Shown in pieces: positions 1 to 64,000 of a stretch of 64,000 bases of DNA (position 1 is the first letter of the stretch; each line of letters starts with the position of its first letter). A program made the translations under genes and the position numbers. Source of the stretch: Sipunculus nudus (Eukaryota > Annelida > Sipuncula > Golfingiida > Sipunculidae); NCBI GenBank assembly GCA_026874595.1, contig CM049307.1, forward strand, positions 73,138,643 through 73,202,642, given 5' to 3'. A model generated the notes under the pieces. That model was not told the DNA's origin. It saw nothing but the letters and a program-made list of their open reading frames with translations, and did no database searches.

Positions 1-2540
1 ATAATGTCCAGATATTTTTCACGGTAAATTTTCATGCCATTACTGACGTATAAGTATACATGCATGTAATAACGGGGAAATGGTAAAAATCCATATATTA
101 AAAAAGCCATTTCAGTTTTAAATGATTTTTAAGAGGATTTGAAAACAAAATGTGATGATTGCAGTGAGACTGATATCTGTCGGATGTGTCATTCTCATAG
201 TACAAGGTAAGCTGGCGACATTTTGCTCCTCTGGCAGAAGAGGTTTTCCCTAAATCATGTGCGAAAAAAAAGTTTCCGTTATAACTCAGAATATAAGTAA
301 ATCTCCCTGCATCTCTGCTGAATTTCAGATCAGATCAATTACAGGAAGGTTTATGTGATTATGTGATTAATAGCAAGTTCGTGCGAGGCACAGGAAATGA
401 CGGCGGTTACTATGGTGATGGAATTAATCACTCTTTCGTGTAAATTCCTTACTCGTAGCTTCATGTTAAGACTACCGGCAGTGTGCAGCTATATCGAAGC
501 AATAGAATGGATGACTACTATTAGACATTTGACCATGTCTGGCGTCACGACTCAAAGTAGGCCCGGTATAATGGAATAAAGAGTAATGTATTCACGCCTA
601 CATGCTGAGACGCTTTTAAGTTTTGTAAAGACTAATTTCCTAGGTATATATAAATTAATATGTTTCCATTTCACATTTATATAAAAACTTTACATTTGAA
701 TTGTAGTACAGTTGCAGTGATAAAATCATTTAAAAAATCCGAGAAATATATCCAAAACGTATTGAAAAATAGTCGCCTTCGGCCTTCCTCAGGTTGGCTC
801 CTTGTGACCTTTGATACTCTCTTACAGTTTCTTCGCATACAGTGAGTTATGTTTTATTATAACGCTATAAGATCCGAGATTTGTAATTGTTTCGGACACT
901 GGGATATCAAAATATAACTCATATAATATCATTTAGATTCCAGCTGAATCATATATTATCTCATTTACCGAGGTTATTTTGGTATGAAGAAAATATACTG
1001 CTCATAGCTGCCATGAGATCTGCTGTGAGAAAATACGTATTTCGAGCGACAAAGGTTCGTCTTCTATTTTGTGTACCTGGATAATAAACTTGTATCATTA
1101 TACTTCTGGTAGATACCGAGGCCTTGTAAGTTTTCTCTTGGTTGGTTTGTCTGTTAGCAAATTTACTAAAAACGTTATGAACGGATTTTGATGCAATGTT
1201 GTGAAGCGCTAAAAATAACATCCAAGGAACGATACTTCAAATTGATTCAAATTCGGAGTTGATCTTGGCCATCATGATTAACTTTATTCTTACCCAGGGT
1301 CAGGCCATTCACTGGTATTAGGGGACTTTTGTAACTTTTGTTCTGGAGCTGTCCTATTTTCTATGACCAATGACCTGTGATCCAACCATGGATTCAGTAA
1401 ACAAGGACGCCCATTTTCTGTGTAGCTGTGTAAACAGGAGGAGAATTAATATAGGACTGTGCCCTGTTTCCAAATCCTCTTGCTTCTTTGCAATAAAACA
1501 TTGTTTAAACCAAACAGTACAGGTGACAATCCTGGCGGAGGTTGTGGCCACGGACTACATTTTAGTTTATGCATATATATCTATTCAAATTAACACAACT
1601 TTATCTATACATAGAGCAAAGAATACAATGTGTTCTCCCTTTTTTTTTTTTTTGTTTTTTTTTTTTATTGCAGTTCAGAATAGCATGGAGCTTACAATCC
1701 CACCACAGTTAACTTGATCAAGGGCCAGTGATTAAAATGGGCCATATGACATTTTAGTCAAACTTTGTCCCTAATTCCAAAACACCTTGCATTGAGAGGG
1801 AACCACAGAGTACATTTTACATATAGTTTAACTACATCACTTATAAGTGGTTATTGTGTAGGTTCCGTCACGACTTGCGGCACAATGGGGCGTGAACAGT
1901 GTGCGGTGATGTCACGGCTGGTCCGTATCTGTATGGTGCTGCGGCCTGGTGTTGATAAGAAACATTACATCTGGCATTGCCAACGCAAGGTTCATTTTTT
2001 GTGTGCGGGACTTTCAACATTGTTGGTGTAATCTGTCGTTCACACAGAAGAACCTGCAGCGCAAGCTCTGACAAACCGCACTAAATATTTACCATCACAA
2101 CTAAGTGTGGAGGGGGCTTGGTCACGACAAACTGCTTTTTCAGGCAATTTTAGCAATGATAGGTCTGCCTCAAATGCTGTCTCAAGGCGCATTTTCTTCA
2201 CGCAAGCTGGCTTTGTAAATACCACAAGATGTCACGATAAAGGGCAAACGATGTTAAGCCTACACAAAAAAAAAAAAAAAATTGTTCAACGAAAGGTAAC
2301 AAAACATTTTGGTGCATACTGGTGAATTTTATATTTATTTATTCTGTAATTTACTGGTCAAGATGCATTGCGTCAAATTTTGCAAGCTTGTCGTTAATGA
2401 AAAAATGGCTTTAGTGCTTCATTGTGCATTTAATCTCTCTAATTTAGTCCATTTTCAATACTTTCAAAAATTATTTGAAGGAATCGAAACAAGATCACAA
2501 ATAAACAACTGCAGGGTCCTAAACAGAAACAAAAAAAAAA
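1..2540. other. Non-coding stretch, no gene recognised
   Basis: AT-rich sequence with only short chance reading frames (none over about 115 codons) and homopolymer runs, for example T-rich at 1640-1667 and A-rich at 2265-2280. I recognise no domain, RNA gene or transposon end here. It ends in an A-rich run that forms the flank of the HLE-D array. Confidence 0.6.
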
Positions 2541-2575
2541 CTAGACGACCATAGGTCGAACGCTTGCCGGAAATC
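2541..2575 (-). repeat. HLE-D 3' terminus, copy 1
   Basis: On the minus strand the order is: arm GATTTCCGGCAAGC (2562-2575), hairpin CGACC/GGTCG with a 3-base loop (2546-2558), then CTAG (2541-2544) and a T-rich flank. This matches the Helitron 3' pattern of a hairpin followed by a CTRR end. Confidence 0.8.
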
Positions 2576-3673
2576 GGAAGTGAAACACAGACGGAGAGAC
2601 AGAACATATTGTTGGTTTTCTATTAATGGAATGACCCTCAGGGACATTGCTGAGAATATGTGGCCCGTAGAATGACATATGAGACAAAAGAACAGGCAAG
2701 CAGACAAAGCTGACAACAAAAGACGAACAGACAGACATACTGACTTTGTGAGACAAGATTGACACCAGATGACTTAACCTAGTTATGGAGAAGATTCAAA
2801 GGAAGAAAATGAGTTATAATTTATGTAATTTAGATTTTTAGTTTTGGAGGTATGGCGAATTAATGATATACTTGGGAGGCTCGACTGTAGTGCCCTCTGG
2901 CGGACATATTTCGAAGACGACAAATGCGTTTCGTATTATCAGTGTATGACATGAGATGTCCCAGTTTCAAAAGGATTCCGTCAAAGCTGTGGCCTGTAGA
3001 ATGCTATATGTAAGGCGTAAGAACCAGCAGGCAGGCGACTTTGAGGATAACGGACAAACAGATGGACACACTGACAAAGTGACAGAAGATTGAAACCAGA
3101 TGCCTTAATCAGGTTAAGGAGAAGACTCAAAGGAAGAAAATAAGCTAAAGTTTATGTAACTGAGGTTTTGGGTGTAGAGATATGGCTAATACAATGGTAT
3201 GTGTGTGATGGTCGTGTGCAGCGCCCACTAGTGGCCATATCCCTATAATGAAAAATTTATTTCTAGATATTAGTGTAAGACATAAGATGTAATAGTTTCA
3301 AAAGGATTCCGTCAAAACTGTGGCCTATAGAATGCTATATGTGAGACGCAAGAGCAAGCAGTCGAATTTCAGGACAACTGACAAACAGACGGACACAATG
3401 ACAAAGTGACACAACATTGAGACCAGATGACATCATCAGTTTATGGAGAAGACTCAGAGGGAAAAAATAAGCTATAGTTTATGTAATTGAGGCTTTGGGT
3501 TTTAGAGATATGGCCAATGTAATGATATGTGTGTGAGGGTCGTGTGCAGCGCCCCCTAGCAGCCATATTCAAAAAATGAAAAAACCATTTCGAGATACTA
3601 GTGTAGGACTTATGATATGTCAGTTTCAAAAAGATTCCTGCAATAATGTGGCCTTCGGCGCAAGATGAATGAA

Positions 3674-3738
3674 ATCTCGAAATATCTCTATTCACGAGAT
3701 ATTTTTCGAGATACTGCAAGACTTTTTATAAAATCTTG
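3674..3738. repeat. Double-hairpin block inside HLE-D (one of four)
   Basis: Two adjacent inverted repeats. The first has arms TCTCGAAATATCTC and GAGATATTTTTCGAGA. The second, at 3717-3738, runs CAAGACTTTTT to AAAATCTTG. Near copies sit at about 4790-4855, 6714-6783 and 7667-7733. They explain the repeated 92-codon minus-strand frames beginning near 3719, 4836, 6758 and 7712. Confidence 0.6.
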
Positions 3739-5249
3739 TAGTACTAGTTGAATGCTACCTGATGCAAAAAACTAGATCACTCTAGCTTTAAAACTGACAA
3801 AGTTACAAAAATTAGACCCCTTATTTTCGAATATCATGACTTTTCCCCAAAAAATTGTAACCATGGTTACGGCAAATTTGAGTCAGCTACACACCAGATG
3901 ACAGGCCTTGGAATGACGATTAAAATGAGCTATTGTTGAAGTAGATACGACTAATAGTCACAAAGATATGAAGAAAAAAACGTTTTGAGAAGTTTTGACG
4001 ACCTTGACCTTGACCTTTGACCTATTTTAACCAAAAACAATGGGGCACCTAGAAATTATGTTTTCCAACATCCCTGTAAGTTTCAAGGTTATTGTGGCAA
4101 AATTGTGGCCAGGAGAGTGGTGACAAACAAACAAACAAACAAGAACAAGCAAGTAGGCGAATTTGAGGACAACTGACAAACAGACGGACACACTGACAAA
4201 GTGACTCAAGACTGAGTCCAGATGACTACTCCAGATTATGGAGACGACTCAAAGGAAGAAAAAAGCTACAGTCTACTGAGGTTTATAGTTTTGGAGATAT
4301 TGCCAAAGCATGATATGTTGGGAGAGGTTCGAGTTCAGCGCCCCCTAGCGGCCATATCCGGAAAATGGAAAATTGGTTTCGAGATATTAGTGTAAGACTT
4401 AAGATGTAATAGTTTCAAAAGGATTCTTTCAAAACTGTAGCCTGTAGAATGCTATATGTGAGACGCAAGAGCAAGCAGTCGAATTTCAGGACAACTGACA
4501 AACAGACGGACACAATGACAAAGTGACACAACATTGAGACCAGATGACATCATCAGTTTATGGAGAAGACTCAGAGGGAAAAAATAAGCTATAGTTTATG
4601 TAATTGAGGCTTTGGGTTTTAGAGATATGGCCAATGTAATGATATGTGTGTGAGGTTCGTGTGCAGCGCCCCCTAGCAGCCATATTCAAAAAATGAAAAA
4701 AACATTTCGAGATACTAGTGTAGGACTTATGATATGTCAGTTTCAAAAAGATTCCTGCAATAATGTGGCCTTCGGCGCAAGATGAATGAAATCTCGAAAT
4801 ATCTCTATTCACGAGATATTTTTCGAGATACTGCAAGACTTTTTATAAAATCTTGTAGTACTAGTTGAATGCTACCTGATGCAAAAAACTAGATCACTCT
4901 AGCTTTAAAACTGACAAAGTTACAAAAATTAGACCCCTTATTTTCGAATATCATGACTTTTCCCCAAAAATTTGTTACCATGGTTACTTCAAATTTGAGT
5001 CAGCTACACATCAGATGACAGGCCAGGTGATGACGAAAAAAATGAGCTATTGCAGAAGTGGATAAGCCTATTTATGGCGAAGTTATAGTGCAAAAACCGT
5101 TAACCATACCTGTCGTGACCTTGACCTTTGACCTTTGACCTATTTTAACCAAAAACAATAGGGCACCTAGACATTATGTTTTTCATCATCCCTGTAAGTT
5201 TCAAGGTGATTGTGGCAAAATTGTGGCCAGGAGAGTGGTGACAAACAAA

Positions 5250-5284
5250 CTAGACGACCATAGGTCGAACGCTTGCCGGAAATC
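5250..5284 (-). repeat. HLE-D 3' terminus, internal copy 2
   Basis: Same arm, hairpin and CTAG as the outer terminus, lying 2709 bases away. It is followed on the minus strand, within the GTTTGTTTG run, directly by interior element sequence rather than by host DNA or a 5' hairpin. It therefore marks a unit junction inside the array. Confidence 0.8.
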
Positions 5285-8116
5285 AGAAGTGAAACACAGA
5301 CGGACAGACAGAACATATTGTCGGTTTTCTATTAATGGAATGACTATCAGGGACATTGCTGAGAATATGTGGCCTGTAGAAAGACATATGAGACAAAAGA
5401 ACAGGGAAGCAGACAAAGCTGACAACAAAAGACGAACAGACAGACATACTGACTTTGTGAGACAAGATTGACACCAGATGACTTTACCTAGTTATGGAGA
5501 AGATTCAAAGGAAGAAAATGAGTTATAATTTTTGTAATTTAGATTTATAGTTTTGGAGGTATGGCGAATTAATGATATACTTGGTAGGTTCTACTGTAGC
5601 GCCCTCTAGCAGACATATTCCGAAGACGACAAATGCGTTACGTATTATTAGTGTATGACATAAGATGTCCCAGTTTCAAAAGGATTCCGTCAAAGCTGTG
5701 GCCTGTAGAATGCTATATGTAAGGCGTTAGAACCAGCAAGCAGGCGACTTTGAGGATAACGTACAATCAGATGGACACACTGACAAAGTGACAGAAGATT
5801 GAAACCAGATGCCTTAATCAGGTTATGCAGAAGACTCAAAGGAAGAAAATAAGCTTTAGTTTATGTAACTGAGGCTTTGGGTTTAGAGATATGGCCAATA
5901 CATTGGTATGTGTGTGAGGGTCGTGGGCAGCGCCCACTTGTGGCCATATCCGGAAAATGAAAAATTTATTTTCTAGATCTTAGTGTAAGACATAAGGTGT
6001 AATAGTTTCAAAAGGATTTCATCAAAACTGTGGCCTATAGAATGCTATATGTGAGACGCAAGAACCAGCAAGCAGGCGAATTTTAGGACAACTGACAAAC
6101 AGACAGATACACTGACAAAGTGACTCAAGATTGAGTCCAGATGACTACTCCAGGTTATGAAGAAGACTCAAGAAGAAAAAAGCTACATTTTATGTAACTG
6201 AGGTTTATAGTTTTGGAGATATTGCCAAAGCATGATATGTTGGGAGAGGTTCGAGTTCAGCGCCCCCTAGCGGCCATATCCGGAAAATGGAAAATTTGTT
6301 TTGAGATATTAGTGTAAGACTTAAGATGTAATTGTTTCAAAAAGATTCTTTCAATACTGTGGCCTGTAGAATGCTATATGTGAGACGCAAGAGCAAGCAG
6401 GCGAATTTGAGGACAACTGACAAACAGACAGACACACTGACAAAGTGACACAACATTGAGACCAGATGACATTATCAGTTTATGGAGAAGACTCAGAGGG
6501 AAAAAATAAGCTATAGTTTATGTAATTGAGGCTTTGGGTTTTAGAGATATGGCCAATGTAATGATATCTGTGTGAGGGTTGTGTGCAGCGCCCCCTTGCA
6601 GCCATATTCAAAAAATGAAAAAACAATTTCGAGATACTAGTGTAGGACTTATGATTTGACAGTTTCAAAAAGGTTCCTGCAATAATGTGGCCTTTGACGC
6701 AAGATGAATGAAATCTCGAAATATCTCTATTCACGAGATATTTTACGAGATACTGCAAGACTTTTTTTTATGAAAACTTGTAGTACTAGTTGAATGCTAC
6801 CTGATGCAAAAAACTAGATCACTCTAGCTTTAAAACTGACAAAGTTGGAAATATAAGGCCCCTTATTTTCAAATATCATGACTTTCCCCCAAAATTCGTA
6901 ACCATGGTTACTGTAAATTTGAGTCAGCTACACACCAGATGACAGGCCTTGGAATGACGATTAAAATGAGCTATCGTTGAAGTAGATACGACTAATAGTC
7001 ACAAAGATATGAAGAAAAAAACGTTTTGAGAAGTTTTGACGACCTTGACCTTGACCTTTGACCTATTCTGACCAGAAACAAAAGGGCACCTAAAAATTAT
7101 GTTTTTCATCATCCCTGTAAGTTTCAAGGTTATTGTGGCAAAATTGTGGTCAGGAGAGTGATGACAAACATACAAACATTAAAGCATGATATGTTGGGAG
7201 AGGTTCGAGTTCAGCGCCCCCTAGCGGCCATATCCGGAAAATGAAAAATTGGTTTCGAGATATTAGTGTAAGACTTAAGATGTAATAGTTTCAAAAGGAT
7301 TCTTTCAAAACTGTGGCCTGTAGAATGCTATATGTGAGACGCAAGAGCAAGCAGGCGAATTTGAGGACAACTGACAAACAGACGGACACAATGACACAGT
7401 GACACAACATTGAGACCAGATGACATTATCAGTTTATGGAGAAGACTCAGAGGGAAAAAATAAGCTATAGTTTATGTAATTGAGGCTTTGGGTTTTAGAG
7501 ATATGGCCAATGTAATGATATCTGTGTGAGGGTCGTGTGCAGCGCCCCCTAGCAGCGATATTCAAAAAATGAAAAAACAATTTCGAGATACTAGTGTAGG
7601 ACTTATGATATGTCAGTTTCAAAAAGATTCCTGCAAAAATGTGGCTTTTGGCGCAAGATGAATAAAATCTCGAAATATCTCTATTCACGAGATATTTTAC
7701 GAGATACTGCAAGACTTGTAATAAAAACTTGTAGTACTAGTTGAATGCTACCTGATGCAAAAAACTAGATCACTCTAGCTTTAAAACTGACAAAGTTAGA
7801 AAAATAAGATCCCTTATTTTCAAATATCATGACTTTTCCCCCAAAAATTTGTAACCATGGTTACAGCAAATTTGAGTCAGCTACACACCAGATGACAGGC
7901 CTTGGAATGATGATTAAAATGAGCTATTGTTGAAGTTGATACGACTAATAGTCACAAAGATATAAAGAAAAAAACGTTTTGAGAAGTTTTGACGACCTTG
8001 ACCTTGACCTTTGACCTATTTTAATCAAAAACAATAGGGCACCTAGAAATTACGTTTTCGAACATCCCTGTAAGTTTCAAGGTTATTGTGGCAAAATTGT
8101 GGCCAGGAGAGTGGTG

Positions 8117-8128
8117 ACAAACAAACAA

Positions 8129-8167
<39 letters not shown>

Positions 8168-8289
8168 TACGCAACTGACCAATATGCTTGCCGAAATCTT
8201 TGATTCCGGCAAGCAACAAACAGACAAACAGACAAACAGACATACGCAACTGAGTAATATGCTTGCCGAAATCTTTGATTCCGGCAAGC
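8117..8289 (-). repeat. HLE-D 5' terminal hairpin module, duplicated, with tetranucleotide microsatellite
   Basis: Two hairpins at 8186-8214 and 8261-8289 have 13-base arms with one mismatch and a TTT loop. They are 75 bases apart and separated by ACAAACAG-type repeats. The (CAGA/CAAA)n run at 8117-8168 joins the module to the array. The module is the 5' end of HLE-D read on the minus strand. Confidence 0.75.
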
Positions 8290-8985
8290 AAAAAACCAAT
8301 GGGAGCGGCGAATCCGTAGGACAGATTATCATTTGTTGGTTCAAGCGAAACACCTTTACCAGAATGCACGGAAACAGACAGATGTTATAGGGTGCAGTGA
8401 ACTAGTAGCATACACCTAAGGGGGGGGGGGGGGGGGGGAGGCAAACACCTTTTTGGTTGCGGCATTTTGGTCACGGTGAATAAGAATAATGATGAGTTTA
8501 CAAAAAAACAGTCATTTTTATAGACCGTCGGGGAAATTTGAATGTTTGGTGGGTTTAGGCCTTGTTTCTCGAGTTTTTTTTTCTCTCTCTCTTTGTCGGT
8601 AGAGATCTAACCTTAATCTGACCCAGATTTCAGTTGTTTCCTGAATTATTATTACTAACTAGGCAATGTAACCAATCTAATGTTCTCTCTTGGCAGTAAC
8701 GCGAGCAGCAATATATACCCGTTGCCAGAAAGTCTTCGCAAAAGTCTTCTGACCAATCACATAGAGGCATTTGTGTCAAGACCGTTAGCTAAGAGAAATC
8801 CCGGGGGGGGGGGGGGGGGGGGGGGCTACAATTAGGTAGGAACCTTGCAAAAAGACCAATACCCCTTGATGTGGGAAGGAAACAATGTTGAAAAAAAATT
8901 ATATTGTTGTATAATACAAATTTTTAGGGCACTTTCCTTGGAATGTACACGGAAATAGCATCCCTGATTTCACAAAAAGATCATG
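8290..8985. other. Short non-coding spacer with two long G tracts
   Basis: This lies between the HLE-D array and the 24-bp minisatellite. It holds uninterrupted G runs at 8420-8438 and 8803-8825, both candidates for G-quadruplexes and for assembly length errors. No gene is seen. Confidence 0.6.
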
Positions 8986-11423
8986 ATCTTTAAAAACCCC
9001 AACCCATACCACTACAAAAGCCTCAATCCATACCACTACAAAAGCCTCAATCCATACCACTACAAAAGCCTCAATCCATACCACTACAAAGGCCTCAATC
9101 AATACCACTACAATGGCCTCAGTCAATACCACTACAAAGGCCTCAATCCACATCACTACAAATGCCTCAATCCATACCACTACAAAGGCCTTAATCTATA
9201 CCACTACAAGGGCCTCATTCCACACCACTACTAAAGCCGCAGTCCATACCACATCAAAGATCTGAATCCATACCACTAGAAAGGCCTCAATACATACCAC
9301 TACAAAGGCCTCAATCCAAACCACTACAAAGGCCTCAATCAATACCACTACAAAGGCCTCAATCCATACCACTACAAAGGCCTTAATCTATACCACTACA
9401 AGGGCCTCAGTTCATACCACTACAAAGGCCTTGATCCATTCAACTGCAAAGTCCTCAGAATCATACAACTTCAAAGGCCTCAATTCATACAACTACAAAG
9501 GCCTTAATCTATACCACTACAAGGCCCTCAGTTCATACCACTACAAAGGCCTTGATCCATTCAACTGCAAAGGCCTCAGACAATACAATTAATAAAGGCC
9601 TCAATCCATACCACTACAAAGGGCCTCAATTCATACCACTACAGAGGCCTCAATCCATACCATTACAATGGTCTCAAGCTATATCCCTACAAAGGCCTCA
9701 ATCCACACCACTACAAAGGCCTCAGTCCATACCACTACAAATGGCCTTAATCCATACCACTACAAAGGCCTCAATTCATACAAATACAAAGGCCTCAATC
9801 CACACCACTACAAAGGCCTCAGTCTATACCACTACAAAGGCCTCAATCCATACCACTACAATGGCCTCAATCCACACCACTACAGAGGCCTCAATCCACA
9901 CCACTACAAAGGCCTCAATCCACACCACTACAAAGGCCTCAATCCATACAACTACAAAGGCCTCAATCCACACCACTACAAAGGCCTTAATCCACACCAC
10001 TACAAAGGCCTCAATCCATACAACTACAAAGGCCTCAATCCATACAACTACAAAGGCCTCAATCCATACAACTACAAAGGCCTCAATCCATACAACTACA
10101 AAGGCCTCAATCCATACAACTACAAAGGCCTCAATCCATACCACTACAATGGCCTCAATCCATACAACTACAAAGGCCTCAATCCACACCACTACAAAGG
10201 CCTCAATCCACACCACTACAAAGGCCTCAATCCATACAACTACAAAGGCCTCAATCCACACCACTACAAAGGCCTCAATCCACACCACTACAAAGGACTC
10301 AATCCATACAACTACAAAGGCCTCAATCCATACAACTACAAAGGCCTCAATCCATACAACTACAAAGGCCTCAATCCATACAACTACAAAGGCCTCAATC
10401 AATACAACTACAAAGGCCTTAATCTATACCACTACAAGGGCCTCATTCCACACCACTACTAAAGCCGCAGTCCATACCACATCAAAGATCTGAATCCATA
10501 CCACTAGAAAGGCCTCAATACATACCACTACAAAGGCCTCAATCCAAACCACTACAAAGGCCTCAATCAATACCACTACAAAGGCCTCAATCCATACCAC
10601 TACAAAGGCCTTAATCTATACCACTACAAGGGCCTCAGTTCATACCACTACAAAGGCCTTGATCCATTCAACTGCAAAGGCCTCAGAATCATACAACTAC
10701 AAAGGCCTCAATCCATACAACTACAAAGGCCTCAATCCACACCACTACAAAGGCCTCAGTCTATACCACTACAAAGGCCTCAATCCATACCACTACAATG
10801 GCCTCAATCCACACCACTACAGAGGCCTCAATCCACACCACTACAAAGGCCTCAATCCACACCACTACAAAGGCCTCAATCCATACAACTACAAAGGCCT
10901 CAATCCACACCACTACAAAGGCCTTAATCCACACCACTACAAAGGCCTCAATCCATACAACTACAAAGGCCTCAATCCATACAACTACAAAGGCCTCAAT
11001 CCATACAACTACAAAGGCCTCAATCCATACAACTACAAAGGCCTCAATCCATACAACTACAAAGGCCTCAATCCATACCACTACAATGGCCTCAATCCAT
11101 ACAACTACAAAGGCCTCATTCCACACCACTACAAAGGCCTCAATCCACACCACTACAAAGGCCTCAATCCATACAACTACAAAGGCCTCAATCCACACCA
11201 CTACAAAGGCCTCAATCCACACCACTACAAAGGACTCAATCCATACAACTACAAAGGCCTCAATCCATACAACTACAAAGGCCTCAATCCATACAACTAC
11301 AAAGGCCTCAATCCATACAACTACAAAGGCCTCAATCCATACAACTACAAAGGCCTCAATCCATACAACTACAAAGGCCTCAATCCATACCACTACAAAG
11401 ACCTCAGTCTACACCACTATACT
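8986..11423. repeat. 24-bp minisatellite array of about 100 units, with StuI-like core
   Basis: The unit is 24 bp with core CTACAAAGGCCTCAATCC followed by a variable ATACCA, ACACCA or ATACAA part. Most units contain AGGCCT. The period is a multiple of three and the unit lacks stops in four of six frames, so long frames appear on both strands (NPYHYKGL, SIHTTTKA and VVVWIEAF octapeptides). That is a property of the repeat and not evidence of a protein. The array has an internal duplication. A block with the distinctive CCACATCAAAGATCTGAATCC variant at about 9213-9480 recurs at about 10441-10690, and about 9821-10440 recurs at about 10758-11390. Confidence 0.9.
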
Positions 11424-14265
11424 CCTGACGACGCGGGTATAACTTCAGTTGTTCTATATCTCCTTCGCCTAAACTGCTGCTTTGTCTAGGAAGTTTTCGG
11501 GTTTCGACACCAGGGCTGGCACAGGGCCAAGAATCAGACTAGAGAGAGCGGGATGTCGCGGGTTTAAAATTGAAGCTTGATGCACAATGCGATACCATGC
11601 TCTCATTGATCTGACTACATGTACAATATATAAGCTATTGAATTGCTATACAAAACAGCAGTTAACGCAGTTTACACAATCCTGAACATCTTAAGTACTA
11701 CCGGAATTCCTATTGCGTCTTTGATGTGCCACTGGTGATAGAATTTGGCGTTAATTTGACCATTTATGTAACGTAAATAATACCAATCTTTAACTCAGAC
11801 GACTTGATGAGTTATTATATCTTTAACATAGCAGATGTAATTCAAATATATCTGTATAAAAGCAGGCCCTTTGCCACTATATGCTGCAATATACAAAATG
11901 CGTATCAAGTATCAAAATAACAAAGTAACAAATTAGCTCATTAGTTCTAAAATAAAAGTGTGCATGATACAGAAGTATGATAGATATTTCTTGAATGACA
12001 TTAATGTAGCATGATTTTTACCATGTGGATTATTTTTCACAGTTTATTAAAACGTTTTATTTTTATCCGAAAACAACCATCATAGCATATGAAATAACCT
12101 TTCGCGTTTAAGGAAAAGTATCAGTGTCTTTTCTAGTTACGGGTTATTCCTTTCTGTGCTCTTTGTAATGAACATACTTGTTTGAAGTCGGAGAAATCTA
12201 TTGACTTACATTAGCAAAGTGGAGAATTGTCTTTAATTTGCGGCAAAACATGATCTGTCAATGAAGTCATATATGTAATTGCATTTTCACCTTAATATCT
12301 ATAGCAAAGGAATATATATGGGCGGCACAAACGCTAGGTACGCCGCTGCACTAACCCAGCTACAAACACAATTAAAGGTCAGTGCTACCATACACCACAA
12401 GCTGAGTATAATTATAGAAAGCAGTCGGGGGTGGAGGGAAATACATGTATGTGTTTTATCATGTCCTTTTTTCTTTTGATAAGAAGGTGAAAAGAAAACA
12501 CTAATGGGATTAAGAAATATGTGTTCTCTGCCAACATAATTACTTTATAATTAAACAAAGGTTCCTGTTGTCAGCTCTCCTTTCTCCTCGGCTTGTTCTC
12601 CTTTGCTTGACTGATTGTTGTTTACAGATTTCTTAGAAAAAATAATCTTTGAAATATTATTGGGGTTTTTTTTTGTTTTAAAATTTATTATAATACTTCG
12701 TGTAATCTTAATGTCAATACTTCTCTGGTCACCCCGGCGGAATGTGCCCGTTCCTCTACACTGTTATTTTCACCCTCGTAGTCATCCTGTAGTCAAGCCA
12801 ACCTTTGCGTACCGTATACACTGACACGACACCTCAGAAAACTGACTGTCAAGAAACTGAGTAAGGTAAATCCGATATTTGTCTGGCCGAAAATAACGTT
12901 CTCTGTGCTCTCTCCGTTTTAAAAGTGACTGCACATGTAATTTGAAACAATTAGTAAATTCATATAAGGCAAGAGGAAAAGATTCAACTTGCATGTTTTG
13001 GCTATAAGACACATTCAGACTGAATGCGTGAATGTAAAACTTTGGTCGGATACACAAAACAGAGCCTTATTTCAAGTTGACAAATTGATAGACTTTTCCT
13101 GTTAATTGCATAACTCTGTGTATATTAGTATAATGAAACCTTGCACCTTTTGTTTCAAACAATATTTGGTTATATCACTTTTCATATCAGACTTATCAGA
13201 CAAAACCATCCGTGACCAATACAATGACGTCATGGTAAAACGAAAACCGTTGTGGTTAAGATCTTGACTAGGGCGAAATGGTTACAAAGAGGCTTATTAA
13301 ATTGAAAGAATTGCATTTTCAAGAGTCCTTTAGTCTCTCATTGTTCTTTTGATTGAACACATTATGGTCAGCAGTATATTGAGACAACTCGGAGGTTTAT
13401 CAGGGATATTGTTGAGAATCAGCTGACTTGTTCGGTATTTCTGATCTGGTTGTTGCTCGTATTTGCACTTTATTTACATACAAGAGGCGTAACAAAACGC
13501 CAAGCAACTGGCTGTGACTTCAGTAATGTGGCTACAGATGTGCATCATATTATGTTGGAACTCTCGTTCAGTTAGATGTATACATAAATTAATAGATAGA
13601 TTGCAGCACATGACGGTGATTAAGATTTCCGTCTAATTTAAGGTTTTATGATCTTATTATAGCCTTAATTTAGGGAAACCTGTGCCGGGAGGACCCCAGT
13701 TAATCATTTATTTTCTTGCAGTGGATAACACCCACTATGATCTGTGGGCATACCAAATTAAAAAATCCCATGGATCCATTCATGAGAAATCAGGTTGACT
13801 AAATCTCATGCAGTTAATAATTACATTCCCTTGGCCTTGATTCTATGTGAAAATTACAATATATCAGCTAGTAGCAAACGGTTACTTCATCCTCTAGTTC
13901 GTGGGGTTATACATGTATTTGCGGGTTAATCCCCCGCGATTTTCACATTTCACTATTTTGAGAGAACTAAATTTTCGCGCTCTTATCATAGAGTATCATA
14001 CAAAGAGTTCATGAATGTCCATTGTTATACTAATTATCGAATATGTGCACTAAATCTTCATAATTTGGCGAGAACCTTGATGGTGTTGAAATTCATGAAG
14101 ATAATATAAATGATCTAACATTATTTACCATATTAATCCTTGGTTTACGGATTACATTTTTTTTCATTCAACGACGTTATGAATAACAGATTAAATGCGG
14201 ATGATGCTTTTGTATAAATGACTGTTCACCTCTGTAGATGTCACAAGACGATGGTTTTGTTTTCG
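11424..14265. other. Non-coding stretch, no gene recognised
   Basis: AT-rich sequence with short chance frames only. There is no recognised transposon end or RNA gene. The frame at 12782-13057 (minus, 91 codons) shows no familiar motif. Confidence 0.55.
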
Positions 14266-14670
14266 AGGTGTGTCATTTACGAGGGTTTTTATTTTCAAGG
14301 TGTCCTATTTACAAGGGTTTCACTTTCGAGGTGTCTTACTTATGATTATTTTATTTTCTAGGTGTCTTATTTACGAGGGTTTTATTTTCGAGGTGTCTTA
14401 TTTATTATTATTTTGTTTTCTAGGTGTCTTAATTACGAGGGTTTTATTTTCGAGGTGTCTTATTAATGATTATTTTATTTTCTAGGTGTCTTATTTAAGA
14501 GGGTTTTATTTTCTCAGTGTCTCATTTACGAGGGTTTTATTTTCAAGGTGTCTTATTTATGATTATTTTATTTTCTATGTGTCTTATTTACGAGAGATTT
14601 ATTTTCGAGGTGTCATATTTACGAGGGTTTTATTTTCGAGGTGTCTTATTTACGAGGGTTTTATTTCGCG
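14266..14670. repeat. 31-bp minisatellite
   Basis: Repeats of a 31-bp unit built on GTTTTATTTTCGAGGTGTC and TTATTTACGAGG. Several units alternate with a variant carrying GATTATTTTATTTTCTAGG, giving a roughly 62-bp dimeric pattern. The three overlapping plus-strand frames in 14270-14737 come from this repeat. Confidence 0.85.
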
Positions 14671-15401
14671 AAAATTTTTCTTTCGAGAAAATCGTAAATT
14701 TGAAACCTTAGCGAACATAAACCAAACCACAGTATGAGGATCCCGAGTGAGGAATGTCCTGGCTGCTTAAGTGTGAATTTACTGTCGTAAAATGAAGAGT
14801 AAAATCGTGGGTGTTCTTAAAGAGGGTGGCTCTTGTTGCCTTAAGAAGTATATGAAAGTACATTTTATTGGGATTTAATATTTGAATCAAACAAATTTAT
14901 ATAATCTATAGTTTATATATAGTATATGAAGAAGTATAATTTAATCTATCTATATATCAATAATATATACTAGTTTATTTCGACATAATTACGACACGAT
15001 GTAATCATCAGACTTTGTTCATCCCGCAGAGCTGATCATGTCCTGAACGTTTCTCCGTATCAGTGATACATGCTTTGCCTATCAGCACTCAGCATAAATT
15101 GGTACCATATGACCTGTGACGTCAAAACGAACTCTCCTTGATGTTATCATTGATCGAAGCCACGTGCACGGTATGATTTGAGATGCGGTTATCTGGAACT
15201 CGTTCAGCACGTGCTCCACAGATGGCAGCATCATCTGTTATGTAATATTTACACAATCTGCAACACCGCAAATTGCAAAGTTTCATGGTGCAGGTACGTA
15301 CTTTTACCGTCATACAGAAAATACCTTACATGTAGAAGGCACTCGATAGAGCGCACACTCAAGATATACCTCCACCAAAACTGCTCCTTCAGAACCATTT
15401 T
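14671..15401. other. Non-coding stretch
   Basis: AT-rich sequence without a recognisable gene. It starts with an A/T-rich segment containing CGCGAAAATTTTTCTTTCG just after the minisatellite, possibly part of an older repeat. Confidence 0.5.
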
Positions 15402-15560
15402 TAGCTTAGCTGTTATCTGAGCTAGAGTCATGGTCTTTTGTCCTTTGTCCGTCCTTCCGTTAACTGGGCACAGTTTAGAAACCGTTAGACGTATGAATCC
15501 GAAATTTTGTATACAGTTAAATGTCCCCAAAATCTCCTACCATACCAAAAGCTGGGTCAC
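15402..15560 (+). mobile_element. HLE-A 5'-end fragment
   Basis: Begins after a T-rich flank with TAGCTTAGCTG and its partial complement CTGAGCTA. A GTCC/TTCC-rich stretch and the phrase TAACTGGGCACAG then follow, as in the 5' end at 23602. No matching 3' end (a hairpin followed by CTTGTT) was found downstream with confidence, so the fragment is probably truncated. A hairpin at about 15933-15955 (CGAGAAACA...TTTTTCTCG) could be a decayed end, but this is weak. Confidence 0.55.
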
Positions 15561-16936
15561 TAGGATTTCGTTCCTTCGAGATATTAAGGACTAGCTTATA
15601 AACCCGGTATAGTGGGCTTATTACCGGGGCTGGGAAGATATATTAACTGAGATGTGGAATGTTGGCTCACTTTTTGTTCTAAAAGTTAACAGAAAATATT
15701 GGTTTTCATTTGGAAACTGTCTCAATAAGATATGTATAAATAGGAGGGTCCGTATCCCATTTTCAGCCACCGCAACTTTTTTTTCATCGTATCAGACAAA
15801 TTTTAAGGCCTGAAACCCCAGACATCACTCCACCCCATCCCACCCCAACCCACATCTTTTCCTGAAATAGGAACCTTGAATTGGGTTTTGTCATTAATCC
15901 TCCTGGGTTGAACTTTCATTTAATGAATCGAGAAACATGTGTTTTTCTCGTTTACTGACCACGCACGTGGGTGAGAGCCTCGATCAAGTGTAAGGCCCGA
16001 CAGGCTCAAATCCCTCACTGAAAGCAAGCGTTATTCATATGAACAATAGTATATAGTGTTTGTGGTTAAGTTACCACGATGCACGCACTCCGGTCATTGC
16101 AGAATGCAGTTCGGCTGTGCTTGGCATAACCTCCGTGCAAGTCAGTAAAAACGGAAAAACCGTAATATGTATATCAAAAATTATTTATTCTCATATCGCC
16201 TATGTCACTCCGGGGATAATAACCTTTAAAATGATGTATTACACACTATATATATTGTACACAACGCGGTTTTATAGAGAACATTGCGAACAGACGTGAA
16301 CAGAATTCTTATAAGTATTAGATAAATCTCAATTTCTCATTAAAAACAAATTGTTACACTTCAAGGCTTATATCAAATCCACTGCTTTCTTTTTGATCAT
16401 ATTGAAAATACATATCTCTCTATATATTTTTCCACGTACACACCAGAAATTAGGTCAGTGTTGTATAATTTTTTGAAGTTATGGGCCCGAACATAATGCA
16501 CTTTGTAAAAAAGTCAGGAAATATATTTACTCACTTAAAATGTGAATTGTTGAAGCTAGAGACTTTTTTCCAGGTATATAACTTTATTTAATCAAGATAA
16601 AATTGTATACCCAAAATCAGATATGAATTTTGCCAATTTTTTAGTTATTAGCATAAATGTAAAATCATTACCTTAAATTTTGCCGAAATTTGATCATGGC
16701 ACGTTTTCTTCCCCCAAGTGTTGTGTGGATTTATTTTCAAAGCATGTTTACAAAAGTATTCCATCTGTTAAAATCTTAAATTTAACACCAATTGATCAAT
16801 AACTGTAAAAAAAACTTTTCAAGCACCGTGTCAAGTATTGTTTACATCAAGCAAGTGGTATGCAGTGTGCTAGAGCTAGCTCTCAGCTCCCCAGGCTGTT
16901 ACGCAATCGCTTCACTCCTGGCCATCTCCCTCTGTC

Positions 16937-16940
<4 letters not shown>

Positions 16941-16995
<55 letters not shown>
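16941..16995. repeat. (TA)n microsatellite
   Basis: About 27 uninterrupted TA dinucleotides. The tyrosine/isoleucine-rich frame across it is an artefact. Confidence 0.95.
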
Positions 16996-16998
<3 letters not shown>

Positions 16999-17507
16999 TC
17001 TTATAATTTCAATATTAAATTCATCTTTGTGGAAACTTGAACAATTCTAAAATTTATTTTTATACAAAAACATGTTCAGTATTTTAATCCTAATATTCAA
17101 ATGTGATAAATATTATGATCTTATGTAAGTGCTCATTGACATGTTCAGATTTAATAAGATATAAGTACGTTGTAGCATTTCATTCATATCTCTTAAAGCT
17201 GGATGGGCCTTGATATAAATAACACTGTTAAACTTAGTTAATCAGGAATATTGGGCACACTTTACTGGGATGAATTTTGAGCTCATATGGTCATATATTT
17301 AACTATTGAAAACTTAATTACATTCACACATTATTTGTTCATAAAATTTATCCTTTCATATAACACTTAGGCCCATTTTTTTCCTTACTGTATTTCCTTA
17401 TTGGTTTCAGGCCACAAGTTTCATTAATTGCACAGTGCAAATACGATTTATTCCTAATTGGCTTGTTTTAACATGTTTATTAAATTTTGTTTATGCTCAT
17501 TTGAATT

Positions 17508-17556
17508 TTGTACAGCGCTTTATTTCAGTTAATAAATAAATGTTTATTATTAAACT
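17508..17556 (+). mobile_element. Possible LINE (CR1/L2-like) 3' tail
   Basis: The sequence TTTTGTACAGCGCTTTATTT followed by A/T-rich short repeats is typical of the 3' ends of CR1/L2-type non-LTR elements in animals. No coding part is recognisable, so this is a guess from the tail only. Confidence 0.35.
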
Positions 17557-19109
17557 TTGCCTCATGTCAATTATTCTATCATTTACATGGTTTCTTTTTA
17601 GCAGGGCCATTTCCTCTTAGATTATCAAATACAAATATATATGAAAAACCAAAAGAAATATTTTGCATTTGCTAAAATTTCCCCAAATTCAGCTGAGCGA
17701 TGGATACGAAAGTGATGAATATATTAATTGAGTATATTCTCCGTAAGTTAAATTAACGTTTCTCTTTAACTTTTAACTTTCATCTTTAACTTTAACTTTT
17801 TTTATCTTTTCTAAATCATAAGTACATAAACTGACCTAGCCCCTCTCCTTGTGAGCAAGGGCCAAACGATCTCTCTGTATAATTTACTGCCCCAACTGTC
17901 TGTGGTTGCCGGTGTAACTTACATGTCTCTAGATATTAGAGCTATTTTTACAGAGACTGATGGTCCAAATATATGTCACCTCGATCTCGGCCATAAAATC
18001 TCTCTCTGTGGTTGTTGCGTGCAGCCCGCCCTACTTAACTAAATTCCCTCTGTAATTTAAGCACTTGAAGCACAATATTACAGGCACGTGGCGTCATATG
18101 CATCATGCATTCCCCCGTCAGACCGGCGATAGCTGTTCCTGGAATATAGAGCGTGGAGTAGCTGACTGATGGTAATTTCATCAGGAGGCAAGTATTATTA
18201 TAGCAAGTGGGGGTCAACCAGAGGTCACGTGTGTATGTCATCAGGGCAGCATAAATCATGGCATCGCTCTATATAGATATGCCCCGCCCCACCCACGTGT
18301 ATCGGACAATGACATTTAACAGGCCTACATGCGTGGGATTCTATTTTGCATCTAGTCTGGCTTCCGCTAATAGCACCTACGAGGAAATCAGTTCAAACAA
18401 GCATTAACTTACATGATGTAAAATCCCGTTTTGATTCTCTTATAGACGAAAAGTTTAAATAAAACAGCATGATGAATGATAGAAAAAAACATATGTTGTA
18501 TACAACGGTCAGGAGTGTTTTAAAAAAATGTGAATTATTTCAGTGTGACATAAGGTAACCTTTCCTGCCAATATTATTGGATGTTGCAGGATCCGGCGGC
18601 TGCTGGTGCAGAATGGTGTCTCAAGATAACAACTATGGTGTGAACGTAATGGTGTAGTAATTAATGGGAGATAATTGGAGTTATTAATGAGTTATTTATA
18701 AATTTGTTCCTGACCATATCTATTACGACTCTCATATTGACATATTAATTTATGAAGCCCAAAGTTTAAAGTTGCCAGTCCATATATCTGGTTTTGCGTA
18801 TCATATCTGGTTTAATATAGCATTTAAAATGAGTAAACAAATATATCTGAAACAAAACTGATTTCTTATTCTCTCTGCACCAAGACAATTGACCACAACT
18901 ACTACTTTTGTTGTTTTTTACTCGTGTCTGTTAGTATATGTTTTGTTTTGTTGGTCTGTTTGTAGCATTGCACAAAAATCCGAATAATAGGGTGGTTCCA
19001 GTGGAACTGTTTTGTCTTGGCGGAGGTATGCGCTCTAAAGAAAGTCATTCTTGTTAGACCTGTTACCAGGGAGTCCTTTGAAGAATCCCAATTTTGTTCC
19101 AGTTATAAC

Positions 19110-19352
19110 TTAGTAACATAATATTAGTGCAGCAAGTACACCACGCTTATGCGCCAACAGTTCGTTCTCATCAACATCTGAGGAGGCATTCTTCAGAAAA
19201 GTTCTTTTACCGTGAACCCATGATAGAAAAGGAGTGACATCAAACAAACTCCAGCAAATGGATGTTTCAAGTACTCCATCCTGGGCGAACGTGGAAAATG
19301 CGAAACTAAATATTAAAACGACCGATCGTGTGATTGAACTTAAGCGATACAT
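19110..19352 (-). CDS. Candidate secreted peptide precursor (or first exon of one)
   Basis: An 80-codon frame of unrecognised family. Residues 1-9 are polar/basic. Residues 10-23 are hydrophobic (SVVLIFSFAFSTFA) and end in a plausible signal-peptidase site before QDG, so the product could be secreted. After this, residues 41-50 read PFLSWVHGKR. Gly-Lys-Arg is the usual cleavage-and-amidation signal of animal neuropeptide precursors. A second dibasic site, Lys69-Arg70, follows an acidic spacer (SSDVDENELL). The last ten residues, GVLAALILCY, look unlike a peptide tail, and a GT just after codon 70 could be a splice donor, so the frame may be only an exon. A chance frame is quite possible, since there is no second copy of the peptide and no proven family. 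The FxSW core loosely recalls kinin-type peptides but lacks the normal C-terminal Gly-amide position. Confidence 0.25.
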   Translation of the reverse strand: MYRLSSITRSVVLIFSFAFSTFAQDGVLETSICWSLFDVTPFLSWVHGKRTFLKNASSDVDENELLAHKRGVLAALILCY

Positions 19353-20425
19353 TGCGTTTTATTGTAAATATTGAGAATAATGGGAGAATCTAAAGAATTG
19401 ATTTCCGTCACCTTCCTTCGGTTAATCGATGTGAGGTTATATTATTGGATGAGTGAATGTAATCTGATCGGTCCCTCGCTCCAGAAATCAGATGTCCCGT
19501 CAGAATACATGGATGATTAATGATGACCTACCGCGTCACAGGTCAGTGTCAACTCAACGATCAAACTAAACGCCGGAGCCAAGCATTGTTATGGAAATTA
19601 CTAAGCATCTCCATGACAACATTTGGTGCTGAGCGTGCTTTCCATGACTGCGTTAGCACAAATACATTATATGTACCCAGAATGCTCCGCGGGGAAATTA
19701 ATAAGATTGACTTTTATTATTAAAGGTCCCAGGAGTAAAATAATTGGATGAAAGTATTTCATGGGCTTACCCGCTCGCCACTGCTGTTATTTAATTTATT
19801 AGGTGAGTGCCTTTAGTTTTGATATTTCTTCATGAAATGCATGTATTCACAACTACCACAAAACTATTTTATTATACATTGTGTCAGAACATGAAAGGCA
19901 CACTCGTGTTATATTGTGTTTTTTTTTCGGGCTGAGGGGGAGGGGTCACGTGTGGTTGATTTGTAGGCCTATATGTGTATACATTATGTATGGCAACAGG
20001 TCACAGGCGTATAAAACCTCGTGCAAACCAAATATAGACCATTAATTGAGTAAAGAACACTGATCAGTAAATATCATGTTTTAACTTACATATATGTCTT
20101 AATTGACATACTATCTGCATAAAGAAATAAAATAATTAAGGCCTTTAGCCTAACTGCATAAAACAAATGGCCCAAAGTCCTTGTAATACACCCTGTCACA
20201 AAAAGCGCGTGCGCAGATTGGTCTGTGAGTATAATAATCATACACATGCAAATGTAGCCGTGTGAATCGCTGACCATGACATGCCCCTGCATATTTGGCT
20301 TTGGAACAGCTGATGGGCGGTTGGCAAGGAGCCGAGATACTGTAATACGCCACACGAGGTCGCTCTTGTTTGTTTATACTCTGCAACGTGAACCCCCTGC
20401 GTCACCTAGTTTAGTTTCACGTCGC
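19353..20425. other. Non-coding stretch upstream of the UBE2H-like gene
   Basis: No gene recognised. Short frames on both strands at 20086-20500 overlap one another and lack motifs. The part after about 20200 is less AT-rich and has more CpG than the surroundings, as expected near a promoter. Confidence 0.45.
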
Positions 20426-20470
20426 ATGCAAATAATACGGGAAGGCCAATCCTCGGTACCTGATTGGTTG
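20426..20470 (+). promoter_or_regulatory. Putative promoter motifs of the UBE2H-like gene
   Basis: An octamer ATGCAAAT lies at 20426-20433, a CCAAT box (GGCCAAT) at 20444-20450, and an inverted CCAAT box (GATTGGTTG) at 20462-20470. They lie 160-210 bases upstream of the start codon. No TATA box was seen. The spacing of the two CCAAT boxes suggests an NF-Y type promoter, but function is inferred from motifs only. Confidence 0.4.
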
Positions 20471-20631
20471 ATAAGCGGGAACCCTCAAGGTCAAAGGTAA
20501 AGGCAATGTTCGGGTGCGTGACCCGTTGTCATGTCAGTACACGTCATTCATAGTCAAGTGGGCTGCCCTAATGTATGTAACTATACCAGCTGGCCTGCGA
20601 CCGAACTTGCTCCCACAAAACAGATACAAAC

Positions 20632-21222
20632 ATGGCTTCGGGTCTGGGAGGACGCAGGCGGATAGACAGGGATATTGCAAAGCTCATCGAGCGCAAGTAT
20701 GATGTTTCTATCATGGACAGAGTGAACGAGTTGTCGGTTAAATTCAGGGGGCCACAAGGGACCTCGTACGAAGGGGGAATATGGAAGGTGCGTGTGTATT
20801 TGCCCGACACGTATCCGTTCAAGTCACCTTCGATCGGGTTCATGAACAGAATATTCCACCCGAACATAGACGACCCGTCAGGGACTGTGTGTTTGGATGT
20901 AATAAACCAAAATTGGAGCGCCCTGTACGATCTGACCAACGTATTTGATTCATTCCTGCCGCAACTACTGACATACCCAAATCCGACAGATCCCTTGAAT
21001 GGCTACGCGGCGTCTCTGTACCTCAAGAACCCAGACAAATATAGACAAACTGTAACGGAATACATCGACAAATATGCTACAGAAGACGCGCTGTTAGAAC
21101 AGGGGTCTGCCTGTCCAAGTGCAGAAACATCGGAACTGAGTGACTTTTCAGAATCTGAGGACGAAACAGCGGACACGCCCACGGACCCAGTGCCACGGAA
21201 ACGCATTAAGCTCACAACTTGA
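20632..21222 (+). CDS. UBE2H-like: Ubiquitin-conjugating enzyme E2 H-like protein, intronless copy
   Basis: A 196-residue E2 enzyme. By family knowledge it accepts ubiquitin from E1 as a thioester on its cysteine and passes it to substrates. UBE2H and yeast Ubc8 work with the GID/CTLH E3 ligase. The UBC fold spans about residues 8-150. Visible hallmarks are PQGTSYEGG (41-49), [12 protein letters not shown] (61-72), the HPN motif (76-78), catalytic Cys87 in [12 protein letters not shown], and [13 protein letters not shown] (112-124). The C-tail is acidic ([12 protein letters not shown], about 167-178), as in UBE2H. It then continues with a basic PRKRIKL stretch (188-194) resembling a nuclear localisation signal, which makes it longer than the 183-residue human protein. 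The start is supported by A at -3 and G at +4. The whole gene is one frame without introns, whereas vertebrate UBE2H is split, so a retrocopy is likely. No poly(A) remnant or target duplication is visible, suggesting an old event. Frames on the opposite strand are shadows. Confidence 0.92.
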
Positions 21223-22390
21223 CCCGCACGAGATCCGTAGGCCAAATTAATTCTTAAATATTAACCAATATAGTATTGACTGTTATGCAATTTAAGCCAT
21301 GGCTTCCTTTTGACATCAAAACAGGGTGCTATGTGCGTAATTGCAAGACTGATGTTTCATCTTGTCAATCAGTGTGAAATGGGTCAGGGACTGAAAAAAG
21401 CAACTGTTCGTGTGTCTCTTAAACCCAGACCCAGAAACCATCAACAAAACCACGTGACTGCGAGCGTCAGCTGGTATGGTGGATCGGTGTACACGGAGCC
21501 AGAAATCTATACATGCCCAGCCTTTGTTGTGGAACCGTAGGGCCACGTACAGATCAAGGGTTATTTATTGACATAAGACTTACGTCTCCGCGGGCAGGGT
21601 GGGCACCTCGCCCGCGCGGAGCTGGCCCAGAGTGGGCGTGGTGGGGGGTTCGAAGCAATTTAGTTAAGTAGATATGTCAGCCTTTATTGTTGTTGATGCG
21701 ACTGTTTGTCACGGAGTGACCTTTCATTCGGCTTTATAAAGTTGTTAAAACAATAGTTAGTGATTAATTAAGTTTTTCATGTTGTGTATGAGTTTAGTTT
21801 GAAGCCAATCGTTCATTACTGATATCTAGGTGAGTAGAGAAGGCGCTAGTAGATCAATTTGCATTCCACACATAGCTATCATAGTTTGTGAACAACTGCA
21901 GTACTTGGTCATAACTGACAAGAGACAACTATTGGTCAACCAGCACACAATTTCTGTTTATAGAATGGATGTTTTATGTAGAATATATGTGTTCTCAGCA
22001 GCAGAATTTTTTTGTAAATGCATCAGTTTTTAGTTGGTTTCATTAGTTTCGTTTTTAGCCCAGGTTTTTGCTATTTATACCTATATACCATTTTCCCTTT
22101 TATTCAAGGACACCCCTAGAAAGCAAAACAGAAAGGTTGCAAGTTTTTACTGAAGCAGTTCAAAGTTTGTGAAACCAAATATTATCATTGGGCTGCTTGA
22201 CTGTGATATGATTGTTAATGTGTGAAGCTTGTTTTTTTTTTTTATATCATCATATATGTGGAATCACAACAGTTGCACAGTTGCAAACAAACAGTTACCA
22301 TGGTTGGATACCCAGGCCACAGTGACAAATCTGCCAAATGTCATCAGCAATACTTTCTCTTAAGATATCTGTCCTCGTTTATATACTGCA
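21223..22390 (+). other. Probable 3' untranslated/intergenic sequence after the UBE2H-like gene
   Basis: No further gene is seen. No AATAAA lies close behind the stop codon. The first clear one I found is near 22789 (GTAAATAAAAG), which would give a long 3' UTR if used. A CpG-rich patch at about 21590-21650 (CGCCCGCGCGGAGC) is the most GC-rich short stretch nearby. Confidence 0.4.
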
Positions 22391-22485
22391 GATGCAGTCG
22401 TGATTACTTCTGTGATCAAGATATATATATATGTGTGTGTGTGTGTGTATATATCTTGATCATAGAAGTAATCATGACTGCATAT
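22391..22485. repeat. Long imperfect palindrome with TA/TG loop
   Basis: The left arm (GATGCAGTCGTGATTACTTC...) and right arm (...GAAGTAATCATGACTGC) pair over about 35 bases with few mismatches. They continue into TATATA on both sides of a (TA)n(TG)n centre. The outer TTTATATA parts also pair. It may be a short foldback transposon relic or may have arisen at the microsatellite. Confidence 0.75.
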
Positions 22486-23601
22486 ATAAAACACATTAGG
22501 GAAGAAATCGAAAATGAGGCATAGGATGGAATGTTTGATACACAGTAAATCTAAAGATTTTTTTTTACTTTGGAGTTGATTCCAGGTCTTTTGACTTGTA
22601 CTCTTGACCTCTGTCATTGACCTGTCCAGTCCAGGTAAAGACTGCAGCAGTCAAATCAACAGACCTTTACATATCACTGAATTCCTATGTGTCAAATATT
22701 TTTTTCTCTCTCACTCTCCCCTTCTAATATATAAATATTTTAAATATTTTACAATTTTTCAATGAGTAAGCTGACTGATACCAAGCTGTAAATAAAAGTA
22801 TAATCTTTAAAAATACAAGATTGAGGAACACGTAAAATTTTGTGGCATCCAGATGATCAGATAACAGCTTGTGAAAATTGAATCCTGTAAATGTTTTGTA
22901 TTTTGCAGTATATGTATCGCACTATATTTCCTGTTTGGGTATGAAATGTGACAGTGATCTTGGATCATTTTTACATGCATGTCTCTAATTTCCCAGAATC
23001 ACCATGCAGTCTATATATAATTACAGGGTGGTTTTAGTCAGTATTGTTCAGGTGCAGCAGACATACTCCTGGTTAATAATAAACCATGTATGCACTGACA
23101 GCATCAGTACAGTTAATATGATGTGAACCTGCCTAATATTGTTTCCCACCACTTTTGTTATCATCAGTGCTGTGTCCACAAGTGCATGCTGGTCACGTAC
23201 ATCACTTAGTATATAAATGTACAATGATCTGGTTATGTAAATTCACAATGAGGCATTATCAGACTGCCAAAAAAACTGATTCATTTCAATACAGATGTCA
23301 CAGTAATTTACTTGAAAAAAATAAGTAAAACCCAGTTTGCATCTCGTTCTTAAACTGTTTATTATGGTATTATGAGGATATTTCATTAAAATGAAAATTG
23401 GGAAAAAAATTTCCTCATGTTCCAAGAACATATTTTGATAATAAGTAAAGATTATTTAATATAATATTGTAGAATTGTATATCTGACTGACAAAATATCA
23501 AATGCATTAGTACAGACAGCATGGAGAAAATTAATTTGGGAATTAGCTTTCATGTTAGAAACATATTAATAATACCGAGATATGTCATAATATTAGCTTT
23601 T
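22486..23601. other. Non-coding stretch
   Basis: AT-rich sequence without a recognisable gene or repeat family, ending in a T-rich flank where the HLE-A element starts. Confidence 0.5.
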
Positions 23602-26020
23602 TAGCTCAGCTGACTTTAAGTCATGCTGGGCTATAGCGATGGGTCTTTGTCCGTCGTCCTTCCGTCTGTCCGTCCGGCCGTTAGCAGGGCACAAATCGTA
23701 ACCGTAGGGGCTAGGGCCATGAACCCTATGCAGTCTTAGAGGTTATAAAAAGATCTCCTTGCAAACCTGAAATTAGGTCACTGCGACCTATATTCTCGAA
23801 GTTAAGGGGTGTGTTTGCATCCCCCAGAAATAACTCTTTGAGACAAAATTTTCATCCCAAACCTTCAATCTTTCACATACAGCTCACCTACCAACAGGGG
23901 AAGAACTATATTTTTTTTGAGGTCAAAAGGTCAAAGGTCAAGGTCACAGGAACCTCTTCTTTGAAAAGCCTGTGGATGCATTTTAAGCCAACCCTTTCAT
24001 CCCAATTCTTTGATCTTTCACATATAGCTCGCCTACTAAGTTGGAGAAGAATCCTATAGATTTTGAGGTCACAAGGTCAAAGGTCAGGGTCACAGGATCC
24101 ACTTCTTTGAAAAGGTTGTGGACACATTTCAAGCTAGACTTTTCATTCCAAACCTTCCAGCACTGATATCGCTTCTCTGCCAACAGGGGAAAAGACCTGT
24201 TGATTTTGAGGTTAAAGGTCAAGTTCACAGCACCCACTTCTTGCGTGGAGTCATTTTCAGGCAAACTTTTCAATCTGTACCTTCCATCTGTCATATATGG
24301 CTTACCTACCAATAAGAGAAGAAGCCCATTGATGTTGAGGTCAAAAAGTCAAAGGTCAAGGTCACAATATTTAATTGTTCTAAATGCTTGTGAGCATATT
24401 TCAAGTGTAACTGTTCAACCCAAACCTTCAGTCTTTCACATATGCCACATCTATGCATCACTCAGTTTGACTCAAACTTCATATTTATGGGTCTTTTTGC
24501 TTGAATAAATAACTTATTGATTTTAGGGTCAGCTGGTCAGCAGGTTAAAGGTTGCAGGTCAAAGTTATTCACCCATTGGTTGCCAAGTAATTACACCAGA
24601 TTTAAGTGGTTAGTAGTTACCCATCATTTAGAAAGAATCCAGTTGATATGTGGGCAAAAGGCCAAGGTCATAGGTCAGGGATGTTCACAATTACTTATTT
24701 TATAGACCATCTCTATTTTTCTTGTATATATAACCATCCCACTCCAGCTGGTACATCTCCCTGTGTGGCTGTAATTGTGAGTGACACTGGTGACATATGA
24801 CTCCCTTTTGTATCAGCCTATTAAGTGATAAGGCTGAGTGATAAGTACCTCGTTACTTCATAACAAACACACTGTTGTCGGAATGCTTCAGCCAGGCATT
24901 AAGACTATGAGAGTATAGTATTAAGGTTTAGGTACTGATTTATAAGATGATGGGAACATTTTGCAGTTTATTTTATGGAATCCTAGCAATAAACTTAGTT
25001 TCCTAGATATCTGAATAATTTTATATATATCACCACATATAAAAGCAAGTGTTTGTTCTCATAATATGTGGATGTGTACCTTGATTTAGGATGGCTTTTT
25101 GTTTTATTTCAAGACTCTTAGTCATGCTTTCTGCATTTCTTTTCTTTCAGGTTTGGCAGTTTACTTACCCTGCTGACCCCATAGAAAAGCAGAGTGATAA
25201 TAAAAAATATTTGACTTACACTTTTTACAATTGCATATCTATAAATCTGATATGAGGGCCTGGACATGCCTTTTGAATTATTTTGGGCATTCATTACTGG
25301 ATAATTTGCCCCAAGTTTGGTCTCTTATTGGAGATTGTGAGATATCAAATGTCATACTTGTCAGAAATCCATTATATCTGCCAGTTAGCCACCTTAGAAA
25401 TTCTTTCTTCAGTGCAGTTTCAGTAATTTTTCTTTAATGTTTGGTCCAATTTAGAGAATGTTTGTTGTCTGATTTCAGACTTGTCAGAAGTCCAATATGG
25501 CCACCAGGCAACCATCTTTTAATTCCTTTTGATCATATTATCTCAAGAACAGTTAAAGTGAATGCAGTTGGATGTATATTTATGTAATCTTGTAAAGGAT
25601 TGGGTCAAATATTTCTGAATAAATATTACCATCATTTATAAAAGTGCAGTACAGTTGGCTTGTATTGAATAAAGTTCATACAGAAGCACCTGTTTCTCAA
25701 TAATTCTTGCATGTATTTCCTTGATTTTTGCTATATATTTTGATCTTATATTTGCCCTTTGTGGTGTTCCTTTTGAGACTGACAGGTTTCAAGCAAGCTG
25801 TTGGAATAGTTCCTGATAGCTTAACAATCATGCATTTTCCTCAGACCATCAATTCACTGTGTTTTAACCAGACATAGGTGATATATATTTCTGTTGTCAT
25901 AGAAAATTATCAACAAATTGGCAAATTGGTTCTTCAAAATTTGACTGGAAGTTGTGAATCTCAGTCCATGTGTCACAGGTCATGCTTGGCAGCTGAGCGT
26001 CATGACCCATGGGTCACTTG
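23602..26020 (+). mobile_element. HLE-A: large non-autonomous Helitron-like element
   Basis: The 5' end is a hairpin at 23602-23633 (arms TAGCTCAGCTGACTT and AAGTCATGCTGGGCTA), followed by GTCC/TTCC-rich repeats resembling the ACGG microsatellite of molluscan 'pearl' elements. The proposed 3' end carries the arm copy CAGCTGAGC (25990-25998), a perfect TGACCC-AT-GGGTCA hairpin (26003-26016), then CTTG and TTT. The first kilobase holds about six degenerate units of roughly 120-150 bp built around AGGTCAAAGGTCAAGGTCACAGG-like words, with CTTTCACATA(T)AGCTC between them. The 1.2 kb middle part (24.7-25.95 kb) has no recognised gene. Joining the two ends as one element is inference from matching termini. 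Confidence 0.65.
23902..24690 (+). repeat. AGGTCA half-site-rich tandem core of HLE-A
   Basis: Clusters of AGGTCA in direct repeat with 0, 1 or 2 base spacing occur near 23920-23948, 24066-24092, 24210-24225, 24338-24366, 24525-24565 and 24655-24680. Several include TCAAGGTCA, the extended half-site bound by FTZ-F1/ERR-type nuclear receptors. The words are part of the transposon unit. Binding in vivo is not shown. Confidence 0.6.
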
Positions 26021-29000
26021 TTTCATTAGATATTTATCATATACTAGAGGAGAATTCACACTGAACCATTGTTACAGATTTGGTAGTTATGAAACAGAAC
26101 TTCATATATTCCAGTTTGCATCACAAGCACCCTGCTAACCTAAAGTTGTCCCAAAATGGTAATATTAGCAGGTTTTAGCTTTGTATACATTGATGGATGT
26201 ATATTTGTCAGTGATGTAGGTTAAAGACACAGATCATGTGATAATTATGTGATTTACTGGGACATGGAGAGTGGCTGGTCAAAGATCATTCCTAACCACA
26301 TGATCCATCTGATCATGAAACTTACCATACAGCTGAGGGGATTAGTACAGGTTTATGTACTCCAGTCCTGAAAGGCTGCCAGTGGGTTTCATGATAACAC
26401 AAACAGCACAAAATATGCCCTACTTCAGCACTGTACCAGCAGTTCCCAGGGCTGTATGGTTAACAGCTGCAGATACTGGCAGCCCTTCATGTTGAATCAG
26501 GCTGTTTTGCTCCTTCCCCCTTTTGCAGGACTTAACTTCATTATGTGCATAGTCCACATTGAAGATTTACACAGTTCTTGGTGCAGGGCTCAGTATAGCT
26601 ACTTTCAATATATCTTGCCTACAGAAAATTCTGGCCATTGTGATATAAGATGATATCAGAAATGCAGTTATTCTGTATCAGAAACATGATAATGTAATTG
26701 CAAACTATCACAAAATGATATTAGTTCAGTCATGTTAATTTTATAAACATAATGCCAAGTCCATGAGCTGGTGCAGATTTTGTCCCATATTCAGTCAATA
26801 CGTACTTTATGAGGATTATTCTGTATCAGCATATTGTTCTATATGCTCCTGGTATAATGTACACAGGCAGGAAGCAGGAGTAGTTAATTTCATTGAACAG
26901 TAAGTATAAGATTCAGTCATGGGATAATTTGGTTAAAACCCACAATTGTGTAGCAGCCAGGGTTTTATGATGGTACCATGGTTAATAATAATAGTAATGT
27001 AATAATAATTGACAGCATTGAGCATTTGACACGTGTATCATTCATGAATGTTTAAAAAAAAAATCCCCATGGTGACAGTGACAGTCAGTGATGTTTTGCT
27101 GATTTAACTGGATGAATGGGAATTTTTTTGCTGGATTGTGTATTTCCTGTTTGTGAAAATGACATGCATGCCAAAATTGACATTGTGCACTCCAAATGTT
27201 ATTGTCTAACGAACTGTGGCAATTAATCACATTTATTTGAAAAGATAGAAACACAGAAAGCCAGATTAAAGCCAAGCCTCATCCCCTAAATAATAATGCC
27301 AGAGCCAATAACACAATTTACATGTCAGGCCTGGCTGATTATAAAAAGTTCCTGGGGAGACAGTTTCCTTTATTTCAGACAGCAGAATTTAACTTATCTG
27401 AACCCAGCGTGTTCCTGTACAGGTGATATTAAATTAGACATTGCATGCATTTCACTGGGTCAAAGTCAGCTATGTTTATAGATCTAGGACATGTATTCAT
27501 GGGGCACTTGTATAATATCAAGGTCAGGGTCAGTCGGACACCTCTGCAGTGTAAAGGAAATATTAAGATAAACTGCCAAAATAATTTCCTTGAAAAGATC
27601 ACTTTCTTGCCCCATTCCTTGTTACTTCCAACTATAAGAACAATTATCTCATATCGAGAAAAATTCCTAGGGAGTGGGGCAAGAAAATTCTCTTTTTATT
27701 GAAGTTGTTATGGTATATTACCTCATGATAAGATAATATATCTTGTCTTAAGATAATCAATATATATTTTTTTTACTTTGAGTATGCTGCCTGTAAATCA
27801 TGGAAAACTATCCAGAGGATTTTTTTTGTCAACATAACAAATTTTATTCGGATAATTAATATTTTTTTTCAAAAAAATTTTATGGCAGTGATATATCATT
27901 AGATACTGTGATTTGTTGTATATCTTTAAGGGTTTCAAAATTCATGATATTCATGAAGTGGAAATTATCACGAAATATTAACAATCTTGAACAAGACACC
28001 CTTCCATTACAAGTGAACAGGTATGCCATAACTTTAGTGGTATCCTATGTATGTTATCTATGCCTAAAGTGTCCAGAGTCAAATAAAAAAAAATTGATAT
28101 AATATACAAAACAGTTTTAATGTTGCTTGTAAATTAAAGATGTAGATATGGTGAATTTTACTAGATCATCATTATGTCTAAAAAATGAATACAAATATCC
28201 ACTTTGATGAACCCATTTGCTCATTGTTTAAGATTGTTTATATTTTGCACATATTAATTAAATCATTTAAAAAAATATATATACACTTATGTGTACATTT
28301 AAGTACCGTGTGTAGGTTACTGTGTTGTGAGATCACACAGATTGAACCCTCACAAAACAGTGAAAAAGAAAATCAAGAAAATTTATCCAAAGAATATGAA
28401 GTTAACCTCAGTATATAACAGTACATGGGACAAAGCAGTTCAGATTGAAATCAGCTAATGAAACTATATATCTTTCAGAACATTTTCCAGTATTCTGGTG
28501 TCAGTATTGTTATTGATTACTTCCTGGATTAGTAAATGAACTGAGTCATTAATAGAATCAATCTAACATGTCGGACCATGTGCTGAGTATATTTTATGAC
28601 TACAGCTGAAATGAAGTTGGTGTTTTCGAAACACTGCAAGCCAGAAACTTTCAACTTGATGTTAATTGTTTTGAAGCCAGTTTGATGTCTTACTATGGAG
28701 TGGTGTGTGTATTTCAGTTTAACCTTAACCACTGGTAATGAAACCAATTGAAACTGTTTGTTCAGCTGTGCAAATGTTTACTTGAACATGCCTGTGTATG
28801 TAGCCAATCATGTAGGGCAAACCATGTGGACCATTGCCAACTATTGTAATTAGTGATACATTACTCATTTATGTTGCTTAGTGCTAGCTCAGGTTTCACC
28901 ACAGCATGTACACACTTTTTTTCAGCAAAAGCTTCCATTTTTATGTGATAGATATTTGCATTAGGCATCTCCTGCAAATGCTGTAGATTTATTGATGACT

Positions 29001-29404
29001 GCAAATGTGATTGGTGTGTGATGTCCAGGTAGATTTATTGCTCTTTTGAAATTCCTGCAGCTTTTTCTCAGTGATGTATTTTTTTTGTATTCGTACCACA
29101 TTGTTCCAGATAACAGGCAAATAGTGATGATCTGCATAATACATTACTACAGCTGAAATCTAAAATAAAAGATTGCATTTGGATAGAAATACTTTGTTAA
29201 CATCACATATACAAACGATGCATACACCCATCACGATTGTTTCTATGTGTGTGTGTGTGTGTGCGGTTTTGTTGCTTTATCTAATGGCTAAAAAGTGTAC
29301 GAATAGTAAGATGTAAGGATAATTGTTATGCATAAACTGTAAGCAGACAGTTACAAACCAAGTGTATGAGGGTAATTACTTTTTATAGTCTTTTAAAATG
29401 ATTA
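26021..29404. other. Non-coding stretch with one inverted repeat
   Basis: AT-rich, no gene recognised. A 16-base inverted repeat with one mismatch is at 27603-27618 and 27671-27686 (TTTCTTGCCCCATTCC against GGAGTGGGGCAAGAAA), with a 52-base loop. A (TAA)-rich run sits near 26980-27010. Frames here are short and motif-free. Confidence 0.5.
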
Positions 29405-29890
29405 CAGCTGCAGATGCAGGGCATAGTTTCAACTCATGATTTGGAAACACATTTGCTACTCCATGTAAAGAAACCAAGCTGCAACTCCAGATATGGAAAC
29501 ACTGTTATTACTCAAGATGTGGAAACACAGCTGCAACTCACTGTATGATAACTCAGATGCAACTCTATATGCAGAGATACAATTGCAACTCCATATGTGT
29601 TAACACCTTCTATAATATATAGGAACATAGCTGCCATTCAAGATGAGGAAACACAGCTGCAACTCACTATATGATAACTCAGATGCAACTCTATATGCAG
29701 AGATACAATTGCAACTCCAAATGTGTTAACACCCCTGCAACCCCATCTGAACACAGCTGCTACTCCAGGTGTGGTAACACAGGTGCATTTCTATATATGG
29801 AAACATTGCTGAGCTCCAGATATGGAAACGCAGTTGCAGTTTCTGTTGGACACCGCAGCTGCAGTTTCAGCTAATAAAACAGCTGCAATG
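29405..29890. repeat. Degenerate minisatellite, about 28-36 bp units
   Basis: Irregular repeats of phrases such as ACACAGCTGCAACTCCA and AGATATGGAAACAC. A longer near-exact duplication covers TGATAACTCAGATGCAACTC and what follows, at about 29545-29600 and 29670-29725. Not coding. Confidence 0.7.
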
Positions 29891-30474
29891 TGATAGGATT
29901 AGCATAGTTGCAGTGTCATTTGAGAACAAATCTACATATCAGATAGTTACAGGCATAATTACAGGAAGATCGGGCAGCTCTCGCAGTCACAGACAAATCC
30001 CTTACAGGCCAGTCAGCTTGAGTAACAAGTGAACCATAGCTGTTGCTGCATACATTTTGAGAGTTCTGTTTTTACGACTTTTGTGTTAAAGTTACAAGCA
30101 ATTTTACCTAGTATATTTGGAGTAACATCTATTTTTGGCTCGACAGATGAATGAAACTTTGTCTTCAGTCAGTACAAATGGATTGATTTACATTTGTGTT
30201 TATGAGGTACAGTTGGTGCTACATTTGTGTTTTTGTAACAGAGTTGCTGTGATTTTGTGCTTGGTAAATCCGGGAGTTGCAGCTGTGTTTCACTAGACCC
30301 ATCAGGGTTACATCTGGCTGATTCAGATGTCTGTTGCAGTATAATTTAACTTATACACATGAGATAAAGGTGCTGTATGTTATGCTGGCATTTAATACTG
30401 CAGTCATGTTTAAGGAACACAAACTGATGGTGTCCCTATATCTGTCTGGAGCAGATAGGAAGTGAATTTGTGTT

Positions 30475-31225
30475 GAGATTTTGCAGTTGGGTCTAGCTGG
30501 TATAGATGGGGAGTTGCAGTTGGGTCTAGCTGATACAAGTACGAAATGAAGTTGTGTCTAGCTAATACAAATGGGAATTACTGCCTTGTCTGAGTGGTAC
30601 AGGATTTAAACTGCAGCTGTGTCTAGCTGGTACAGTCTGAGTCACAATTGTGTCTTTAGATGGTACAGATATGAGTTGCAGTTATGTCTAGCTGGTACAG
30701 ATATTAGTCGCAGTTGTGTCTATCTGGTACGGATTGGAGTTGCAGTTGTGTCTAGCTGGTACATATATGAGTCACAGTTGTGTCTAGCTGCTACAGATAT
30801 GAGTCGCAGTTGTGTCTAGCTGGTACAGATTGGAGTTGCAGTTGTGTCTAGCTGGTACAGATATGAGATGCAGTTGTGTCTAGCTACTACAGATATGAGT
30901 TGCAGTTGTGTCTAGCTGGTACAGATTGGAGTTTCAGTTTTGTCTAGCTAGTACATTTGGGAGTTGCAGTTTTGTCTAGCTAGTACATATTGGAGTTGCA
31001 GTTGTATCCAGCTGGTACAGCTAAGAGTTACAGTTGTGTCTAGCTTACATTGATAGGAATTGCTGCTGTGTCTAGCAGGAAAGGATATAAATAACAGCTT
31101 TGTCTAGCTGGTTACATAAAGGAGTTGCAGCTCTGTCTAGCTGGTACAGATCTGAACCGCAGCTGGGTCTAGGCAGTACAGAACGGAGTTGCAGCCATAT
31201 CCAAGTGGTACTGAAAAAAGTTGTC
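30475..31225. repeat. 32-bp minisatellite
   Basis: About 20 units of a 32-bp repeat made of GTTGCAGTTGTGTCTAGC followed by TGGTACAGATATGA. It is cleanest at 30640-31020 and decays at both sides. The frames at 30619 and 31100 are products of the repeat. Confidence 0.85.
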
Positions 31226-33969
31226 TTAAGTAGTACAGGTAAGAGTGCTATACCAAGTCAATACACCTTAAAGTTTCAACCATGTGTATTGATACATCTG
31301 GAATACTTTGTTTGCCGCTCTGATTGTAATTGTGGAAGTAGTTACATACAACTACACCACCTTGAGTCTCTCTGACAGATCCACCTGCCTTGTCTTCTTG
31401 ATAAACAGCTGTAGAATCAGTCACATGACATTACACCTGCTAAGTCACATGACTGTGCCATCTCTCTTGAGTATATAGTTATGACAGGCTGACATTGTCA
31501 CCTGTTCATGGGGAAGAGAAAACAATATCAAATGTTCACATTTTCTTTTTTGTCACTCAAAACTGTATGACATTAAGTAAAATATGTCTAAGCAGAATTC
31601 ACCTACACCCAGTGTAAACTATGGCATTACCATGTGACATGCACACTGTCTGGGGTTAAGTAATTCTGACTATTAAACATTAACTTTGTACACTTGGTTG
31701 ATTTTGGTCAGTTGTCACTTGATTATTTCTGTGCAATCTGGCCAAAATTGCCATATATTGTAAGTCTAGGTTGAATAACAACTTTTAAATTGAATTATTT
31801 TTTATCCAAGGTCATAGGTCACAGGAGCTATAGATATGAATATAATTGCACTCAAAATTATAATTGAAATGTATCATTACCCACACAGACACACATACAT
31901 GTGTACCTGAACACACAATACACACACTCAAGTAGGCAAAACACAGGTGTACAAGGAATATTAATTCTTAATAACATTATCACACAGAATATTTCTCTGA
32001 AGAACCATATGTGATTGAATTATAGTATGGGGTAATTTTAAACCAGCTCATTTTAAACTTTGAGCACTGTTGAAATTTGCTGTTCATATTCAAATTGATT
32101 TAAAATAAAATACAGCACAGGTTAGACATGGCCACATTAAACAGGTTTTTCCGACGCACAATGACATAAAGCTTATAAATACAGTGATTTATTAAGGCTA
32201 TGCCATGGACAGTGGTTCAGTTAGAACCCTATGCCATTCATATTGATAAGACTTGATGGATGGTTTGTGGGTTAGTAGCTGTCATATTATACAGAGCCAG
32301 TGGTTACATTAACCAGATGGTCATCTGTAAAGGGTATTGTGTTATTTGCAATTTTATGTTCTGTTTTATTTTTAGAATAAACTTGTGTAATATTTCACAT
32401 ATATGAATGTTCCAACCACCTCTATGAATGATATCACTGCAGCCAATGTGAATACACCCCACTTGATGTGTTAGAATACATGTTCACTATATATAGTAAG
32501 CTGGTTTATTGAAGAGTTTCTATTGTTAGCAGTATGGACATTTTTCCAAGATTGTTCACTGTTAGACTTAGCTTGCACTTTGTTTGAAGATTAATTCCTG
32601 GCATTTTGTATAAGCACAATTATTGTACATTGCGGTTTTAATTACAAGTGGCATATCAGGAAACTGATGAGCATCTCAAAAGCAATGTCATAGTTAATTA
32701 TTTTTTAAATTGCAAGGTACAGTGCTTCAGAATCTGTGTAACATTTTAATTATGGGAAAAAAATTATATGATAATTGATTTGGTTATTGTTTGGCATCAA
32801 GTTATTTTTAGTGGAGTTAACATTTTGATGTGCACACAAGTCTTAATCAGGAAAAGGTTGCAGTTTTTTAAGCTTCAAACTGTTCATTCTGCTCGGACTA
32901 GATTGGGTATCTGCTCAGATATGTCCCCTCTAGAGATCAAAATAATGCTGTGACTGACATTGGAACTTCTCTGATGTTTGCAAATACTCAGCATCATATG
33001 CAGGTGTGAAACATCTTGGAGATTGTTTTTACAGCCTAGGTTCTGGCCAGTGTAGCAATATATGACAAGCCATCTTGAAATGCAATCCATAGGCATTATA
33101 CTCTGGATTTGCAAAAATCAAAATGGTCTACCTCTGACTTCACTGGTATTGCTAAAAGTCTTGCAGCAGCAGGAATAAGCAAGGTTTAAGCAAGGGAATA
33201 AGCAGTCTAATCTTTAAGTTTCTGGATTGCCTTCTGCCAGTTTTCATATTTGGTAAGTTAAGGTAGACTAGAGACAGGGAACCAGTCTAGTTCTTAGGTG
33301 TTGCTTTAGTCCTTGTGTATTATATTGCATTGATATGTTTTGTATAATAGTTGCTTAGCTTGTGCTTACTTGTAGGAAGGAATGGTAATTTATGTGACCT
33401 AGTGTTCAGTTTATACGGGTGTACTTGATAGCAAGAAGTCTGAAAGTCTGAGGCCAAGCAAATTATTTCTATTTTGTTTATCTTTGTGAAATATTACACA
33501 TGTGATTGGACTTTCACATTGTGCATATTTTTATTCATGTTAATTGTGAAAATGATTGAAAGTAAAGTCCATTCTCCTTTTCATGTCATGACAAATTTTG
33601 TTTTTATTTCATAAGAAGGTGCCTATTGTATACCTAAATTCAAGTGTGCCCATATGTTTGCCTGGATGAACTCTGCCACCTTTCAACAAAAGGTCGTTTC
33701 TTCTCAAAACAAACATCTTCCCGTTAAGCAGAATGGGACAGCTGGGACTACTTGTCTCAAAAGTCAAACTTGAAAATCAAAATTTTTTACATTTCAAGGA
33801 AACACATTTTGTTTACATTTCACAAGAGTATGCTTTTCAAGTATTACCTAATCCGTGAAGGCCTCATCACAAAAAAAAAAACAACACCCAGCATGTTTCT
33901 GCAATTTGCCTTAAAGCAATTGAATCCACTACATTACACTCTTCACTACATTTATAATGTGTATACATA
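31226..33969. other. Non-coding stretch
   Basis: No gene, RNA or element end recognised. A short (CA)-rich patch of ACACACAT type is at 31880-31930. Short frames near 32768-33114 overlap on both strands and carry no known motif. Confidence 0.5.
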
Positions 33970-34165
33970 GAAGCCACGTTCAGGGGCAGATCCGGGATTT
34001 CGGAAAAAGGGGGGGGGGGCAAACTAGGAGGACTAATTTAAAACCTAAAAAAAGGCCCCCAGGTCCAGAAAAGGGGGTTCCAGGTCGCAAATTGTTCTCT
34101 GAAACCATAAAAGAAGTTGTTTCAGATGAAAAAAAGGGGGGGGGGGGGCCGATCCGCTTCGGCTG
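33970..34165. repeat. Short interspersed repeat with G-rich runs (possible MITE)
   Basis: Begins CAGGGGCAGATCCGGGATTTCGG, then a G run, and finishes with a second G run and CCGATCCGCTTCGG. The GGGGC(A/G)GATCC type start followed by a G run resembles a short repeat found in several marine invertebrates, and the two ends are only weakly inverted. No flanking duplication was identified. Confidence 0.4.
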
Positions 34166-34274
34166 GTGCATTGTGGGCTTCAAACCATAACCAGCAGAGT
34201 CGTTCACTATTGAGGCCGACTCTGCGCAGTGTGGTTTAAAGCTGAGCTGAGCTAAGTGTCCCATTGTCCCTCTG

Positions 34275-35003
34275 CTGCACGCCAGTGAACATGGCTCATA
34301 TCAAAACCTTATCAGTGAACAGGGCTCTATCAAAACCTTATCAGTGAACAGGCCTCTATCAAAACCTTATCAGTGAACAGGGCTCTATCAAAACCTTGTC
34401 AGTGAACACGGCTCCTATTAAAAACCTTGTCAGTGAACAGGCCTCTATCAAAACCTTGTCAGTTAACACAGTTCATATCAACACCTTGTCAGTTAACAGG
34501 GCTCATATCAAAACGATGACAGTTAAAACGGCTCATATCAAAACCTTGTTATTTAATACGGCTCATATCAAATACTTTTCAGTTAACAGGGCACATATCA
34601 AAACCTTGTCAGTTAACACGGCTCGTATCAAAACCTCAGTTAACACGGCTCATTACAAGACCTTGTCAGTTAACACGGCTCATATCAAAACCTTGTCAGC
34701 TAACACGGCTCATATCAACACCTTGTCAGTTAACAGGCCTCATATCAAAACCTTGTTATTTAATACGGCTCATATCAAATACTTTTCAGTTAACAGGGCA
34801 CATATCAAAACCTTGTCAGTTAACACGGCTCGTATCAAAACCTCAGTTAATACGACTCATTACAAGACCTTGTCAGTTAACACGGCTCATATCAAAACCT
34901 TGTCAGCTAACACGGCTCATATCAACACCTTGTCAGTTAACACGGCTCTTATCAAAACCTTGTCAGTTAAAAGGGCTCATATCAAAACCTTTAAATTTTG
35001 CAT
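34275..35003 (+). repeat. 30-bp minisatellite with an open decapeptide frame
   Basis: About 24 units of a 30-bp repeat (CCTTGTCAGTTAACACGG then CTCATATCAAAA). The period is a multiple of three, so one frame stays open from 34396 to 35010 and would read as repeats of TLSVNTAHIK. A 207-bp block (about 34544-34750) is duplicated directly after itself. There is no signal peptide or other gene structure, so a protein is unlikely. Confidence 0.85.
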
Positions 35004-36723
35004 CCAGTGAAATCTTTGAACTAGAAATGAGAACAGCTCTATAGGCTAGCTCCAAATGAGTGCCTTTCTTCAAGATATTAACGGATAATTGGTTTTATAT
35101 AGGAAAAAAAGTCATTCTTGCAACTAAAACCCCACGCCGTCACTTCTTGTGTTTTATTCATCAAGTTAGGGTCTAATACTGTGTCTGACTGAAGACTTGT
35201 AGTGAAAGCAGGTTTGCATAATTTATATTGGCAAGAGACTAGAACGTCATGTACCTAAAATCTTAGGAAAAATAGGTACACAGAATTTTAATCCTTTTTT
35301 TAGTTTTTGCTTCAGAATATAACTGTTTCACATTTGATCTAATGTACATTTATTTTTGTCATTTGTTTCTGTTCGATTTTGCATCTTATATGTTTAGACA
35401 TGATATGTATCATGTTCATAATTCAGTCATTCTGCATACCAAATTTGATTGTATCCACAAAGTCCGGGGATACTATGGTTTCATAACGGTCCCGCCGCCG
35501 CTGCCACAGAAAAACCTTATGAGCGGAATAACTAAACAAATATTTCACGGATCTTTATCAAACTTTACATTTGTATAGATATTGGTAATAGGACGAAGCT
35601 TATTTAAAATGGGGTCTTGTCCTTTATTAGGAAAGTGACCTTGACCTTTAATAGGTCAATTTTGCCGAAAATCACACAAATTCTAAAATATCTAAAAAAA
35701 GCTTGCATGGATTGGTAAAAAATAAAACAAGGTGACAAAAGATCTTGGATAACCTTGTGTTTTACCGGAAACTGGTGGCGCCACCTATTATCCTTTTCCT
35801 GTTTTCGCACCTTTTAATACCCATCATTGCCACATAACAGTACTGTGAGCATTATAAGTCAAAACTAATGGACAGATTTCTTTCATGTATCCACATGCAC
35901 AAGGATGGGTTATGGGAAGAGGTCTATTTAAATTTCGGTCATGACCTTTACCATGAGAGTGGTCTTGACCTTGAATATTTCCATATTTTGGAGAAATCAT
36001 TCACTTTTTATGATATCTCCACTTTTGATTGACATTTGGATTTCAAACTTGACTTATATACGGCCCACCACTTAAGTAAGGACCCTGTTGGTTCAAGATT
36101 CATGAGGCCAAAGGTCAAGGTCACAAGACTCGCACATTTAGAAATATTTTGGATGTATTTTAAGCCAAACTTTTCATCCCATATCTTCCATCTTGCACAT
36201 ATAGCTCATCTGCCAACAAAGGAAGATCTCTTTCAAGGTCACAAGGTCAAAGGCGATGATCACAGGAGCCATCTGTCCAAAATTAGTTTCCGGATGATAA
36301 TTCCAGCTTGGATTGATTAGTGATTTCATCCTTGACTTATATATGACCATCAATAAAGCGTGAACCTTATTAATTTATGGGTCATGGGATCAAAGGTCAA
36401 GGTCACAGGACCCACATCTTTAAAAAGATTATCGATGCATTTTAGGCAATACTTTTCATCTCAGACCTTTAATCTTGCACATAAAGCTCACTTACTTTTG
36501 AACAAGATCCCTATCAATTTTGGTGTCATAGGAGCCATCTGTCCAAAAATTCATTTCCTTATGATAACACCCGTTATGATTGATATATGGATTTCTAACT
36601 TGACTTATAAATGGCCCGCCACTAATGCAACAACCCTGTTGATTTTTGGATCATTAGGTCAAAGGTCAAGGTCAAAGGACCCACATCCTAACACAAGCTG
36701 GATGCATTTTAAACAACATTTTT

Positions 36724-38962
36724 ATGCCCCCGCCACAAAGTGGCCGGGGCATATAGTTTTACCCATGTCCGTCATTCCGTCCTTCCGTCATTCCGAAATC
36801 AAACAGTTGTACGGACTTTTTTTCGCAATGCCTGCAGATATTGGCCTGATTTTTGGTGTGTGGGCAGATATAGACCAGTTACAGATCGAGTTCGCGTTTC
36901 GTCCCGGTTGACCTACTTTTGACCGTTTTACGGCTCCTAAACTTAGAAAATTTTTTGAAAAATAGAAATTCCATGACAAATACACATGTACGGACTTTTT
37001 TTCGCAATGCCTGCAGATATTGGCCTGATTTTTGGTGTGTGGGCAGATATAGACCAGTTACAGATCGAGTTAACGTTTCGTCCCGGTTGACCTACTTTTG
37101 ACCGTTTTACGGCTCCTAAACTTAGAAAATTTCATGAAAAATAGAAATTTCATGACAAATACACATGTACGGACTTTTTTTCGCAATGCCTGCAGATATT
37201 GGCCTGATTTTTGGTGTGTTGGCAGATAATGACCAGTTACAGATCGAGTTCGCGTTTCTTCCCAGTTGACCTACTTTTGACTGTTTTACGGCTCCTAAAC
37301 TTAGAAAATTTCATGAAAAATAGAAATTGTCATGACAAATGCACATGTACGGACTTTTTTTCGCAATGCCTGCAGATATTGGCTTGATTTTTTGTGTGTG
37401 GGCAGATAATGACCAGTTACAGATCGAGTTCGCGTTTTGTCCCAGTTGACCTACTTTTAACCATTTGACGGTGCTCTAACATAGAAAATTTCATAAAAAA
37501 GTGCACATGCATAGACTTTTTTTTCGCAGTGCCTGCAGATACGGGCCTGATTTTTTGTGTGTAGGCAGATATTGACCAGTTACAGATCGAGTTCTTGTTT
37601 TGTCCCAGTTGACCTACTTTTGACCATTTGACTGCTCCTGAACATAGAAAGTTTCATGAAAAATAGAAATTTTCATAACAAATGCATATGTACTGACTTT
37701 TTTTCGCAATGCCTGCAGATATTGGCCTGATTTTTGGTGTGTGGGCAGATATAGACCAGTTACAGATCGAGTTAACGTTTCGTCCCGGTTGACCTACTTT
37801 TGACCGTTTTACGGCTCCTAAACTTAGAAAATTTTTTGAAAAATAGAAATTCCATGACAAATACACATGTACGGACTTTTTTTCGCAATGCCTGCAGATA
37901 TTGGCCTGATTTTTGGTGTGTGGGCAGATATAGACCAGTTACAGATCGAGTTAACGTTTCGTCCCGGTTGACCTACTTTTGACCGTTTTACGGCTCCTAA
38001 ACTTAGAAAATTTCATGAAAAATAGAAATTTCATGACAAATACACATGTACGGACTTTTTTTCGCAATGCCTGCAGATATTGGCCTGATTTTTGGTGTGT
38101 TGGCAGATAATGACCAGTTACAGATCGAGTTCGCGTTTCTTCCCAGTTGACCTACTTTTGACTGTTTTACGGCTCCTAAACTTAGAAAATTTCATGAAAA
38201 ATAGAAATTGTCATGACAAATGCACATGTACGGACTTTTTTTCGCAATGCCTGCAGATATTGGCTTGATTTTTTGTGTGTGGGCAGATAATGACCAGTTA
38301 CAGATCGAGTTCGCGTTTTGTCCCAGTTGACCTACTTTTAACCATTTGACGGTGCTCTAACATAGAAAATTTCATAAAAAAGTGCACATGCATAGACTTT
38401 TTTTTCGCAGTGCCTGCAGATACGGGCCTGATTTTTTGTGTGTAGGCAGATATTGACCAGTTACAGATCGAGTTCTTGTTTTGTCCCAGTTGACCTACTT
38501 TTGACCATTTGACTGCTCCTGAACATAGAAAGTTTCATGAAAAATAGAAATTTTCATAACAAATGCATATGTACTGACTTTTTTCCTCAGTGCCTGCAGA
38601 TACCCCCCTGATTTTTTATGTGTGGCCAGATAATGACAGTTACAGATCAAGTTCGCGTTTTGTCCCGGTTGACCTACTTTTCATTGTTTTACGGCTCCTA
38701 AACTTAGAAAACTTTATGAAAGACGGAAATTTTTATGGAAAATGCACATGTATGGACTTTTTTTCACAATGCCTGCATATACTGGCATGATTTTTGGTGT
38801 GTTGCTTGATAATGACCCGTTACAGATCGAGTTTGCATTTTGCCCTTGTTGACCTACTTTTGACCATACGACACCTCCTGAACTTAAAAAATTTTTCCAA
38901 ATTTTCCAAATGTTTCATATTTGCCCAAGGCGGGGGCATTCGTGTCGTTCCGACACATCTAG
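36724..38962 (+). mobile_element. HLE-B: complete non-autonomous Helitron-like element, nested
   Basis: The 5' end is a hairpin at 36724-36752 (ATGCCCC, GCCAC, loop AAA, GTGGC, GGGGCAT with one mismatch), followed by a GTCCGTCATTCC-type stretch. The 3' end has GGCGGGGGCAT (38929-38939), a perfect 11-base complement of the first arm, then a GTGTCG-TTC-CGACAC hairpin and CTAG (38959-38962) before TTTATCCCC. The flanks TTTTAAACAACATTTTT and TATCCCCAACC join into a normal host repeat unit (compare about 23978-24010). The core is about 12 tandem units of roughly 177 bp. No protein is encoded; the 60-78 codon frames here are repeat products. Confidence 0.8.
36813..38790 (+). repeat. Roughly 177-bp tandem core of HLE-B with five-unit higher order
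   Basis: Units start with CGGACTTTTTTTCGCAATGC and include GACCAGTTACAGATCGAG and TTGACCTACTTTTGACC. Starts recur near 36813, 36991, 37168, 37348, 37514, 37694 and onward. A block of five units recurs almost unchanged 881 bases downstream (36919-37690 against 37800-38571), so a multi-unit segment was duplicated recently. Confidence 0.85.
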
Positions 38963-39565
38963 TTTATCCCCAACCTTTCATCTCGCACAAATTGCTCACC
39001 TACCAATAGGCTAAGATTCCTATAAATTTTGGGGTTACAAGGTCATAGGTCAATGTCACTTAGCCATCTGTCCTTAAATCTGTGGCACGGATTTTGGTTA
39101 AAGGACTTTGGTTAACCCCATCACTTTTAAAGTACTGCATCTTTTTCCTTCAAATTGACACAAAATCTCCCCTAAAATGTCGGACAGCTCGAACATGTGT
39201 GACCTTGGCCCTTGGTTCCTCGTCAAGTGTCAATATATGCTTCAGAAGAAGGATGCCTATTAAAGAAGGGGGTTTAGAAGGAGTATGCTTTATTTGTCTG
39301 GGGACACTACGGGATCTCTGATGCCAGAAATTTCTAGTTTTTCATACCAGGCATACCTTATAAATTGTAGATTTACATGGAGGTACTGCATGTGGTATAA
39401 ACCGGAGATGTCATTCGGCTTTGAATAAGACCATATCATGACTGTCTCCGCGTCAGGACAAAGGCTGTATGTGAAATGTCAGCATTGTACAATGGTTCTG
39501 TATTGCGGGGATAACAAAACTGAGGTGCTGTGACCCTGACTTCTGCTTCCAAGGTCAAGTTAACC

Positions 39566-39812
39566 AGCTTCTTTGGTCTAGAAATGTAACACAAGACTCA
39601 AAGCCGGGGGATGACGAGTTCAAATCTCAGCTGAGGAGCAGTGACATTATTTCATCTTCCGCCCCAACAAGGGTGAGCACTGTGCAGCCCTAAATGGGAA
39701 GGTTGTTCCCCATAACCGTGTTTCACTCACCAACGAGTGCAACTTTGGTTCCTTGGCCCATAGGCGCGGTAGACACTAGGTCTTGGCGAAACCAGGATTG
39801 AAAAAATAGAGG
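39566..39812 (+). mobile_element. tRNA-derived SINE
   Basis: It has a box A-like TGGTCTAGAAATG (39574-39586) and box B CGAGTTCAAATCTC (39615-39628) at tRNA-like spacing. A body with ACCGTGTTTCACTCACCAACG and a 3' part with CGCGGTAGACACTAGGTC, ending in an A-rich tail (ATTGAAAAAATAG), follow. The 3' part matches the SINE at 57265-57545, so both belong to one family or share a 3' domain. Box A is decayed. Confidence 0.7.
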
Positions 39813-41279
39813 AAAAGAGTTATTCGAAATATTTCGAAAAAGATCTATAATTTATATCGTCTTCAAGTTTTATAAACTCATACCATACCTGGAACATATA
39901 TGTTTCATTTTGAATTCTATGAACGTTGTTTGAATGGTTTAGAGCACATATATAGGCATATCGCAAGATGATCTAAATTTTTGCACAGCTTTGTGAAGCT
40001 ATGGTCAAATTCTTTTTTTCGCTAATTTAATGACTAGACCGTATTAAATCGTATCATTACATAGTTACAAGCTCAGACATTGAATCAGGGTGGATTTTTA
40101 TGCATCCACCCGATATCTTCAAGGTACACTGAAATTAAATCATTTTGAGGTAAGGGTCAGAATAAGAGGCAAAACTTTAGTGCCATCCGAACGAGAAACA
40201 TGGAAACTTAAACTGAATGCCTAAATAAATAACAAGCTTTTATGTCAGACAGATATCTGACTAGCGCCATTTCGGCCGTCTGACAACATTCTCCGACCAG
40301 CGTCAGAGTGCCATTACATCTTGTATGGAGGGTCGCACTAAAAGGCTCGATGAGGATGCAAATATTTTCGTCATATCTGAGATTGCCTCTTAACTCACAG
40401 GTACGCTTAAAATAAACCTGACCAAACGTTAATTATGTTTGTGTACTTTTTAACAACACCTGACGAGTGCAAGGAAAATTCCGTTGTGACTCCGCATATG
40501 GGTAAATCCTCCTGCATGTTTGTTGAATTTCTGACCGCAAGGGTCACTGGCCGATAGCCAATTTGTACGCCTCACAGCAGTTAAGCTGTTACCATAGAAA
40601 TGGATTAACACTGGGTTTGTGAGCTTACATGCATTTTTTGTGTGTGAGTTCATCACTCGTAGCCTAATGTTTCGATAAATGACTGATTACCAAGGTATTT
40701 ATGCAATAGGATGGATGGCTGTTAAAGTGCGTTCTCGCCTATACCTTGTGTCACGACTCAAGTGCTGGACTACCAGCGTACTGAGTCGTCTATTCCATGC
40801 TAATGTCTGACCTGGTGATTCTGTGACCTGGGAAGTCACTATACGTGGTGTAAGTTTTGTGCTCCTTCCAGCTATATACATAGTGAACTGCATGGTAACA
40901 CAATGTTCATATTGTAAGTAATATGTCGGAACTGCCGATTACCTCCTCGTTAATACACTCCTCTGGTTAATGTGCAAAACTACGCTATTGTTCCCCAGCT
41001 TATTATTGAACCACTACAATGGTAATAACCAGGAGCTTTAATTTGAGACACTTGAGTCTTCAGAAGTCATACTCATAAAAACAGCGGGTGTTATTTGTCA
41101 CAAGATCAGCCCGGTTTGCCTAGCTTGAACTTAGAACTTCTGAAGCAATCGAGCGTGACACAAAGAAACTATATAATCACAACCTTTTTATCTAGATTTT
41201 ATAAATTTCATGACAGTGTCTGATGTCATCACTGAGAATCCTTCCACACCACCTCTTACAATAACAGGTTGAATTTATT
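39813..41279. other. Non-coding stretch
   Basis: No gene or element end recognised between the SINE and HLE-C. Short frames on the minus strand (40450-40893) show no motif. Confidence 0.5.
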
Positions 41280-42983
41280 GTATCCGCCAAAAACTAAGTT
41301 TTGCGGATACTATGTTTTTGACCGGGTTCTGCCGCCGCCGCGTTCGTTTCCGGAGAACTCCTCTGAGACTACTGGACGGATTTTTCCGAAACTTACACCA
41401 CTTATCGGGTCACATGTGAACTGGTGCCTAACCGAATGGCGTTGACCTCTGACCTTTCCTCTCTGCCCAGCGTCCATTTGTGCGTCTGTTTCCACACATA
41501 AACTCACATATCTCGGGAATCGTTTGACCGATCAGGAAATTTTTTTGTACAAATGTAGCCCTTGAATAGCTTTATAACATACACAAAAATGGTGGCGCCA
41601 CCTGCAGCCATGTTTGCACAGTGTCCATCTGTTCGTCTGCCTTTAATATCACTCGTATCTCTGCAGTTGTTTGACTAATTCACCTGAAATTCGGCATGTG
41701 TATACATCCTGGATAGCTTTCTTGATTTTATGACAGGTGGCGCCACCTACATTCACGTTTACGCTGCAGACATCCAAGCTCATATCTCGGGAACCGTTTG
41801 ACCGATTGGGCCACATAGCTCTTTATCATACACAAAACTGGAGGGCCACCTGAAACCATTTTTGCACTGCGTCTGTCTGTTTGTCTGCCGTGGGCTAAAA
41901 TCAGTCGTATCTCTGTAGTGGTTTGACTTATCTGCCTAAAACTTTTGCGAGCTTATACATCTTGGATAGCTTTCTCGATTTTTTTGGCAGGTGGCGCCAT
42001 CTACATTTATGTTAACACTGCAGACATTCAGGCTTATATCTCAGGACTGGTTGGACATATCCCCCAGAAATTTTTCAAGTGTATAGATCTCACATAGCTC
42101 TTTATCATACGCAAAACTGGTGGCGCCACCTTCAGCCATTTTTGCACAACATCCGTCTGTTTGTCTGCCGTGGGATAAAATCACTTATATCTCGGCAGTG
42201 GTTTGAAATATCTGCCTAAAATTTTGCAGCTTTATACATCCTGGACAGCTTTCTTGATTTTTATGACAGGTGTCGCCACCTACATTCTAGTTTACGCTGC
42301 AGACATCCAAGCTCATATCTCGGGAACCGTTTGACCGATTGGGCCAAAATTTTGCATGTGAATAGATCTCACATAGCTCTTTATCATACGCAAAACTGGT
42401 GGCGCCACCTGCAACCATTTTTGCACAGCATCCGTCTGTTTGTCTGCCGTGGGATAAAATCACTCATATCTCGGCAGTGGTTTGAAATATCTGCCTAAAT
42501 TTTGCAGGTTTATACATCCTTGACAGCTCTCTTGATTTTATGACAGGTGTCGCCACCTACATTCTAGTTTACGCTGCAGACATCCAAGCTCATATCTCGG
42601 GAACCGTTTGACCATTTGGGCCAGAGTTTTGCATGTGTATAGATCTCGCATAGCTCTTTATCATACGCAAAATTGGTGGCGCCACCTGTAACCATTTTTG
42701 CACAGCGTCCGTCTGTTTGTCTGCCACGAGCTAAAATCACTCATATACATGTAGTGGTTTGACTTATCTGCCTTAAATTTTGCATATGTATACAACTTGG
42801 AGAGCTTTCTGGATTTTGTGTTAGGTGGCGCAACCTACATGCACATTTCGGCTGCAGACATCCATGCTAATATGCAACACTTCACTCTATTTCCCCTTGT
42901 CACTCATTCCATGCCTCACTTCACCCGTTCCACTCTGATTTTGGCGGATACACGTAGTCGCTTGTCGACTACCCGTATTCTAG
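41280..42983 (+). mobile_element. HLE-C: complete non-autonomous Helitron-like element
   Basis: It starts after ATT with hairpin arms GTATCCGCCAAAAC and GTTTTGCGGATAC (41280-41310), then CTATG and a GCCGCCGCCGCG stretch. The core has about five units of roughly 240-284 bp with CATATCTCGGGAACCG, TTTATCATACGCAAAACTGG, TGGCGCCACC and GTCCGTCTGTTTGTCTGCC. The 3' end carries TTTTGGCGGATAC (42939-42951), complementary to the first arm. A GTAGTCG/CGACTAC hairpin (42954-42972), CTAG (42980-42983) and TT come next. No protein is encoded. Confidence 0.8.
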
Positions 42984-45413
42984 TTGACAATATACTCACT
43001 GCCTGTTATATAGGGATTTTTAAAATGTTCATAACGCTCAGGGGTGAACAGAGAATTTAAGAATAGTGGATGGGCTTTTAAAGCGAGGTGTCGATGAGGG
43101 CATTGGGGTATATGGAAGGGGGGAGGGTATCTGCTGAAAGTACTTTAATGTTTAGGATTTAATGGTGCCATCTAGGTAGATAACGTTGCGAGACATAAAA
43201 TCGGTATTAAGCGTGTGTTTTTTTTTTCTTAACAGAAACTTTTTTGGGGGGAAGGCCCGCCTGAGACGCTTTCTTCATATATTTAAATTGGATCTAGATA
43301 AAAGCTGCACAGGTGTTCAAAGCTTGCTTTAAACTTTTTGCCATATATTTTAAAAATAAACTTTTACCCTTTTATTAAGCAAAATGACAGTGCTTAACCC
43401 ATCTATCGCGAAAATTCAGCAACCATTCACAGGAATGGAGTCCGAATGATTGAGGGGGAATACGCTCCCGAGGCAGCGGAAATCTTGCGCTTCTAAAGAA
43501 GCTACTGATTTTCCCGCTGCCTGGTTTGAGAGTTTATGATACACTTAGACACCAGGTGGAGAGTCTGTCTGCTGAAAAAAAAATTGCTGATGTGACTAGC
43601 AGCCAACCAAATGCCAGTTAAACACTCGACAGGCATAATCGCTCCGCCAAAAGCTGCGCTTCAAGCGCCGCTTGATGGGAGTTTAATAGTTATTCTTAGT
43701 AAAGAAAAGTCGAAATTTAATTGCTCCCTGTGCGTTCTCGCATCATCAACCGATTCGATTATGACATTACGACTATGTTAGCGTAGCTAGCCATGTATCC
43801 GTTGTCAGCAAAACTGAAACCAGCCAGCGAGGAGTGCACGGATCCTATTTTGATAGTTTTGTTACATTTCGTTTGAATTACAGCTCATAGGCCGGGCATC
43901 CTATGTACACAAGGACCTGCGCAAACCACGTGAGGGGCCATTCTCTCTGAGTTTGTGGCCTGTTCAAACGTTTGCCGGAGCGATGAGCTGTCACTCAAAT
44001 CGAAATGAACAACATTGGCTTCATGTATTTCTCGCTTGGCTGGTAAACCGTTTTGTCTTCCAGCACAGGGTCTCATCTGATTGCTGATTGGACCAAAATA
44101 CAGTGCTCCCCTCTGGTGTAGCAATTCAAGATACGAAGCCAAAAAAAAACAGCGCTTACGATATAGGTAGTAGGCCTATAGATAAAACGCTGTGTAAAGA
44201 GCGTAAAAGGGGAATTGCTCCTTCGATTTGATCCACACTGAACTGAAATCCTATGCAAAATAACAGGAGAATCTATGCTAATTGACAAAAAACACCTGAA
44301 CGATGATGGTTCCCTCATTGATCCCCGTGACAAAGCATTGGGATAGGCCCTCCTTAGCCTTCCCAGCATTCTTTGCCAAGATATGAGCAGAAGACGGGTG
44401 GAGTTAAAAACCCGATCTCACGTTCTTGAGAGAAATTATCACACAATGAATAATAAGTTAAAATATATGTAAGTGCATGTGTCCACACAATCGTATTATG
44501 CGTAATAAGCAGGGGTCGCTGCATATCCTGACGCTGAATGACGAACCATGTTGTTCATCCATGACCAAACTTGATTGGACAAATTCTCCTCCCCACACAC
44601 TATAATGTTAAAAAGTGAAAACAGCATAAATATATTTTGCGTTATGATTCTACAGCTAGTCCCCGCTCCCTCTCCCCGCCTCCTTGCACAGACTTCATTC
44701 CATCCAGTGATCGATTACCTAAAGATACATGTAGCACTGGATAGATATCAAGTGTACACAGTGCGCGAATACTTGTACGTGTATCTTTGTGTTAAAAACA
44801 GTTTTTTATAATCCAAGTGACCCGAGGGCTGATGTATATGGTATGGAGAACAAGTATCAACTTACGTCTAAACCATAGTGTAGAGAAAATGACAATGTCT
44901 TTATTTATACAGCACACAATTTTCATATTTCATGCTCTGAATTAACAGCGATTTTATTTCCGGTAAATTTTAATCTATTCATAAATTCCATATCCATTTA
45001 AACTAAAATTGTAAATCAAGTTCATTGTGCACGAAGATAAAAAGTTCAAATTAAAGTATAAATTTCATACGTTGACAGCTCATAATGCACATGTTTTAGA
45101 AGTTTTAGCACTTTTATTTGCAAGACTGCTGAAGAATTCTGCGCCGGTATTCTGGATCCTGTCTCTTTCATACCTGTAGGATCTGTCCGGATCAGAGTAC
45201 CTTGTCAATTATATATCACATAACATTAAGGACCCCATGTTTCAGGGTAACAAGTGAACGTTGACTGTAAAATGAATCGAGCTCGCATCACAGGCTGATG
45301 GATTTTTTATACCCGTGTAAATTGACCCCGGCATTAGTTATGGGAATCAAACTACCCCTACTGTGGCATTAAAGGATGTTTTTAAGCTTATAACGCCTGA
45401 GCATTAGCTTGAT

Positions 45414-45416
<3 letters not shown>
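42984..45416. other. Non-coding stretch
   Basis: No gene recognised. Overlapping minus-strand frames at 43885-44369 (85 and 98 codons) lack known motifs and lie in slightly less AT-rich DNA. They are best read as chance. Confidence 0.45.
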
Positions 45417-45451
<35 letters not shown>

Positions 45452-45753
45452 TGGTATTGAACGATAAATTTGGGACATAAATTACATTAGGTAAGTCTTG
45501 ACACTGCTGACAGCTGGCACGACAAGGCTCGGTATCTGATCGGACATACCGTACCAGTGATCTCGCACAGGGACACGTACATGCGGCATTGTAACGCTAT
45601 CTTTATCAGTGTATCCATGTATGATAAACTCATATAACAAGGCCCTTAGACGACAGGAGAGTATCTTTTTCCTTAAATGCGCCTGAGTGCGAATAAATGG
45701 ACTTTACACCCACCCACACACAAATACACACATTTATATTTATACAAATGTAA

Positions 45754-45808
<55 letters not shown>
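45417..45808. repeat. Dinucleotide microsatellites (TA)n and (TA)n(TG)n
   Basis: (TA)n covers 45417-45448. A compound (TA)n(TG)n covers 45755-45808 and is preceded by a CACCCACACACAAATACACAC patch. The VCVCVC-rich frames across it are artefacts. Confidence 0.9.
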
Positions 45809-45811
<3 letters not shown>

Positions 45812-46059
45812 TATAATACCTCCAAGGGAGAGGGAAAGCTCAAAAGGGGTTTCCAAAATGTCAACATTAAGGAACACTTAAATAATGTGATTTTGTTAAG
45901 AAAAATTTGATTCAATAAGACGGCTGTGTCAATCTCCCGTCTTCACCCACTTTACGTGGGGGTTATCTGGAGCCATATTCTCCCTATATAGGACAAGTTC
46001 TTATCTTATTGACGCAAATACCAATGCTAGACCTCTCGGGATTGTTTATAAAGTCTTTC

Positions 46060-46086
46060 AACTGAGCGTCATGACCCGGGAGTCGC
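46060..46086 (+). mobile_element. Solo HLE-A 3' terminus
   Basis: The sequence AACTGAGCGTCATGACCC and then GGGAGTCGCCC with a T run repeats the 3' end seen at 25990-26020 (arm copy plus TGACCC...GGGTCA-type hairpin). No 5' end was seen upstream, so this is a remnant. Confidence 0.5.
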
Positions 46087-46329
46087 CCTTTTTTTAGCTG
46101 TAAATGTTAAATTTTGTAACGGTGTCCGCAGTTGCTCTGAAGAACTGGCTCGGTCAATTGTCTTCATTATTGCATGATTACAATGATATATGTGCATATG
46201 ATGCAAAATGTTTTAGTTTAAGGGGTTGAGAGCAGAAAACTTTCTGACGTCTGATTTTCTAAGTGCTAAAAACACACAAAAACACGCGTAACTCGCAAAA
46301 TACAGGTCATATAACATAGGCAAAGTATT

Positions 46330-47250
46330 GTGCCTGTCCATAGATCTTTGACACCACCATCTCCTCGAGGCTGGTAGCGCCACCTACAATCATTTTCGCG
46401 TGGCTCCATCCCTGTGTTTGCCAACTGTTCGTCTTAGTGATAGGTTCAATGCCTTGGGCTGACATCACGCATGCCAATAGATCTTTGATACCTCCATCTC
46501 GTACTCAAGACTGGTGGCACCATCTGTTATCGCTTTCGCAATGCGTTTATCAGTACGTTTACTTTGGGTGATATTGCTCATATCTCAGTAGTGTTTCAGT
46601 TTGTGTTTTTTTTTTTTTTGCTTAACTTTGGCATGTCCATCCATCTTGGAGAGTTTTCTCGTAGACCAGACAGGTTGCGCCACCTACCTTCACGTTTTCG
46701 TAGAATACACTGATGCCCATTTCTTAATAGTGGTTTGCCCTGATTTCCTTTAATTATGCATCTCTATAGATCTTGGATTTCTCAATTTTCTACTCAAAAC
46801 TAGTTGCGCCATCTGCAATCGTTTTCGCGTGTCGTCCATCCGTAAGTTTGCTTTGGGTAAAAATTGCTCATATCTCAGGAGTGGTGCAATGTATTGGGTC
46901 TGAAATTTGGGATGTTCATCCATCATAGAGAGTTTTTGTTGTAGACCAAACAGATGGCGCCAACTACATTCCCATTTTCGTAGAATACATTGATGTCCTT
47001 TTCTTAGGAGATGTTTGTCATATTGGCCTGAAATTATGCATCTCCATAGATCTTAGATACCTCCATCTCGTAACGAAGGCTGGTGACGCATCTGCAATGT
47101 TTTCGCGTGGCGTCAATCCGTCCGTTTGCTTTGGGTAAAATCGCTCATATCTCAGGAGTTGACGGATGTATCAGCCTAAAAGTTTGCTTATTTATCCGTC
47201 TTGGAAAGCTTTGTTGTAGACAAGACAGGTCAAGCCACCTATCTTTCAAA
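46330..47250 (+). mobile_element. Decayed HLE-C-type tandem core
   Basis: About four degraded units contain GGTGGCACCATCTG/GCGCCACCTAC, TTTTCGCGTGGCGTC, ATCTTGGATACCTCC and GGGTAAAATCGCTCATATCTCAGG. They resemble the core of the complete HLE-C, but no hairpin ends are visible. Confidence 0.6.
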
Positions 47251-47639
47251 TAAAATGTTGATTTTTAAGTTCGACATTTTGGCAAGTAAATGGTCCCGGT
47301 CCCGTTTTAAGTGGAAATGACCTCTGGTGGTAGGGTGCATCTTATCTCTCATTACCTTCCACACTGTCGAACAGAATTTAAAACGGAAATTGTGTGTGCG
47401 TGGATGTGTATGAATGTGCTTTTCTTTTCAGACTGAAACACCCAAGAAATTCTCATCGGGCATGGCTAATCGAAAATGAGTGGATACAGGCCGCAAAATC
47501 ACGTGTTAATCTCGGTATTTAACGAATACACTTTAATGCAGTTCCTGTAATCCAAGGGTATTATATAATATGATGAATTAATTTATTTGCTTGCGGTGTA
47601 TTTTATATTAGTCTGAATAATGAAAAGAATTTTAGGTAT

Positions 47640-48350
47640 GTGTTACCTTAGTTATGTGTTGGGTAAGTTGACTTCATGGTAACACTTGATGTATGGACTT
47701 CATGGTAACACTTGGTGTATGTACTTCATGGTTACACTTGGTGTACGGACTTTATGGTAACACTTGGTGTATGGACTTCATGGTAACACTTGGTGTATGG
47801 TCTTCATGGTAACACTTGGTGTATGGACTTCATGGCAACACTTGGTGTATGGACTTCATTGTAACACGGTGTATGGACTTCATGGTAACACTTGGTGTAC
47901 GGACTTTATGGTAACACTTGGTGTATGGACTTCATGGCAACACTTGGTGTATGAACTTCATGGTAACACGTTGTATGGACTTCATGGTTACACTTGGTGT
48001 ACGGACTTCATGATAACACTTGGTGTATGAACTTCATGGTAACACTTGGTTATGGACTTCATGGTAACACTTGGTGTGTGGACTTCATGGCAACACTTGG
48101 TGTATGGACTTCATGGTAACACTTGGCGTATGGACTTCATGGCAACACTTGGTGTATGGACTTCATGGTGACACTTGGCGTATGGACTTCATGGTAACAC
48201 TTGGGGTATGGACTTCATGGTAACACTTGGCGTATGAACTTCATGCATGATAACACATGATGTACGGACTTCATGGTAACACTTGGTGTATGGACTTCAT
48301 GGTAACACTTGGTGTACGGACTTCATGGTAACACTTGGTGTATGGACTGC
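47640..48350. repeat. 26-bp minisatellite
   Basis: About 27 units of a 26-bp repeat (GGACTTCATGGTAACAC then TTGGTGTAT). Variants with GGCAACAC and lost bases are scattered, and no frame stays open for long because 26 is not a multiple of three. It begins gradually and ends sharply at CTGCTTTTATCAGCG. Confidence 0.9.
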
Positions 48351-49180
48351 TTTTATCAGCGTTGGACTGAGGTAGCATCCTTGACAATACCCTAATTTTA
48401 AAATTAATCCAAATTTTGTTCAAATGCATATTTACCCCATAACTTATAAATAATTTTAATCCGATACAGAGCTCTGATGGTATACGTATTTCTGAAATCA
48501 CGTTCATTTTATTTAAAATTTTAACATTTTTAAAAATTTAAATGGTAAACGATTTTAAGCAGCGTTCAATTTTTAAGTGGGCTGATATCAAATTTTTTAC
48601 TCTATCATGTTTCTTTCTTATTTAGAATTTAAATTTTGATTAAATAAAAAAAATTATTTCATTTTAAACATGAAAGAAACATGGTAAAGGAAACATTAAA
48701 AACTGGTTTGAGATATTGTCATACATTTGATATTAGCTCAGTATAAAGTGATTTCTGTTACTGGTTGTTTAAACTGTACCATTTAAAAATTTGAAATTTT
48801 CATGTGATTGGGTTGATTTAAATGAAGAGAATCTCCTACCTTAAACTTGAGACCATGGGCTTGGGGACCTTGGGAGTCCCAGGTTAATAACCTCTGACTA
48901 TGTCTCGTACTTCTTATTATCTTTCCTATTAAAGTATACAATTGCTGAAATTTTAGCACTGACGGACAGACGAATTTGACATAATTACCTTTAATCAGTT
49001 TATATAAAAGTATAGACTTAAGGGTCCTATTGTTATAAGATTAAAGCTGGATTTAAGTCCAGTAACAGGCCTAGGTACCATTGTTACGATTGTGACGTCA
49101 TGATGATTACCACAGTAACACACAGATGTCACTATTCTTCATTTATGGAAACATATTCAGCCTAGGTCTAACCTACCACG
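48351..49180. other. Non-coding stretch, strongly AT-rich
   Basis: Long T/A-rich sequence with no frames of note. No gene or element end was seen. Confidence 0.55.
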
Positions 49181-49585
49181 CTCTGTCTACGGTTCACCAC
49201 TTTCTTGAAGGTCATTGCAGGACTTGGTAGGACGTGGCCTTGCCCGTAGGACACCGTGAACGAACGTGGTTGTTCGTGAAGGGTCCACGTTATATTTGAA
49301 ATGTTCATAGAGAACGGAATATAACGTGGTCCCTGGTACAGAAATGTCCACCGTTTGGATGGTACCGATTTCATGTGTCAAACCAGGGGAGCTTGGCCAC
49401 AGCAAACCTTCTTGTGATCCCTGAACCTGGCCGATTTCTGTGGGATACCGTGGAACAACGTACCGCAATATGGTTAGCTATACGCTGCCGTAGGTCCACG
49501 CAGAGAAGAATGGTCCTATCTATGTTCTACGGCAAGCCATGTTTGCCGTGGAAGAACGTGGTCATAACCAAGACATTACGACAGC
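49181..49585. other. Higher-GC block with inverted repeats and overlapping frames
   Basis: This block is less AT-rich than its neighbours, with many CCACGT/ACGTGG words. It holds an imperfect hairpin (GGTCCACGTTATATT 49282-49296 against AATATAACGTGGTCC 49318-49332). Frames on both strands (minus 49187-49468, plus 49375-49701) overlap and have no recognisable domain. It could be a decayed transposon or exon; I cannot decide which. Confidence 0.4.
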
Positions 49586-49866
49586 ACATATGCCTGAAAA
49601 TTCGCTCATATGATATTATAACTGTGTGTTTACAAGTATCCGTCTCAGGGGCGTCGGGGGAATACCAGCCCCCCCCCCCCCCACACACACACACTTTTTA
49701 GCAAAGGGGGATGGGGTATAATCATTCATATAATATATTTATATATTGGAAATGAAATATATTAATAATTAGAAAGACTTTGGTTCCCTATCTTAGTTTT
49801 CTATGAAATCTTATATAATATATATAAACCAAGATGTTTTACAAATGACATATAATGTAACCATAA

Positions 49867-50176
49867 GGCCAAAAAAATAAAAGGGTATGGTTCTCAGGCA
49901 CTTTTTTTCAGAAATCAATGCGGGCGGGCGGTATTTTATTTTTGACCTTTTTTTGTATGTTTCGATAAAAATTCATATGATCAGGGAAAAGCATGTAAAT
50001 GACAGGTTTCTTCTTGCTTAACAGGTAAAAGCACTACATAACAAAGGAAATCGTATCGAAATTGTGTTATTTTACCATTTTGAATGATGAAATCAAAATA
50101 AAAATGTTTTATGCGGGGGGTTAAAATTGACGTGGGCGGCGCCTGAGAACCATACCTTTAATTTTTTTTTTTGGCC
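49867..50176. mobile_element. Harbinger/Tourist-like MITE with TAA target duplication
   Basis: A 310-bp element with terminal inverted repeats of about 37 bp. The left end is GGCCAAAAAAATAAAAGG then GTATGGTTCTCAGGCAC. The right end is its near-perfect complement, through CCTGAGAACCATACC to TTGGCC. TAA occurs immediately outside both ends (49864-49866 and 50177-50179), which fits the TWA target duplication of PIF/Harbinger elements. The interior is A/T-rich with GCGGGCGGGCGG and GTGGGCGGCGCC just inside the ends, and it has no transposase. Confidence 0.85.
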
Positions 50177-50515
50177 TAATACCTATTTTTTTTTAAATCT
50201 CAGGAGTGACTTTCACATATAGGATCTCAGCTCAACAATTCAAGATAAAATTACATCATTCCAGCATCTTTTTTTTTGGGGGGGCGCTTTATCAACTATA
50301 GAACTCTATTTCTCTCTGTTAACGCATACATGCACACATTAAAAAATACAGCTTTATAAATTAGTGAAAGGAAAAGGTCGTTAAGATATATAAGGAAGCG
50401 AATAGGGCCGAGTACAATACCTTTGAACATCCATTCTATTTATTACATGTCCTACAACAACTCCTAATTGGCCATATTAATCAAAGTAAAGAGTGATTCA
50501 TTGTAGATCTGTCGC

Positions 50516-51200
50516 ATGCTGTTGACACGATTTCATTATACATTTCATCTCATTTCATTTTATTTTCCTTTCACCTTACAAATAATAGTAATTGTAATTT
50601 GTTATGTTGCCTTCCAGCTTTTCTTATTGATCACCTCCAGCGTTAACAGCACATATAGATTCTACATGATCATATTACACCAATACTCTTCTCTCTCCAC
50701 TGGTTGCCAGTACGGCAAGGTATAAAATATAAGATACTTGTTCTTAATTGTGCTGAAAGCCATGACCAACATGACTCCAATATATCTACATTAACTTCTC
50801 AGTCACCGTGGTTCAAATTACCAAAATTTACTACATGTGCTTTTTACAAAATTGTGATTGATAAAAAACGGGACATTCAGCTTTGCTGGTCCTAGACATG
50901 GAAGCGTCTAATCAACACATTAGGAATCTGTTCTAATTTACAAGGAATTAACCTACTCAAACATTTGCTGAGTTCTATTTTCATAGTAATTGAAACTATA
51001 TGGAACCTGGCCTTTTTTTAAACCATTTTAGGTTCTTACTCAGGATCTATTGATTTGTCTTATGTACTTTAATGCTTATTTTTAGTTGCCATTGTTTCAT
51101 CCTTCTCTATGTATCAGCGTTTGAGAGCATGCATAGAATGGATTTTACGCTTTATAGAATAAATTATTATTACTGTTATTATTATTATTATCTTGCCCTT
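50516..51200 (+). pseudogene. 5'-truncated non-LTR retrotransposon (CR1/L2-like) remnant
   Basis: Translation from 50662 gives LHDHITPILFSLHWLPVRQG followed by IKYKILVLN. This is the conserved segment after the reverse-transcriptase domain in CR1/L2/Jockey-type LINEs. An ISTLTS-like stretch follows at the expected distance. Upstream, the match shifts frame near 50655, so the copy is broken. The 3' end at about 51130-51195 reads CGCTTTATAGAATAAATTAT followed by ATT repeats, a classic LINE tail. Everything before the C-terminal part of the enzyme is missing. Confidence 0.75.
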
Positions 51201-52678
51201 TTCCAAACAGATGGCACCAATCCAGATATAATAGAATGTTAATAAACTAGGTGCTACTCTGGGCCAAACTCTTCTTTTTTATTGAGGTGCCCACTATAAA
51301 TGAAGGCAATGGCTGACTGATAATGTGCTGTCATGGAAGAAAAGCAGGTGTCAAACCTGACCTTTATATATGGGTGTCCACATTATAGAGATGCCCACCG
51401 TATGTGTCAGAAGATACTTCAATAACTTTGTTGCGAATATTATATCGAAATCTCCGTCGAATATCCGTCTCAACCACAAACATTAACAAAGTAGATATTT
51501 TGAACAATAGATTATTTAACATTTCAAATTGATATACTGAAATATTGTTTAATTTCAAGTCAAGTTTTGCATTCGGTCAAGGTCTTTGATGACGTGCAAG
51601 GAGAATACGTAAAGTTTGGGGCAAATTTGGTGAATATCCCAGGATTGTTATTAAAAAAAAAACTAAATATTGATTAATAATTTAATTACTAAATTAAAAT
51701 TTTAAACAAAAGAAACATGGATTAATGTTATAACAAGCCAATTTTGTGTAATTATATGACTTTTTCAACGAAAAGTGTCTAGAATTTACATGTAATCTTA
51801 AAATGTAAAAGTTTATAAATACCCCAAAATAGGAAAGCAAATGACACTCCGATATGGCACATATAAAGCAGAGTATAACTTTAGAATTGTCAAATGTATT
51901 AACATAGATGATTAAACCGTGGGTTTTTTTTTTTTAGATACCAAACAGTTTTTTTCAAGCAATCAACTGTGAAATCGAATGCTACCCTCAACCTGGACGT
52001 ACGGGAATTATGCCAATGTCGATGCTAAAACGGAATAGTATTGAACGAGGACATGTGATAACCTTCGTCTTCGAGTAGGTAGGTATACGGCCGGCATTAC
52101 AAGCAAAATAAATAATGCCGTTAACACTACCATATCAGCTATGCAGATAAATATATGACGTTGAACTGTGTCCACTGGGACTCAAAGCGCAATATTGCAA
52201 GGCTAGGATGATTTTATTACTGTCATCGGATCTCTTTTGATCAGGTTTTCAAACGGGGGACAAAGTATATGTTAATGGGCAAAACTCCTAATGGTCTTTA
52301 TATCAGTGCCATGACTGCGCGTTGAAAGGCCCCGATACTTGATATTACGGAGGCAGAGTGCACCACGTAATCGACCGAGTGTAGTTTCTTTAAAGGTCCG
52401 CATTCAAATAGCTCTTAAGGTACAAAATTACCTAATTATCCAGATCTATCTAACTCGTCTCAATGAATCGTGCTCAAAAGAAGTATAAACAGCTCAAAAG
52501 AGATGAAATTTCACTTCTGTCTGAAAAAGGAGGATGGGTTAGGATTTTATCAGCTCATAAAGAGTGGATTTTCACGAGTGTGTGTGTGAAAGAGAGAGTT
52601 CCTTTTTTATGGCCTTTTTCATGTTTATTTAAGGGATATTCCCAGGGTTAAAAAAAAACTTTACACGACAGAACGATA
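51201..52678. other. Non-coding stretch
   Basis: AT-rich with short motif-free frames (for example 51364-51558 minus and 52463-52651 plus). No gene was identified. Confidence 0.5.
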
Positions 52679-53065
52679 TACAGTAAAAGCACGCCTAATG
52701 ACCATGTCGGAATAGCGACCACCTGGAAATTACGAACACTTTCAAGGTCCCGATTTTTTTCGATCCATATATTATTTATTTAAACCTCGGAACAGTGGGC
52801 ATCTCGTATTTTGACCACTGATTTTTTATTTTCTCAATGTTATAATATTAATAAATAACATTATACAAATCGTATGGTGTTAATTTCCTGTCTTACTTTG
52901 CAGATTTAGGTGGAAAACAAAAAAGGTAATTCCTTAAGATTACAACGTACGGCCGGGCGATCTGTTGTAAGACCATCGATAGTCAAACCTCACTTAGGCG
53001 ACTACCTTGGAAATGCGACCACTTTATCGTGGTACCGTTGGTGGTCGTGAGTCCGAGATTACACT
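52679..53065. repeat. Two related transposon-end-like sequences (pogo/Tigger-like, uncertain)
   Basis: Similar segments at 52679-52760 and 52980-53045 run in the same direction. They share a CGACCACCT-like word, GGAAATTACGA/GGAAATGCGA and CACTTT. A T/A-rich spacer separates them. The style recalls the inverted ends of pogo-type DNA transposons, but no inverted partner was found. Confidence 0.3.
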
Positions 53066-53164
53066 GAAGTACACGAACATGAATTTTCTAGGTTACGGCC
53101 TTGGGATGGCACTATGGGCTCGATTCTATGATAGCATATCAATATAACTTGCTCACAATAAAGG

Positions 53165-53490
53165 TAAAAAATGCAGAAAAAAATAGAAAAATACAGATGA
53201 GACCACCAGTTTTCGGGAACTGACAAAACTAGACATGGTCAATATTCAAGGCAATCAATGGATTATTTATCGAGAATTTGGAGGTTTTGTATCATAATTT
53301 TAATTATTCGGGGGGGGGGTACTTACAAACCCCATAGTTCCCAGTGACCTATTTTCAGGTTTCCAAGGAGATTTTTTATTGATCTTCCAGGATGCTGAAT
53401 AAGAAGTTTCTAGGTCCAGGTTACAATTCGTGCCTTGGTAAGGACGGACAGACGGCACGATGGACAAAGCGCCACTCCTATGCGTCAGTT
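53165..53490 (-). mobile_element. HLE-A fragment, 5'-truncated
   Basis: It matches the repeat unit in 57577-58080: ACAGATGAGACCACCAG, TTTATCGAGAATTTGGAG, CAGGTTTCCAAGGAGATTTT, and GTCCAGGTTACAATTCGTGCC followed by GACGGACAGACGG. The terminal hairpin expected beyond 53490 is missing. A 26-base C run begins at 53497, directly at the break. Confidence 0.65.
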
Positions 53491-53496
53491 GACTAA

Positions 53497-53522
53497 CCCC
53501 CCCCCCCCCCCCCCCCCCCCCC
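53497..53522. repeat. Poly-C tract
   Basis: 26 consecutive C residues on the plus strand. A similar G run is at 54030-54051. Both are prone to length error in sequencing. Confidence 0.9.
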
Positions 53523-53796
53523 GATCCTCCTCTGCTTTAGACTTAACGAATAACCTTGACCTTTAAAAAAATCACAACTCAGCTTTCCAATAAAATAATA
53601 AAAATGCAGTTTGATTAAGATAATGCTATCTTAGATTATTTCAAATCAATCACTTCCAATCTATCCAATCACAAATAAAAAAAATCTGATTCAAACAGCA
53701 TATATAATATGCAAAAGATGCAATTTGTACCGCTTTATTTACAACATACTAGCATGACCGGTGGCTTAGGCCTATACAATGCAGATATATTTCATT

Positions 53797-53831
53797 CAGA
53801 TTGTATAGAATAGAATGTTCTATACAATCTG
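53797..53831. repeat. Perfect 14-bp hairpin
   Basis: Arms CAGATTGTATAGAA and TTCTATACAATCTG enclose the 7-base loop TAGAATG. No neighbouring gene or T run suggests a terminator role. Confidence 0.8.
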
Positions 53832-54798
53832 TATTTGAACTTCAAACAATTAATGACTGACTGCTCCCAATTATTATGCAAAACGTTAATAAAAAATACT
53901 GAAATGTAAGATTTTATCAATTGTGCCAACACATTGCATAAATGTGTTTTCTTCTGTTTTCAGGTTCTTTCCAAAAGAAGAGAATATACATGTATGTTCA
54001 CATTGAAATATATACGGAGGTATTTTTTTGGGGGGGGGGGGGGGGGGGGGGAGACATGATGGAGCAGATGGCATTTGGAAACCGACAAAGGGTTTCTTAG
54101 TCTCGGGGTTTCTGCTTCCGGTCTCGGACGCTTTGGTTTCGTTCTCACCGTCGGTCTGTGATACTATGGACTCGTCTTCATCTGGGATTGGCGGTTCTCG
54201 ACTAGTCGACAAAATTCGCCACTGTTTATTTTTGCTAATTCGATCAATCTTCCAGAACTTGCGTTTCAAATGATGCCAAAACTTATCTTTTCATCGTTGT
54301 TCTTTTCATGTCATCCCTACTATAAATACAAGGAGATCGTTTGAATGAGGAGGGCCGCATCATAAGCTATATCGTTTTGTTGTATAGTGCTCGGTTCCGT
54401 ACTGTTATCTGCAGCTACATAATCATCCTGTATGCTTTATTTGATCAAATACTGGTTCCGGCAAAGCAGCTGCGGAAAATAAACAATAGCCCGCACTGAT
54501 AAAAACTGTTACAAAAGAATAACTATTCCCCAGTCCCTCTTTGATCTTTTATTACATTAACCAGTGTGATAACAACAGTGACACAAAAAGACACGGTGTA
54601 GTGAATACATTGTCCCTGTTTGTCTATGTAGTATCACAAAACATTTTCTATATGTAAAATGTGGCATTCTAAGAGTGGGCAAGTAATCCTTTTTGACTCA
54701 GTATATTAGAAACTTGACAACAACATGCATCCGGACACCGGATGCTTACTTACATTAACTGCATAAATTAAAAATAAATAAATGAATAAAAAATAACA

Positions 54799-54960
54799 GG
54801 CTTCTGTGGTCTAGAGGTACCGCACATGACTGAAAGGTTTGTCAGTTCAAATATCAGACCAGAAGGGATGAGACGGTCACCCACTGAAACCTTTGGCCAA
54901 GGATTATCACCACTAAGGCATATCAATAACAGGAATTGGTGTCTTTAATAACTTTGGAAA
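54799..54960 (+). mobile_element. tRNA-derived SINE
   Basis: It has a good box A TGGTCTAGAGGTA (54807-54819) and box B CAGTTCAAATATC (54843-54855) at tRNA-like spacing. The body continues to about 54957 and an A-rich stretch follows. The 3' half differs from that of the SINEs at 39.6 and 57.3 kb. Confidence 0.65.
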
Positions 54961-55107
54961 AAAAAAATATAATATATATGGTTATTGGTTTCAGGAATTT
55001 GTTAAAGCAATATGGATGGTTTGATATAATACCATGAAAGAATGGTTGATATCAGACTGATTTCAAGCCAAAGATAGTGTAATGTTGACTTTGTTGAGTA
55101 CTGTTGA

Positions 55108-55285
55108 GCGTGGTGGTGATATAGTTACGGCTCTTGACTGGTGGCCCAAAGGTTGAGGTTTCTATTCCAGTTCAGGCCGTTCTCCACGCTTAGACCCCTG
55201 ACCAAGATCTTAATGCCTTCTCATCACCCAGGAATAAATTGGAACTGAATGGGGACAGCCGCAAAACGTAGAATAAAAAACCTTG
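55108..55285 (+). mobile_element. Probable tRNA-derived SINE, decayed
   Basis: Box A-like TGGTGATATAGTTA and box B-like GAGGTTTCTATTCC, about 40 bases apart, are followed by CCTGACCAAGATCTTAATGCC and an A-rich end (CGTAGAATAAAAAACC). Both boxes deviate from consensus. Confidence 0.4.
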
Positions 55286-55674
55286 TGTAGAAAACATTTT
55301 TTGCTTAGTTACACGTGCTCTACGAAAGCTACAAGGATGAAAGGGTCGAGATCCCGGAAGGCCAAGACTGTGAAGTTGGATGAAACTAACATTGTCGGTG
55401 ACAACAGACTCTAAGAAAGATATCTCTATTTGGTTTTAACATGGTGCCTGTGATTTTAATGTAATATTGATTTATGATGCAGTCAGAAAAAAACACCTAT
55501 ATGTGTTTACGTCTGTTTTTTTTAAATATACTACAATACGGCAGAAAAAAAGTAATCGAAAAGGTCTTCATAAACATGCTGAAACAGCCACTCCCAACTG
55601 TCAATACGTCTTATCAACATAAGCATGATATTTCTCTTCCTGTCGCAGCAAATCCATAAATATGCGTGTGTGTA

Positions 55675-55711
<37 letters not shown>

Positions 55712-56693
55712 ATGTTGTGCAGATTGTGTTTGAAGCAGCCAGTGATCTGTCTACACGTTGGTATACAAAAGCATATTATAATTCGATGTAAAAAGTGGCC
55801 TGTATAGGGGGCTGCGGGCTACATATGGACTAGCTTAAAACGGAATTGAGAATAAATCGGGCTATTTCAGCATAGTTGAAAATGTTGGTCTGCGCTGAGG
55901 TTCAGAGCGTTTGAGTATTGACACTCGATCAGTTACCTGGGAACTGGCAAGCCTGTCATGGTGCTTTTGAAGAGGTTTACTTTTGTCCATTTCCACAAAG
56001 ATCAATCCAGCAGCTGTAAACACATATCCCCTGTACCGCTCTGTGGCTGAACGTACAATTCAATTCACCTTCAAGGACTCCCCGTGAAAGTTCGCCAAAG
56101 ACTGACCCCTCAAAGTGCGTCTAGGTTACGAGGCATCAATCATAGACGGCCGGGGAACGGGGAGGGGACTTATAGAAGCTGTAGCCATATAATATCCGGT
56201 TCCCAGCATTAAACGTTGGATATTTTGGACCCAAAAAGTATATTTAAACAAATGAAATTATGCTTTTTTTACCAAAATTAAGTAATCAATCAAGTATTTA
56301 TAAAATATAATTATGTCTACATTACCATCTAAATTTGTCTTGAATTTCAAAACCTGTGTACACACAGTGACCTTGACGTAATTACTAAAATGAGTTTAGG
56401 GGTCACATTGGACCCGATATGCTACCGAGTTTGGGTTAATTTGCTGTCACGTTTTCGCCTAAAATTATGCCTACCAGAGAAAAACTCAACGTGGATCATT
56501 TTTATCTATATATAAAGTCAATTTTAAGTTTTCTGCAATAACTCGTTGGCACAATCTCAAAACTTGACTTCTGTGCATTGAAATGTCCCCTTATCTGATA
56601 ATTTTAGGTTATTTAACTAAATCGAAATTTAAAGTGTCACAAACTGTGTGTCTCTATGCATTCAGGCTTACAAATTTCACAACATTTACAAAA
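55286..56693. other. Non-coding stretch with (GT)n(GA)n
   Basis: No gene recognised. A compound TG/GA microsatellite is at about 55664-55711. Confidence 0.5.
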
Positions 56694-58132
56694 CAAGTGA
56701 CCCATGGGCCATGACGCTCAGCTGACTATATAAACATTCTCAAAAGGAATTTTATCATCTGATTGCCAAATTTTGTATTTTGTATTTTTAAATTCAACTG
56801 AAGCTTAGCTCTGAGGATATGGGTAACAGAGACCTAATTTCAGGATTCCTAGGAGATTGTTCATTTACCTCCATGGATGTCAAGATAGAAGATTCAAGGT
56901 CCAATGGTTACGATTTGTGCCCTGTTAACAGACAACCACATCTTTGAAGGTATTAAAAATATGATAAAAAATGCGTAAAATTAAAAAAAAAATGCAGGTG
57001 GCACCACCATTCTGCAGAAACTGATGAAACATTCCATGACCAATATCTATGCAAAGAATCATGGTGATCAATGCATTAGTTATTCAGATATACTGGAGCA
57101 TTTGTATCAAATTTTTAGTTATTCTGTGGGAGGTTTTTTTTTTTTTGGTGGAGGTAACCGCCTCCATTTTTTAATGCTGACTTAACTAATTCTTAACTAA
57201 GTATGTAAATCTGCAGAGTTTCCATTTCGGTTTGGGACTACTTGACAGGGCGGTAGCACTCGCTTCCTATCATTTTTTTATATCCTGGTGTCAACCAGGC
57301 CCGGTGTCTACCGCACCTGCGGGTCCTGATGTGTAATCATCCCCATTGCTGGGTCATAACACCCCAAAGACGCACTCGTATGTGAGTGATACACGGCTGT
57401 AGGGCACAGCCTTCCTATTAAGCCTACAGAGCGCTCACCCTGGGTGGGGGCCGACCGTGAAAAACCACACCGCCTCGGCTGAGATTCGTACCCACGATCT
57501 CCCGGCTTTGAGTCCTGCACTGTACCTCTGAGCCACAGGAGCCGGTCCTGTGGGTGGTACTTCTGTGCCATATAGCTCGGAGGAAATGGGTAACAGAAAC
57601 CTTATATAAGTTTTCTAAGAAGACATTTCATGGGCCTCCCTGCATATTAAGAAAGAAAATTATAGGTCCAGTCGTTAGGATTTGTGTCCTGTTAACAGAT
57701 GACTGCATCTTAAGATATCTCAAAAATAGAGAAAAAATGGGTAAAAATCGAAAAAATACAAGTGGCGCCACCAGGCTGCAGAAACTGATGAAACACTTCA
57801 TGATCAGTATCCATGCAAAGAATCATGAAGATCAATGCATTAGTTGTTCAGATACTTGAGCTTTTGTATCAAATTTTCCATTATTCTGGAGGGGGTGGGG
57901 GGGGGGGGGGGTTCTTCGGAGCCTCATAGCCCGAAGAATATGGGTAACAGAGACCTAATTTTAGGTTTCCAAGGAGATTTTTCATGGACCTCCCTGGGTG
58001 TCAAGTTAGAAGATTCCAGGTCCAGTGGTTACGATTTGTGCCTGGTTAACGGACAGGCGGACAGACAAACGGACGACGGACAGAGTGCAGCATGATCGCT
58101 ATAGCTCAGATGAATTTCAGTCAGCTGAGCTA
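56694..58132 (-). mobile_element. HLE-A: complete copy interrupted by a SINE
   Basis: On the minus strand the 5' hairpin is at 58102-58132 (TAGCTCAGCTGA against TCATCTGAGCTA), followed by CGGACGACGGACAGAG-type repeats. The 3' end has the arm TCAGCTGAGC (56716-56725), a TGGCCCATGGGTCA hairpin (56698-56711), CTTG and TTT. The core has three similar units (about 56800-57160, 57577-57905 and 57925-58080) with GGGTAACAGAGACCTAAT, GGTTACGATTTGTGCC and ATACAAGTGGCGCCACCAG. The SINE at 57265-57545 lies between the first two. No protein is encoded. Confidence 0.8.
57265..57545 (-). mobile_element. tRNA-derived SINE inside HLE-A
   Basis: Minus-strand box A TGGCTCAGAGGTA (57523-57535) and box B GGGTACGAATCTC (57481-57493) are 29 bases apart and close to the RNA polymerase III consensus. 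The body includes CGGCCCCCACCCAGGGTGAG and the 3' domain GTGCGGTAGACACCGGGCC shared with the SINE at 39.6 kb. It ends in an A-rich tail (GATATAAAAAAATGA). The tRNA-like part is not a full tRNA gene. The target duplication is not clear. Confidence 0.8.
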
Positions 58133-58355
58133 AAAAAACTTATTAGGTGAATAAAACACTGCATGGGGAGGGTGTACGTACTGAGTAAATCCCACTAGAA
58201 TCGAAATAAAAATATGAGATTGACAAATATATTATAAAATACAAATTAAATATAAAACAAAAATCTCAATCAATTGCTATATTGCGAACTAGTGATGTGG
58301 TTGAAAAAAAAATACATTCAGATCGGCGCTTAAAGCGGACACAAAGCCTTCAGAT

Positions 58356-58422
<67 letters not shown>

Positions 58423-61400
58423 AATAGCAAACCATTTCAGGGCATGCTATGCATGGGAGTATTACAAAACTGAGAGACGATGAAATTTGTATTTTCTGTG
58501 CATGTTCTTGGAATAATTGTGAAGTTTTTTTTTTGCAAATTGAAAAAAATAAACAGGACATTAATATAACAAGGATCCTTATTAAGACGAAATAAAATAA
58601 TCACATATAAACATATTGTTAAATGCCTTTTCCTATATTTCACTGTTAAATGGCGGCTTGCCTGGGAACCTGTGTTTTGAAAGAAGGGTAAATATTCACT
58701 TGCGGTCGTTTATTGTAGTCCACAGATCGTGAAAAGAACACCGACTCTGATTACCGTCACATACACAAACCACGGTGATGACGTAGACGGCATACAGGTT
58801 TTTCTTTTTGTGTTTTGGTTCTTGCTGTTTCAGCCTTTCCCTTTTGGCGCCAAGACCCCTGTATGCTTAGTCTGTTGAACAATGGTATACTCTCCCCTTG
58901 CGGGAGTTAATACCTCTGTAATGAATACCTCCCTGTTGCCTATATAATGGCTCCTCGGGCTGTAAATATGTGCTTCTCGGGGATTTCAGGAAAGCCGCGA
59001 TACAGGGATGAACTCAATGAGTAGCGTTAGCCGAACCAGACTTTGTGTTACCATACTCCGTCAGTGACACATGATCATTCCAGTTGGTGCCTGGAATATA
59101 ATCTTCAGGATCACATCCGTACCTTCTAACAGAAAGTTAAGTTAACCCCTATAAAAATAAAAATATTTCTTTTCTTTTCACTTCCTTCCCCGAATCAAAA
59201 CAATAATTGTAACTCTACAACTGTACGTGTCACATTTAACGTTTAGGAATGCAACAGCTATAAGTGTAAATATTAATGTACAGTTACTTAATTGGTCCCC
59301 ACGACCGCCTTTTTGACAACACCTCATGGCCTACAAATACGCTGTTACTTGATATAAACTAGATCAATCGTTAGCTTTTTAAAGTATACTTTCTAAAAAA
59401 ACCTACCATTCTGACCGAATGAATACAAGCATGGCTCGAGTTACTGGACGATACGGGAAATGACTCGTTACCATAGAAATGGATTTTTCAATTTGTTTCA
59501 TGAGTTCACATGTATTCTTTTGTATTAAATCATCACTCGTAGTCTAATGTTAAGAATATCGGTTGTTTAGAAATAAATCAACGCAATACGTTCACCCGTA
59601 CGGCTTGTATCAGGACTCGAGTCAGGCTAACAAGTCCAATATAAATTGTGTAATCACGGCTCAACTGAAACAAACAAATAGATGTTATGTATTCATATTA
59701 ATCAGTTTGCTGACTGACAATTGACGCACTGAGACTCCTTTCACAGGATTTTACAATAATTTATCCTATGAACATGAATAACTTAAATTATGGTTTCGCT
59801 CATGCTAAACACATTTAATTAAATATTTCGTGTTATTTAGCCATACCAGTGAGAACAAAACAATATAAATGACTCAAATCGTAGAATAAATGTTCTCAAT
59901 GTAACTGCTATATGTTTCATATGTGCTATATTCAATATGAATTAAGCTCAATATTCTCTTTCAGTAAACAAGACTCAATATAGAAACTTGAAAGAGTGAA
60001 CATAGAGGAACTGATAATTTCTAAACCTGTTGGCACAGATATTGTTGACTTTTGACAGTGCTTTATGGTTTGTCAACACATCTGTTAAAATGTCGCTATA
60101 GGAACTCTGCATGGCAAATATATGAAAGTGCTTGACAGTGTACGTTCTATATTAATTAAACTAATAACAGCTGTGACTGGGGCACCGGAAAACAGAGCCA
60201 GGGCAAGGCCATGGAACGGTCACTGAGTGCAAATCGAACACATGTATGCAGGAACCGGAAGTAGGTTCATACGGTACAGCCAAAGATACCCAGATGAAAG
60301 AGCGGCTGTATGTACTAAAACCAATTATCCTAGCAGGATCAACCAGTAAATAGCGTTCTTTCTATGTCACCCAGTAATCAATAATCTCACGTAATGCGTT
60401 CAGTATCAGTTTTCCACGATCAAATATACGTAAAACAGTTATGTTTTATGTGGGAATTTACTGTGAACTGATATGGTGCAGTGGAATCCATTTGCGGGTT
60501 TATACAGTTTTAAGTATACTTTTATTTTGCAAATGTAAATATTATTGCTATTCGTTAGGATTGTATATGCTTTAACTCCGTTCGTCTGGGTGGATGTGTG
60601 TGTTACAACATAACGAACACATTCAGGAACGGAATCTCGTGGAATTTTCAGGACATTTCGGGAACGGGCCAAAGGAGAATGGATAAGATTTGATGATGTG
60701 GATCCGGCACGTGACGAGGAACATCATCAAGGGATATTCATAATGTAAAATCACTTATGCACAATGAACCTCGAAGATGGGCCTAATAAGTGAAAGCAAA
60801 CACGGGTTGGGGAGCATCCTACATTACCCCCCCCCCCCCCACACACACACACATGGCGGAGACTTGCATTCCTTAGAATGCAGCTTTCTAGTTTCCCATA
60901 ATTCATGCAAAGTAGCAGGAATAATATATTATACACATTATTGAATATGCACGACCTCTTGTATCCTCTCCCTTTCATAGGATGGAAAAGGAAGTGAGAG
61001 ATATTCACCTTTTCAAAACAAAATAATTACCCCGGATAACGCTCAGATTACTATGCAAGGCAGAAACCTACCAAATACTAACAACCCTCAGGAGCATAAC
61101 GTTTCCATGGAGACGAGTAGGAGGGGCTTAAATGTCATTCCGTGCACGTGGTTTATTAGTGTTTACTGGGGGCTCGGTACTTATCCAGGTCAGTTGGGCA
61201 TTTACCAAATTATCCTGAACCCTTTTACGGAGACACAGTGCCGCAACCGTGGAAAAGGCATGCATAGAGTTCAGACGGTACTCTACTGCATCATTTAAGC
61301 ATGTACGATAAACAGATTAGGTCAACAGCAGGTCTTACCTAGTGGCGAGAACATTATATGCACAATATTCAGGTGAATATTAGTAAGTTTCCCTTTAAAT

Positions 61401-62145
61401 CCAGATATTCACCTACCTTTTCTATAGAATATATGTAATTTCTGGCTTACACTTCGTACATGTCAATAAACGCCATTAAGTTCCTCTTAAGAGCGCTTGT
61501 TGAACTACAAGCTGTTTCTAAACATAGCAAACAGAAAACCATGTAACTGAAGATTGTTAGTTATATATGTGCGGAAGATGAAAGGTCACTAGATGAGCTT
61601 AAAACGCCCTTTACAAAACTCCGGTTTGTCTGATTTGCCGAAAGATGTCTTTATTGAATGTTAATGTATTTGCGGGTCCCCACATGTTAAAACACGTGGG
61701 TATAAACAAAAGAAACAGCCTGTGTGCGATAGAATTGGCGTTATCTATTCTACTTATATTAAAGGTTTAATGGAGTAATCGGAGTAGCTCCTCCAGAACG
61801 TAAATATATCAGATTGGTGAAATCACGCAGTAAAAACACATCTGTATTCTTCCCTGTCATGTGACGATATCACGTGATGTGCAGATAAGACAGGTGGCTT
61901 AGGAATTTATTTCCGCAGATGTACAGGTGAACCCAGCTTACTAATCTCTGAAAGGGCATTATCTGATCGTTGTATCGCCTGCATTAGTGCTTTAGCTTCA
62001 CGTCGTGTACTCTTTAGAAAGCAGTTTAGGCTAACCAGCTGAAATCAGACCTGTGTGTGAAAAGAAAATCAAGATCTCAAGTGAAACCCGGAATTCCTTT
62101 CACATTTACGGGTTCAATTTTTGCCAGGTTTTATTAAGCCCTTAA
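58133..62145. other. Non-coding stretch with (TA)n and C run
   Basis: No gene recognised. It contains (TA)n at 58362-58419 and a C run followed by (AC)n at 60828-60853. Short frames (60439-60672, 60751-61008, 61053-61298) show no motif. Confidence 0.5.
58362..58419. repeat. (TA)n microsatellite
   Basis: About 29 TA dinucleotides. The Tyr-Ile repeats on both strands are artefacts. Confidence 0.95.
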
Positions 62146-62533
62146 CAAGAGACCCATGGTTCATTATTCTGCGATGTCTTGCATAACATTTTAACTTTGC
62201 CTTCGCAACCGAAATCTTATCATTTAAGAAATAGAAAAATATAGGTTGCACCAACAGGCTTTATCAACAGATGAAATTTTCCATGCATTAATTATTGAGA
62301 TACTGGAGCTTTTGTATCAAATTTAAATTATTCTCGGGTGTACAAACAAGGGCCATAACTCGGAGGATATAGGTCGCAATCACCTAATAACAAGCTTTAA
62401 AGGATATGGGCCTCCATGGATATTCAGTTAGAAGTTTCTAGTTCTGGAGGTTATGATTTGTGCCGTGCTAACGGACGGGAGGTCAACGGACACAAGGCGA
62501 TCGCTATACCTTAGCTTTACATCAGCTGAGCTA
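62146..62533 (-). mobile_element. HLE-A: short deletion derivative
   Basis: The 5' end on the minus strand is TAGCTCAGCTGA (62522-62533) after TTTTATT. The core has a single unit (ATATAGGTTGCACCAACAGG, GAGATACTGGAGC, GGTTATGATTTGTGCC and CGGACGGGAGG). The 3' end is a decayed ACCCATGGT-centred hairpin with CTTG (62146-62149) and TT. At 388 bp it is far shorter than the copies at 56.7 and 23.6 kb. The 3' arm copy is eroded. Confidence 0.7.
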
Positions 62534-64000
62534 ATAAAACCTATGACTTCATTCTTGAAGAAGTAATTCAAATCCTTCTTTTTTGGAGCACGTTATTCCA
62601 AGCTCCGGTCTGAAAGTAATATGCTAGCATTCCCGAATTTAATCAAATGAAAACATAGGGTTAGATCTATTGAGGCCAAATCCAACAGCATCATTTCAAT
62701 ACAGAAACAAACGTTTTCGTCTTCATTTATAGGAAAATGATTTCAGACCCTGGTTTGTAGCAGAAATTGTATCATTAATAATGAGGTTGTTTATAAATGT
62801 ATAACCTGAAATAAAATAGGTTCAATCCCCGGCGTGACTATGAAAGTTGGTTGTAGTGGCCCGTCCAAGGTTGTTTTTTTTTATTGTCCTTCATTTTTAT
62901 CCAGCCATATATAGAAACGTCACCATCATTGCCATGGGAAGTGTCTTGCATTAGTTAATATAAATAGTTGTAAAATTCTTTCAAACAAATGTTTATTAAA
63001 CTCAAGGTATAATGGAAGTAATGTAGACGTTTCAGGGCTGTTTCACATTAGACTATTTGAAACGTAAGACGTTTCCTTTTAGCTTTATTGAAAGTTAACG
63101 TATCGATTAAGCCAGAAAAATCGTTCCAACTTGAGTTAAATCAAACTGTGATTTAATTTATTTTTTTGCAGGAAGGCCGAACGATTATGATGCCCTGGTC
63201 TGTAGCCCGCTCTTTTAGTACGTAAATCCTGGCAATGTGTAAGAGACCTACGTTGTACTGAATACCAGCTGATGTCTGGAAGTAGGCAGAGTGGTATTGT
63301 AAGCTACAGGTCTGACTCTACCTAGACACGGATACACAGATGTTTTTGATCCACGTGTAATCAGCTAAAAGGGTTCTTCTACGTAGCAGACACAAGTATT
63401 AGTAGACGTGTCCTTGTGTCTACATTATTTAAAATAGGCGTCAAACAAAATTTCATAGACACCAATTTTATATTTGATACAAATTGAATATTTTATACCT
63501 ATTTTAGAGACAAAATTTCAATATATTTATCATAAATATATTATATTATTTTAAACCAAAAGGTTGTCAAAAAGCCGTTGCAAGACCATCTTTATGAAGG
63601 CACTCCCACCATTGGCACCTGGTATCATCTGGTTACAAAAACATGCAGTCCTATAGACCACATTGTCTCAAAGACTTTTGCAGGGATCGACATGAGCAGA
63701 AAAGCAGCTCTCGCCCGGGGGGCCCTGTCGAGCCCTAAAATCACTTGCCCCAAAAGGAAAACAAGTAGTCCCCGAATCTGTCATTTTATTTTATTTATAC
63801 AAAATGTATACTATTTGACAAAGACGTGGACCAGTTATGCCACATTGTTTGAGATTATTTGCTAAAGTAGGCCAAATTCATTGGCCAATACAATGTTAAC
63901 CATATGCTCTGTAACTCTCAGTTACTCTCTAGTAAACAAGAAGAAATATGAAGGGACAACCAAAAACATTGTTAAATTCAATTGTTTTGAAAAATTAAAC
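62534..64000. other. Non-coding stretch to the window end
   Basis: No gene recognised. A box B-like AGGTTCAATCCCC at 62818-62830 without a clear box A may be a SINE scrap. The frame at 63578-63865 (95 codons) contains SSPKITCPKRKTSSP and matches no family I know. Confidence 0.45.

Follow-up and report, generated by a model that had tools for sequence, protein, structure and literature searches.

We find four repeat families, A to D, in a 64,000-nucleotide stretch of Sipunculus nudus DNA (hereafter the window), and these are very probably four non-coding rolling-circle HINE families moved in trans by Helentron Rep/helicases that are encoded elsewhere in the genome. Direct support comes from the anatomy of the elements, their ends and copy numbers, one empty site, the nesting of copies, and the presence of Helentron-type Rep genes; from these we infer a rolling-circle mechanism, a Rep that reads the 5' hairpin, and mobilization in trans.

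All four families have the ordered design that a first-pass annotation had proposed, i.e. a 5' hairpin, a core, a 3' copy complementary to the outer hairpin arm, a short second hairpin, and the terminus. The four pairs of ends it had located are correctly placed, and all eight stretches read as claimed. The 5' hairpin begins 0–1 nt from the 5' end in each family, while the core opens with GTCC/TTCC-type repeats in A and B, GCC-rich repeats in C, and GTCT/GTTT repeats in D. The terminal tetranucleotide is CTAG for B, C, and D and CTTG for A, with TT outside. In A1, A2, B, C1, and both D elements, TT is present at both flanks and a short palindrome lies between the 3' subterminal inverted repeat (subTIR) and the 3' end.

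Family A includes A1 (23602..26020, forward strand), which has a 5' hairpin at 23602-23633, a GTCC-type microsatellite, an array of 146-bp units (23850-24157), a 3' repeat and hairpin at 25990-26016, and a CTTG end. A complete copy, A2, was located by a blind scan on the reverse strand (58132 to 56694; 56694..58132) and contains a SINE-like insert at 57364-57517. The third copy, A3 (62533 to 62146; 62146..62533, reverse strand), is short and decayed, with a degenerate 3' repeat, and retains CTTG followed by TT. An A-like 3' end is also found at 46059-46095 (forward strand) without a recognized 5' end. The A-like word TAGCTCAGC at 34246 was rejected as an element end, having no T-run outside and no microsatellite after it. 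The CTTG terminus of A, in place of CTAG, weighs against our overall assignment.

Element B (36724..38962, forward strand) has a 5' hairpin at 36724-36752, a TCCG microsatellite, an array of 179-bp units (36808-38894), a 3' repeat and hairpin at 38929-38958, and a CTAG end. Family C is represented by C1 (41280..42983, forward strand), with a 5' hairpin at 41280-41310, a GCC-rich stretch, an array of ~254–279-bp units, a 3' repeat and hairpin at 42939-42979, and a CTAG end, and by C2, an old C-like element (35451..39337, forward strand; 5' hairpin at 35451-35473; probable 3' end with CTAG at 39311-39337; ends assigned by eye). The tandem array of C2 is interrupted by B, and its other units display the empty site. 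Specifically, the joined flanks of B align across the junction with 6 array stretches of the window at 62–72% identity, with only T's extra; this empty site is paralogous and about 30–38% diverged, and the exact count of T's gained is unsure. Insertion into a T-rich target without a long target duplication, another of the proposed features, thus holds at B, the single testable site in the window. The proposed ends are also the ends of homology: complete copies of B are present in 4 of the 8 B loci scanned, and all 10 C loci have TT and differing flanks ahead of the hairpin, with 3' ends visible in 3.

These data bear on whether A to D could instead move by cut and paste, as transposons or MITEs that carry subterminal repeats. 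The 5' arm and 3' repeat are indeed inverted copies, but cut-and-paste MITEs are defined by inverted repeats that reach both termini and by a fixed target duplication, whereas here the 3' repeat stops short of the terminus, with a hairpin and CTAG/CTTG beyond it, and the empty site of B has no duplication beyond the T's. We consider this origin highly improbable.

The D span, previously read as a single element, is two D elements, one inside the other. On the reverse strand, the outer element (2541..8289) runs from 8289 to 8215 and from 5249 to 2541, with its CTAG end at 2541, and the inner element (5250..8214) runs from 8214 to 5250, with its CTAG end at 5250, its insertion site being a TT inside the GTTT microsatellite of the outer copy. 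The two share 92.0% identity across 2,714 aligned columns, with flanks counted, and terminate together at the hairpin and CTAG, which places the ends of homology for D where they had been proposed. That the 75-bp repeat of D arose by simple duplication of the 5' end is rejected at this locus, because the outer microsatellite comes after the 3' end of the inner element, and likewise at L051 and L064. D is stacked in its own microsatellite at 11 of 25 places, and nested stacks of this kind are one route by which such elements assemble composite and tandem DNA.

A scan of the window for the shared design returned 6 distinct 3' ends, compared with a mean of 0.13 and a maximum of 1 in 200 dinucleotide shuffles, under a rule composed after the elements had been seen (a 9-nt hairpin arm with a distal copy complementary to it, a stem of 5 bp or more, CT[AT]G, and TT at both flanks). 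Two of these ends belong to the D locus and another, at 42290 within C, is probably a partial match that arose by chance; with more than one flaw in its 5' hairpin, A1 escapes the rule. No long ORF in the window's ORF list is confined to any element. Of the 96 ORFs that reach 70 aa and lie beyond the arrays and most of the element bodies, 10 were searched against Pfam, and the sole match was a UBE2-like ORF that is not part of any element. Neither Rfam nor tRNA scans of the window gave a match, nor did the family A pattern in viral contigs; 2 matches of the B pattern there were rejected, as neither extends into B sequence.

Searching the 1.43-Gb genome for terminal patterns, as the first-pass annotation had suggested, reveals that all four families are multi-copy. 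Exact 5'-end patterns number 29,588 for A, 3,108 for B, 42 for C, and 1,132 for D, and reversed control patterns number 0. Within families the ends vary little: among the matches listed, 100 of 100 A 3' repeats carry the same base at the open position, and B 5' ends are nearly uniform. The HINE catalogue thereby grows by four families, one of which numbers tens of thousands of copies.

A to D are built like the published HINEs DINE-1 and Cg_HINE, i.e. the families are new and their kind is already known; the likeness to HINE/DINE elements that had been suggested is borne out by the same order of parts as in Cg_HINE, DINE-1, and HINEs at large. HINEs are recognized by subTIRs of 11–15 bp, of which the 5' copy sits at the 5' end or close to it, by a 3' palindrome, and by insertion at TT in a T-rich target without target modification. 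The subTIRs of A to D are 9–14 bp, the shared repeat of A (9–10 bp) lying a little under that range, and the microsatellite and/or tandem core also expected of HINEs is present. Canonical Helitrons have a 5' TC, a 3' CTRR, and insertion between A and T; 3' CTAG is common to B, C, and D, but the 5' ends here read TAG, ATG, GTA, and GCT after the T's and the target is TT, which departs from the canonical pattern.

Among known relatives, Cg_HINE of Crassostrea gigas, as far as described in the portion of the source available to us (PMC7492417), shares with A to D a 5' subTIR with a complementary inverted repeat, a GTCY-type microsatellite, a tandem core, a 3' subTIR and palindrome, a TT target without target duplication, some families without common sequence, and an unidentified partner, while its terminal sequences differ as far as seen. 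Unrelated HINE families without an identified partner were thus already reported from the oyster genome, and for this reason the central idea of the first-pass annotation, that unrelated families share one terminal design, is not new. In the same portion we found no description of hairpin interruption, stacking, or shared orientation. The available text on Drosophila DINE-1/INE-1 (PMC2374699) describes 13-bp subTIRs, a partial or interrupted inverted repeat, a GTCY microsatellite, variable central repeats, a 3' stem-loop of changing sequence, and TT insertion, all as in A to D; the terminal sequences are others, and most species have one type (D. willistoni has three, with different subTIRs), whereas the S. 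nudus genome has at least four families. Mite, mosquito, and fly HINEs and Helentrons likewise have subTIRs, a 3' palindrome, an unmodified T-rich target, and a variable number of terminal T's, according to the portion available (PMC4067079). In those taxa, partners sharing the ends of the elements were identified; for A to D, none was found in the one 14.6-kb stretch searched.

That stretch lies beside one Rep gene. A relaxed hairpin search of it revealed no ends for the Rep element at C7:71187300-71192274, and a B-type end was rejected, as the nearby B copy begins at a 5' end of its own, 71196657. Neither the Rep element with A to D ends sought there nor a PF14214 match in the window was found, and both observations weigh against our assignment. 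In the genome at large, the search that had been proposed for Rep/helicase elements did find Helentron-type Rep genes, with 143 PF14214 matches. The RGSPH Rep motif is present in 26 of the 30 Rep loci read out of these, and these loci include at least three motif types, i.e. several Rep lineages.

Whether one machinery serves all families is a separate matter. The first-pass annotation held that one or a few Reps read fold and not sequence, and so move all four. The nearly single hairpin shape across four unrelated sequences favors this, as does the regional co-orientation of A and B described below, which one common machinery might give; however, no partner is linked to A to D ends, and with at least three motif types one Rep per family is possible, and we place this proposal somewhat short of an even prospect. 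The balance is even for a Helentron lineage of its own for each family, reading end sequence as well as fold, with the shared anatomy due to descent and constraint. Here the several motif types and the near-invariant ends within families argue in favor; against it, no family-specific partner was found.

In its main form, the 5' hairpin of every family is broken at pair 8-9, and the 3' repeat pairs with the 5' arm straight through this interruption; D also has a natural variant whose hairpin is uninterrupted. Under trans mobilization by Helentron Reps, the displaced single strand would fold the interrupted hairpin at the 5' end, and from this fold an HUH Rep probably determines the strand and where to nick; pairing of the 3' repeat with the same arm would bring the ends together, and the 3' hairpin would signal a stop ahead of CTAG/CTTG. 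Insertion would follow at TT within T-runs, without long target duplication. T-runs of other copies would be included, and this would yield the nested stacks and spread the tandem cores. In bacterial REP and IS200/IS605 hairpins an HUH enzyme contacts a mid-stem mismatch or unpaired base, as the consulted parts of PMC8266576 and PMC5371812 describe; these systems are prokaryotic, with smaller elements and other enzymes, and we draw an analogy without claiming membership for A to D. A testable rule follows on a point for which we found no prior description, namely why the 5' hairpin carries a flaw at a spot where the 3' repeat has none.

A and B also tend to share strand orientation, i.e. 102 of 135 pairs no more than 150 kb apart lie on the same strand. 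This would fit replication-coupled single-strand insertion, although other causes are possible. In the same parts of PMC8266576 and PMC5371812, IS200/IS605 orientation follows replication direction. By extension, Helentron-type insertion could occur at forks, with the fixed interruption, located 8-9 pairs in from the 5' nick, marking strand and cleavage point for the HUH Rep, the 3' repeat competing for the 5' arm by pairing through it, and unrelated families co-oriented regionally because the target strand tracks fork direction. We regard this combination as rather unlikely. If true, thousands of HINE insertions would preserve, like a fossil map, the direction of replication across an animal genome, and Helentron insertion would be a eukaryotic counterpart of IS200/IS605, old insertions recording fork direction. 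A second testable rule, again without a prior description that we could find, concerns the cause of the co-orientation of unrelated families at distances of tens to hundreds of kilobases.

T/A skew in the window segments is only ~2%, which we judged too small to account for the orientation by itself, and this explanation was rejected. An ordinary cause is slightly more likely than not: A and B may both be selected for one direction relative to long genes, large segments with both families may have been duplicated, or oriented T-runs in older elements may have directed B. The signal weakens when each A is counted once and the first 3 Mb are excluded, to 18 of 23 pairs at up to 60 kb (P = 0.011) and 23 of 35 at up to 150 kb (P = 0.09), the densest one-sided region lies at the start of a contig, and D, paired with A 3' ends no more than 150 kb away, has the same orientation in only 9 of 23 cases. 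Against such a cause, two sequence-unrelated families agree over 5–150 kb, exceeding any element length, with many sign changes along 25 Mb, and a SINE-like control, though sparse (16 places below 25 Mb), does not show the tendency (14 of 36).

The four end pairs claimed by the first-pass annotation for A, B, C, and D, four apparently non-coding families of HINE type (Helentron-associated), are all found letter for letter in the window, which is a piece of eukaryotic chromosome (contig C2, 73138643-73202642) with repeats reminiscent of those of molluscs. A scan for the shared end design on both strands, run without family sequences, recovered B (36724-38962, plus strand), element C1 (the C-family copy at 41280-42983, plus strand), both D ends, and A2 (58132 to 56694, minus strand), a complete A element missing from the original list, and also returned other hits resembling chance. 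With TT on both flanks, the scan—its rule written after the elements were seen—yields 6 distinct 3' ends, compared with 0.13 on average and never more than 1 across 200 shuffles that preserve dinucleotide content. D supplies two of these six, the one at 42290, inside element C1, probably matches in part and by chance, and A1 (23602-26020, plus strand) escapes the rule. An A-like solo 3' end (46059-46095) adjoins an array similar to the core of C (GGCGCCACC words; 46330-47250) without clear C ends. Minisatellite arrays with 24-32-bp units lie at 9000-11419, 14248-14666, 30481-31194, 34283-34991, and 47670-48348; HINE ends in their flanks were sought through the blind scan alone.

Insertion sites bear on the extent of the elements. 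B is hosted by an array that predates it and is akin to the A core. When the two flanks of B are joined, they align across the join with six other stretches of array in the window, at 62-72% identity, and these act as paralogous empty sites. Compared with these, B extends from hairpin to CTAG, as the first-pass annotation had it, and no target duplication is seen beyond extra T's (8 around B vs 4 in the cleaner empty units). The D span holds one element nested in another: an inner D (8214 to 5250, minus strand) occupies a TT in the GTTT microsatellite just inward of the 5' hairpin of an outer D (8289 to 8215 plus 5249 to 2541, minus strand), whose microsatellite picks up again past the inner CTAG. 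The two copies are 92.0% identical (2,498/2,714 aligned columns, 50-nt flanks counted), and the similarity between them ends where the hairpin starts and, on the other side, at CTAG plus T's, so the proposed ends of D hold as ends of homology. Both standard ends were found by scan in 4 of 8 fetched B loci (L003, the window copy, L006, L007, and L009), and both ends are also present in L004, where the 3' repeat is one base short. All 10 fetched C loci (of 42 places, window copy among them) have TT and differing flanks ahead of the hairpin, and the 3' end is in view in three.

The order of parts in A-D, the T-rich target, and the lack of duplication are as in the general scheme of Cg_HINE, and the order also fits the DINE-1 scheme and that of HINEs at large (PMC7492417; PMC2374699; PMC4067079). 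As this scheme is already known, A-D are new members of an established design. In the Pacific oyster, the 11 Cg_HINE elements carry a 5' subTIR, a complementary IR, a GTCY-type microsatellite, a tandem core, a 3' subTIR, and a palindrome, with T-rich targets and no target duplication; members of group 3 share no sequence among themselves and could not be linked to any autonomous partner (PMC7492417). By the criterion of PMC4067079, under which the subTIRs of a family are identical over 11 bp or more, A-D count as four families.

Folded with DNA parameters, the 5' hairpins of A-D take nearly one shape. The main genome form of A has 8 bp, a C.T mismatch, 5 bp, and a 3-nt loop; A1 has 9 bp, a bulged T, 5 bp, and a 3-nt loop; and A2 has 8 bp, a mismatch, 3 bp, and a larger loop. 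B has 7 bp, a C.C mismatch, 5 bp, and a 3-nt loop, element C1 has 8 bp, two unpaired nt on one side, 5 bp, and a 3-nt loop, and D has 13 positions with G.T at the ninth (scored by the program as a pair) and a 3-nt loop. The DINE-1 5' hairpin carries a similar interruption. In each of A-D, the 3' repeat forms the complement of the 5' arm, interrupted position included, and this pairing is more stable than that with the inner arm in 6/6 forms (0.6 to 4.2 kcal/mol), compared as bare duplexes, i.e. leaving out the intramolecular nature of the hairpin. Among the first 100 matches listed in each case, no uninterrupted inner arm occurs in A 5' ends (of 29,588; by eye, five have a bulged T replacing the mismatch and one is truncated) and no uninterrupted hairpin in B (of 3,108), and the pairing G is present in 100/100 A 3' repeats (of 4,218). 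Counts for C and D are no test of the interruption, because it is fixed in their search patterns, and one D subfamily (L044, L058) has a perfect stem. The weight lies with four families, not thousands of copies, because copies are related by descent. Earlier reports already call the DINE-1 IR partial or interrupted (PMC2374699) and note both pairings, 5' IR/SIR and SIR/SIR (PMC4344730). In bacterial REP, IS608, and ISDra2 hairpins, mismatched or unpaired bases in the middle of the stem are contact points for HUH enzymes, and activity is lost or impaired once the stem of E. coli REP is made regular (PMC8266576).

Across the genome searched (1.4265 Gb, 153 contigs), exact 5'-end patterns match 29,588 times for A, 3,108 for B, 42 for C, and 1,132 for D, and the A 3' pattern 4,218 times, numbers that are not comparable across families or ends because the patterns differ in strictness; reversed controls of these five patterns give 0 matches each. 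PF14214 (Helitron-like Rep) has 143 genome matches (150 candidates scored) and none in the window. Among 30 loci read, the Rep motif is RGSPH in 26, RGWPH in 1, and RGLPH (Helitron-like) in 1, with no such motif in 2; the serine is a Helentron mark according to PMC4067079. One 1,658-aa Rep ORF has a B copy 4.4 kb away, which is complete in itself and is thus ruled out as the end of the Rep element; a search of 14.6 kb for ends of that element found none. The earlier proposal that one or a few structure-reading replicases serve A-D is possible.

D elements recur in stacks. The first 30 D 5' ends among the matches listed (of 1,132) represent 25 separate places, 11 of which have two to four D-like 5' hairpins in succession, 51-108 bp apart. 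Stacking takes place at TT within the GTTT microsatellite, immediately inward of the 5' hairpin of another D (window 8289-8185, 5250; L042-L067), with TTTGTT at the inner junction in 15/17, and behind those inner 3' ends that could be read (window 5250, L051, L064/L065) the outer microsatellite comes next. Such stacks may reflect repeated self-insertion or the spread of composites. At 4 of the 25 places (L041, L054, L059, and L062), one common upstream sequence, ending in CTAG plus TT or TTTGTT, precedes the D 5' end, and this may represent insertion directly behind another element's 3' end or composite spreading.

The sequence-unrelated A and B also have a common regional orientation across tens of kilobases, and its sign changes from place to place along 0.1-28 Mb of contig C1, another contig of the genome. 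For example, the first 73 A 5' ends listed there (0.10-1.17 Mb) are minus in 72/73 and the next 9 (1.25-1.47 Mb) plus in 9/9, while B, among the matches listed, is minus in 9/9 as far as 1.03 Mb, then plus at 1.24 Mb. When the first 100 A 3' ends listed (of 4,218) are paired with as many B 5' ends from the top of their own list (of 3,108), both sets lying wholly on contig C1, strands agree in 6/7 pairs at <5 kb, 13/13 at 5-20 kb, 32/39 at 20-60 kb, 51/76 at 60-150 kb, 136/233 at 150-400 kb, and 722/1,433 at 1-3 Mb; none of 99 label rotations reaches the agreement seen within 150 kb. These pairs overlap one another, and a recount among the same matches with each A used once gives 23/28 within 60 kb (P = 0.0009), or, with the first 3 Mb left out, 18/23 within 60 kb (P = 0.011) and 23/35 within 150 kb (P = 0.09). 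Within 150 kb, D agrees with A 3' ends in 9/23, with B in 16/19, and with A 5' ends in 107/131, this last set coming entirely from the first 2.3 Mb, a mixed result that favours neither outcome. A sparse control, a SINE-like repeat with 788 exact pattern matches in the whole genome and window copies at 39592-39748 and 57364-57517 (inside A2), agrees within 150 kb with A and B in 14/36 pairs and with its own neighbours in 3/8, among matches listed (of 100 listed, 72 are on contig C1, 16 of them below 25 Mb).

Replication-coupled single-strand insertion would produce a regional orientation common to A and B, and the orientation of bacterial IS200/IS605 follows replication (PMC5371812). The common orientation may also come from gene direction, from segmental duplication, or from oriented T-runs within older elements. 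In the open-licence literature, as far as its accessible text extends, we found no published report on Helitron orientation vs replication.

Apart from the repeats, the window has a single-exon ORF of 213 aa (20581-21219, plus strand) with a ubiquitin-conjugating enzyme domain (PF00179, E = 1.9e-37), which we take to be close to UBE2H and possibly a retrocopy.
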